Shown: one piece after another, positions 1 through 64,000 of the stretch
How positions within the stretch are numbered: the stretch's first letter is position 1
Layout of the letters: each line of letters begins with the position of its first letter
Source: Antedon bifida
Lineage: Eukaryota > Echinodermata > Crinoidea > Comatulida > Antedonidae
Length of the DNA stretch: 64,000 nt
Direction: 5' to 3'
NCBI GenBank assembly: GCA_963402885.1
Contig: OY727096.1
Span: 19,945,820-20,009,819 of the forward strand
Notes under the pieces: generated by a model
Seen by the model: only the letters and a program-made list of their open reading frames with translations
Told to the model about the DNA's origin: nothing
The model's database searches: none
Position numbers and translations under genes: made by a program

Positions 1-2826
1 AATTATGCCATGATAATCCATTGTGCGCATACGGAGTCATTGTGACGTGCTTCTTCACTCAATTTCTCGATACAGTTTTGGTAGACTCTTGGTCCAAATG
101 ACGATCAATGGCACATTGTGCTAGTCATTGCAAATTGAATGCTTGTTCCTAATAAGAGGAGGGTGAGGATTGGCTGAATTGCTGCAGCAAATTTAGAAAA
201 AATAGTACAGATCTCTGATAATGAAAGGCTGACTAAAATCAGAGAACATTACTGCATCAACTGCAGTAGTCTGATTTTCTACACATTATTTCAATGTGGT
301 TTAGAAATATAGCAATAATAATATGAACAGATTTTAGTAATTTACTTGGAAAATCCAGTGATTTATAGACACTCATAAAATGCCATCCATAAGGATTTTA
401 AGATTTAAGGCAATTGGAATTGTAAATGTTAAGCAACATAAAATTGAAAGTAATGTTTTAACCTGTCTAGTAGTAGTCTGTAGTAGTGGGCCAGGCTGTA
501 GAAGATTATTTCTTTATGGTATACTATAACCAGTCTTAACTTTAAATTAGGCTAAATAGACTACTCCACCATCCTCATAAAACACAACTCCCCTTGTTTT
601 TTTCTGGTAAACATTTTCTGGAAGCCCCGACCTGCATACAGAATAACCACAGCTGTGTAATTTCTGACTTCAAATTCTTTGGAAACACTGCCACTCATCA
701 ATTCGTCAGATGTTCCAAATGAATATTTGCAAAGAATATTCTTCCATTGTTGACAACAATTAGAAATGTAAATACATTGTTTACTTTGGATTGAGGGTTT
801 GGTAAATAGATATGTGTGGACTTTTAATTTGCAAGGTTTGCTTCTGTATTTACCAGAATAATATGCCTCAATTTTTAAATTATTACACATATAGCAATTA
901 AATATTTCTCTAAGATTATCACCACTGAAAGTTCTCTAAAATTAAATATTTAGTATATTGACATTAGGAATATCCTATACAAAATACACTTTCAAAGCTT
1001 TGAAGCCAAATTATAACAGTAGTAGGAGATGGAAATTGTCAGCTCATCCAGGATGGACCCAATCACAGAGAGTTGCATCCAGAATTTTGATATCTATTCG
1101 GATACCTTATAGATTAGATACAAATATTAAGCAAAAAAGCAATCTGCCACAAAGTTGATGGCATTGGATTTATATGCCCAATACAATGGGAATTTTAATC
1201 CCAATAAAAATTTACTTGATACAATTTCTCATTACATTTTGTTTGTATCTTTTATAACAGCATTTATTATGCTTACATGGAGTTGCAGTGTTGTAGAAAT
1301 TATTCAAGAAAATGTGTATTTTAATGAATTACTTGTTAAAACCTTGTGTCTATTGTTATTCTATTATAGGTAAGCTGTAATCAATAATTACAATACCATA
1401 ATTGAAAGCAATATTGAAGGTCAGAGGTCAATGGCCTGTTAATCCATATTTATGGGACTATCATATAATTTGTATGCTTTTATGAAATTCTTGTAAAAAT
1501 AGATAGCACTTGACCTAGATGAAGAAATAATAAATTAGAAAATTTAGATATAATGGTGGTGATAAAAAAAACATTCCCTATTTACACCAATCGCAATCAA
1601 ATTGTTACTATACTTTCATAATATAAGCTGAAATCTAGATCTACTACACTATTACAAGCAGTTTAAAATACATATCTCACAATTTCAACTAGTCATGAAT
1701 TAAATAAAATAACAGACAAATTTGTATCATGTTTTTGTCTTGTTTTTTATTATCTTTTGTGTCTTAAGTGGTAATTTTCCTCCACCTATTTAAAATACCT
1801 TATTTGGGCATTCAATAAAAATTCTACTTTACAAACGTTTGCAAATGAACTCATTAATAGTATTCCACAACTTCATCAGAACGTGCGTTATTGTATTTAG
1901 ATTACCAATCGTGCCATTAGCATTTTCTCGCAAAATGGTTTGAGAAATTAGATGTTAACACTGTTGACTTCTTTCGTCAGCCGGAGGGAAGACTTTACTT
2001 TACACGAACTAAAATAATGCACTTGATAATTATCAACAATTTAGTCTTGGGATGATGAGGACATCAGACTGTGTGAATAGCCTTGTAGTCTATGTAATTA
2101 TCATTCATGTTTCATTTAGTATTTGAAAATATTTCTTTGTGTCATTTATAACCTATGATTGATGGTAGTAGTATAGTCAGATTAAAACATTTTTTTTTTC
2201 CAAGATATATTTGGTTTGTATTTTATTTATATTACATAAATTTGACATTGCAGGTTCAAGCCATGTTATACTGCACTGTTAGTATCTTAGGACCATTCTC
2301 ACTTAGGCTAAGGAAACACTTTTAATTTTAAATAAAATAAACAATTATCAATTATCTAAATGAATAACACTTAAAGGGAATTAGTACTTAATTATATTTA
2401 TTTACTAGTATTTAAAGGATTTATTTCAAGTGCGATCGATGTTTTCATTCAGGCCACAATAAAAATGGACGCTAATTAGAACGCATACAAACTTTCATAT
2501 CTTTATAATCTTTATAAAATGAAGTGTTCAGACTCGAAAAAATACAAGATTTCATTCACTTACCTACATGCTACTTTTAGTAGTAGTGTACAGTAGTAGT
2601 AGCAGTTGGTAATAAAAAATAAATTATTCTTTCTCATTCTACCCGCAGTAGTACTAGTAGAAATACATTGCATTATCTTACTGGCTAAAAAATGCCATCT
2701 TCATAATAAGATAAAGTGATTAGATATACTTGCTGAAAATAGCAAGATAGTCACACAATGGTATCGTGTTTCATTAGAATCATAGCAAACACAAGAAACT
2801 AAATTCTGGCGGCCTAGATATTAAAC

Positions 2827-2889
2827 ATGGCTGAAGGAGATGGCAATATCTTAGCAGTCATCTTCCGGCTGATTTTAATTTCAAATTGA
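2827..2889 (+). other. Tiny open frame with strong start context
   Basis: AAACATGGCTG opens 20 codons (MAEGDGNILAVIFRL...) and a stop, preceded by GGCGGCC, rare in this AT-rich stretch. It could be a small upstream frame or a YY1-like regulatory word (ATGGC twice within 20 bp). No splice donor follows. Confidence 0.12.
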
Positions 2890-5800
2890 TTAATGGAATT
2901 TATAATATAGCTTTAGATTATTAGCCTTGAGAAAAAATATAAATTCAACTTTTTTTATTCATGTATGTTTACTGTACAGTAGGTATATTTTACATTTTAA
3001 TAAATTTCAATACTAATGGGAAAAGGAAAGTATTGAACAAATTTGTCTTGGTATCTACATTTTTTTCTTTCAGAATATTATGGTTGGGCTAGTTTTATTT
3101 ATGTATAATATATTCATAACTTTAATACTAACCAAGCTGCTTAGGCAATTTGCCCGAAAGTCCCAGTTATTTTTACTTTTCCTTCCATGTTGATTAAAGT
3201 TTATGTGAGATTTAGAACATTTTTTTATTCAGAAATTTAACAAAGATTATGCTAGCTGAATGTGAAACCCACAATTTAACTAAAAAAAAAAAAATAATAA
3301 TATTCATAACTATATCTGATTATTGTTATTAATCTAATTATCTATTAATATATATTATTAATTCTGATTCTGATTAATGTAATTGATTACATTTGTTCCT
3401 AATGGAATCTGTTGGTTAGAACCTTCATGGAAGCATGAACTGTTTCACAGTAAGATAGTGATGTGGTGCGGTAGAACAATGCTAGATAAAACAGAGATAA
3501 AAAAATTATACATCAACATCTTTCAATATATTTATTCATGAAGCAAGATCTCCGAAAAGATACTTTATAGAAATTTACAGGCATGGAAATGTTCATTTTT
3601 TTAAAAATGTGTATGTAAATGAAAGTATAAATAAGTTTATGGATAATGGGGATATTTGAATAAAGGTAGCACGAGACAAAAAGATTAAAAATTATAAATT
3701 GTATATACGACTAGACTTTGTGCACGGTCAATAAATGCAGTATGTTGATTAAGGAAATTTATCCAGCATCTGTTGGTGAAATATTAATTTGTTGATATCA
3801 TCATTGTAGGCGTAACTTGGTTTTTAATCACCATTAATACCCACCATTCAGTACATTTTCATGAAGTATCTAGGTTGGCTATTCCCAACTCACTGATATG
3901 ATGCATCTTTTATGGGTGAATGAATATCGCTGATATGCAGTTTACTATCTTCATTTGCATAGAGATATTCCTACACGAAATATACCTGATAGTACAGTAG
4001 GTAGCCCCTGTCTTAAAATTATTTATTTCTTTGATATGATGATGGCACTACTATCAATGTTAAATTAAATTTCATAAGAGAAATGAGTGACAGTTAACTA
4101 ATTACTTATTGGCAACATCAGAATCGACTGAGTATTTAAGTAATACGGGTCTGTCTTAAACAACAATGATGACTGTATGTAGGACCAATCTTGCATGAAT
4201 TGAATTATGAAATTTGTTATATAGATAACAATATTTTCAACATAAAATTTGTATTTATTGAGTAATCTAAAAGGATCTTTAGTGACATAATATGCAAAAT
4301 CCCAGATGTTATAGTTTGTAGTAAAAGGGAGAATTATTTGTTTGTTGTGCATTTAAAGTTGTTTTATTACCAAGAATGGTTCATTTCTTGTGCTACTTAT
4401 TCATCACTTATATGTATTCTTACAAGCGCTTGTTAATTTCCAGTAAATCAGTTCTTTTGTGTCTCTCACACTTATTTAGCTGTGAGGTATGTGATCGAAG
4501 TACTTGAAAGGGATTCTCCCTTAATCACAGTTCAGTTCTCATATAGTTATTTTGTACAGTACGACAGTGCTGTAGTGCTGTAGACATTAGTTGAGATGTT
4601 TTGTAGTCAGTACCTTATTGCTCTGTAAACATTATGTTTTATTAGTTAATATTTAATTAAAGCCTCTTCTTCTTAACGTTTTCCGTCTGCCAACATTAAA
4701 TTTTTACAGTTTGTGTTTCCATTTTTGTCTGTTTAGGGCAGGATGGATTGTTATTGTGTTAGAGTCTGCATATCCTTGATAAATTTTAATTAAAGTACTA
4801 TATTTAATCTGTGTATGAACACTTAAAACTCATGGATAAAATGAATTGCATTACCTATAGTGAATTACTTCAGTACTTGCAGTAATGATCTTGCATTTAC
4901 TCTTTATTTGAAGAATACACTGGATTCATTATAACCATAGTTGATTATATATAACATCTACCTAACTTTTTTTTAAAGGAAATTACTATAGGCTTTTGAT
5001 CAATATTGCATTATGTGAAAATTGTCTTCTACTAGGAAAATATATTAACTCTTGAAAAGTCTCGTGAATATTTAAATAACAGGAGTTCTTTATTGTTATT
5101 AAATACAGTGGGATTTGATAAAATGATAGAAAATCTGATTATTTAACAGACTTACAACAGTAAATCTAAAGACACTGAAATCAAGACACAAGTGTTTTTT
5201 TCATCTCTTTGGTATCTGATTTGAACCCGGAATACTTGATAAATATATGAAGTCAGTTTGTTTAAAAGTGCTCATTGCGCTGAATGCACAGTGGGGTATA
5301 AATTAAAATAAAGTATATAAAATATCTTGAACATTTTATTACTCAACAGAATGACATAAAATTCTTTTTATGTTAATTTACTAAAAAAAATAGTTATTTT
5401 CAACCATTCTGAAAAATGTCATTTATCATTACTAATCTTATTCTACATCTAATTTAGAGAGTTTAGCATAAAATTTACTGAACAGTAATTGGTCTGGTCT
5501 TGAGAAGAAATCCTGCATATTTTCATATGAATTCAATCAATTTCTGGTTCTTTTTGTTGTGTTGTAATAGTCGATTGCAGAGAGTGAGCCTTAAGCGGTT
5601 TAAAGAGGAGTCGAGTAGTTTAACTCAAGTAGTTGAATTATACCCTAGCTCTGGGGTAGCATTAAGATCAAGGATATGAGCTAAATTTATTCTGGAACTA
5701 AATTCAATTATCGTTGTCTACATTAAGTAGTTTTTTAATTTTCTTTCATAATATTACATTAGAAATCATGAATTATAGTTATGTGAAGGTTTCCAGTACA

Positions 5801-5927
5801 TAGGCCTACTTGTTGTCTTGTTAGGCTGCAAAGTTTATGCTGCAGGATCTCTTGGTGGTTTTCATACTTGCTTACCAAACATTGTCACAGTTCTAATTTT
5901 CTGATGGCCAGTACAGTGCTACTACCG

Positions 5928-5945
5928 AAGTCTCATATGAGACTT
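5928..5945. repeat. 18-bp perfect palindrome
   Basis: AAGTCTCATATGAGACTT reads identically on both strands. The context is plain AT-rich DNA; function unknown. Confidence 0.5.
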
Positions 5946-7520
5946 GGTTTAGAAATGTGGGTTTTTTAACCATCTTGTAATTTGGCAAGTCACTGTTGGT
6001 GGTATGTAATTTTATATTTAAATAAGTAATGAAATTTGATGGGACTGTGAACCACTGAATATAATGTTATTCCGTAATACAGTTTTAAACATTCACATAG
6101 AAAACATATTATTCTTAATAAAATTCAATAACAGAAGGTGTTTAGCGATGTAAAAAACTTCTTTTTAATTGATAAATCACTAATATATGCATATTTCTCC
6201 TCCCTCTTTATAATAACAAAAATCTGCATATGCCCAAGATAAAAATAAATAATGTATTCATTAGATATAATTTCTCATCTGAAAACGGTGCCTTTTGCAA
6301 AAATCAACTAAACCTACTGGGCAACATGATCAGAAATTTAATAGTCAATTTATTCATAAAACCCCAATAGTTAAGTAAATTATTCGTGACCTTTAAAATG
6401 TATTTCTCTAGGCAGCTTTATTCTATTAATTATCTATTTTTTTCTGTTCTGTAACAGAATCATGATTGCAGTAATTTTATTTATATTGCTGAATTATACA
6501 GCATGTCTTTTTTTATTTTGTAGGAATGGATGTATTTAATCATTTTAAGATTGATTTTTCTAGGAATGTTTATTTTATAAATATTAATAATACGGGTTCT
6601 ATAGATTTAAAAAACTGTAAAGAGATGCAGTAAAAGTATAATTACTGCATTACATTAAATGAGGTTCCAACAGTGACAGTTTGAGTTAGGTTACATTTTG
6701 CTGGTTTCAACAGATTTAACCAATACAATAGAATATATTATTTTTTAAATCTATTATAAATTTACTGCAGCATTTGAATTACATTAAGATACCTTATTAC
6801 TAATTTTTTTTGGGATAACTTGACAGTATTACTGTTATTAACCAATTTTGTTTGTGGTTAGGTTACGTTTGTGGCATTCCCAACATTAAAGCCTATGTAG
6901 TATATTATTATACTGCAGTACAGTACTTACAGGTGAAGTTAGTCACTTGTTTTTAGATGAAACAATAAACAGTACAGACTCTTTCTAACATGCACCTGCA
7001 GAAACTAAAGCAGACGGTTTTCCTGATTATAATAAAATTGAGTCAATGAGAAAATCAACAATATTAAGTAAGCTGTTTTATTACGATGAACCAAATATTA
7101 GCTGAAGTAACTGCAGTATAATATTTTATTTTATACACTTATCTCTTTTATGTTCCTGATTATAATAAGAAATCATGCAATCCAATCAACAATATGGAGC
7201 TGCATGGGAACGAATGAACCACACACCTGTAAGCGTGATCGTCATCCATTCTCACAGCAAATGGATCGTGAAACAGATACACGACCTGTCTGTCTGGATT
7301 TGATATCGTCAAAACATAATTTGTCTGAGTAGTTGTTTGAAAATGAACACATTCAGATTGTTATATTATCCAGCGTTTTTCTAATGAATGTTACCATCAG
7401 TGTTTCTCTTAATCATGATGACAATTTTTTTCATTTTTTACACATTTTTTTAAATTATTTTTATTATCTGGTCTTGTTTGGGAAAATTTATTTAGGGAAT
7501 ATTTTTTTGTAGTCTGGGCT

Positions 7521-7606
7521 CCAGACGGAGTTTTGTAAAAATATAAATATTTTTGCACATATGGCGTTTCATACGTGTATTACTTGAGTTTGGATACTCC
7601 GTCTGG
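7521..7606. repeat. Stem-loop with 11-bp perfect arms
   Basis: CCAGACGGAGT at 7521-7531 is perfectly inverted at 7596-7606, with a 64-base spacer. Such a CpG-bearing stem is unusual in this AT-rich context and marks the left edge of the CpG-richer island. Function unknown. Confidence 0.6.
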
Positions 7607-7691
7607 GGAAACACGCATAAGTCACGTGGTTTGACACCAAGAATTCTTGGTGCATAAATTATCCAGTTGACTAGTTTCAGCCGCATGCCAT

Positions 7692-8109
7692 TGGCTACTC
7701 ACTCGTACGTCGTTTTAATATTCATATTTCAGACTTTCAAAGGCTCAACATCTAAGACGATGCGCATGCGCTATGTTACGTTTAGACAATGTGTACTTGG
7801 CCTGGTTGTGGGTACATTGATGAAAGTTTCTGAAGGCTAGAAATGATTTTATATGCCTAGTAGTCTGGTAAACATTTGATGAGATTTTTCCCAAGAACAT
7901 GAAAACTCGTCTTGATATGATAGGCTAGCTTCTCCGCCAAATCAAACTTTGAATGGATCATTTATTATGCGGAGAAAATTTGATTTAATTCCCACCCAGA
8001 CCCTGTCCTGTTCTGTGTGGTGGTGTAGCCCTGTTGTGTGCCGGTCGGTAGTGGTATGTACCTTATTGGCGTTTTATTTGGCAGGTCATACGTACGAGTT
8101 GAGTAGCCC
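7692..8109. mobile_element. Segment bounded by inverted repeats, possible MITE
   Basis: The left edge GGCTACTCACTCGTACGT matches the inverse of the right edge (about 8087-8109), which reads GGGCTACTCAACTCGTACGT on the minus strand, with one inserted base and one or two mismatches. About 418 bp lie between the outer ends, including the NRF1-type palindrome. No clear target-site duplication can be seen and there is no coding frame, so a mobile origin is suggested but not proven. Confidence 0.35.
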
Positions 8110-8382
8110 TACAAAGGAGGCCTAGGCCAGGACTAAACAATTAATAAACAAAACAACTTGGCAACACGATTTTATATTTCAACAGTTGTTCAGTCTCGAT
8201 CGTACATTCAGCACTGTACGTACGTACTCGATCTTTTTCATTTTGAAACAAAATGATCATTGGTTGATTCGAAATCCATATTTACATACCGCCCGCCCCA
8301 TATAGCCAAATACGGTATGATAACCTACGTCATTCTTATTGGATGTTTGCGGTCTGCAAATCGATTTCTATACGTGTTTCAC

Positions 8383-8462
8383 AAGTCTGTATTTTCAGAC
8401 AAAAATCGCGGTCGAAATAAAAACAAATAAATAAAAAAAAAAGACAAAAAATACAGACTTGG
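8383..8462. repeat. Inverted repeat, 14-bp arms
   Basis: CAAGTCTGTATTTT (8383-8396) and its perfect inverse AAAATACAGACTTG (8449-8462) flank an A-rich spacer, giving a potential hairpin at the right edge of the CpG-richer island. Confidence 0.55.
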
Positions 8463-8947
8463 GGCAAGTCTAATTTTTTTGATACAAAGTTGGGAAAATT
8501 ATAAAAACATGATCATTGTTCTAGTTTTTAACATTTTTTTCAAACATTGCCTAAAATGATCAGCCTCAGTCTGATGCCTCTATACATCACAATCAAACTT
8601 TGAATCAACAAACCCACAAAATTAGCAATAACACTAGACAGACAATATGAAGTCAACATACAAAGCGTATTCTGTCTGATTACATCTTGAGACATCCTTC
8701 TATGAGATATGTGTCTTTGGATGGAATTATGTAATTGCTTTCCAGTTCTCATCAGCCGTGTGGTAATTGATTGATTCTATGTATACAATGGCTCCTATTA
8801 TCACCCACTATTATTTGACTACAGCAGCTCTGTGACTGAATTATTTGGCATGAATTACTTTCTTTCATTACTTTCGTGCACGGAAATACTGTAATTATCT
8901 GAGGATATGAAACATTTGAACAATTAATGGTTCCACTATTCCATCTC

Positions 8948-9610
8948 CAGGCCCGTATCCAGGGGGGGTGCGTTGGGTGCAGACGCACCCCCCCCCAAGT
9001 CCCAAAAGGTCCACTATTTCCTCGGTTGGTATTTTTTCTTGTCTTGTTTAACTAAAGACAATCATTATATATATACAAAATTTACACTATCAATGGTATA
9101 CAAACAAAAATATGTTAATATAAAATGAAAAAATACCGGTAATTAAATTACGGAATCTGAACTGACTACAAACTCGATGTGAAACATGCGCAGTCGATCA
9201 TGTGACGACAACCAATAGCTTAGCGCTTCATGTACGCGGTACGCGGTAAAGTGTTTTTGCATGCTGGAAATACAGACAACCGGCGGTAATTTGCTGGAAA
9301 TACAGACAACCGGCGGTAAATACAGACACTATCGAATACGGCGCCTAAACATGGGAAGGAAGCAGGAAGCTAGAAAGCTGCTGGAAAATCGACGCTGTCT
9401 AAGTTGGCCTTTAAACATCATGAAAGCGTTAAGTTCTGGTGTCCATCGTTCAACTAGCCCAAGCCACAACAAAGAGTCTTAAATCAGTCTTTAGAATGTC
9501 AAATAGCGCAAATTTTGCCTGACCGGGGGCCCTTGGCGGCCCCCTGGCCCCCAGCCATTGTACCTCGCTTTGCTCGCATCCCCCCAATATAAATGCTGCA
9601 TACGGGCCTG
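8948..9610. mobile_element. 663-bp non-autonomous DNA transposon with CATCTC target duplication
   Basis: Seen: terminal inverted repeats CAGGCCCGTATCCAG on the left and, inverted, CAGGCCCGTATGCAG on the right, flanked by identical 6-bp CATCTC at 8942-8947 and 9611-9616. The interior is GC- and CpG-rich relative to the genome, with G-runs and C-runs just inside both ends (the right end carries GGGGGCC and TCGCTTTGCTCGC). A 32-bp direct repeat begins TGCTGGAAATACAGACAAC and occurs twice at about 9262-9320. A 73-codon frame (9261-9482) has no transposase features and is partly made of that repeat, so the element must rely on proteins supplied elsewhere. The CAG-starting termini recall hAT elements, but hAT insertions normally duplicate 8 bp, so the superfamily stays open. 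Confidence 0.75.
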
Positions 9611-9616
9611 CATCTC

Positions 9617-12600
9617 TTTAATCTTTTCTCCAAAATATTCTATTGTAATTATTTCAGTACAAATACAGTATTTAGGCCTACCATAATCTATAATACTACT
9701 GTAGCTTCGAGTTTGTTTCTTTCTACCATGGAGGAATTTCTACCATGCCAGGAAAATCTGGATCCTAGCCCATGGTAGTCTTTCAATCAGTGCACTTTCT
9801 CTTGAAAAAAAAAACTTGGATCTATCACTGTAATATTCACAGGAAAGTTAAAAGTTCTCTTTGTACCAGTGGATCATGGAGGTATCTATGAGTGGATGTA
9901 CTACTAATAGCTGAGCTCTGTAGTTAACAATCCAAAGTTCTATTTAAATTGCAATAATACAGTGGTAGAAACCCCCAGGTCTACTACCTTGCTTCAGTTT
10001 TCACTAAAGTTTAGTTTGAACATGGAGGTATATTTTATACCTCCATGGTTTGAAGTAAGGTACATATTTATACTTCTATCAAATATCAAATTGCGTATGA
10101 CCAATATTTATCACAGATATCTCCTGACCGATCCAGCCATAGTTTAGAAGAAATCAAGATTTTGTCTATATGGCCAAAGCAGTAACATTAAAAAAAACTT
10201 TTTAAACCAGTTAGAAATTATATGAATTTAAGGCATCCTGTAATTGGTGATTTAGTTGTTGGATGTGGTTTTAAAAAAAAAAGTATGTGAAGACAATGTA
10301 ATATCTGATATCTTGAAGAGCATCATGTTCCATGTTATATATTTGTAATGTTTTAATGTGTTAAGTGGGTGTAATTTTATTGGTTTTGTTTACAATATCC
10401 CATGTAGATAAGTCCTATTAAAAAAGTTTCAGGTTACCATAATGGTTTCTATTCATTCTTTCATTCAACTTTATACATATAACTTTGCGATTAATTTGTA
10501 AAAAGATAGAGATATTTGAATTTCAAGTTGACAAATGTAATAACAACGTAAAGAATCATAGTTCACAGCTTCTGCTATAACTTTATATCATAAAGAATTT
10601 CTGATGCAATGACAACATTATAGTCTTTGTACACATCTGTTCCCCTCACCAGTATCTTTAAAAAGTCTGTATTAGCCAGTCAAGCACTGAATTACTTTTT
10701 CTGTCTTGTATTTTCACCACCAGTTGTTTACACATTCATTAAATTATTTTGTTTGTATACTTTTTTCATAATTAGCAAATTTTTCTTTTGAAGTTTTTTA
10801 TAATATATAAATGTCCTCTTTAAGGAATCAGACAAACAAAATCCAAGTGCTGATACTAAAACAAGCTAGTATTTAGCGACAAGTCTATCTGCAACACCTT
10901 AGAGACCGACCACCATTGCTGTTAGCTATGATTCTATTTCATAATATTTTGTTACTAGATATTTTACAAGTACACTGAGAGGGCGCTGTTTGTGGGTCAT
11001 ATTACATCTTTGCACTTTATTAAAAAGATAGTGAGGATGTCAATTTATACAGAGTGCAACATTTCCATTATTTTTCATTCACAGAATGATATATCAAGTT
11101 CTTTCAGCAGAGGATGTTAAAGGCCAGGTGCGGGCAAAAAATTTCTATTGATCATACATTCCAATAATTATCAATCTATAGTTTCCCCTATGTTTCATCA
11201 TTTTTGGGATTTTATTTGTGTTACACGAGCTTGTTGAAAATAAGCACTTTCTTATCAGTGGGGGGATAGTTCAAATTACACAGTAAAATCTCTATTCTTG
11301 TGTACACAAATTTTGTAAATAGAGAGGCATTTTAAAAAGCTATGAAAAATAAACGGTGTGGTAAAAAATGTTATCAGATGACTAAATATAGGTAATATAA
11401 CTTGAATATTACATTTCTGGTATTTTTATTCAACTTCAGAGTTTTATTTTCATGCTATAGCAAAAATTATCCACCGCATATCCACCATCTTTTTTCACCT
11501 TCTAGGGAGTCACCAGACATGTTATTACATTAGATTAACTACCTAACTACTGAAAAAAAGTCTTCCTGGTTTTTATGGAAGAATTTTTGCCAAATGTTGT
11601 ATTTGACCATATTAAGGGAAAGTCATGTTTTTTCATCTTGATTTCTGTTAAAAATATTTGATTTATGTACAATTAACCAGATATTATATTTAAAATTCAT
11701 GCCTGCACCTGAGCTTTAACAGTTCATGTAAATAAAAAATACTCTAAATGATGAATAAAGAGGATGCAAGGGATAAACATCATCACACTTGATATGAAAT
11801 TAATAAATATGTTTATTGTGATTATGCAAATTTGTGTAATTTAAACTTAATTATTGTTTGGTGGGATATATATACTCTTCTTCGAAACTTGACAAATGAT
11901 ATTTTAAAAACTAGAAACCATCAAGGAAGAAAAAAAAAGCCATGTTGCCATCCCACCAATATGTTACTTTTGAAGTAGTATACTGTAATGTCGGCTTGAA
12001 TTAAAAACTTATTTACTACTATTGATATACACCGCAAAGTGCTTTAAACTATGTATGGCACATACACGTATCAATAGTACATTATTAATTTTTATTCGTG
12101 TCTACACCAATCACTATCTAACAGCTCACATCATAATTCCATGGATGAACCGTTCAATTTAAATTGTGCTTTTCCATCAATTCGGTTAATTTAAAAACTA
12201 TTCCTATACATGAGACACAGTTGTTTATTAATTGATTGACTGAATATGGGGAAACCTAGATCCATATTTGATCCGTTTGACTATACAAGCGTTACAATAA
12301 TTATTTTTTAATGTATATTGCATTAAGTCTAGTTCATTTTGTACGTTATGAACTATGAAAATGTTAAATTGATGTCTGTATAGTTCCTTAGGAATTACTG
12401 CAGTAACTGCAGTAAGAATGTAATAGTGGTAAGCAATGTCATCTTGTTTTCATAGAATTGATTTTGTCCAACTGTAATATATAGGCCGATTATACCTTAG
12501 TTACAGTACTTCTGATGCACAATATATAATCTACTTGTAGTTAAATTTCAGAAGAATTACTGCAGTAACTTAATTAATCAAATCCATGTTCATTTGCTGT

Positions 12601-13458
12601 AAAATGATCCAATAGAAATAGTAATTTTAACAATGTTAAAGCATTATCATCTTCAAACTAATTTTTACTTCTGATATATGTCCACTTGTTGCAAGTCCAA
12701 TAATTTGTTGCAATATTCTACAGGTTGAAGCACGATCAATTAGGCAACCTATTGATTTATGTTACGTTAGAATCTTAATAAATCTATCATTCTCTTTAAC
12801 TATTCCACTGTCTTTATATTTAGTAGTACAATGGATTGCGCGATTAAGTGTTATTCTTTGTATGGCTTGAGGCTACTCTTTTGTGTCTGGTTAAACGGGA
12901 GAAAAATTATGCTATTCAAGCAAGTGTATTATGACAATGTATGTATATGGTAGTGTGTAATTAGTTATGAAAATACCTATACTAGAGGTTTATTATAAGT
13001 ATAGGTTGGTTGCTTTATTCAATATTAGGCTTATAAAAAGAGAAATTTTAGAAAAGTCATCAATTTGTGTCTTGTTTAAACACACACGCTTTTTTTAAAA
13101 TACACACACACTTTTTTTTTTAACTTTCAGTTTACACTTCTTTCGAAAAACATTTGTGTTACCTTTCCCTCAACGCAGAAAGGGATGTAAAATGTCAACA
13201 ATGTATGATTCTTATGTACTGTAAAGTGCATCATAAACACAAAGCTCATTAGATAATTCCATATATAAAATGTATGGCTTTTTATAAAGTACTTAATATT
13301 GTTTTTATTAATGCTATCTTAATGTTAAATTATGTAGAGTCAAGCTATAGATGTTCTGAATATTTTATTCCTCATAAATTTTATAGACACACTTAATATA
13401 TTGAAAACAGATAATAAAATAATGCCCACAATCTCCATTGTTTGCATTGGGAATATTT
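9617..13458. other. AT-rich non-coding DNA
   Basis: No supported gene. Holds the CATGGAGG inverted repeats (9720-10050), a slightly GC-richer patch at 10870-11000 with GAGGGCGCTGT, two TTACTGCAGTAA palindromes (12395 and 12557) and an AC/T-rich run near 13085-13120. Confidence 0.6.
10021..10047. repeat. Perfect 12-bp-arm hairpin
   Basis: CATGGAGGTATA and TATACCTCCATG are perfectly inverted around a 3-base loop. Similar CCATGGAGG words occur at about 9727 and 9873, so this may be part of a small local repeat family (9720-10050). Confidence 0.5.
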
Positions 13459-13570
13459 GCTGTACCTTGGTGGGTTTGATGGATTCATCCATCCCATTGT
13501 CTTGGGTTCAAATCCTATTTCAGCCAGTGTTTTTCTTTCTAATGATAAAAAGACACTTCCAAAAAGACAG
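13459..13570 (+). mobile_element. tRNA-derived SINE-like unit
   Basis: Carries a pol III box-A-like TACCTTGGTGGG (about 13463) and a good box B GGGTTCAAATCC (13504-13515) at tRNA-like spacing, followed by a non-tRNA tail with T and A runs. The flanks do not form an acceptor stem, so it is not a tRNA gene. Related units occur at 20775, 20176 and 47825. Confidence 0.45.
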
Positions 13571-14813
13571 AGGTGAGAATGCATTAAGGTTGGAGTATTT
13601 AAACGACTTGATGGCATAAGAAATGCAGCAAGATATAGAGGTTTTTGAAAAGTTTAAGTTAAGCAGTAATAAATTTTAGAAAAGGTAGTTAAGATTTGGG
13701 TGGCCATATGTCAGAATTAAACTTTAAGATTAAAGTTTAAATTAATGTTATAATATAGTATTGTTTGTTTTAAAAATTTGGTGTGGATGTTCCATGTACT
13801 TGGTCGACTTAGTTTAACCGAGCAAAATATGCTCTGGAAAATTAACCGCGCCAGTTTACTGATCTGGAAAGTCCACTGTTGACAGAATGACCTGGTTTAA
13901 TTTACCGAGTCACTGATGTAGAATACAAACAAATGATGATTCGTAAAAATAATAGATGATATTATCATAGTAACTTTAACCAATAGTTCAGTATAGATAT
14001 ATATATTTTAACAGTATATACAGGTATATATTGCAATTTATAGTATGTATAATTCAGTTTCCTTCTGGAGCGGTCTACATTCTTTGATGTAATTATCTGT
14101 AAAAATTTAAACCATATTGTCTCTTGCTATTCAAGTCTGATATTGCATTATTGTTTGAGATATAAACTTTCTATAGTGTGCTCTATTTTCTTTTTATTAG
14201 ATGTTGTAATTAAGTAAGCTCGGAAAGTATTTCTCAAACTTGCCGTATGTTTTATATACAGTAAGAAGTAAGCCTATACAGCAAGTAATGTCCCTGGTAA
14301 CACTTTTTAAAGTCCCAAAAGTGTAATTTTAATAGGGTTCTACTGTGCTCAAATCTTCGGGTAGGTTTATTCCTGTAGAATGGGGATAATACCTATAGTG
14401 ATAGATTGTTTAACTTGTATATATTTGTTATCCAGACCACATTGAGGGCGTCTTTATGTTTTCAACCTCAATTTTACTGTATATTATCTAAATTGACATT
14501 TTTCATTTTCAAAAAAATTTTAAAAACTTCATTAATAGTAACTCAAAATTAGTCCTCAATGCCTACTTTAAAATAATGAAGTATACTTGTAATTTTTTTT
14601 ACTATGAAATAATTCCCAGGATTCAACTAACAGATACAATTCAGACCCATATTTATATATTCTAAAAAATAATGTTATTTTGGCCATAATGATACCGAGA
14701 GCACCGCAGTCGATTGAGTTTGGATTGTGTTGTAAAATATACAATGAATGTTTCATATTTTAAAAAAGTTAGATGTTTAATCATATTTGATTACATGTTT
14801 TATATTTTATAAT

Positions 14814-14835
14814 GGGGTAATTCTATAATTACCCC
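14814..14835. repeat. Short perfect hairpin
   Basis: GGGGTAATT and AATTACCCC flank a 4-base loop. Small; function unknown. Confidence 0.4.
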
Positions 14836-15545
14836 TTCCTGTAGGCAACATAAGCAACATTGATTTTACCTCCCTTATGTCCCTACTTCACACATGTTTA
14901 ATATAATACTGTCACAAATAATTATTAAGCCTTGGTTTGATTGAGGTACTTTCCATTAGATTGCAAATGTGATGTTTCTATCTGCCAATTAAAAATTGAA
15001 TTTATAGCATTTTGTGTTGATTATGTTATTTAATTTTTGTTTTATTTTACCTTTCAATAGCAAAATTTAAAATAACCCATTAGGTTAATTGGTCAATTTG
15101 GCATGAGAATTACAATGCAATGTTGTTCAGCTTAAAAAAGTTTGTGATTTTTCTACATTGCAACATATCAAATGTGATAACAAAAATCAGATACTGTATT
15201 GTTTCAGTAATTACATTATCATATTTTTTGGCCTCCAATTTTGCATATTCACAACTGAATCTTAAAACATAACATTCAACTTTAATCATTTACTCAGGAG
15301 GTAGTTTTTCCTTGCTTTTGTAGTTCCTATATCTATCATTATGTTTCGCTTTCTGCTCCAAAAATCAGTATTGTAATATTTAATTGTGACTTCCTTTGCT
15401 CCGTCACCTCTTTCCTTTTTTAAATGAAAATGCCAATTTTCATCTGAAAACCTGTCAAAAGAAAAGTTTTTATAAATGTTTCTTATTCATTTCTTGCGGT
15501 GACTTTTTTTATTCCAGACTTTTTGATTACCTGATGCAGTTAAAG

Positions 15546-15576
15546 CAGGGAAGAGTGAACAATTTACTCTTCCCTG
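15546..15576. repeat. Hairpin with 11-bp perfect arms
   Basis: CAGGGAAGAGT, a 9-base loop, then ACTCTTCCCTG. GC-richer than its surroundings; could be a structured RNA element or a fold-back remnant. Confidence 0.5.
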
Positions 15577-16796
15577 GTCAAAGTATAGCAGGTTGTATCA
15601 ATTGTCTACTTCCAAATAGCATCAATTCTAAAACAAAAGCTGTCACAACACCGATGTAGAGTTGAGCATGTGCAGATTTTCATAACTTAGTAATCTTGAT
15701 CTTGCTTTGTGTAATTTTATTTATCTGCCTCTAAAACCTTTTCCTGTCCTTTCAATTTATTTTGATCTTTTTCCATATCCTAATTTGAGACTTTAGATCC
15801 ACCAACATTTACCATACACTACAGTACTCACTTACATAACACCAGTCTCTTCTTGACTGGACATGATTTAAAAAAATTGTGTACTTTTATTTTGTAATAT
15901 TAATGTTTCTGTTTTTATTATTTTTTTCTCTTTTGTTTTTGTTTTTTTCTCTTTTGTTTTGTACTCTTTAAGTAACCATGGTCTTGTAGAAGAACACAAG
16001 CTTTTCCGTGTCAAAATAAAGTATTTATTATTATTGTTAGCAAAAAAAGTTAATGATTTTGCGTACAAAGTCAGTTTTCAAAATAACCTATAATATTTAA
16101 AAAAAATCTTAGATGACAAAGTCCGTTTATCAGATAAATAAAGCCCTAAATGATTGATATATGCCAGCCCAGCTCTTTAAAGATATAGGTATAAGAAGCT
16201 CTCAATCTGTACTCATCATTGTTCAAATCCGCACTGTTTATACATTGAGCTATAATAAGCTCTCTGAATCTGAACACAATATTTTAAAGTAATATTTGTA
16301 AAATAAGATGGTCTCATAAGACTGCCCACTAATTCATTTCAGCAGTAAATTGCGTTGTTATTTTTCAGTTTTAACTCATCAAAATGCTGATTACAGACCA
16401 TCAAATAAGTATTCTGTTCCCTAGCAACTGGCAGAAAAGAATTACTATTTATGTTTAAGCTTCAATTTGATTTCTTGTTCAATTGCTTTTTTGACATTGT
16501 CAGGCATTTTTGGATCGTAGAAAACATTACCTCTTAGAACTGTCAGCGTAAATTTGATATTGATGATGATGGATCTAAAACTGGTAGTTTATTTATGGAT
16601 ATTTAGATATAATGTTTATAGAACAAAACATCTCTGTACTTCTTAGTACTTTCATTATTTTTTAATCTTTGCAACACATATCTTCTGTATTATTTGCTTG
16701 GTGAGCAGACATATTAAAAGGATGTTGAGACTTTCACAGTTCATGTTTGAACTAAATGTATGATGTTACTCAAGTAAGTAGGAGGATCAAGGTTTC

Positions 16797-16856
16797 AAAC
16801 AAATTTCCATCTTTTCCGATGTGCCCTTTTCGAAACTAGCAGCCAGAAGCCTATGA
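16797..16856 (-). repeat. Dispersed repeat copy 1
   Basis: On the minus strand it reads CTTCTGGCTGCTAGTTTCGA, AAAGGGCAC and then GAAATTTGTTTGAAACC, aligning with 19889-19953 on the plus strand across about 60 bp with small indels. Class unknown. Confidence 0.5.
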
Positions 16857-17739
16857 AAAAAGAACCCCATATGGAAATACTAAGGTTTTGTACTCCCAAA
16901 TTGTAAAAATAAATACATCAATATACTGTACTCATTGACACATTGCAATGTTTAAATTGATTGTAGTAAACTTGAGAAAGGATATAATTTAAAGAACTGG
17001 TATATATATTGGAAATGGTAAAATTTAGCTATTATAAAATGTTGATTCTCGTTTATGTAACTAACGCTTGAAGTCACAAATTGTAATAGAGAGATAGAAG
17101 GTTGTCTTAGCAACCATGTCAAAACCCGATTGCACTTTATAAAAGGAATAATGTATAAGCTTTATCAAGAGAATCTACATCCACACATTCGCTTCATCAA
17201 AACAATTCTACTGCAGTAAGTTTTGTGTCATAAATTTAATATCTATTTTTAGCTTTCATCATAAACTTGGTAATAATGAGACTAATTTAAATTTCTCATT
17301 GTTGTTGTTTAATTTATTCTCTAATTCCCAGGTAATGGAAATAGTATTCCTCTTGAAGGAATATTAATCCGATTATCACTTAAAAGATCACTAAAACCTG
17401 TATACCACAAGATCTTATTATCCATCAGCTTATCCAAATAACAATTAGCTTTTGATCAATTACTGGAGTGTTATGTGTCAAAGGTTGACATTCTCTCCGT
17501 TGTTGAAAAAAAATTAGCTTGTTCATCTTTTAAATGTACAAAAAATCTATTATTATAAATGATAAATTTACAGTAGTAGTAACAGTACCTTGTGAGTGTT
17601 GATTGGCTATACAGATTTTTGTTCATTTGCATAACATAACAGATGTCATAAAATTTTTCTGGTGTATTCAGTTTAAATCTAATTTATATTATAATTAACT
17701 TCTTTACTCATTTTTTCGGATAGTTTACAGTATGTAGTA

Positions 17740-18062
17740 TAAGATTTCCTTTCTAATCCCTCCTTAAATTAGCCAATATTAACCACTTAAAATAAATAAT
17801 AATCACCCCTGACCAGCCCAGTTCCATCTTTCTTTAGTTAGATTACATCTGATACATTCTAACATATACTTCTTATAACTTCTAATATGTTTATGTTTAC
17901 ATAAGTACAGGATTTCCTTTCTAAAACCTCCTTACTTTTATACCATTTGCCAACAATCACTAAATAAATAGTAATTGCCCATCCCTTTTTGACTTAGCAA
18001 ACTGACCAGCTTGAGTCCCAACTGTTTTAGTCAGATTACATCTGACACATACATCCTAACTT
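17740..18062. repeat. Diverged tandem duplication
   Basis: Two units share a series of blocks in the same order: GATTTCCTTTCTAA (17743 and 17911), CCTCCTTA, a CACT(T)AAAATAAATA-like block, GACCAGC and GATTACATCTGA (17841 and 18034). Offsets run from 168 to 193 bp, so indels have accumulated; an old local duplication. Confidence 0.6.
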
Positions 18063-19888
18063 AAATGTTCATGACACAATGTTGTTACTATATTAAGTAT
18101 TAATGACAAATAATTAGATAAAAATTTCAAAATTAGATTATCTTTAATTGGTGTGAGTCATTAATTATTAGGATGTTTAATATGTTTTTGTTTTTTGGTC
18201 CAAATAGGTCACGGTTACTTTGATTGGTTCGAGCACGTTTTATCTTTCTGTTTTATCGTTTTTTCTCACGATACTTTTTTTTTCTACGAAAACATATCAA
18301 TCATATCTTTGTATATGTCTTTTATAAAGGTTAAATATATTAAAAATAAAAATAGTATCAATTTATTTTTTTTTTGTACTGAGTAACAAATAGAGATATG
18401 ACATTTTGGAAGTGTGAATGAATGACGGAACATATAGCTCTTCATTTAGATATTTGTAAGAAAATTCAATTTTCCTTTATTATTATTACTACACCCAGAA
18501 ATTTGACCCCACTGGGATGGCCCAATTAATCTGATTTTCAGAAAAAACAAGAGTCCTATAATTCTATAATAAATCATTGATTTTCTTATCTTACTTCAAC
18601 GATATCTGAAATAGGGATTTTATTTAATGATTTTATGCAATTGTCAGATGGTACAGTTGGCAATTAATGGCATGATAGGTCTAACAGGTGATGAGAAAAC
18701 ACAAACATATCTAATATGAAACTTTTTAAACCACTAATTGTCCATACTGAGAATTTCTGTTATTATTTTATAATTTAGGATTGTTTCCAAAAAAGTGTGA
18801 AGGTCTAATGTCATATATTAAAGCAGAATCCAATGGTCATTTTGTTCTGGTCACATGGCCAAAATAACTTTCTGGTCACTATTAATCTTATATTGTCAGG
18901 AAATATATTCTATTTTATTTTGGCATTGTCACAAGTTTCCAGACTCATCAACAAAACTAATAACACTGACCTGTCAACAGTTGCTTATGTTCTGATGGAC
19001 AGTAACGATGGTCACGTTCATGAAGGAAATGATTTATTTAAATACTGTCAACTTATACAATAACAGCATACACTATCATTCTAAAATAGATATTGACCAT
19101 ATATAGAAATTGATCAATAGTAATAACTAATTACATTCTAACATTTCCATAATATCCCGATATTACTTTGAACTTTATGGATTTCGTTAATATTTTATTT
19201 TTAAGGCACGTTTGAATAGTTTCATAGCATTTGTGGATGATTCAGATTTGTAATTTTCTTTAGTTAAGAGCAGAGTCACGTATCCATTTCAGTTTTAAAA
19301 AGTGGTGTTCTCCATGATGTTATTGATGTTTTGGCGGTATGTACGACATTACTTTTTAAAACATGTCAACAGAATATCACAGCTCTAAGTTAGGACCAGA
19401 TATTAAAATAATTGTTAATGGTGCTCATAATAATTGTTATTAACAACTGATGAATATATAATAATTATATTATAATGCCTGAAGCAATTATGTGGTTAAA
19501 ACATTTCCCTTACCTTATAGCAGCTGTCAAACAGGAAAATAATAGTAATCAAACGTGGCTAAGCTCTGATTGTGACCATATCCATAATCTCTTCTGAGCA
19601 TCTTCATTCTGAGAAATCTAGTGTATGAATATGTGACATATATACCTATAGTCAATCCAAGAAATCAGGAGTTATAATGGAAAACATTTGTTTAGTGTTT
19701 GAAACTGATTGTAGCCTCAACATGTTGTGTGTTGGTGATGGTTCTATAGCTTTCAGTAAATACAAACTTTTAAAATGGGGTAGCAATGTGTGTGAAAGAG
19801 GTGACTCTTTACAAGCCCTTAACCAGAGTTTTTAAAAGAGGATTCATTTTTCACAAAAATTAGCTAGTTTACCATCATTTACCATCAC

Positions 19889-19953
19889 TTCTGCTTCTAG
19901 TTCGAAAGGGCACTTTATTAACAAAAAGAAGTTTGTTTGAAGCCTCAAACCAC
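19889..19953 (+). repeat. Dispersed repeat copy 2
   Basis: CTTCTGCTTCTAGTTCGAAA followed by GGGCAC and GAAGTTTGTTTGAAGCC matches the 16797 copy in opposite orientation. A third partial match (CTTCTGCTGGTCAGTAGTTT then AAAAGGGCA) lies at 25449-25480. Confidence 0.5.
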
Positions 19954-20175
19954 CTTTGGCTATTTTCTTGTAATTGATGAAAATCAGTTCATAGTAGCTG
20001 ATCAAGCGACAAATATTGGGAGAATGTTAGTTGACTTTAGGTCACAGAGCTAAGAAGTTAATGAGAAGAATGTTAATGTGTAGATTATTGTCCTCATGTG
20101 CCCAATTCTAAGCACATTGTTGATGAATCATAATGATATCTTCACTTTAAAAGTACATTAGATAATTATGAATTT

Positions 20176-20245
20176 AGTAGTGTGGCGGTTAACAGGTTTG
20201 TCTTGTATTCCCAAGGTCCTTGGTTCGATTCTTCTGTGTTCAATA
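20176..20245 (+). mobile_element. tRNA-derived SINE-like unit
   Basis: TAGTGTGGCGGTTAACAGG resembles box A and GGTTCGATTCTT (20222-20233) resembles box B, at tRNA spacing. No acceptor or anticodon stem can be drawn. Probably a decayed SINE head. Confidence 0.4.
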
Positions 20246-20774
20246 GAACATTTCTTAAAACTGATCTGATGATCTTACCTAAATTGTATGATACATAATA
20301 GAATTGTAATAGATACTATTGCTTGAAGATTACTGATTTAAATTGATTAATTGATCACCTTCTCAATAGATCAATCAATCACATCAATCATTGAAAATAA
20401 CTGGTTATAATTTATGAATTGATAATCAATGAGTTATTGATTGATTCTGAAGCGAAATATACTTACTAAAAATAGAACAGTAGACTAGATCTGTACAAAT
20501 AAGAATGATAAATTTTCCAATAGCAAGCAAGCTCTTAGGAGAATGATATGCTTTAGATAATGGAATAAATTTATTAAAGAATTGGAAATGCAGTAAATTG
20601 GAGTGATAGATGAGAAAAACATAGCCTATAGGAAAACCATTCTTTCCGTCTTATTCAAGAAAAGGTGAATGATATTAGGTCTTGTAACAGCAGATACATC
20701 CTGCCCACAAGAAATACTGGAAACATTCTAGTGTGACATAAATCATTATTGCTTGTATATAATTGTGACCCTTT

Positions 20775-20940
20775 GGAGTGGAACCATGGCTTGGTGGTTG
20801 CCTGCTTACTAATTCTGTGGTTCAAATCTTGTGACACCTAAACCTCATATGATACTTTGTGTACAAAGCATGAGTTTCTCTTTCTGTAATTCGCTAGTTT
20901 GCTGTGGGATGATTTAAAAAAAAAGATTATTTACCCTTTC
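20775..20940 (+). mobile_element. tRNA-derived SINE-like unit
   Basis: TGGCTTGGTGG (20787-20797) is a near-consensus box A and GGTTCAAATCTTG (20819-20831) a box B. A tRNA-unrelated tail of about 100 bp follows and ends in an A-run near 20918, as expected of a SINE. The box-A word is shared with the unit at 47831. Confidence 0.5.
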
Positions 20941-22129
20941 AGTCGTTAACCCAACTGTCTGACCTGAAATAAAAAGATCAACACTTTCCTTGTTTTTTTA
21001 AAAAACACATATATGCATTAATGTATAAACGCCATCAAAAAGTTGAGGTGATGATTAAAAATACTAAGAATGTTAGTACTTGCTAGACAGAAATAGTTTA
21101 TACTAAATGTGAACTGAGTTCCATGTCAATATAAACAGTTTCCAATAACAAGTGGTATGAACTAAACATGACAGTACTAAATGCCTGCAACACATTATAC
21201 AACTTCTAAATTTAAATAGAAAAACAAAGCTTGTTTAAAACGATTATAAACCAAAGATCTAAAAACCAATAGCATTTAACTTATAATCTTGAAACAGTAA
21301 AAAAGTAGTAAATGCCAACACTGACAGTCACCACTATATGGTAAGACAAAAAATTATGTAATGATATCAAACCTTTTGGGTCATTTCTATGTCACCAGAC
21401 AATGGAGATGAGCATGTTGATGATAATTATAAGCGACTACTTTAATGTAGTATTTTTTTTCTGGAGGGCGTCTCAGTTCTGATTCCAGAACATTTTTAAT
21501 GAACCTTGTCGTATATCTGCTAACAAATAAAGGTCATACTATTAAAATGTATGTAATTGGTGGTTTACAGAGCATAGAGAAATGTCTTAGAATTTGGTAA
21601 ATTTAGTTAATTTCTATAATTTGTTACATATTTAAACATTTGTCTCCAGAAAAGAGAAAAAAAAACCTCACAAAATGCTTAAAACAAAAAGCACCTTTTT
21701 TGACATTTTATCTTGTCAAGTTGCCTTGATTTAATTTGATATTATGTCAAATTGTTTACATACTGATGAATTATTGCATTTTCTATTTGTGGTTCAAGAT
21801 TTAATTTAAAATACTCCTATATTTTACATTTTAACTGAAAATCTTTACTATAAGTGATGGAAAAGAACAGAGATATTTGGAGTTGCTGGGTCTGTTACTG
21901 TATACCATACAAATCCCAGAATTAAATGATCAAGTTAATTTGTTATTTTAATTGTTATAATTCATGAAGCGTCAACATAGTTTAGAAGTTTTAGAATAAT
22001 TATTAAGTTGTTCAACTTTGCTGACATATTAGATGACTACGGGAAGGATGTGGTCAACTTTTAAGAGTCATTTGACAGAATGTCATGTACACCAAAGTTA
22101 AAAGAAGGATATATGTGTGTAGACAAATT

Positions 22130-22270
22130 GTTTTTATATCCACCTCCTCATTTCCAATTTCCCCGAAATAAATAATCCGGGGTTGACCCTCTTTCAAAGT
22201 AAATGCTTCTGTGGGTTTACCATTTCCTAAACATTTGTAATGAACCTTTAGCAGAATGTTGCTTTGGCAA
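22130..22270 (-). other. Exon-like stretch on the minus strand, doubtful
   Basis: Part of a 109-codon frame (22054-22383). This middle part has balanced codon use and a Gly/Lys/Glu-rich peptide (LGNGKPTEAFTLKEGQPR) with a possible acceptor TGCTAAAG at its start and GAG|GTGGAT as a weak donor. The outer parts of the frame are Leu/Tyr-rich and look random. No family recognised; it may be a decayed exon or chance. Confidence 0.15.
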
Positions 22271-24423
22271 AGGTAATTTTCACATACTAAGTAAAATGAC
22301 AATAATAGGAAACTGTAGATAACTGCAAATAAAGGTTTAGAATCCAGCTGCAGTAATTTTGATAACTGTAGCTTCATTAACAAGGCTTGTTCCTCCAGTT
22401 GTTATTTTTTTGTTATTATTTCATGAATTTGGTTCACAATTCTGTTTGTACAATTGAAAACTTATTGTTTAACTGTAGTAAATGTAAATAACTGCAGTAA
22501 AATATTGGTGTAATACTGACTAATATGTTTGGTCACTTGCCAAGGTGGTCATAGTACGAGTAATTACCATAATTAAGAGTTTAATAAAGTACTGTAATTT
22601 TATATCAATTGGAAATGGATTGAAAATATTTAAGCCACAATATCACACACTCACACCATAAAAATAGAATATTAATAATATACTTTGTAATGCAACATCC
22701 TGTATTGTGTAGTTTTGAAAATGTATTGCCTCGGTTAACTATCATGCGAATAAATTAGTAAAAACGGGATAAGTTGTAGTAAATATAAAATGACATTTTC
22801 AAAATAATGGTCAAAATCACCTAATAGTTGTAACAGCATTTAATTAGCTATCATTAGGCAACTTTTTGCCACAATACAATTAAAACAATGATTGAACACA
22901 TCACTTATTGGAGAATGATGGCGTTTTAGTCGACAACAACTTAAATGGTTTTGTTGGTATATAAATTACATTTTTTAATCAATTTTCAAATAAAATACAG
23001 CAACAGAAGCAGGCCCCAAGTAATAGTGAGTAATTTTGGTTAAAGTAATTAAATGTTTCCCTTAATCTATCAATATGGGGATACTTGCCAAAGTACTCAA
23101 GATAATTATAATTAATTATTAATTTTTTAATTATAATGTATTGTAAAAAAGATGCCTATGTGATATTACTATGTAAATTGATATGTTGTTTACAATATAT
23201 CCACTTTAACTCAATCATCTATTCATGCTTTACCAAGAAATTTACTCTGTTAGGCAAATGAAGAGGGCGTGTGTGGAGTTGTCATAAAATTATTAATAAT
23301 TAAACGTACACAATTATGAAATACTGATCTAAGGGCCTAAATATTTTGAAATTAAGTGCAGAACTGAACTAATATCTTATCATTTTCACTGTAAATCACC
23401 TATGACTCCCAATGCTTTATGGTTCAAATACTATCTTTATCATTCTCAATTTCATACACCGCCTTGTGTCTTCTTGAGAATATGTATGCATACATATTTT
23501 TGTATTTTAAAGTTATTTTTAAAAAGATGATTAAATGGTATATGCCTAGGTAGAATAAAAGCAATATAACCAAAAGTTTCACTGATAGCCTATATTATAA
23601 ATAGATAAAGATCCGATTTTTGGCCAGTTCTTGTAGAAATATCACAATATTTGTTATCCTTAACAATGATCTAATAAAGGTTGAAACATAGAATCAATTA
23701 TGGCCTCACAGTTGTTGGAGTTACAGTACTCTCTTTCTATTTAAAGAAATATTAGGAATTTACTAGTTAATAACGTAATCTTTTCAGACAACAGTCTACC
23801 TATACGTTGGAAATTATCAAATTAATTATTACATTCATAAACAATGAACCATTATTAGTCTCAGAAGATTTGATAATTCCGAACATTACTATTTTCAGAA
23901 ACGATCAGTTCTAAAGTGTTATTTAATGACACACATTTACTGAATGGATCATTCCATATGTCTATAATTATGCACACAATATGAAAATGGATCGGTCTGT
24001 TTGTACCCTCTTTAAAAAGGGATATTTTGATATGTGTACATTATAAAAATGAATCATTTTTTATGTATACACACATTTGCAAAGAAACCATTAGTTATAA
24101 GAATATGCTATGTAATGAAATAAAAAAAATACTTAAGACAATAAAAACATATTTTAAAATGATTATTATTATTTGGATAATTAAATCTCTTTATTTATAA
24201 TTTCTGTTTTATAGATTTCAGACTGTCAACGTTTATAGAAAGTTTCTATCGAACCTGATCTGACCATCAATATCAGAGTTTACTTTACGTTTTCCATAAA
24301 TTTAGGTTGAATGATACTTTTGCGTAGTTTGTATGTACTGTATGTAGTATTCATCTCCATTTCCGTACATCAATAATTGGGCCAAATTTGTAGTATTTGC
24401 AAATGATCAGTAGTACTTGATAT

Positions 24424-24594
24424 AAGCTATGTTCTGCACTATCAAACTAGTTTGGCAAAAAAGGTGTGTGTGCCCAAATATGGTAGTGATATGCCCAAAT
24501 ATGGTAGTGATATACCCAAATATGGTAGTGATATGACACCATCATGTCTATATATGGGCACACCACATAAAGTTTTATAGTGTAGATAGAGCTT
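24424..24594. mobile_element. MITE copy of the AAGCTCTGTCTACACTAT family
   Basis: Left end AAGCTATGTTCTGCACTATC and right end (inverted) AAGCTCTATCTACACTATAA match the 53189 element with a few substitutions. The interior contains three tandem 21-bp units at 24471-24533 (TGCCCAAATATGGTAGTGAT...), an internal expansion that also explains an ISLPYLG peptide repeat in a spurious minus-strand frame. The target duplication is ambiguous because the flanks are AT. Confidence 0.65.
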
Positions 24595-25448
24595 ATGACA
24601 TTGTGTCCAGTTTTCTACTATCAAAGTGTATTGAACTTGATGTTCAGTCACATATCTTTGTAATAATGTTTTCAAGGTTTTATTTAATTAAAATTATAAG
24701 AATCATTAATTTAATTAGGAAGTATGTTAGGACATTACACACCAGTCTGTTTTTTTTTTATTTGGAAGTTGTTGTTGTCAATATAAACATGATTCATGAT
24801 TTCCTTTGTAATTAAGTTACATACGTAGTAAGACCACTTTGTACCCCTAGTTAAATAGGAACCACATGTCAAAATGATCTTACTACAGTTACTGCAGTAA
24901 CTTTATTTTATTAACTCGTTAACCTGTTAATGCAATTAGCAACCATACATCTACATTTAAATAAAATAAAATTATATACATATGCAGTTTTTAAACATGT
25001 AGTAACAGCAGTAATTTTGACCATTAGGGAAATTACACATAGGGAATTGGGTAACATAAGAAATTGAATAAAAATCTATTTAATTATTTTTTTATAATCT
25101 ATTAATTATTTTTGTTTCTTCTCTTTCATATCAAATCTATCAACCATTGATGCATTTTCCTTTGTACGGCACTGCATACAGCTAAGACAGGTACTGTAAA
25201 ACAAATTATTTTTATTGAGGGGGTGTGGATAGCAACATGGAGTATTATTACTCCATGATAGCAATGAGCTGGTTAATATTGTGTTTTTTAAGTCACTCAA
25301 ACTAAAATGTTAGTGATTGATGAATCATTCTTGTTATGTTCTACAATATCAGGTCTGCCATGCCACCAGTATGGTAGGAAAACCTGTAGGCAGGATTTTT
25401 CCACAAAAAATCATCTTGAACTATGCTAAAGATTAATATTGCCACTTC

Positions 25449-25490
25449 TGCTGGTCAGTAGTTTAAAAGGGCAAACCTTCGAACCTCCTG
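25449..25490 (+). repeat. Partial dispersed repeat copy 3
   Basis: Shares CTTCTGCT, TAGTT and AAAGGGCA in order with the copies at 16797 and 19889; shorter and more diverged. Confidence 0.3.
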
Positions 25491-26261
25491 GATATGAGCT
25501 TGGTTGGCCATGTTTTAAACTGACCACACTTTTGACAGGACAATTTGTGTCACATCAATGAATTATTTATAAGATTAAAAAAAAGATATTATTATTAAAA
25601 TACTACTGAACAATTCTAGGTACATGGCCATGGGCCCTTGATGATAATAAATTCACATTTGAATATCTTCTATATTTATTTATTAAATATTATTCCAAAA
25701 ACAAATCTTTGAACAATATGTATATATGAAGGACCCCTAAAAATAAATATCATTATTTAATTCAGTACTATTATTTTAGTACCTTGGTTTAGGATTATAT
25801 TGTTCATACACCATCATGTTTTTCTATATAGGTACTTAAGAAAACACATTAAATAATTAATATGATTGATTCGTACATGAGTATATTAATATGCTGTCAA
25901 GGTTATCAATCATTTCATATGAAATGCTGTAAATTGTTTTGCTGTAGTAGAAAGGTGAATTTATAATAATAATAGTCAGTGATTGAGTACACAATTTATA
26001 TATTGTTAGAGTGGTATGAGAGAAATGCTATTTCATAGCATTAATTATTTTGCATTACTACAGTATAGGCCTACACTCATAATTTATTTGTATACTATTG
26101 CACGATAAATTTTGTAATTAATGTTTCTATTGCACATTTAGCTTTTTGTAAACATTTTGAGAATTTTGTGCAACATGAAATTTGTGACTGTTGTGCCTTC
26201 AAAAACCAATGTGTAGTGTACAGCTCTTTTCTGCAGGCATCATTCTGAGTATCATTTTTAA

Positions 26262-26361
26262 CACTTTGAAGACGCGAGGTTTCTACCCCAAGTGACGGAG
26301 GGCCTCGCGTCCTGGGACAGTAAATTAGTCCGTATGGGATACGGGCCATCTCTTCAAAGGG
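26262..26361. mobile_element. 100-bp piggyBac-like MITE with TTAA target sites
   Basis: Flanked by TTAA on both sides (26258-26261 and 26362-26365), the piggyBac target. Termini CACTTTGAAGA and, inverted, CCCTTTGAAGA agree at 10 of 11 positions. Inside, GACGCGAGG (26271-26279) and CCTCGCGTC (about 26303-26311) form a perfect CpG-rich hairpin. A minus-strand frame that runs across it (26095-26349) is an artefact of its GC content. Confidence 0.65.
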
Positions 26362-26404
26362 TTAATGGGCCTAGGGTCTAATTTCAACATTCACGGTGGA
26401 TGTA

Positions 26405-26475
26405 TTATAATAATAATATCCTGGATTTATATAGCGCATAATGTCATTCAAACTCTAAGCACTGTATCCAAACTG
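26405..26475 (+). repeat. Probable dispersed repeat fragment (TTTATATAGCGC type)
   Basis: GGATTTATATAGCGCATAATG followed about 30 bp later by CTAAGCACTGTA resembles the common animal interspersed repeat in which a TATATAGCGC block precedes a CAAAGCGCTTTACA-like block. Judged from familiarity with that pattern only. Confidence 0.35.
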
Positions 26476-27054
26476 GAAAAAACGGACCAAAAAGAAAAAA
26501 CCTAGACCGAATTATGGAGATATTCACATGTTGTATAGTCCTTCTTTTAACTCAATATTCAAACCATTCCACGTAATACTTTTATTATTTGTATAATATT
26601 AAACATATCACAGTAATTGAACACTTTAAACAAATCCGATTCTTCCTGTGTTTTTTTAATATATAAATATAAAAGCATATCGAAATGGTTCACCATTATC
26701 AACACATTATTACATATGTCTACCATTATTATGTTTACATGATGCCTATATATAATGATTCTAGATATTAATATGCTGTAGGAATATCGATCATATAATA
26801 CAGTACATTATTGTATAATGTTATGACCTTGACTTTATGGTCCTTAATAACACGCATTCAGTAACTGTCAAAATGCACGGTATGAAAAATTGAGGACATT
26901 TTGGTGATTAAATTCCATTGAATTCATTAGTTGTTATATACTCTATTAGCTTAGGCAACTCTAATATGCTAAGGTGTATCTAAACTTCTATAAATGATGT
27001 ATATTTTGTAGAATTCCTAAATTATTTTCTGTAAAAACTTATTATCGTATAAAA

Positions 27055-28050
27055 ATCATCATTGTGATCATCAAATGTATCATTATTATCATCATCATTA
27101 ATAATATACTCTATCATCATCCTGATATCAATCAACACCACCATCATCGTCATCATCATCAAATGTATCATTAATATCATCACCATTAATACCCTATCAT
27201 CATCCTCATATCAATCAACACCACCATCATCATCAAATGTATCATTAATATCATCACCATTAATACCCTATCATCATCCTCATATCAATCAACACCACCA
27301 TCATCGTCATCATCATCAAATGTATCATTAATATCATCACCATTAATACTCTATCATCATCCTGATATCAATCAACACCACCATCATCGTCATCATCATC
27401 AAATGTATCATTAATATCATCACCATTAATACCCTATCATCATCCTCATATCAATCAACACCACCATCTTCATCATCATCATCATCAAATGTATCATTAT
27501 TATCATCAGTTATCACCATTAATACTCTATCATCATCCTCATATCAATCAACACCACCATCATCGTCATCAAATGTATCATTATTATCATCAGCTACCAT
27601 CACCATTAATACTCTATCATCATCCTGATATCAATCAACACCACCATCATCATCGTCATTAAAACGTGTCATTATTATCATCACCATTAATACTCTATCA
27701 TCATCCTTATATCAATCAACACCACCATCATCGTCATCATCAAATATATTATTATTATCATCAGTTATCATCACCATTAATACTCTATCATCATCCCCAT
27801 ATCAGTCAACAGGGCCGTACGCAGGATTTTATTTGGGTGGGTGCGGATTAATATATTTTGGACCATTTTCATAATATTGAGTACTTATTTATTTTAAGAC
27901 CCTATAAAATGTGGACCTATCATCGTCATCATCAAATGTATCATTATCATCAGTTATCATCACCATTAATACTCTATCATCACCATTAATACTCTATCAT
28001 CACCATTAATACTCTATCATCATCCTCATATTAATCAACACCACCATCGT
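27055..28050. repeat. ATC/GAT-rich minisatellite, about ten units of 74-91 bp
   Basis: Each unit contains CAAATGTATCATTA, a TCACCATTAATAC block, CTATCATCATCCT, ATATCAATCAACACCACC and a variable ATC/GTC run. Starts of the AAATGTAT word fall at about 27073, 27161, 27235, 27318, 27401, 27487, 27571, 27662, 27742 and 27934, giving spacings of 74 to 91 bp that differ mainly by 3-base steps in the triplet run. A transposon end interrupts the last interval, and a short triplication of CACCATTAATACTCTATCAT lies at about 27960-28020. Histidine-rich frames within it are by-products of the repeat. Confidence 0.85.
27810..27919. mobile_element. Transposon end inserted in the ATC minisatellite
   Basis: Starts CAGGGCCGTACGCAGGATTT, closely matching the inverted right terminus of the element at 8948-9610 (shared CAGG-CCGTA-GCAG and a following GGGTGGGTGCGG-like block). 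About 110 bp interrupt an otherwise regular repeat unit; the repeat resumes at about 27920 with CATCGTCATC. The opposite end shows no matching inverted terminus, so this is a truncated or one-ended copy, or an internally deleted relative. It postdates the minisatellite at this spot. Confidence 0.55.
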
Positions 28051-28183
28051 CGCCATAATCTTTCTGTATGGTTAGTTTTTGTAGGTTACTTTGTTGATAT
28101 TCATATAATAGTATTTGAACTCTTCCTTACCACTAATTTCATACATAAAAATATCCTCAAGCCTTTTTCGTAACTAAGATGTT

Positions 28184-28384
28184 ATGAAGTCAAGCGAGAC
28201 ATTCACCAGTGGCTTTAAAGAGCATCTACTTTTGTTGCCTAAAGTCAAATTTAACAACGCGAATCGTGAAGGGAATATGATGACATTTGAAATGATGAAA
28301 AGCTGTGTTTTTCAAGCCAGTGCAGAGTCCAGCAATTTAAGTAAATATATAGCTATCATCCTTACAGTGTTTAACTTAAGATGA
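28184..28384 (+). other. Exon-like or conserved non-coding stretch, doubtful
   Basis: A 66-codon frame with balanced Ser/Lys/Glu composition, ending near a GTAAAT donor-like word at about 28340. It follows the minisatellite directly. No family or domain visible; a conserved element is equally likely. Confidence 0.12.
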
Positions 28385-28572
28385 CATGTACCAAAACATA
28401 CATTATTAGTCATTTGAAAAGTATTTTTCGTAGGTTAGAAGTTCACACTTTAATGTTTCTTGTTTTAATGTACTGTAGCTGCATCAATGTCTATAAAATT
28501 ATGTTTTAAAAGCTCAGTGCCAAAATGATATTCAGTAGTGTATCTTCTTCATGTCCAGCTTGGAAAATGGTA

Positions 28573-28645
28573 GTTCACTGTAGTACCTCTGTGCCTTACT
28601 TGCACCAATACTTGGGTTCAAGTCTCTCTTGCTCACTACCGGAAT
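28573..28645 (+). mobile_element. Possible SINE remnant with box B
   Basis: GGGTTCAAGTCTC at about 28615 fits a tRNA box B, but the box A is poor. Tentative. Confidence 0.2.
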
Positions 28646-29039
28646 ATGTATAATTTGTAAAGGCCAATATCTTCATAAGTAAGGCTGTATTTAGTTGTTA
28701 ACATGGCTGTTTCATGTATGCTGGCAATTTTTTTACATTAAAAAAAGCAGTAACCTGAAATATCTATCGACTTGTTCTAGTTCACTGTTTAATTTATTCC
28801 TATTTAAAATTGTTAACAAGTATGAAACTGTATAAGATGGCTAATTTGTTATTTGTATTCTGTATCTTAATTTAACTCGTTAGCTATTCACTCTAGGGAA
28901 CTGGGTTTTATGTTTTTTTCTAATTACTTTTTACATAAATGGAAGTTTAGCACTTTGTGACAACTTATATTATCTGCAAGTAGAACATTGAATACATTAA
29001 TTGTCATGAATATGAAATTTAGTATGTGTCAGTTACTGT

Positions 29040-29455
29040 TAATACTCTTTATTTTTATCAGTATCATCATAATTATCTTAATAATTAACCTTGTTAATAT
29101 CGTCATGATAAAAATTATCATAATCATTGCTATCACTGTACACAATTAAAACTTTCAAATCATTATAATCATTATCATCATCATCATCATCACCATCATC
29201 TTTATTTTATTTTTATCTTATTTCATCAAAACCACAGCAACGAAAGTTGCCGCTTAAAGGTATGAAACAGAAAACAGATACAATAAATACTCAATATGAA
29301 GCAAACTTAAATAAATATGTAAATAGTAAAAATTAGTCTGTTTATCATGATTATTTAAAAAAAGAATACAATGAGTCTTGAATGAAGAATAACTATTGAA
29401 AAAAATATCAACATTAACATCATCATCATCATCATTATCATCATCATCATAGTTT
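29040..29455. repeat. Scattered ATC/TCA microsatellite tracts
   Basis: Short runs of ATC triplets at about 29040-29110, 29163-29215 and 29415-29450, in AT-rich DNA about 1 kb downstream of the minisatellite. Similar loose ATC-rich sequence appears at 47305-47330 and 59220-59410. Confidence 0.6.
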
Positions 29456-31989
29456 AATAGTCAACATAATGATTACACTCTTCAGCAGTCTTGTTCAAGA
29501 ACCTCATTCATATTCTTCATCTTGTTTTTTTATTCATCGTTGCTGACCGCTGTCCACCTTTGTGTAGCTGGACATTGACACCATATTTAGACGTCATCAT
29601 AGTTCATTAACTCTGTTGCTATGATTATAGAGTGAGTACTAAATGGCCGAGACTTGTTTAGTTATGGGTGCCATCATTTTTAACATTGGTGCAAGTTCAT
29701 TCAATGGTTTTGATGGACAATAACCAGATCATATGGTACAAAGCAATTTATTCAATATATATAAAACTGGTCTGGAAAATTGATGACGCAAATGATGTCC
29801 AGTTTTAGATGTGTTTTATCAAGAAAGTGATTGCATCACTTCCTTCTTCTGTTTTTTTCTTGGCTGTTTCTATTTATCATGAATATTTATAACGATTTTG
29901 TTCGATGTGCGGCAGAAGACTTTGCAATTATCCACACAGACAATCTTAAAAAACATCATTATTTATACCTGACATTTAGCGATATGACTACATTGGTCAC
30001 TTCAGTAAGGCTACATGTGTTGGTCATTGTATCCAATTATTAATCGGTCACTTAGGGAATAACTTTATTATGTCTACAAGCAGTCAGTATACTAAGAACG
30101 GAGTTAAGATCGTAGTCTAATTAACAAACGAACACAGGAGAATTGGCTAATCATTAGCTAAAGGTGTATTGTCAAATGTGATGATATTGTTTACAAATGC
30201 ATCTCTTTCCTAAAAAGTACATAGATATTATTTTTTAATATGGCTATTTATTTTGACTGAAAGACCTTCCTAGTCATCTGATTAATTATGGGTTTTTCTC
30301 CTCAATGTACAGTTTCTCCTGAATTTTTTGATAAAATCATGATAGTGCATATATTTACCATATGCTCTACTACAGTAAATCTAGGCCCCTTTTGATTAAC
30401 TAAAGGCAAAAAAACTTTGGTATAATGCACATGCCATATGACCATACCAAGGTTGGGACGCACTTGCCATTTCTTTGAGGAGCATCCAACCAGATCTCTG
30501 GAACCGTCTTTTGTTGTTCTTTTCTATGTTTGTTGATGGCATGCTCAGAATTGAGATGCTCAATAAAATAATAAAGGAAACCAGCCATTGTTTAAAGATG
30601 CTGATGCCCTAGATTTTTTTAGATAGTGTAGTGCCCTCTATGTTTTAGACATTTTACAATGGTTTGGACAAATCATCATCTCCAATGTTTCTTTTTTCCC
30701 AGTTGGCTCATATGCACTGATTTTTGTCCTTTATTCCATCTTTAGAATTTAAATCAAATAATACAATTACTGTTTAATGTTTTTATATTCATTGGTAAAT
30801 ACTACTGATTATTATGCACCAATAAAGATTTCTATTCCCATTGAATTAACAGATAAAAACATATTGCCTCATGAATAATTCATGTTAGATATCATGAATT
30901 ATTTATGAAGTTTTTATGGAATATTCAATTGAGCATTGGGTATAGGTTAAACATACAATAGAAACTGTACTTTATACTGCAATGTCAATTTCTAATATTA
31001 AATGAGAATGGTTTTTACAGAGAATTTACCATTTTCTGGATGATTCATCCAATATATTTTGGTATGTTGATATAATACTCATATATAGAAATCATAAACC
31101 ATATAGAACACTTTTCTACGCACATCTAATAATCTCATATAGCTGCATTCACTATTCACACTTTGGAACACACTTTTAGTATTCTCCGTAAATAGATAAA
31201 TACAACTTGATTGAAATTCTTAGTATTTAAAGGAAATATCTCACTTAATAGTGACTGTGATTGGTAATATATGGCAACTATACTCTTTGCATAAGACATA
31301 AAAATGTTATGATCTCCAATGCCATAAGTATTAATTAAATATAAATTGATGAAAAAATTGATTATGATAGCATAGAGGTACACCTCCATGATGATAGTAA
31401 TCATTAACATGATCTCATGTGTTATGGTTAAGTCTTTTCCTTAAGCAAGTTGACTTAGTTTACGTTATTCCTTGTCATCTTTTTTTCATTTCTTTATAGA
31501 GGGCAGCAGATAGGTTTTTAAGTATATGTGATTTGAAAGTTTTGCTAAAATATCCACAACATGATCTATCCAGCATTGTGAGAAATGTATTTTATTAATA
31601 CAAAATATATTAAATATTAGTTAATTTATTAATAACTTATCACATTAATGTTTTTTAAAATTAAATTTACTTACCGATAACTTTTTAATGTTTTACTATG
31701 ATTTTTATTGTGGTTTTATTATTAGTAGTAGGCCTAGGGCTATCTTTTATTTTTTAACTGGCAAAATAAATATATGAAAGTATATTATTAGTGCTATAAA
31801 GGTTAGAATACTAAATGGCAATGATGTCGAGAAGAAGGTTAACATGAAAACAAACTCTAGAAATCCATGCAATAAACTTCTGTAAAATATACTTTCATGT
31901 GAGATATATTTCTGAAAGTGACAGCTATCACGTAAGAAGTGTAATTTATTGGTCATGATGATCTACTAAAGTAACCTATACTTTCCCAT

Positions 31990-32310
31990 CAAAATAACAT
32001 TCTATCTCTCTCAATAGCCCTAGTTTTTCCCAAAAGCCCGATTGAATACCATCTCAATGATTGTGTTCATCCATGCTTGCAATTCATGGTTTACGATCGA
32101 TGCTTTAATGTTCTAAATCCTCCCATAGCATCCTTTTAATACTCGTAATCCCCAACTTGTACATTGAGCTCCACTCGCGGCTAATTCCTCCAGCTCGTTT
32201 TCTCGATCATTGATGATATTAAAACTTACATTCACTTAAAATTGATGGCGTAGTAGACTGTTCAAATTTCATTAACAGGTGAACATTTTTAGAATGTGGG
32301 TCGTGAATCG
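31990..32310. promoter_or_regulatory. Candidate conserved non-coding patch
   Basis: A stretch of about 320 bp with balanced base use in AT-rich surroundings, with no open frame of note. Readable motifs include CAATGATTGTG, CTCGCGGC, several ATTGATGA-type homeodomain cores and a CAGGTGAAC E-box (about 32276). The call is by composition only; an enhancer 3.2 kb upstream of exon A is plausible. Confidence 0.2.
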
Positions 32311-34860
32311 TTGAACTTGTGATAATGGTCTGATAATGTAATGTCTGAAATATTAATAATAATGAAATCTTTTATAAAGGCGGTATGCGCTTACAATAAA
32401 TGCTTATGTGTAGCATTAAATTCTAAACAGCATTAAATTAAACCTACTTGTGTATCTCATGGGAGATGGTCTATCTATTTTTGCCGCTAAGATCTTTTTC
32501 TTTAAGCTCAATACAATTTATATATGGTATTGAATATGATTTTATCAAAGGTAAATCATATTTTCCTAGATTGCTAAAAGGCAATAAAAAAGCTACAAGA
32601 AAATTGTCCTATATTTTAGAGTTTTGATATTTAACTAAAACAATTACATATAATAAAGAAAACAATTTAGAATGCTCTATTCATGTTATTATGAAAGTTG
32701 TGTTCAAGTTAAGTTTGTTGTTATTTGTATGTCAACCTCTGTTCAAATGAGTAAAATAGAAACAGGATATATAACTGTCACTCCCCGAACAGGATCTGTC
32801 ATTTCAATTGATATACTTAAAATTATTAACCACAGAGAAATAATTTGTAATGTGTTTAGACACACAGGAACGCTTGTGAAAGTTTCACCCATCAGGACGT
32901 TATCATCATAGGAAACGTTCTAATTGGATGCTGAATTACTGTTTTTCACTTATATTGTTCAACATTGTAAGACATGTCATACGCTTAAATACTGACTGTA
33001 CAGACACAAAATGTGTAAGTGTCATACGCTAAAGAACTCTGTGACGGTGTGAACGGCGCCTAAAATAGATCGCTTGAACAGGATGTAAATCAAATTTTTT
33101 TATAGTTTGTTGGAACCATTTGATTAGATTCTTAGGTAGCTTATCTCCATTTCTCACCAAAGTGCAGGACATAGATTAATTAATAAGTCAATTAGCTGTA
33201 ATTTGCCACTTTAATGATTACTTAGAGTTATGTAATGAATAAAGATAAAAGTCTGAATTGCTAAAACAACCATACCATCTTCAAGGTTTTTCTACTACTG
33301 TATAGAAAATAATATTCTTTATATTTTTACTAGCTTGAAACAGGTTTACACTTGAAAAAACAATAGAAAGGTAGACCACCTCTTACATTGTTTGTAAAAC
33401 CTGGTGTACACTGGAAACTTTTGTTTGCTCAAAAAACCCTGATACAAGTTGTCCATACAAGTTTGCAGAAGTCTACACACTTTAGTTTGCAAACTCAACC
33501 AAAGGGTTGTCTAGTTTTACTTTGTTTCACCTCTCCATGGTTTCACCAACAATTGTCATGAGTTATGTTTCATTTATAAAAGAAAACAAAGAAACAGAAG
33601 ATGTAAGATTATTAAGTATTAAGTGAATTTATGTGGATCAACAATGCTTTGTTACTTATTTATAGAACAGTACATTAGGATTAGGACTAAGAACAGGTGC
33701 AACATTTATACATACTTTTCTATTTTTAACTAAAAACTACAAGAGTTACAAATATCTGTATGCAGAAAGTGGGAATATGTTTAGGAACAGGTGCATAATA
33801 CATATAACATATTTCTACACATACTACATTTTTTATTTTTTAGATCAAACAGTAGACTCATAATTATTATTCATATATTATGAATCTACTATTTTATCTA
33901 AAAAATAAAACACAAGTTTAAAAACTACTACAAATATTTACCGTATGCAGAGAGTTGGAATATATTTTCATTCCATCAAACAAAAAGGGTACAAGTTGAT
34001 ACATGAACAATATATACTGCAACTTTAATCAAATTAGCGCAGAGAATAATTATGACAAGGTCCTAATTATTAGCTGAAACCCTGTTTTCAAACAATTACA
34101 ACTGAAGAATAAACCAATTAACAATGCAGACCACCAGTACAAACTATGACAAAGAAACCAAAATAGAAGAGATTATAAAGAGATACCGGAAACTAGCAGA
34201 CAATAGTGATAGACACAGAGGCAGGACGTACTTGACTGTATGTACGTAAGAGTATCAAGGACTCTTGCAGAATGTCAAATTAAAACAAATGAAATTAATT
34301 AAATTTCTATCCTGTTTTTACTTTATAAAAAAAAGCTATTTTTGGATAGATTTTTTCTCCACATGTTTTAATATTTCTTTTGTATGGATTGTTTTTGTTT
34401 AAATATTAATATTTATTTTTATTCTTTAATTTAAATTGAAGTTTTGTAATTTGAAGAACTGATGATATTGTATCACCTATAGTATTTGAATTAACACATA
34501 TTTTCCTTTTTTAAATAATATGGTACTTTGTCACGTAAGACACCATCCAAATGAAAGTTAGAATTATAAGTTTACAAGTAGTTACTGCAACTAATGAAAT
34601 GAGATGAATCTTACCAGTTATACTAATATTTTCATCCCATTCTTGGTATATCAATTTAGTTTTACTTTTAAATATATACTTAGTTATATTTTGGAAGAGG
34701 ATTTGATGATATGTTACAGATTTTAAGACATTTACAGTAACCAAAATAATTGACTGAAATAACTGAATATTAAATTCTTTTTGAATTTTAAAATTAAGTT
34801 TGCAATTGATAAAGAAATTCTTGCTTATTTTACGTAATCTGCACAATTTAGCAATTTTAC

Positions 34861-34934
34861 ATTTTTGTGAAAGTTTGTGAAATGACTACTGTATAATACA
34901 GTATTACTGTACTTTCACAAACTTTCACAAAAAT
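34861..34934. repeat. 22-bp perfect-arm hairpin with a nested palindrome in the loop
   Basis: The arm at 34861-34882 (TTTTTGTGAAAGTTTGTGAA plus flanking bases) is perfectly inverted at 34913-34934 around a 30-base loop. The loop itself contains TACTGTATAATACAGTA, a second small palindrome. If transcribed it would form an almost uninterrupted stem. It lies about 550 bp upstream of exon A and next to a tandem duplication. Possible origins are a tiny fold-back transposon, a small-RNA hairpin or a recombination palindrome; nothing decides between them. Confidence 0.7.
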
Positions 34935-34944
34935 TGTTTTAGTG

Positions 34945-35240
34945 TGTCCTAGAGAAATTAAGGTTATTGATGTTAGTTGTCAATTTATATTGGAATACGT
35001 TTTACAAATTTCTGTGAAGATTGATATATTTTATTTGTAATACTTGCCAAGAATCTCCATAGAGCTGTATGTAGGCCTATACATGAGATTGTTTATGCTA
35101 TTTATTATACTGTGATTTCTGGAGAAATAAGGTTACTAAAGTTAGTTGACATCAGAAGAGTGTAACATATTTACAAGTTTCTGTGGAGATTTGATATTTT
35201 TACTTCCCGGGAAACATCATAGATCAGAGCTGTATATTTA
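34945..35240. repeat. Diverged tandem duplication upstream of exon A
   Basis: Two units about 170 bp apart share in order GAGAAATTAAGGTTA / GAGAAATAAGGTTAC (34952 and 35122), AGTTAGTTG, TTTACAAATTTCTGTG / TTTACAAGTTTCTGTG, GATTGATAT / GATTTGATAT and AGAGCTGTAT. The second copy ends about 250 bp before the exon A start codon, so the duplication falls in its presumed promoter. Confidence 0.6.
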
Positions 35241-35485
35241 GACGGTTCAAAACAAAAGAAGGGTGCAGAAAATGAACAAACAAACCGGTTGATTAGAAAA
35301 ATTAAGAAGTTCCTGTGACTAGTTAGTGTATCTGAGCACAGTGTTTGACTCACAGGAAACCTGAACATCCTGCCTACATGCTCACAAAGACACAGACAGT
35401 ATTCCAAGCTTGTTGACAAATTGTCGTTGCTTAGGCCTTCACCGTTGAACCACCATCCCCTCTCATCAAAACACTCAGCTGAAAA

Positions 35486-35590
35486 ATGTCCGAGAACGTA
35501 GCATCATGGTATCAAGTGCACCCGTCGTGGGAGAATAGATGGTATCCCGAAGCAACCGATGTTCCATACGAATCATTGGATATGTTCATG
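35486..35590 (+). CDS. Candidate first coding exon A (35 codons, phase-0 donor)
   Basis: Seen: an ATG with A at -3 opens 35 codons that end exactly at ATG|GTAATG, a good splice donor at phase 0. A TGA lies in frame two codons before the ATG, so translation would start in this exon. The peptide is rich in Trp, Tyr, Glu and Pro (it begins MSENVASWYQVHP and ends ESLDMFM), unlike the Ile/Asn/Lys/Phe-rich random frames around it, and the exon has more G+C and CpG than its flanks. Past the donor the frame hits a stop within 14 codons. No signal peptide, membrane segment or known domain is visible, and I do not recognise the family. Inference: the most upstream of a set of alternative first exons, with its shared partner exons outside the window. 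It could instead be a conserved non-coding element that happens to be open. Confidence 0.55.
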
Positions 35591-37949
35591 GTAATGCATA
35601 CAGTCTTGTTTTATTTATTATATATTATTTAATTTGACAGTTGAACAGTTTTGATAGATCTGTTGTTTTTAATCATCACACAGCAGTATTAGCGATCATG
35701 TCCAGGTCATCAATAATATATTTTTTTTTGTGATGCAAAGTGATTTAAAGTTTTTTTGACATGTAATCGGATGTGTTTTGAACATTGCTGTTGGACTGTC
35801 CTACAGGTGTTTGTACATTGTCTAGTCGTGTTTAATTATCTCTGTTATTTCACCAAGTAGGTGAGCCCTCAACTTATGATTGTTCTAGTACCTATCCATT
35901 ATTAAGTTCTGCAAGTCTTAATTTTAAAAAGCTTGAAACTTGAATTAGTTTTACATTTAGTTAGTTTTAAAGCTGTTTTTCTTATATTCAACTTTAGTAT
36001 TATCTGTATATTTATTTTTAACTAATACTATTTATATATCAGTTCATCCTTCAGTGAAAGACTGCCCTTAAATATATAAGACTATTTTTATTGTGTTACT
36101 CTTGATAGCTTATTTGATAATTATACACTATTCCGCTATAGTTAATAGTAAAGATGATATAGTTACAAGAAAAGAATTTTATATATATGTTGTGTATATT
36201 GCAATGCGTGAACATTTCACGTTCTAACCGGCTTTTCTTAATTAAACAACGAACTGTGATTGGTCAAAAGCAACGATTTAAGGAAACTTGTTTAATAAGT
36301 GCGGAAGCCTACTGATTTGATTTCTAAAGAGATTGCGATAGAAAATAAGACATTGTGAAAGATATGATGATATTTAAATGTTTTATTACAAAAAGACACC
36401 TAAATGTGATATTTAAAGCGATAGAAATAATATGAAAACACACTAAATGACTATTAAGTTTATATTTTATGACAGAACCAATGATATATCTTTTTTAAAG
36501 GATATCCGACCTTAATATTTTATACTTAAAATGATTGACTTTATAATGAAGGTAAATATAATCTTCCGTTTCTATGTTATGGTTGTCTGGTTTGATGTTT
36601 TATTTGACTACAGCAATAAAACACCACATTCTTAGAGAATAAATTTTTGTTGCTGCTTGATGCATTTTTATAGTATTTTTTTTCATAGTCCTACATTTTC
36701 TTCTTTTTTTTCATTATACAGTTAATTTATTACAACGTTTAATAGGCCCTATATTTTATTTATGGTTGAGTTTTACTGCAGCAATTTTAGTCCATATTGC
36801 TACCATAAATTTATAGGTCCATGTTGCAACTTACAGTAGAATTATTTTTTTATTTGCCATATGAATCTTTTTTTTTGTTTTCTCACTGTATTACTACTAG
36901 AATAAAAACAAATTTGGTTGTATTCCGTCGGGAATGCTCCTATACTTATTTTCAGAAATCCTGATTGGAAAAATACAGTCAAGATTTAATATTCAGATTT
37001 AAGGAATTCTGATGAATTTAAGTCAGATTTGTGGAGGGATTTATTGAATATACAACTGATCTCTTTAAATTCATTTCATTTTTAGCATGTGTGACAAGGT
37101 TGTGATGGGACATTTGAGTGCCCAAATCTTTTTTTAAAATTCTGCAATTAAATAGCCTCTTGAAGTAGCCCATAATCTGGAGAAATGTGTAAGCATAGGG
37201 AGCCCTCTATTTTGAATATTTTCTTAAATTGCACCATGAACGTATACATTCATCTGTCAAGATTTGTTAGCCTTTTTGCAGATGTTTTTTAGTGTTTTTA
37301 ATGTAAGGTCAAGTATTGTATCTAATTTTAATTGGAATGAATCAGAATTTAAGGTTGTGAGAGGATGATGTGAGGGATTGAGGTTGTTAAAAATATTGAC
37401 AGGCTAATTAATGTGGAGGACACACGTAGCCTGCTAAAATAATACAGTCCACCTTCTTTGTATTATGCAACATATATATTACTGGAACCATACCTTTTTC
37501 ATGTTTATTAAGGAGAGTGCCATAATTTTTAGAGTAGAACCCCTCATTTTGGACAATACAACGATTCAAGGAACAACCCCGGATTTAAAATGAAATTAAC
37601 AAGGGGTAACAGATGTTTTAACACTACAGCCAATCTCTATTCAGGCGAAATTTTGGTCCTGAAAGTGTTCCCTTAATAGGTGTTAATATCAATTTTACCT
37701 TTGTTCCCCATGTGAAATTATTCTTTTTTTAATAAATATTTATATTTGGCCAGATTGTGAAAATGTAAAAGTAGCGTAAAGACAGGAATATCTTGATATT
37801 ATCGATCCTTGGTGTAAAACATCTTCAATAGTCATTAAAATAAATTGTGGATCAAATTTCTAAAGCGCTAACATCTCTAAATTTGGTTTCAACTCCATGC
37901 AAGCTTTGATGAATGTCAAAATCTGTTAAGCCTTTCAACTTGTGATGTC

Positions 37950-38170
37950 GTATCATTTTGGATGTTGGCATTCTTTGTCGGTATTCATCAGTAATGGACG
38001 TGGCGTACCATGGTTACCTGGTTTTGACCTAGGGGCGTGTAATATGACCCTTGCGAGCACGTAATGCGATCACTCAGAGGAATTGGCTTTCTATTTCGAC
38101 TATTTGTTCATCTGCTGAAGGGGGTTTCAATCAACGGTTGAATGTAAACAAACCCATTAACTTTTTTTGT
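37950..38170. promoter_or_regulatory. Candidate cis-regulatory patch in putative intron 1
   Basis: A higher-complexity stretch containing a near-palindromic GTACCATGGTTACC resembling an RFX X-box, TTTTGACCT with a nuclear-receptor half-site, GGGGCGTG, a Myb-like CAACGGTTG and a forkhead site GTAAACAAAC within about 150 bp. The open frame from 38051 covers part of it but its product looks random, so I read the region as regulatory, not coding. Confidence 0.25.
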
Positions 38171-39459
38171 TTATGCATATGGATTTTCATAAAGAATTTT
38201 TTTCGGTATGAAAGCTCTTCATCTCATGTAACAAGTATTTTGACTGGGCTTTGTGTGGGTCTAATAAGCGTTATCTTAGAAATAGTATCCTGCACTAATT
38301 AGTGTTTTATAAATGAAATAAACATCATAATTTAAAATAATAATGTTGTTATATCTGCAGACAGCAGGTACAGTTCTCATAAAAAAAATCATTGGAGACA
38401 AAAGATGTTTTATTGAATTAAATTACACTGATTACATATTTTTATTGATTGATTTTTTGATGATCATTATAGTATCATTTTGTTCTTTTTAAATCAAATT
38501 TAAGTTTATTTTAATCAATATTTAATTATATTCTATCATTATAATAATCATCACTCATTGCAAAATAATAATAAATTCACAATCGTTTTGTTCATTCAAT
38601 ATTATTCATTCATTCATTTAGTACTCTTTATTTCATAATCTGTGTACATATAAAAAATATAACATCTTATCAATGTATTATTATGAATTTCATTATGATA
38701 TCAGCTATATAATGACTGACTATCACCAGCTCAGCTTATCATCAATACTTCAGTACTATTTTTATGATTCTATAATACCATAAATTACCACCGCCATATA
38801 TGATATAATACGACTGTCACTAAAGATTGACTGTATTATGAATTCAATTAAGTTCTGTGTTAAAAGAAGCAAAGGTTAAAGATTACACAGTCATGTATTC
38901 GGCAAGCTGTAATTAATGTAGCATAGAATTATAACTTTGTAGACAGTAGGCCTAGCATTAGTAATAGTTCTCAATCAATGGATTAGGTAATGCAGTTTCA
39001 ACTAATATATAATTTATATATATATAATTTGTTATCAAGGTCATTGCAAGAGAATTATTATTTTAAGATTGTTGGTATTGTTTTCATCGTAATGGCTCTG
39101 TATCTTGTTTTCTGAGAGTCTTAGTTCTAGAAGCAAACCTATTCTGTTGTTTCTTAAAATTCAAGAATTATATTTTTACACTGTTGTATTGGTCTATTTG
39201 AAATTACAAACCATATTTGGAATTAGTGTGGAATGGGTCTTTAACAGCGAAATTCTTTAACCAATTTACAATTTTTATTGTTTCTGTGATTGTAGTATGG
39301 GAGGTTGTAAAAACACAATAAAATGAACTGAAGAAACAAATTGATGAATAATTCACACTTCAAATATTGATAAAGCAACAATTAAAAAAAAAAATCATTT
39401 GCGATGTCATTACTGTTGTATATTGTTTACAAGATACCACAATATTATCATATATTTAT

Positions 39460-39640
39460 TGAAGACACTGTTCAACGACACAGCAATTCTGCAATCATTG
39501 TTACAGTGAAGTATGCCATTGACGAATATTTACCACATTTCGCTTTCGCAAGTGTCCTGAAGTACCGTAGGATCTCTACGGAAATTAAAACTACAAGAAA
39601 GGCCATTAACACGCTTACTATTCATCAAGATTAATGGATA
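39460..39640. promoter_or_regulatory. Candidate regulatory patch with IRF/ISRE-type element
   Basis: Contains TTTCGCTTTCGC at 39538-39549, whose reverse complement GCGAAAGCGAAA fits the IRF (ISRE half) consensus GAAANNGAAA, followed by CAAGTG and preceded by a forkhead-like AATATTTACC. The surrounding 180 bp have more CpG than the neighbouring DNA. The open frame at 39404-39634 spans it, but its start is AT-rich and no splice sites are obvious. Confidence 0.2.
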
Positions 39641-40197
39641 TTTTTCCCAAAGAAAACTCTTCATTACAATACATTAAAGTCAATGACACGTAGTTCTGAA
39701 AAAAACATGTTCTAGAAAATCACTTCAGAGCACATAAATTTATTTTCATCTTATTACGAGAGGAAAAGAGGCCATGAAGATGATTGCTCTGGTTTAAAAG
39801 CAAATAATTATTTGAATGCTAATCATGTTGATTAGTTTTAGTGTCACTTGAAGCTGTCATTGCAGAAGTATTTCCATAGTAACTGCAATATGCTAATAAT
39901 TACATGTAAAAATTTAACAGCTTTTAGAGATGAAATACCACATAAAAATATATTTTTCCAATAAAAAAATTTACAAAAAGTAAGAATGGGCGAAAAAAAG
40001 TAAAAATGTACATGACAAAAAGAAAAATAAGAGAAAATCAGCAAGAATAAGAAAAAAAATGTTATTTGCTTTAACAGGATGAGAGCTAGCCATACAGACT
40101 TTCATTATGTGTTAGGGATTGGCGTGCAAGCTTATTCATGAGAAAATTACTGGTATCCAATATTAAACCAAAGATTATACCTACAAGATTGACACAT

Positions 40198-40245
40198 CAC
40201 ATTTTTTTGTCACATAAAGTTTGATAGTGTAGACGGTTCTCTGAG
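40198..40245. mobile_element. Solo terminal repeat of the same MITE family
   Basis: On the minus strand it reads CGTCTACACTATCAAACTTT and continues into GTGACAAAAAAATG, matching the left end of the 53189 element. The other end is missing, so this is a decayed or truncated copy. Confidence 0.5.
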
Positions 40246-43200
40246 TTGCTTGATTACTTCTTTAAAACGTTCACTTAGCACGGACATAATAGTATCTGGA
40301 CTTTGCGCTTGAATGAGTGAATAATTAATGAGCTTGTAAAAAACTTAAAATTGTCAATTTCCAACCATTGAAATAATTGACTAGATTATTATGGCTACTA
40401 TTTTTCTTCACAGTTTGATGATAAAATACTTGTACTTGCTTCACTATACAGTACTCGAGTACTATTATTATACCCACTCAATCATGTGTTGTTTCCTCTG
40501 GGTAAAGGCGAACAAAGTTATGATGTGTTTTCTTGTGTTACATTTCTGCTTTAATTTTAACACCAATAACCTTTCGATTGAAAGTTCACAGAATTCTAGT
40601 TGCGTCACACATTTCCCATTAAAGTATATGATATCAAAATTATCTAAAAAAATGTATGTGCCATACTTAAAAAGTAATTCAAAAGAGCATCAGAAAGCAA
40701 TTTTGAGCACTTGATTGAAAATCTGTTTTTGAAGAACTCTGTGAAGTGGATTTATTGTAAATCTTATAGATATTAAATACGACTGAATTAGAGAACTTGG
40801 TCTTTCTGATTTTGATTTGCAATTTATTATTAGAATGTTAACTCATCTGCATCAATCAGTTGTTGCTGATGGTAACTTGTAACTGAAAATATGAATTGAA
40901 ATTAAATATATATCTTGTTTAAATTCATGCTTTTTAGAAAAGCAATTTTTTTTCTAAGCTCAGTAATTGAAAAACATTAGAAAAATGTTCATTGAAAAGT
41001 TGTTGACACTTCCACTTCCAACAAGACTTCCACAATTTGCAGACTTGCAGTATAGATGCAGTATAATAATCTACACTTGGCGTCTCATACCATGAAGAAC
41101 CCTGGCATTTGTTAGTTATGTTTATTTCAATATGCAATATAATTTTTTTGCACTTGGCGCCCCATAGCAAAGCTATTTGAAGACCTAATGTAACTGGCAT
41201 GTACTAGGTGTATTTCTAGATAGCTTCCAATTAGTATTGTTTGTTATATGTCAATTACTGACAGCACAGGATGTCAACTTGTATTACTAATTCTCAGGGG
41301 CAAATTTCCTATCTCCATGAAATAAATTCTTTCAAATAGTCTTCTGACTTAAAGAAAGCAAATTTCTATATTATTGTGTATGTATAAATTGACAGGCTTA
41401 CATGGATAGCATGCAGAAGATGTAAATCTCCATGGTATATGTACAATATATAAATATTTTATAGGATGAATAAAGAAACACATAACATACAGTCTTCAAA
41501 GGTTACAGAAGAACAATTTATCAGATTCTATTAATTCTATTAGCTTTGTACTTTTGCTAGCATTTTTTCTTGCCAAATTGGCTGTCGACGGAACCGTCTT
41601 TGGATTAATCTTAACTAGTTAAGCAGATAAACTCTATCAGATTCCAGCATTCTCACCAAATTGCTTTGTCCTAAGGACTTAATTTTTGTCTTATTTCGCT
41701 TCATTAAATTTGGTCTATAAACACTGTAGCATAAACGCGACAGGGAAGGCCTGGGGATGAACGGCAGAGCCCTAGTTCCCTGTAGTTTTGTGAAAACTGA
41801 GCATCAATGCTATTTTGAAATCAATATTTATCGTCTTTGACTAATAGCAGTAGTTGTTTTGTGGTGTTACTCTTCAGTTTAGTTTAATCCCGTTTGTAAC
41901 AATCTCAACGAGCCTCCAGTTAGTTTTCGTGCGTCAATGATAATTTTGTTTTATTCAATCAGATAATAGTTGTTTTAAAGTCTTGATTATAACATTCTAT
42001 ACTATTACTCTAATAATATGTCTTTTCTTTTTGTTAATTTCAATTTCGGTCAATTTGACATAAAGGCCAAAATCATGCCTAGGGCATATTCTCACTGTAA
42101 GTGAAGAGCCCGCTGTATTATAAGACAAATTGATCTATGCTTTGTATGTATTTATTTATGCTTTGTATGTTTTGTATTGTCTTCAGGAAATAAATTTAAA
42201 TCTTTAAATAAATAATTACCCTGATAATTCAAATTGATAATTCAAATTGATATTTTAGAAAATAATTTATTTTTAAAGTCTCCATCTTGCATGCTTCCTT
42301 CTTTATTGACTTTATATTTTGTCTTTTTTCCTATCTATCACACACGTGTAGATTTGTAACTTTTATATTATAATATTTATAAATACACATATATATATAA
42401 GTTGTAAAAACAAATGAATAATCAAACTCTATACTGTACTACTGTATATTTTAAAATTTAAAAAAAAATTAATTGTTTGAACTGTAATGATGTTATTTAT
42501 TAATAATAATTATAATATTAATAATAGCAACTCAACTTTACAAACGGATGCAACACTTGATTGGTGTCTTTAAATTATTTATAACTTTCTTTCATAAAAA
42601 AAACATTTTCAACCAAAACTAACTACTAAACAACAAAGAATGTATGCCTATAATAATAAGAATTTATCCAAATTCCCTGCTGTTCTCAAATTCCATTTAG
42701 CACCAATCACTAACCACTTGGTTCAAATTACTGAGGAGCAACCATCAAACTTGATCCCCAACGATATCATGTGACCAAGTGAGTAAGTTTTCAAGCAATG
42801 TGATTGGTTCTGCTAAATGACAACGACCTTCTTCTCCAAATTAGTGAAGTGAGAAGTTTTAAAAACAACTTGTTCATGCTGAAAATTGTAATCTTTTTTG
42901 CACAAGATTTTACGTCATTGAATATTTAGTGGATATAATTGAGGAGTTCTCATAAGCTTGTTTGCTCTGAGGAGATCTAAGCCAGAACAATCTTTTATCA
43001 GTGGTTGAAATCATTGGAAACTTAAGTTCCTCTGATAAGGGAGGCAATCTCCTATTCAGTAAATCACTGTAAGAAAAACAGCATTGGACTATATACTGGA
43101 AAATGAATATCATCTCACAGGTCAACCCTTGGGTCAAATCCTCATCAAAGATGCCAGTTGTATTTTTATCGGTAAGATTTTAATAATTGATAATGTGGTC

Positions 43201-46200
43201 ATGTGGTCAATATTTGTGTGAGTAATCCATTATTATTTAATGAGTTTGATTTTCTAAAAAGGTCTGTTTTTGATTACCATCTTGTAGGCTAGGCCATTTC
43301 TTCAAAAGTGTGACGCATGTTGTCGTTTAATCGTTTAGCATATGGTCAAGTAATTGTTTCTTTAGTCCTTGGCAATGTCATCATGTTTGTTGATGGACAG
43401 TAACTTTGCTAGAGTGGATTTATTTATCTATGTACATTTAATTATGTTTCCTTACTAGTCATTTTCTCAGCCTGGACCCTAACATAACATTTTTTGTAGG
43501 TGTAGGTGATAATTGTTCACCATGCCCACCTGACGTAAGGAGATACTGTATGTAGGCTAGCCTATGCAAATCTCAGACAGGAACTTTCATTACAGTGTGT
43601 GAATGCACTTTTGAACTTGACTGTAAAATTGCCATTAAATAGTCATTCCTTGACAGAGAAGGAAATGTTATCTTGAAGGTGTGGTTTATTTTTGCTTTGC
43701 AATATAATGTTTGGTGCTAAAAACACAAAAAGAAAGCAAAATCCACATTACAACACAAGTACAGTATATTCAAAACAGATTTATTATATATATGCTGATC
43801 ATTGAAATGTTGGACAAAGTTAAATATGTTGTATTGATTGATAAAGAACCCTCATGGATGAAATAAGTATTTAGATTGGCTGATTAAACTTATTGAATAT
43901 TCATGAGGATACTTTGTTTGCATTTAAATTCTCAGTCAGATGGATTTGTTTATTCAGATTCTCTGTGCATACTTGAAAGACACTGGGAATGAGGTTTCAT
44001 TACAGTAACCATAGATACCAGGGCAGTGAAGCAATAGTTCAGGGTCATCGGGCATGTCATCTAGTCATAACTATGACACAATGTCATGTTTCCCAGTTTA
44101 TAATGCTACTCATATTTCTCAGTTAAAAGATGGGTTAAATCATATCTATTTTAATATTTTTACTTACATTTTCTTTAGTTTCCATTTTTCCAGTTCTTTA
44201 TTAATTATATATTATTTTAAAATTAATATCAACAAGCAACATATTGGGATTTTGAACAAAATCCTATCTATTAAACTCATTATTTTACAATTTCCTAATA
44301 AAAGATAACACTCAAGTTTTTCTCCAGTTTTAATATAATATTTTTCTGTAAAAGCAAACAAAACTTTATTGACAGTAAAAATTGATTTTACAAATTTATA
44401 GCAGCCTCACATGAAAAAAGAAAGAGACCTTAGTGAGTAAGTTCCACGACATTTAATAGAAACTATAATATCTCTATGATAGAAATCAGAATTTTAATGG
44501 TAAGTGTGATCTGGGAAAAATACAATGCAAATTCTAGAACGTAATAATATTAACAAATATTTTTCACAATTCAAAAAGGATACCAATAACAGAATAAACA
44601 GAAATTCATACAGATGAGAATTTTTTGGATTCAGAATTGTGAATCAATATTTGATATTTTGGTCTTGGAAAATTCAATCAAAAACATTGCAAGAAAATCA
44701 ATTAAATGGAAAAGAAAGATGAGACCTTTGTGAATTGCTTTCCATTTGTGACAAATACATCATTTGAGTCTGAAATTCATTCAATTTTGTTGGATGGTAT
44801 TGAACTTGTGTGAGAGAAAGAAAAAAAAGATTTAATACCTTTGTAATGTTTGTTTTTATCTTCAATTATATTTGTTGTTACATAGAGATTATTTGCTTTT
44901 CCTGTGGTCCCTTTTGTTGTATGTATGATACAATGTTTCAGTGGTGATAAATGTTTGTTTAGTGAAAGGTGGTAAATATTAGGATTTACTGTATGAGACA
45001 TAATTGTCATCTGCATTCAGGTTGAACTGATTGTTAAAACTCTAACCATGGAGATAAATTATAATATCTGTGTGCTTTAAGAGTCTATAGTAATATGTTA
45101 CGGTCTTCCATCAAATTCATCACTTATGTATTGCTTCCACAATAAAATGAATGGTAGTAAATAAAAGCAATTCAGTATTACATAACCTTTATATAAGGAA
45201 AAGCTATAGTTTATTATCTGACTATGACACTTTCATGGCTCTATGGTATGACATCGCAGCAGGCAGTGAATGTACTTAGATGATATTTAACATGGAAAAT
45301 TACACAAAAAACATGTTTTTTAGCTCTTTTTTTTATATCATAACATAAAGTGCATAATGTAATGGTAAACAAATTCATTCATTGAACAGAGTAATCAGGG
45401 ATGTAACTATAACTTCATAAATCACTGTTCACAAGAAACTCTCATAATTTTTTTTTTTAATTTTTTTTTTTTATAGTTTTTCTAATAACTAGACAACACT
45501 GGGCTGTAGTACTCCAAAATGTCTTATTTCCTAGAAAGTATTTCAATTTAAGGAAAGAATAAGAAAAAGGGCTAAACTTAACTATTTGTCCTATCTTTTG
45601 CACAGTCATTTTTCAAATTAGAGCGGGGTGGGGTGGGATGTGTGGTGGAGATGGATCTGCCCTTGATGATCTTATCATTATTAAGCTACTAATCATAGAA
45701 TATGCTAAATACAAAATTTATCAAAGATAATGTAAACTGTTTATTCAGCAGAAGTTAGTGGTAACCTTTGAACTCCAAATTGACAGCTCCTTGGCAATGC
45801 ACTATATTCTTTGTTTACAGCATCATAGTGTATTTTAATTAAGAATATTGATGATTGGAAAGATGAGGCGTTAAATAGAGCAGATAAGATTTATTACCGG
45901 TAATGAAACTATTACTTGAAATTCTAGAAAAGCAAATGATAATGAAGATGAAGTCTTTATCATCAACAATCAACCATAGAACCATAGATAATTGGACAAA
46001 AGATTTTGATGCATAAAGCAGTCTTGATATTGTCTATACTGTAGTACCTTTTCAAGGTCTGCTAATCTTTTAACATGTGTCAAGCTTCATGTTCAATCAT
46101 TTTAATGATTATAATCTCTTTTTATTTTGATCTCTAATAAACATTACTCAATTATCTTGTTAAGAAAATGTGTGTCATCTTTTCCATCACAAGTATTGTA

Positions 46201-47824
46201 CACATGCAGATACTGTATAAGCCTTCATTTTGGGACGATACTGTAGACAGAATGAGACGATAATTTATACAGAATTTATCTGTACATGCATATAAACCCA
46301 TTATACATTATCGGGATTGTATTTGGTCAAAATTAGAAATTTGTTATATGGTACCGAAACAAAAGACTTGCTATAACCAAAACCCCTTAAACCTGGACAA
46401 AACATGTCTGGTTTTCCAAATTTTTTTTTTTAAATAATAGAATAATTTAGGCTTTTTAAGCTGAAGAGTTTTCAAGGAGTCTCAAATACAAAATGATGAT
46501 GTATGGTGACAAGCATTATGGATAATGTTTGATTTTAATTTGGATTATTTTTTAAATCCGTAGTATTATCTCATGACATGTATTGATTACAGGCATTATA
46601 AACAGAATCTCTGTTTGGCATTTTTGACATTTACCTACAATGTCTAACTAATGATACTTAGACTATGTTCTTGAAAACTGTCTTAGCTTATGTAAGTTAA
46701 AATAGTATGTAAATCCATAGGCAAATAGAAGGTGGGGCTCACCCATTTTATAATTCTTTATCCTGCCCCTTACTCATCTTACTAGATAGAAAAACTATGT
46801 TGAACTTAATCCTTACATTGGAGTGGAAGCCCGTCGCCATTTTTATTGTTCATGTCTGCTCCAAAATTAGTCTTAAGATACACTGTAATTTCTAGGTTGT
46901 TAATATTTGTTTTATGTATAATTATTCCACATCCAAGTCACTAGAAGATAACAAATTCAAAGCAAAAATATATCAATATATTCAATATTCAATAATTATG
47001 TAGTTCACAAACCAATTTGTTATAAGCCTATTATAAAAATGAATTTGCATCATCGTCACGTCAAGCAATTTCAAACCAATTACACGTTTTATAAAAAATT
47101 GTATAATTTTGTTGCAAAAGATGGATAAATTTAATTTTCCTAATGCAGTTTTACTTTCTCTATTGAGAAGGTAGTAAATGTTAAATAGGAAATCAGTCAA
47201 CTTAAAAAGTACTAATGTCTTTTAGTAAATTAAATAAGCCTAAAGGTTAAAATAACTGAATTTAAACTGCAATACATTTAGATTCATTTTATTTTCTTCC
47301 TTTCTTATCATCATCATCATGGCAATCTTCCTATTAATCATGGCCTCTCTCTATCTTATTTTTATTATAACTCTCCTTCGTCTTTTTCCTTCTTCTCTTT
47401 CCATGTATTCTTTATCCTCTTTATCTTCCTCATTTCCCCCTTTAAATTTGCATAGGGCACGCTCACACTGAGCATGCTCCGTATAATCAATCACATTTGA
47501 TATGGTTTTTCTTTGTACATGATTGCATGTTTGGTATTCAACCTATGCTTTTTAGAATTAATAATGTTTAAATGAGCATAGCAATATTTTGAATTCCTAA
47601 AGTTCTCTGCAATTTATTTCAATTAACCTTCATCCTTATCAATTTTATTTTCAAATTCCATATAATTTATTTCAATTAAATTAAGATTCAATCATTTTTA
47701 TGTCATTGTAATTTATGAAATAAATCAATCATATTAAAATGTTTAGACAGCACAAATCGGACACATCTTGTCAAAGTATTTAGTATATTTTACATTTTTA
47801 CATAAATAATTGATTGATTGAGTG

Positions 47825-47905
47825 GAAATTTAACTTGGTGGTTAAGTTGATTGGCTACTAAACCAGGTTCAAATTTGTTCACAATCAACACTCCCAACAT
47901 TATTT
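47825..47905 (+). mobile_element. tRNA-derived SINE-like unit beside a MITE core
   Basis: TAACTTGGTGGTTA (47831-47844) and GGTTCAAATTTG (47876-47887) are box-A-like and box-B-like. Immediately downstream lies a fold-back sequence of the family described at 53189, so the SINE may have inserted beside or into a MITE. Confidence 0.45.
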
Positions 47906-48030
47906 GACAAAAAAATGTGATATGCCCATATATGGACATCAGATGATGTCATATCACTACCATATTTGGGCATATCACTAGTATACTTGGGAACATTACA
48001 CTTTTTTTCAAAACTAGTTTGTTTAAACAT
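47905..48030. mobile_element. Core of the same MITE family, outer ends lost
   Basis: Contains GTGATATGCCCATATATGG, a central GATGATGTCATATCACTACC and an inverted ATATTTGGGCATATCAC, as in the 53189 and 24424 copies, but the outer GCTCTGTCTACACTAT parts are not present. Confidence 0.55.
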
Positions 48031-49299
48031 TAAACATTAGTTTATGTACAGCTTCTTGAATGTGTTATTTTGTCTGACTCTTGTGAATTGATTCACCTAT
48101 TACAGCAGACTTGAGTAATTTGCTATTGGCAATCCAATACAGTATGTCTAAATAAAGAATAAAATAATTGATGATTTTTATGGTTTTCCGAGGACTTATC
48201 AGTGACATATCCACTTTTTTTATTGAAGTTATGATGGAAATCTGCCAAAATGATCAAAGTGAGATTTGAAATTGAACGCTTTCATGATTATTAGGTTCAT
48301 TTTTAATGGATGGCACAAACACCTTTCACAGGTTTATATTTTTGCTCATTCATGTCTCTCTTTTGTTCATGTTTTTAGTCTTGATTATTTATACTGCAAG
48401 AGGTTATAGATTATATACAATACAGTATATATAAGTATTGACTGTTCTTCTTTGTCGATATTTGTATTCAATTGTAAACAGATTAGACATTTCTTACAAG
48501 TTAAGCCCAGCTGCTCATTCTGACCAATGTTTTTCACTAGTTACCATAGATACTATGCTAGGTCATTTGTGTGATTTGGTTATGCTTGAATACTCACTGA
48601 TTATCACGCTAGGCCTCACAATTGTTTTGATTTTGATCAAAGGTTTCCATTCACTTTGGTATTATAATTCATAATCATAAAATTAGATAAAATATAGATT
48701 TTCAATGATCAATTTTTTTTGTTATAGATTCAAAGTGGTAAAAATTGTTTAAAAGAATGGTTGAATAAATATGTAATGTTATTGTGTGTAAAATAGTTTT
48801 ATTAAGAAAATGTATGTAAAAGTCAAGAGACAGACATAGGTTGTATTTAGGCCAATATTACAAACATGAAAGAAAAAAACTCCATAATTAGACATATTAT
48901 AAATTCATAATAATGACAATTATTTGATAACAAAAATGTTCTTCTCTTTACTTTCATTCATTCAAAAACAAATGCTTACAGCTGCCTATAATATAATATT
49001 ACAGTGTGCAATTGTTGACATTCATAAATACACACAATAATAATTGTTATGATAATGCAATATCAGCAGTTTGAGTAGCAATTGCTAATGACAACAGTAC
49101 ATTATTGTAACTGTTTTTTGTTATTATGTACAGTTATTCCTTTGTACTTTTTAGGGTTTATTAGTCACAGATGAGCTTTTGTCCATGGCTGGGTAATTGG
49201 GGATACCCCTGTTCATTGTATAAGTGGGCTATTAAACTGTACAATGTGTACCCCTTTTGTTAAGGTATCAGTAGTTATTCATTCAGCTCAAGTGTTTCC

Positions 49300-49960
49300 T
49301 GTAAGGTTTGATTGTTATGCAAATTAGGACCACGCGCCAATGTTGAAACAGTAGGGAAGTCTGTGTAAATAAACGTGATTCAATCTCTCGTCTTTGTGTC
49401 CACTCAAAGTGGTAGTAATGTGAAAACCTTCATTTGAATATCAAAAGCCAGGCAGATTACTTCGTAATTAACAGACCTCTTGAAGACCGCACCAGCTTTT
49501 GTTGATGAGAGGGAGATATTCTACATCCCCCAATGGTACTATCTGTTATGTCATCATCATCTCTGCACACTGATCACAGATTGGGATAAGTAATTATTCC
49601 GTGTGGTATAGGCTATACGAGTCAGTGAGTAGACAACACAAAGGGACTTTTACTGTAGCCGTGTGATTAGCTGAGAATAAGACAGGCTGTATTGCTGGCT
49701 CTGTAATTACTGTACACTGACAAAGCTGAACATTTGAGCTGTATTAATCTCACTCAGTGAGCTACCTTCAACCTTACTTGTTTCTAGCTTACTAATGGCT
49801 ATGTTATGATAGCACACAATCCTGGATGGACGTGTAGTGTAAATACATGTTGTTTTTTGAAACAACTCAAATTCTGATTGAATTCTTCTCCAGCCTGAAC
49901 ACGCAATTACACAAGTAACATAACACCGGTCTGGTATCGTGCTTGGCGCTAGCATACTGA
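49300..49960. promoter_or_regulatory. Candidate promoter/enhancer upstream of exon B
   Basis: A roughly 650-bp patch with visibly higher sequence complexity and G+C than its surroundings, ending about 200 bp before exon B. Readable sites include an octamer (ATGCAAAT, about 49318), a forkhead-type GTAAATAAACG (about 49366), a CACTCAAAGTGG motif suggestive of NK-class homeodomain binding (about 49403), GGATAAG of GATA type (about 49584) and several TAATTA homeodomain cores. There is no TATA box that I can place confidently. The assignment rests on motif density and position only; any single motif can arise by chance in AT-rich DNA. Confidence 0.3.
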
Positions 49961-50169
49961 TTAGTTTCAGGGAAGTTAATCAAATTTGTGATCGTATTCT
50001 TCAGTAGGGTCAACTTAAATATCAGCAGATTTGTTTGTAACAGGAATGATACGACAGCATTGATTAATTTAATCCTATCAGGCAATAAAACTAGTATTGA
50101 AACGATTGGATATTCCATAGAAAAATACTTTACGATTACTTATATAAACCGTAGGAAAAACACAATTTA

Positions 50170-50385
50170 ATGTTAACCACTAGTAATATTATGAAGGAGA
50201 TGACAATGCCAGTAACAGCTGCCGCTTTGGCTGCGAAAACGTCCGGAAATAAGCTACCGTTTTGTCTTCCAATGGCAGCAACATCATCTTCAGCGCACCA
50301 TGGAATGGGGAACATGGTTTTTGTTCAACAACAACATCAACAACCATTGTTACAGATGCTTATGTTGCAAAAGGAATTACAGAAG
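50170..50385 (+). CDS. Candidate first coding exon B (72 codons, Gln/Ala/Met-rich, phase-0 donor)
   Basis: Seen: 72 codons from ATG to AAG|GTATTA, a phase-0 donor. An in-frame TAG lies at 50152-50154, just upstream. The ATG at 50170 has a poor context; those at 50191 and 50200 have a purine at -3 and may be the real start. Residues 14-24 are Ala-rich, residues 38-48 are Ser/His/Gly/Met-rich, and residues 53-72 contain VQQQHQQP followed by a Leu/Met/Gln run that could form an amphipathic helix continuing into the next exon. CpG-containing codons such as GCG, ACG and TCC-GGA set it apart from the AT-rich flanks. The Gln-rich, low-complexity composition is common in transcription regulators, but no family is recognisable. 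The 850 bp upstream look regulatory. It is on the same strand and has the same donor phase as the other exon candidates. Confidence 0.5.
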
Positions 50386-53188
50386 GTATTATTGTTTTTT
50401 ACGATATTGTTATCTTATCAGATATATAGTTGTCTTCGGTGCATAGGGTAGAGGTTTTTCTCCCATCTTGAATTTTTTCAGTTGAGGACTGCCAACCAGG
50501 TTAATTTCAACCTTACCTTTACTTAATTAGCGTTTAAATTATTCTGTTGTATTAATAAAAGATGTTTTGTAACTTTGTGTATAGCTAGTAGTAAGTACAA
50601 CATCTGGATCATTTTGCCATTTTTACTGTAAGCACATAAGGTCCAATTTCAATATAAGTCCTTAAAATCTAAATCTTTTGTTTTGTTAAAGCTGGAATTT
50701 ATGTGGTTTAGTCTAATGTGTTATAACTGCTTTACCTACTAAGCTTACGGATGTTTGTATAGTACTAATACAGTAGTATTTACCTATGTGCTTTTCCTAT
50801 TTAGCATTACAGTATAAATGTCCTTGTTTGTCTTAGGCTTTAGTTTAATTTCCTAGAACCATCAGTTAATTTCAAGCACCTTTCCTTATTGTCCAAAGCA
50901 GTAGGTTCATATCCTATGCTAAGACAGTACTACTACTATTTACTACTAATTCTTGTCAATAGAATACAATATTATTTTAAACCAGTTCACTATAGCAAGT
51001 ATAACACTTCTAAATTAATAAAAGTGTGTTTTACATTGTTATCGTCATGTCAAGGTTCAATTACATGATAATGATTTGCCAAATATCACCTTTCTAATGA
51101 TGTGATTTTTCCTATTCACATCCTTCAACATTCACATTCTAGCGTGAAATTGGACAATTCTGTTGGTGTCATCTATGGATATCAAATTACATTTTTTTAT
51201 GTAACACTAGATGGTGACTGATGAACTATTGATCACAAATATTTTTTGTCGGACACAAAACTATTTCTAAATTGTAATTAAAAGTTCATATATTATTATT
51301 AATGAATACATGAGGCTTGACGATTATCTTTTTTCCCCACACCCATCTTTTTTCACCACTCACAATATATTTATAAGTCATTAAAAAGCAAATTTGTAAT
51401 ACTAATAGGCCAAAACAAATGAAATAAAGTCTCAGTCACAAAAAGTCTTGAAGATGGCTAGTACCTCAACGAAAGGAACTATTACATTCTACCTTATATC
51501 ATTTAAATATAATCTATAAATCCACAGTTTTTTTCAGTCATTAAGAATGTAATTAAATAAGAAATAGTCTGTACAGACTATTACCTGAATTGAAATTTTC
51601 TAGTAATTAAAATGCTGTTTACTAATTGTTAAAATGTTGGCCTCTGTACACACCAACTGTTGTTAATAGTAAGGTCACATTTTAATTAGTTATAAGGGAC
51701 ATCCGGTACCACCTGGTGTGTTGTGATAATGGTGGTCAATACTATGTTGAGTTGCATTTAATATCTTGACACCAGGATGTATAGTAATATTATTTTGTTG
51801 TTAGATTTAGAATTCACAGTATACTACAATTTATTTGCCGGAAAATAAAAATTGTCATGGTTTTACAAAGGCATATGTTTCAAAATACATGACCAGTACA
51901 TTGTTGATGTGATTAATGAAAATAAATGTAGAAAAAGTTATAGAAAATCTCCCTTTAAAATATAAAAAAACATGTGTTTTAATCCTTGGTGACCTAATGC
52001 TAACAAACTTTTCAGTGGTGTTGCTATTCGTTGTAAGGAGATGGAGAATTTATCCATGTTAAGGACAAAGAAAGTAAGATATTTTCATGCCCTGGCCTTA
52101 AAACCAGCATGAACACCATATATGGTATGCAAATGGCAATCTCTTTAGCACTAGAATCTACACCAACCATGCTGTTGACAAGAGAGATGTGACTAGTGTA
52201 AATATAATACCATTAGGCCTAGCTAAGGTATGCAGTAAAGACATAAATACTGTAAGCATTAATGCTGGCTGTGTTGAAATATTCTAGATATAAAAAATCT
52301 CTCAAAATAGAAGAGTTGATGGATGAATGATTTTAATATTATTTTTTTTCCCTTTATTTTATAACAACATTTTTGGTGAAAATTTGAATAATGAGGGTTT
52401 TCAATACAAGTGTATAGCACTTGACTACCAAATTAAAATAAAATAAATTAATACAATATAAAAATTAAAAAGACTTAACATAAACAAAAAGAAAGGAATA
52501 CAATTTCCATTTTAGAAAAAGCTTAAAAATTGATTCAATTTGTGTAATAATCAAATTGTTTAAAGTAAAAATGTAAAAGTAAAAATGTAAAAGTTGAGAT
52601 TTAAAAGATGCTTGTGTTTGGAAATGGTACAATGTGGTCCCTCTAATACTCAATATTTGAAAATCTTAAACTTTCATTCAAATCGTTTCTTTTTACGTTT
52701 ATAAAATGACTATTGTACGATTATATATTATTATCTTTAAGGTACCCCATTCTTCATTTTTACAAGCCAATTAAATTAAGGCTAAAATTGGATAAATTGA
52801 AACAATGATACAAAGTTTGGTTGTCCACATGATTTGTTAATTGCTTGATCAATAATTCCGTGACCAAACAGCTATTTGATTTAAGAATGTTATGAATATA
52901 CGCCATCACGCTTTTTTTACGATCGTAAATATTGCTGATCAAAGGTATACAAAGTTCAGTGATGAAATGAGTGAATTTTGACACAGTAGCAATATAATAT
53001 AATCCAAACCTTTTTACATTTGAAACAGAAATAATTTTTATTTCAGTATAATATAAGAATTCATCAGGAGCAGATCAAGGATTTTTTAAATCTTGGGAGC
53101 ACTCAAAAATGTAAAAAAATATATATCAAAAATGAGTTCATAATTTCTCTCTGTCAAAGGGGAGCGCACACCAATAGATCCACTCCTA

Positions 53189-53339
53189 AAGCTCTGTCTA
53201 CACTATTGAATTTTATGTGACAACAAAATGTGATGTGCCCATATATGGATATGATAATATCATATCACTTCTATATTTGGGCAGTTTGACATATCACACT
53301 TTTTCTTGTCAAACTGGTTTAATAGTGTAGACAGAGCTT
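53189..53339. mobile_element. 151-bp fold-back MITE with TA target duplication
   Basis: Starts AAGCTCTGTCTACACTATT and ends with its exact inverse (19 bp); the arms then continue as an imperfect inverted repeat almost to the centre (TGTGATGTGCCCATATATGG on the left against an inverted TATTTGGGCA block on the right). TA flanks both sides (53187-53188 and 53340-53341), the target of Tc1/mariner-type transposition. It has no coding capacity. Relatives sit at 24424-24594, 40198-40245 and 47905-48030. Confidence 0.75.
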
Positions 53340-53998
53340 TACATTCAAGATATAGATTAATATACTAATTAAGGGTTTTCTATTTTTTTTCTCTCTTTAC
53401 ATGTTGATTTCATCTGTGTGTTTTTCATCATGGTATGCATTCTCCACACACATCTGATGATTCAAAATTAGCAGGTATGTACAAAATCTATGTTTAAAAT
53501 CTTTCATTTGTGTTTAAATATGTCATTCACACCGCTTTTTGTAATTGTTACAGTATGGTAACGTACAGTATTACTAACTCCACCCAGCTCAATATCTTTT
53601 CTCTAGAAACTTTAATAATAAAAAAATATTAAACTTAGGTAAAGTTTTTGAAAGTTTAATGAAGCACAGATTACATTAATGATGTACTAATGTCTAACCT
53701 GAACATTAATCAAAGCCCTAGGATTATTAATGGACCAGTACAACTAATAACAAAGGTAATGAATAATATTACTGCAAAACATTAATGTTTTTCACCCAGT
53801 TGTTATACTTAGCTTCAGCTTAGACTACAGCCCATAAATTATGTATCTGTTCATTACAACCATATTCAGTACTGTATTTTATATCAGTTACATGGATGTG
53901 ATTTATAATTAGGATCCAGTGGCTGCATGTACCATTTAGTTCAGTTTATTTCCCATAGTTCTTAGTTGGACCGTAGACGTATTCACCATTAGGCTAAC

Positions 53999-54225
53999 CA
54001 AAATACTTTTTCTTAAAATTGTAATATTCTCATATCTAAGGAAATATACCTACCACTTTACCAAGTATATTTATTGACTTAAGTGAAGGGATACGGCCGG
54101 TTAAGATCCGGTGGTATTCAAGATTATGCTAAATACCTATTCTTACACTTTTAATATTCTCCTATTTAAGTATAAATAGACCTACCACTTAAGGGAAATC
54201 TTTATTGACTTAAGTGAAATACTTA
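53999..54225. repeat. Diverged tandem duplication
   Basis: Two units about 128 bp apart share TTAATATTCTC-type, ACCTACCACTT and TTTATTGACTTAAGTGAA blocks in order. The interval between them contains a short CpG-bearing word (GGATACGGCCGG). Confidence 0.6.
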
Positions 54226-54539
54226 CTATTTAAAAGCAATGCCTTTAAATGTTATTGTAAATACAGCCACTGGAAATACACATGGAGTGAACATACTGTA
54301 ATCTTTTACAAGGCATATTTTTTTCCCCATAAAATGTAATATTATTCTAAAAAAATATATCTTTTGTATAGTTTATATATAAAAAACTTCGAACTAACGA
54401 TTCATTTCTGAATAATTATTTTAATCTCATATTGTGATCATTTAAAGGCAGTTGAAATTAAATTATGTATTCATGATTATAGGGAATATATAATTCCTAA
54501 ATAATATTCATCATAAAGTATAGAATATGAATTTAGATC

Positions 54540-54720
54540 TTAATTAAGTCGGCCAATCATTGAGCGCAATATTGATTAAGTATGTTCTTGTTGAGGTACA
54601 ATTACTAGAATTTAAGTAGCATTTTTTTTATCAGCGCACGTCGTAATGATCAGACAATTTAGAGTGATTTGTGGGAGCGAGTTCTTGACGAAGTAGAAAT
54701 GATTAGGGTTTTTTATATCT
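54540..54720. promoter_or_regulatory. Candidate conserved non-coding patch
   Basis: Balanced-composition stretch with CCAATCA, GAGCGCAATATTG, AGCGCACGTCG and GGGAGCGAG, flanked on both sides by homopolymer-rich DNA. No start codon with a sensible frame is present. It lies in the putative intron between exons B and C. Confidence 0.18.
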
Positions 54721-56397
54721 TTACGATAATGTTTGCTTCTCATGCAACTACAGTAATTTGTATTTAAACAGCATTATTTAGTCCACATAGTTATAGAAAG
54801 TTCATATACTTAGTTTTGTAACCTATAACATTTGACCTGGTCTTGCTGATGTTACAAATATACATATACTCTAATTAACAATAAACCCAAAATATAATTT
54901 ATAAGCCTGTTTCTATTGAAAAATACCAAACGAACTGTTTTCCTTTTATTTCAAACATCTGTACTGAAATCCCACAACATAGTTCTGTGGATAGAGTGAC
55001 CGAGTTGAGGTCAGCACTGGCCAGGTTGAGTTGAGGAAAAATTGTTCTAAACCAATTTAAAGACAGTTCATGGTAATCAAGGCCGGAATCAATTAAAGGT
55101 CTTTGAAACTGTTTTTAAAAGATCATGGTTTTTCTGTGGGCATATATCTGTTAACAAAGAGAGAAAAAAACACACCACATGAGTCTTGTTGCTAATCTTT
55201 CTGATAGCCCAGATGACTTTGAAATGAGCAAAAAAGTTACTTATACAGTACGTACTAGTCTGAAGTCAATCACTATACTAGTATAAACCAACCCTTTACT
55301 GATTTTCATTATTGATAAATAATAAGAACTATCTCGTATCAATTAAGTTATAAATCGAGTACTGTAGCATTGAATGCTTATAAACATTATTAATCTCTGT
55401 ACATTATAAATATGTATTAAAGTTTCAATGAATATATTACTATTGATATAAAAGAAATTATTTTCTGCAGTTTAAGATTTCCATAACTGTGAAAGTAGGC
55501 CTATAGGTAAAAGTAGCATTCCTGATAGGATTTCCAAATTGATTGAATATTGATATTGGTGAAGAAATTAAACATCACTCCTGTTCTAGACCTAATTTGC
55601 ATAATGCATTATTTTGCTAATATTTTTTACACTGGATAGAGTAAATCTTAATAGTACAAACATGTAGCCAGGATTTTATAGGGGTTGTTTTCTTTACAAA
55701 GAGGAACTTTTTTCCACAAAATGGCAAAATCTTAATTTATCTTCTAAATGTAGTTGGCATATTATTACTTTTGATACTGGTCTCCAATTTAAATGGTTCT
55801 TCAGGGAAAAAAGTTGGGGGGAAGGGGGTGGTGTTGGCCTCTATGGCTACAGGTGTGTAGTTTAATACCGTAAAACATCTTCTGTTGCTGTACACCTCAG
55901 CTTTCCCTGTATGACACCCAATAAACTAATATAGGATAGGACATTAATTTTTTGGAATACCTTTGAATAGCGATAATCCTTGTTTATTGCATTTCAAATT
56001 AAAATTGTATTATATTGTGAATGACGATCATTTTTGTAATGAATTGTTGATTACCAATACTCAAGTACAACTGTGAATTTGAAAAGGCTAGAAACAGAGT
56101 TAATTAAACACTTTCATTCAAATGTATTTAGATTATGCAATCGTAACAACATTGGCCATAAATTTGTTAATTTTTCATTAATATTTATACAAGCCTGAAC
56201 GCACTTTATTAACAGATTCTAATTCTGTTGATAATTAAATTCGTGATAGCATCGTGAACCGAATAGACGTTTGGATAGGTTTGTAATCGCCCGTTTTCCC
56301 CTTGGCGACACATAAATGTTTAGACAACGGTAAAGAGCTAATTACCTTTGGATACAGTACAATTTCGATTGATAAAACTTCTATTTGCTCATTTTCT

Positions 56398-56826
56398 TCA
56401 TGCTAAAAAACCATTGGAAATATTATGTCTATTTATAATGTCTATAAATATATACATTTTTGATGGAAAAAAATAAGAGAAACTATTAACGAGTCTGAAA
56501 AGACATTGTTGGTTGCTTCCATTTTCTTGTTTATTGCGAAAGTAAAGCATCATGGTTTGGTGAACTCTGAGTAGCCTCACACACACCTCAATCTGCGAGT
56601 ACAGGTGTTTCGCAGGAAGTCTCATAGCGTGGTATGAGAAGAATCTTCTATCACCATCTCTATTATTGATCTCGAAGATTGATATTACTTTATTTTTGTG
56701 TGTAACGCATCTGTCAACTTTGACAGAGGAAGGTGTTTTCTCTCGATGGTGATCTGGTCCACTTAACTTGATTTTTATATTTTCGGCTGAGATTACTTTG
56801 AGGAGCCTGCTACAAACTGTGTACAT
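56398..56826 (-). other. Longest open frame of the window (142 codons), doubtful
   Basis: ATG to stop on the minus strand. By rough estimate a chance frame of this length in 64 kb of such AT-rich DNA is uncommon but not surprising. The middle (residues about 25-90) has balanced use of Arg, Asp, Val and His; the last 35 residues are Phe/Ile/Asn-rich as in random AT-rich frames. There is no domain, signal peptide, membrane segment or convincing splice site. It overlaps a higher-GC patch (56200-56830) that may be a conserved non-coding element instead. Confidence 0.15.
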
Positions 56827-57726
56827 GTTATTTGTTTATTTGCTTTTTGAGAAAAATGTTGCTCAGATGCCTTTACAACAACAATTCCAGACTTCATAAT
56901 GGATATGATCTTCTGTGAATAGAATTAAATGCATACAGGTACTGTACCTACAGTATGTTTTGAATATTTTTGCAGTCATTCTGAGACTGATGTACTTGCG
57001 ACTTCAATTCAGTTTTCTTTTCATTTTGCCTGCTATATGTACAACAGTACTACAACATTATTAGAAATATGTTTTTTGGAGCAATTTTAAGCGTTATTTA
57101 ATTGTGTTCTTGGACTTATATTGAAGATTCCACATTTGGACCCAAGTATGTTTAAACTCTGAACTGGCAATATGAATTTTAATATATGGATCTTACTTCG
57201 TTAACGCTATTATTTTCTGACTGCAATTATGCACTTTTAATATGTAATCACCAATTGTTCTAGAACATCTTGCATTGGTAACGAACCATACTCTACTCTA
57301 CTACTAATTTCTCGGAAATCTTGACTAAATAAACACATTTGTCTCAACATTAGAATGCCCAGAGAGCATCATAATTTGAGAAAAAACCATTAGTAAATTT
57401 ATTTCAATTACGCTTTTCAGAAGACTTTCTGTGCGTGCAGCTTTTCATATTAAGAACCAATTTCATGTGTGCAGCATTTTAGAGATAAATATAGCGTTCT
57501 GCTCTAACAAATATGTAAGCTGATGATGGTGAAATGTAGAACATTGTTTTTTTAAAACCTAATTTCAAAATGCTTCAACTGTAGTGTATGCATATTCTAA
57601 AATGAGGTGTATCTTCCACAAAAGTACATTTACCCATTTCCCCATACTTTGAAAAATTATTGGATAACATAAACTGTCACTTGTGAATTGAACATCTGAA
57701 TTTTTACGAGGATATTTGTTCAGAAA

Positions 57727-57816
57727 ATGGCGCTACCGGCGTTCACCTTCATCCGCAGAGAGTTTATGCTACCACAGACCAAATCATCTGTTGGATATTT
57801 ACTTCCACTCCGGCAG
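57727..57816 (+). CDS. Candidate first coding exon C (30 codons, phase-0 donor)
   Basis: Seen: an ATG in an excellent context (AAAATGGCG) opens 30 codons that end at CAG|GTTTGT, phase 0. A TGA lies in frame at 57697-57699. The peptide starts MALPAFTFIRREFMLPQ and is mildly basic and hydrophobic, with no domain I recognise. An overlapping frame at 57716-57931 is longer but Cys/Tyr/Arg-rich and looks like a shadow. The donor is acceptable but not optimal, and the same CAG could also act as a weak acceptor because a short pyrimidine run precedes it. It is the weakest of the four exon candidates; its case rests on the start context, composition and shared phase. Confidence 0.3.
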
Positions 57817-58289
57817 GTTTGTACCAATTGTCTACTTCTACTGTGTGTGTGTATATAGAGAGGGAGTATTATTAGACAGAATGAAAAGCAAAACCTTCAA
57901 TATTGCTGTACAAAGCTTATTTTGTTGCTAGGCTTGCCTGGTTAAAGCAACATTTATCCTCAATTTTGGTATAGAAGAAAAAACAATAATCTCGATTTAA
58001 CTTTTACAGTGATTAATAATTTTGGTCATCTGCTTAAAACATAAATATTATCATTCTTGTATTAAATTGGTTTTTATGCTGCATATACCCTAAGGATATC
58101 ATTTAATTTGTTTTCAAAGGTCTTTTGTTTGTTTTCGCTTAGAACCAGATGGTTTATTTAACCACTTTTGTTTATATTTTTCTAAATCATTTCATCCCTT
58201 AATACTGCAAATCTCTGTGTTAACGTCAGTAGAAAAAGTAAATGACAACAAAATCTCCTTTTGTGTATTTTGTAGTCATAAAAAATTAG

Positions 58290-58560
58290 CCATCACATAT
58301 TATGAGATTATCTTGCGTCTCTAAAATCCATTTTTTAAGTTCTTTTTAAACAATGTATTAACAAAAATATTTTTATAGCAATATTTTGAAAGTTAAATTT
58401 GTTTAACATCAAATAGTAATGTTTTCACATATCACAAGATAATCTTGCATCTTTAAAATCCATTTTTCAAGTTCTTTTTAAACACACAATGTATGAACAA
58501 GAATATTTTTATAACTACATTTTGAAAGTTCAAATTGTTAATGTCAAATAGTAATGAAAC
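58290..58560. repeat. Tandem duplication, 132-bp period
   Basis: ATAATCTTGC / ATTATCTTGC, TAAAATCCATTTTT, AAGTTCTTTTTAAAC, ATATTTTTATA, TTTTGAAAGTT and CAAATAGTAATG recur in order with a 132-bp offset (58322 and 58454). Copies differ by roughly one base in ten by eye. It lies between exons C and D. Confidence 0.7.
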
Positions 58561-58729
58561 ATAAATGCTAATATTTATTTAAAAGATGAATTTATTTGTT
58601 GCATTTATAATGTGTACAAGTAGTATTGTTCGATATATTATGATATATGAAGAGCGCATCTCTATTATTGTATATCAACAAGCCAATCCTATTGTCCATT
58701 GTTACATTCAAATGTATTCAATTACATCT

Positions 58730-58990
58730 CATTCATTGTCCTTTGCGCGACACGGGAAGCTTCAGGCAAACAGCGTACTAACTTAATCTGCACTACCAGT
58801 CTCAAAATGTGTTGTTCAATGGTCATTGAATCCCTGATTACGCATCGTTTATTACCGTAGCAGCCGCATACGATGAGAAATGCGGGAATATTGATCATCA
58901 GTCGAGTTTAATTAGTCTTCGGTATTTCATATTGATCCACGCTTTAAACGAGTGATAGTGGTTTTAAGATTCATCATGTCTGTGTATTGA
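58730..58990. promoter_or_regulatory. Candidate conserved non-coding patch
   Basis: CpG-containing stretch (TTTGCGCGACACGG, TTACGCATCG, GCAGCCGCATACG) with homeodomain cores such as TTTAATTAG and GGTCATTGAATCC-type words. No coding potential is evident. It sits about 0.9 kb downstream of exon C. Confidence 0.18.
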
Positions 58991-59979
58991 AAATGTAAAT
59001 GGCTGAGAAAAGAAATCAATATTTTGTTGAGGAAAAACAAAAAACATGAATAATTTATTCAGAAATGAAGATTTGATTTATATTATGAGTTTCTTAATTA
59101 TCAGTAAATGTAGTAGTATTGTCTTAATTTAATTTTACACTGGCTAACTGAATCCCATCATCTTCTTGTTTTCTGGTTATGTCAACATAGCCATATATTA
59201 AATCTGTCAAAACAACTTTAATATCATCATTTGCAAATTTGTAATGACAAACCTAGCATCCAACAACATTAAACTCTTCACCAACAATATCATAATGATC
59301 ATCATTATCAGATCAACATTATATATCATTAATATCATCATCTTTTTCAACACCGTATCTTTATCATCAACATGTGATCAGCCATATCCATATCCATCCA
59401 TCCTTCAATTATCATTTTTAGTTTACTAAATTGGCAAGTTTACATTATACTGCCCTCTATATTGTGTTACATGATAAATGGTTTGATTGGCTCTTTGATA
59501 AATTCTCTTATTAGCATCCCTTCTGCAGCTTTGCCTTAGCAATCTTTTATTAGCGCCTCATCTGTGGCATTACTTGACCTCAGCTATGGAATGCTGATTA
59601 ATGAATTATTACCTACCAAGCTGGTTTCTATTTTCAATTAGTCATTCATTCAACAAATTAAATTTGTGTTTGTGCTGGACAATTTATATTTAGTACATGG
59701 TAGATTTTAATAAAATTAAATGATGCATATATATATAAATATAAACGGTATACAGTATAGGATTATATATAATCTAGGCGCGTGTACAGAGGTGGAAGCA
59801 ACAGCAACCAACCCTATAAATTCTGAGAGGAAAAAATTATTAGGCTAACTAACGTTTGGATATACAAAAAACATCCTGCATACATTTAATATTTCAGCTC
59901 CAAAAAATGTGTTGCCGATGCATTTTCTACAACTCAAATGGGCATGTTTATTATAGATGCTAATGACCAAGGTTTTTTA

Positions 59980-60529
59980 AAAATAGCACCCTCTATGTTT
60001 TTTTGTATTCTATAAAAATTATAGCACCCTCTATGGTTTTGCCATACGCTTTTATAAAGTATCCATGATATTTCATTTTTCCGAGATAGGACTTCTGTAT
60101 GATGCATAACAAGCATTTGTTAATATTCAGGTTTTCATTGTAGTTTTCAAACAAAAAAAATGTAATATAGGAATACATTTCCATAAAAGGCATATTATAC
60201 TTATGAACCACTGATGAACATAGCTACAGTATATGTATTTGGAATTTTATGACAAAAATATCACCCTCTATGTTTTTTTGTATTCTATAAAAATTATAGC
60301 ACCCTCTATGGTTTTGCCATACGCTTTTATAAAGTATCCATGATATTTCATTTTTCCGAGATAGGACTTCTGTATGATGCATAACACGCATTTGTTAATA
60401 TTCAGGTTTTCATTGTAGTTTTCAAACAAAAAAAATGTAATATAGGAATACATTTCCATAAAAGGCATATTATACTTATGAACCACTGATGAACATAACT
60501 ACAGTATATGTATTTGGAATTTTACGACT
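59980..60529. repeat. Recent 275-bp tandem duplication
   Basis: Two adjacent copies, 59980-60254 and 60255-60529, are almost identical; by eye the substitutions are at AACAAGCA versus AACACGCA, ATAGCTAC versus ATAACTAC and a few at the edges. Each copy carries CACCCTCTATG twice. Identical 72-codon minus-strand frames in each copy have no recognisable product and reflect the duplication only. The near identity implies a recent event or an assembly artefact. Confidence 0.85.
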
Positions 60530-60659
60530 CTCTTTAATGATGTACATAACTCAACTGTCCAAAGTCACTAATCCGTAATCTCAAACCTAAAACATTTCAA
60601 AACTATATTTAGAATTTAAATGATATGTTTTCGCAGCCATTTCTCTAGGTGCTATATAG

Positions 60660-60920
60660 ATGCACACCGTTATGAATCCATCCTATGATTTATTGTCGTT
60701 CTAAAGAGGACGCCATTTTACAGAATGCCATCTGTTATTGCGCCGGCAATTTGGCGGTCGTTGTCTGTGTGAAATCTGTACAAAAACAACTCTGTAAATA
60801 GACAGATATTATTGATGAGAGAATATCATCATAGACTGCTTATCTCTGCTTAAATGTCAAGGGGCGGGGCTTTGATGACAATTCAGATATAAGTATGAGA
60901 ATACAGCTATGTTCACATTA
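60660..60920. promoter_or_regulatory. Candidate promoter/enhancer with GC box, E2F-like and YY1-like sites
   Basis: A compact higher-GC island in very AT-rich DNA. It contains GCCATTTTA (YY1 type, about 60712), TTTGGCGG (E2F type, 60750-60757) close to GCGCCGGC, and GGGGCGGGGC (Sp1/KLF GC box, 60861-60870) running directly into CTTTGATG (TCF/LEF type). These are classic proximal-promoter elements of animal genes, although no coding frame follows within several hundred bases. It lies 1.8 kb upstream of exon D and might drive a non-coding 5' exon or act as an enhancer. Confidence 0.35.
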
Positions 60921-62687
60921 GTATTAAATATCTTAATTAAATTATAGTTCATATATTCGATTTGAATGATTTTGTTTCAAAAAAATAACATTAACAATTT
61001 TAATTTGTATTTATTATTTTTAAAAAAATGCATAACTTATATATTTTAAAATAAAAATTAATAGATATATTTGTTATGATTCATAAATACTTCAGTGTTC
61101 ATTTTGTCATTATTATTAGCTTGTAAAATTTAATAATAAAAATGTACAAATACAGTATATTTTTGTGGAAAAATAAAAACAATTTTGTAACAAAAAATCC
61201 AGAAATTGATTGCAGAATTAAATGTAGCTATATCTCAATATTTGAATAAAAAGTATTTAATTTACTGCAGTAACTGCAGTAGATCATTTTAAGACAGTCT
61301 GTTAATGAAAATTACACAAAATGTCTACATAAATAAATCAGGCTGAGTTATTCACAGATTGCTGTGGCTGTCTCAACAAAGACATGTCAGATTTGATTGG
61401 CTGTTGTTAAATGTTAAGTTCTTTTGTTCTTGTGTGATCCCTAGAATTCCGTAAGGAGCTGTTCTTCAATTGCCCCTGCATATCCTGTCATAAGATTGGC
61501 TAATCCACTAATAATAATAGTTCACACATCAGGAAAGGAACTGGTTTTTTAAAGAAACCTAATTAAGAAATTGATTATTAATCAACTAAATTTAACCCAG
61601 CTATTGTGTAGTTAAATAGTGCAGCTGGGCTATATTAACTTGTTTTTAAATCCACCATGAAAATTTAGAAACATTTCTATTTATTTTTGCTATGTATTGT
61701 ACACCATGACATACATGTTCTTATAATTCTAGTACTTATAAAACCATGTCATACAGTATATAATTGTTTTACATGAAAATATAAATAAAATCTTTCTTCC
61801 TTACATACCATTATGTTTTTAATATATAAATTTTTTTCTAACCGACCCAATAGCAGCTGTTTTATAAATATTAGATATGCTATTTAAACAAGATTAATAT
61901 AATTTTGTTGTAGTAATAGTATTCATTTTTTCTGCACATAAATTAGCATAATGTATCACCTGACATCAATCTATTGTTAAAACTGTTTTTGTTTACTCCA
62001 GTAGGATTTTTAATGAATATTAATAATAAATTTTTTTTAGATCTATTGTGACGTTTATGAATTAATTATTCCAGCTGAATTAGTAATTATTTTTTACATA
62101 ATATTAATAAATAATTTTAATACATACATAATTTTATTTAGATCCTTTGTCAGATAATATGTCTTAGTTTACATTATATTTTTAAAATGCATAATAGATA
62201 TATATTAGGTATACTTTCCATTTGAATTCTGTGTTTTAATTAGCATAATTTTCTTGTCATACAATTGTTCATGAGTTTTGTTAATATTAACAATCATTAT
62301 ACTGAAGTGGATATACGGGATTTCAGCCAGATGATTGGAAAAAATCTCATTTGCATATTCACATTTGAAATGCGAAAGATTCAATGAGATATGTGTAGTG
62401 TGATATGCGGTCGTGATTTATTGTTATTCTCTGCCAGCGACTATATCATTACTGAAATTAATGTACAAAGCTACACCGGTTGCTTCAGTAGACACCTATG
62501 CTTGGTCTTGTCGACTGTGTTTATTTTACTCTGAGGGCCTAGCAGAATCTCTAAGCCTATCTGACCTAGCTAGGTATTTTGTTACCTACGCTCATCCAAT
62601 GCTGAGTAAGAAGACAGAGTTCATCTTCATCATTTGCTTGGTTATTATTAAAGATAAATTGTATACAGTTTGAGAAACGGTTGCCTG

Positions 62688-62846
62688 ATGAAGGGGACGG
62701 TGAAACCTAGTGATGCTGTTTCGCAATCCACAACGTCCACCTCTAACCTAGGCCTCACAGGTTTAGCGTCGCATTTGCTACATGCTCGGGAAGGTCAGCC
62801 TTGCTGGGTGAAAATCATGTCAAAAACCCCTCCTCAGCTTACTAAG
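62688..62846 (+). CDS. Candidate first coding exon D (53 codons, strong phase-0 donor)
   Basis: Seen: ATG followed by 53 codons up to AAG|GTAAGG, the strongest donor of the four exon candidates, again phase 0. An in-frame TAA lies at 62655-62657 and no convincing acceptor lies upstream, so this looks like a first exon. Residues 12-20 are Ser/Thr-rich, the middle is LGLTGLASHLLHARE, and the end is basic and Pro-containing (VKIMSKTPPQLTK). G+C content is clearly raised from about 62400 to 62870; the open frame at 62413-62673 in another phase probably reflects that composition (a 5' UTR) rather than a second protein. No known domain is present. It is the most downstream of the candidates, so the shared exons should lie beyond 64000. 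Confidence 0.5.
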
Positions 62847-64000
62847 GTAAGGATAGATTTCACTACACTGAACGTGTAGTAATACATCTCTGGAATTCCA
62901 TACCATAGTGTCTTGTATTGAGCAATAGGAGGTTTTGGTCTAAAATCTATTTGTACAGAAATATGGGTCTATAGTTTAGAGTTCAAATTTATTTGTGCAT
63001 CTAGTAATTTTTAATTTATTTGAGTAATAATGTCATATAATTGATTTTTTTTTTATTGATACAGTGTTTGAACATTTATTAAAATATGATTTTTTCTTTT
63101 ATAATATTATCCCATTATAAATTATTTGTATCTAGAGCTAAAATGTATTTGCAACACCAATATCATTAAAATTTCAGTCTTGGTTTAGAATTTATTTGAG
63201 CAGTGGGAATTTGTGATGTACATTGCATTTTATAGTCGGTGAATAAATAAAACAACGTCTCTGAAATTTGCGTTAATGATATGTCGGTTGATTCTATAAA
63301 CTGTAAATGTGTTCAATCCTGTGGGGCTTAGAAATAAATGATTTTATTTTATAGGTAATAATGTTGTAATTATTTGTAGTATTAAGTTACAGATTTTCCA
63401 TTAAAAATGTTCTTTGTATATAAAATGTATACAAAATATATATTGAATATTTCTATCTGTACAAATGGTATTGAATAATTATCAAAGCATGCCCTTTGGT
63501 TATGAAAAAAAGATCTAGTACAAAATAGATTTACATATTTAATGATTTCTTAATAACTATTATGTCTGATATTAAACTAGCTAAAACAATCAATTTGAGG
63601 CAACCCTTTGAACAAACATGTTTTCTTTTTGTTGAATGTGTCCCCTTAATAGAGGTACTACTATATTTGTATTGTATGCCAAAAAGTTATTTGTAGAGCA
63701 GACTTACTGGGGAATACTATGATTATAAAGAATATTGGTTTTTACCTTGATTTAAACTCATGCTAAATTACACTCAATAGTAATAAACTTTATTGATTAA
63801 TTGATTAACGTTGTGTAATTACCTCTAATTACTATTATGCAACTGGAGATTTGTAAATAGATATTGTTAATAATCAATAATCAATCAATAATATGGATGT
63901 AAGTGAATTATTCTTCATTAAATTCTTATTTACTTTTGTATAAGATTTTATTTGTTTTAACAAATTAAGTTTTTACTGATAATTGTATGCTGTACATTGA
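62847..64000 (+). other. Putative intron after exon D, no further exon seen
   Basis: Very AT-rich, with poly-T and TAATAA runs. No acceptor followed by a coding-like frame is visible up to the window end. Confidence 0.4.

Follow-up and report, generated by a model that had tools for sequence, protein, structure and literature searches.

Mammals carry three RBFOX genes. The accessible portion of a study of mouse Rbfox1 describes several promoters, whose first exons are stage- and region-specific and mostly thought to be noncoding, with E1A+2+3 adding 92 residues (PMC7214753). For Rbfox2, the parts of the literature available report proteins with MEKK and MAEG starts (PMC5577181), as well as at least four promoters and one N-terminus that carries a nuclear localisation signal (review, PMC11380049). 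The available section of a paper on Drosophila Rbfox1 (PMC8742874) says nothing on first exons, and within a partial coverage of the literature no title was found that deals with first exons of RBFOX in echinoderms.

The window, i.e., the whole 64-kb stretch of DNA analysed here, corresponds to C9:19945820-20009819 of a 315.6 Mb genome in 27 contigs. Flanks of 100 kb per side were added, and the window numbering was extended into them. We consider it likely that four exons lying in the window are alternative first coding exons of RBFOX, and that the window falls within the long 5′ region of this gene. These exons are listed below, with donors written as exon/intron.

E1, 35486..35590, plus strand: candidate RBFOX first coding exon, 35 codons, phase-0 donor ATG/GTAATG
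E2, 50170..50385, plus strand: weaker candidate RBFOX first coding exon, 72 codons, phase-0 donor AAG/GTATTA
E3, 57727..57816, plus strand: weaker candidate RBFOX first coding exon, 30 codons, phase-0 donor CAG/GTTTGT
E4, 62688..62846, plus strand: strong candidate RBFOX first coding exon, 53 codons, phase-0 donor AAG/GTAAGG

An earlier note on this DNA had described these as ATG-bearing exons with upstream in-frame stops and phase-0 donors, and translation confirmed all of these traits (4/4, plus strand); the gap between the nearest in-frame stop and the ATG is 3 (E1), 15 (E2), 27 (E3) and 30 (E4) bases. The same source considered their composition to be unlike the surroundings, and this was also found: GC is 0.467 in E1, 0.417 in E2, 0.500 in E3 and 0.503 in E4, compared with 0.30-0.33 in the 500-base flanks, and a GC that high occurs at 1.5%, 2.6%, 0.7% and 0.2% of equal-length window positions, respectively. 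A genome search placed the peptides of E1, E2 and E4 at one genomic position each. Pfam yielded no family for any of the four peptides at E up to 10, and the PDB search with the E1 peptide produced two chance-level matches only (best E 0.11). Scans of the window for tRNA genes and Rfam families returned no hits.

Exons of RBFOX (Fox-1/A2BP1) are located downstream of the window on the plus strand, like E1–E4, and RBFOX is the first gene to be recognised on this strand beyond the window.

74703-75005, plus strand: RBFOX first shared exon, 101 codons, phase 0-0
77751-77915, plus strand: RBFOX exon encoding part of the RRM, phase 0-0
78123-78176, plus strand: RBFOX exon encoding part of the RRM, phase 0-0
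82428-82520, plus strand: RBFOX exon encoding part of the RRM, 93 nt, phase 0-0
starting at 85985, plus strand: RBFOX exon completing the RRM together with 77751-77915, 78123-78176 and 82428-82520
near 86.4, 88.3 and 90.5 kb, plus strand: RBFOX C-terminal exons, the last ending with ASVYRGGYARYTPY and then a stop

Among PDB chains, the 84-residue RRM matches human RBFOX1 (4zka) with E = 1.5e-48 and ASD-1 (2mgz) with E = 3.2e-34, and the best other family reaches E = 4.8e-29. A 70-residue RRM query produced five matches in the genome, of which the top two are the RBFOX RRM exons and the other three share 37-41% identity with the query (E 1.5e-4 to 8.3e-4); since the two strong matches both belong to this locus, it is the sole RBFOX gene found. 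Judged by these similarities, the downstream gene is RBFOX. Its C-terminal exons show weak similarity to RBFOX sequences, the last one terminating with ASVYRGGYARYTPY, and Pfam detected no family above cut-off in the joined C-terminal pieces; the mouse C-terminal nuclear-localisation ending is FAPY, according to the available text of PMC7214753. The region before the RRM gave no convincing match to human RBFOX N-termini (real scores attained in 58, 7 and 9 of 300 shuffles), and peptide similarity of the four exons to mammalian RBFOX N-termini was not found.

The RRM exon at 82428-82520 is surrounded by TGCATG motifs at 82372, 82394, 82419 and 82522, the last of which spans its donor. These four, lying within 156 nt, are among 20 such motifs on the plus strand of 96 kb. 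The consulted part of PMC5577181 describes a rat Rbfox2 -93 isoform with an in-frame skippable 93-nt RRM exon, and exon 82428-82520 fits this RBFOX trait in its length, its 0-0 phase and the nearby TGCATG sites. Mammalian Rbfox proteins cause the corresponding RRM exon to be skipped, so that a dominant-negative protein is made, and the Drosophila Fox homologue is reported to have a corresponding alternative exon (both from the accessible portion of PMC3126832). By analogy, the same autoregulation likely operates at the 93-nt exon here.

The exon at 74703-75005 is directly preceded by TTTTTTTCTTCAG. The acceptor at 74703, approximately 10.7 kb past the window end, is in phase 0. Its score of 9.9 exceeds the 99th percentile of 13033 AG sites, which is 5.7. 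Joining each of E1–E4 to this exon and the next three creates no stop in any of the four cases. The phase shared by the four donors gains weight, because the phase-0 RBFOX acceptor was found via homology, independently of phase. The earlier note had proposed that alternative first exons are spliced to one acceptor beyond 64000; the phase-0 acceptor and the RBFOX frame that stays open in 4/4 joins speak for this proposal, which as to the use of each individual exon, above all E2 and E3, concerns candidates. The reading of E1–E4 as alternative first exons of a single gene is well supported, and in outline the proposed architecture is very probably right.

We hypothesize that each exon is transcribed from its own nearby promoter, as the mammalian genes would suggest, and that translation starts at its own ATG. 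Phase-0 splicing over approximately 12 to 39 kb would then connect it to the shared second exon 74703-75005. The predicted products are RBFOX proteins with an identical RNA-binding domain and differing short N-termini; by analogy with mammalian Rbfox2, these N-termini may alter protein location or partners.

The four exons differ in how clearly they stand out from chance. They were compared with a null set of equal-length stop-free ATG-started stretches from the surrounding intronic DNA on both strands, using a codon model trained on 1935 codons from neighbouring genes, RBFOX left out; the donor matrix was a generic one. Null stretches matching an exon in both codon score and GC number 1/278 for E1, 1/32 for E2, 4/399 for E3 and 0/84 for E4, and those matching its codon score alone 13/278, 2/32, 47/399 and 2/84. 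GT sites scoring at least as high as the donor make up 8.2% for E1, 16% for E2, 3.4% for E3 and 0.1% for E4 (n=14815, plus strand, 264 kb). A candidate scan from -20000 to 74702, covering both strands and any phase at a donor score of at least 2, returned 77 candidates; E4 ranks 2nd and is the top one within the window, E3 ranks 24th, and E1 and E2 fall under the donor cut. As RBFOX first exons, E4 is a strong candidate, E1 a fair one, and E2 and E3 are weak ones.

These figures make it a serious alternative, to which we would give somewhat less than an even chance, that only some of the four (E4, probably E1) are real RBFOX first exons and that E2 and/or E3 are open by chance within a long intron. 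The donor of E2 is weak, and unremarkable in that 16% of GT sites are as good; an overlapping candidate antisense to E2 has a codon score of 5.5, compared with 0.2 for E2 itself. The codon score of E3 is ordinary, being reached by 47/399 null stretches, and its place in the scan is low. However, the codon score and GC of both exons are jointly rare, the sequence of E2 is single-copy, and E2 and E3 both keep the RBFOX phase.

An enrichment of the plus-strand phase-0 class is threshold-dependent, as strict and looser counts differ. Under strict criteria, whose thresholds were chosen so that E1–E4 pass, this class comprises four candidates in the window, exactly E1–E4, and the other five classes together also comprise four. 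Under looser criteria the counts are six versus 15 in the other five classes, with no clear excess. Among scan rows with a total of at least 4.0, phase 0 is found in 7/7 on the plus strand, set-aside candidates included, and in 2/5 on the minus strand.

Two further candidates are located outside the window.

-4693 to -4430, plus strand: further first-exon candidate, 88 codons, donor AAG/GTTAGT, phase 0, 1st of 77 in the scan
69549-69743, plus strand: further first-exon candidate, 65 codons, donor CTG/GTAAGA, phase 0, 11th of 77, codon score -1.7

Both frames remain open across the join with the RBFOX core, and their codon score and GC are matched by 0/9 (-4693 to -4430) and 1/43 (69549-69743) null stretches. 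The upstream candidate has a strong acceptor, followed by TGA and TAA in frame before the ATG, so it would be the first coding exon, preceded by a noncoding exon. We infer that both belong to RBFOX; because phase and place partly guided their choice, the phase argument gains no independent weight from them. That RBFOX possesses at least six alternative coding first exons over approximately 75 kb (-4693 to 69743) is a tentative extension, less likely than not. No GCATG was found within 400 nt of the six first-exon candidates.

Several other scan candidates were set aside: -9359 as repeat-like sequence, 7175 as short, 55793 as repeat-like by eye, and -13283 to -13158 as a probable exon of a MEIOB-like gene. 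The link of the latter to an ORF at -22.6k is a matter of interpretation; this ORF matches PF24903 with E 2.5e-4 and 20.8 bits, the cut-off being 27.

Alternatively, some of E1–E4 could be internal exons or second exons, either located behind noncoding 5′ exons or acting as cassettes in series before 74703. Such an arrangement has a parallel in mouse Rbfox1, where E1A, 2 and 3 are spliced serially (available text of PMC7214753), and the candidate at -4693 to -4430, with its strong acceptor 27 bases ahead of the ATG, points in the same direction. E3 has TTTGTTCAG three bases upstream of its ATG, hence a weak acceptor is possible there. Nevertheless, no AG with a positive acceptor score lies within 120 bases upstream of E2 or E3; the only such AG upstream of E1 is followed by an in-frame TGA, so that E1 is not an in-frame internal exon; and the only one upstream of E4 precedes an in-frame stop. 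We therefore regard this possibility as unlikely.

NFI first exons encode short alternative N-termini joined in phase 0. The earlier note had cited NFI as a precedent while claiming no link, and this precedent was not borne out: the sole genome match to PF10524, the NFI DNA-binding domain, is on contig C11 (C11:25900447-25900560), and the window is on C9. NFI probes produced no convincing match in the window, and none at E 0.1 when the 100 kb downstream were included. With the probes negative and the domain on another contig, NFI identity was rejected. The window holds 126 stop-to-stop ORFs of at least 60 aa. Pfam was also run on 115 of these and four other sequences from the window, 119 in all (eight of the 11 remaining ORFs lie in an ATC-repeat region at 27-28 kb), and gave one match, to DUF5483, in one sequence (E 0.0088). 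An origin of the exons from another gene, such as NFI or an unrecognised gene nested in an RBFOX intron, would agree with the phase-0 joining of NFI first exons and with peptides that match no family of their own, but it is very improbable given the position of the PF10524 match, the single weak Pfam match in the window and the fact that RBFOX is the first gene recognised beyond the window on the plus strand.

Elsewhere in the genome, contig C27 carries COX1. The motifs NNMSFW, INMRSPG and GNWLIPLMIG are conserved in COX1 of animals. All three are read on C27 when AAA = N and ATA = I (NCBI table 9), and the mitochondrial code fits that of an echinoderm, which the animal probably is, although a flatworm would agree with the code as well.

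Taking E1–E4 as alternative first coding exons of RBFOX names a gene for an otherwise anonymous 64-kb stretch and yields a concrete list of N-terminal isoforms that a major splicing regulator may have in a non-vertebrate. With a single RBFOX gene, compared with three in mammals, such an animal would make the role of these N-termini simpler to study. The case also illustrates how strand and phase in the bare sequence can hint at a real gene architecture even when the shared exon itself lies out of view. If the count of at least six coding first exons is true, promoter choice in one gene supplies a range of N-terminal isoforms, and RBFOX coding-promoter diversity either predates the vertebrate RBFOX1, 2, 3 split or arose independently.

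Compared with known systems, the locus resembles vertebrate NFI in its short alternative N-termini in phase 0, but the gene is unrelated and the NFI domain is on C11. Mammalian Rbfox1 (E1A to E1F) is closer, in that several first exons, scattered across a long 5′ region, are spliced to exons they share; unlike in the mouse, where these exons are mostly thought to be noncoding, each candidate here bears its own ATG (PMC7214753, accessible portion). The likeness to mammalian Rbfox2 extends to coding capacity, as alternative 5′ exons provide different coding N-termini for one core (available parts of PMC5577181 and PMC11380049), although the sequences differ from the MEKK and MAEG starts. As far as the accessible text of these sources describes it, the architecture proposed here is a new example of the kind known from mammalian Rbfox1 and Rbfox2 (PMC7214753, PMC11380049).

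The sequence TATATAAA lies at 50141-50148, 29 bases upstream of the ATG of E2 (50170-50385, plus strand), a candidate alternative first coding exon of the downstream splicing-regulator gene RBFOX. Should these eight bases act as a TATA box, the transcript would begin close to this ATG, and translation of E2 might instead begin from the next in-frame ATG, at 50191.

Elsewhere in the window, a 275-base unit is present in two tandem copies with a 98% match (59979-60528), each containing a 76-aa open frame on the minus strand. ATC-rich minisatellite arrays, strongly skewed towards C over G, occupy 27055-28022; their units are 83 and 157 bases long, and a 20-base unit repeats at 27955-28022. GC content is elevated at 7550-9800 (0.39 across 8001-10000), where open frames are repeat-like; this stretch is perhaps a mobile element.

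Neighbouring genes in the upstream 100 kb, named by eye or from a weak match:
plus strand, BTB-kelch
minus strand, WASHC2/FAM21-like
plus strand, TSR3-like
minus strand, leucine-rich-repeat gene
plus strand, MEIOB-like (PF24903, E 2.5e-4, under the cut-off)

Downstream, in window numbering continued into the flank, the Rbfox motif TGCATG is clustered around the 93-nt RBFOX exon encoding part of the RNA-binding domain (RRM):
82372-82527 (about C9:20028191-20028346), plus strand (that of RBFOX), four TGCATG motifs

One of them touches the 3′ splice site of this exon and another overlaps its donor; the RBFOX strand carries 20 TGCATG motifs in 96 kb. Such placement points to autoregulation of RBFOX of the same kind as in mammals.
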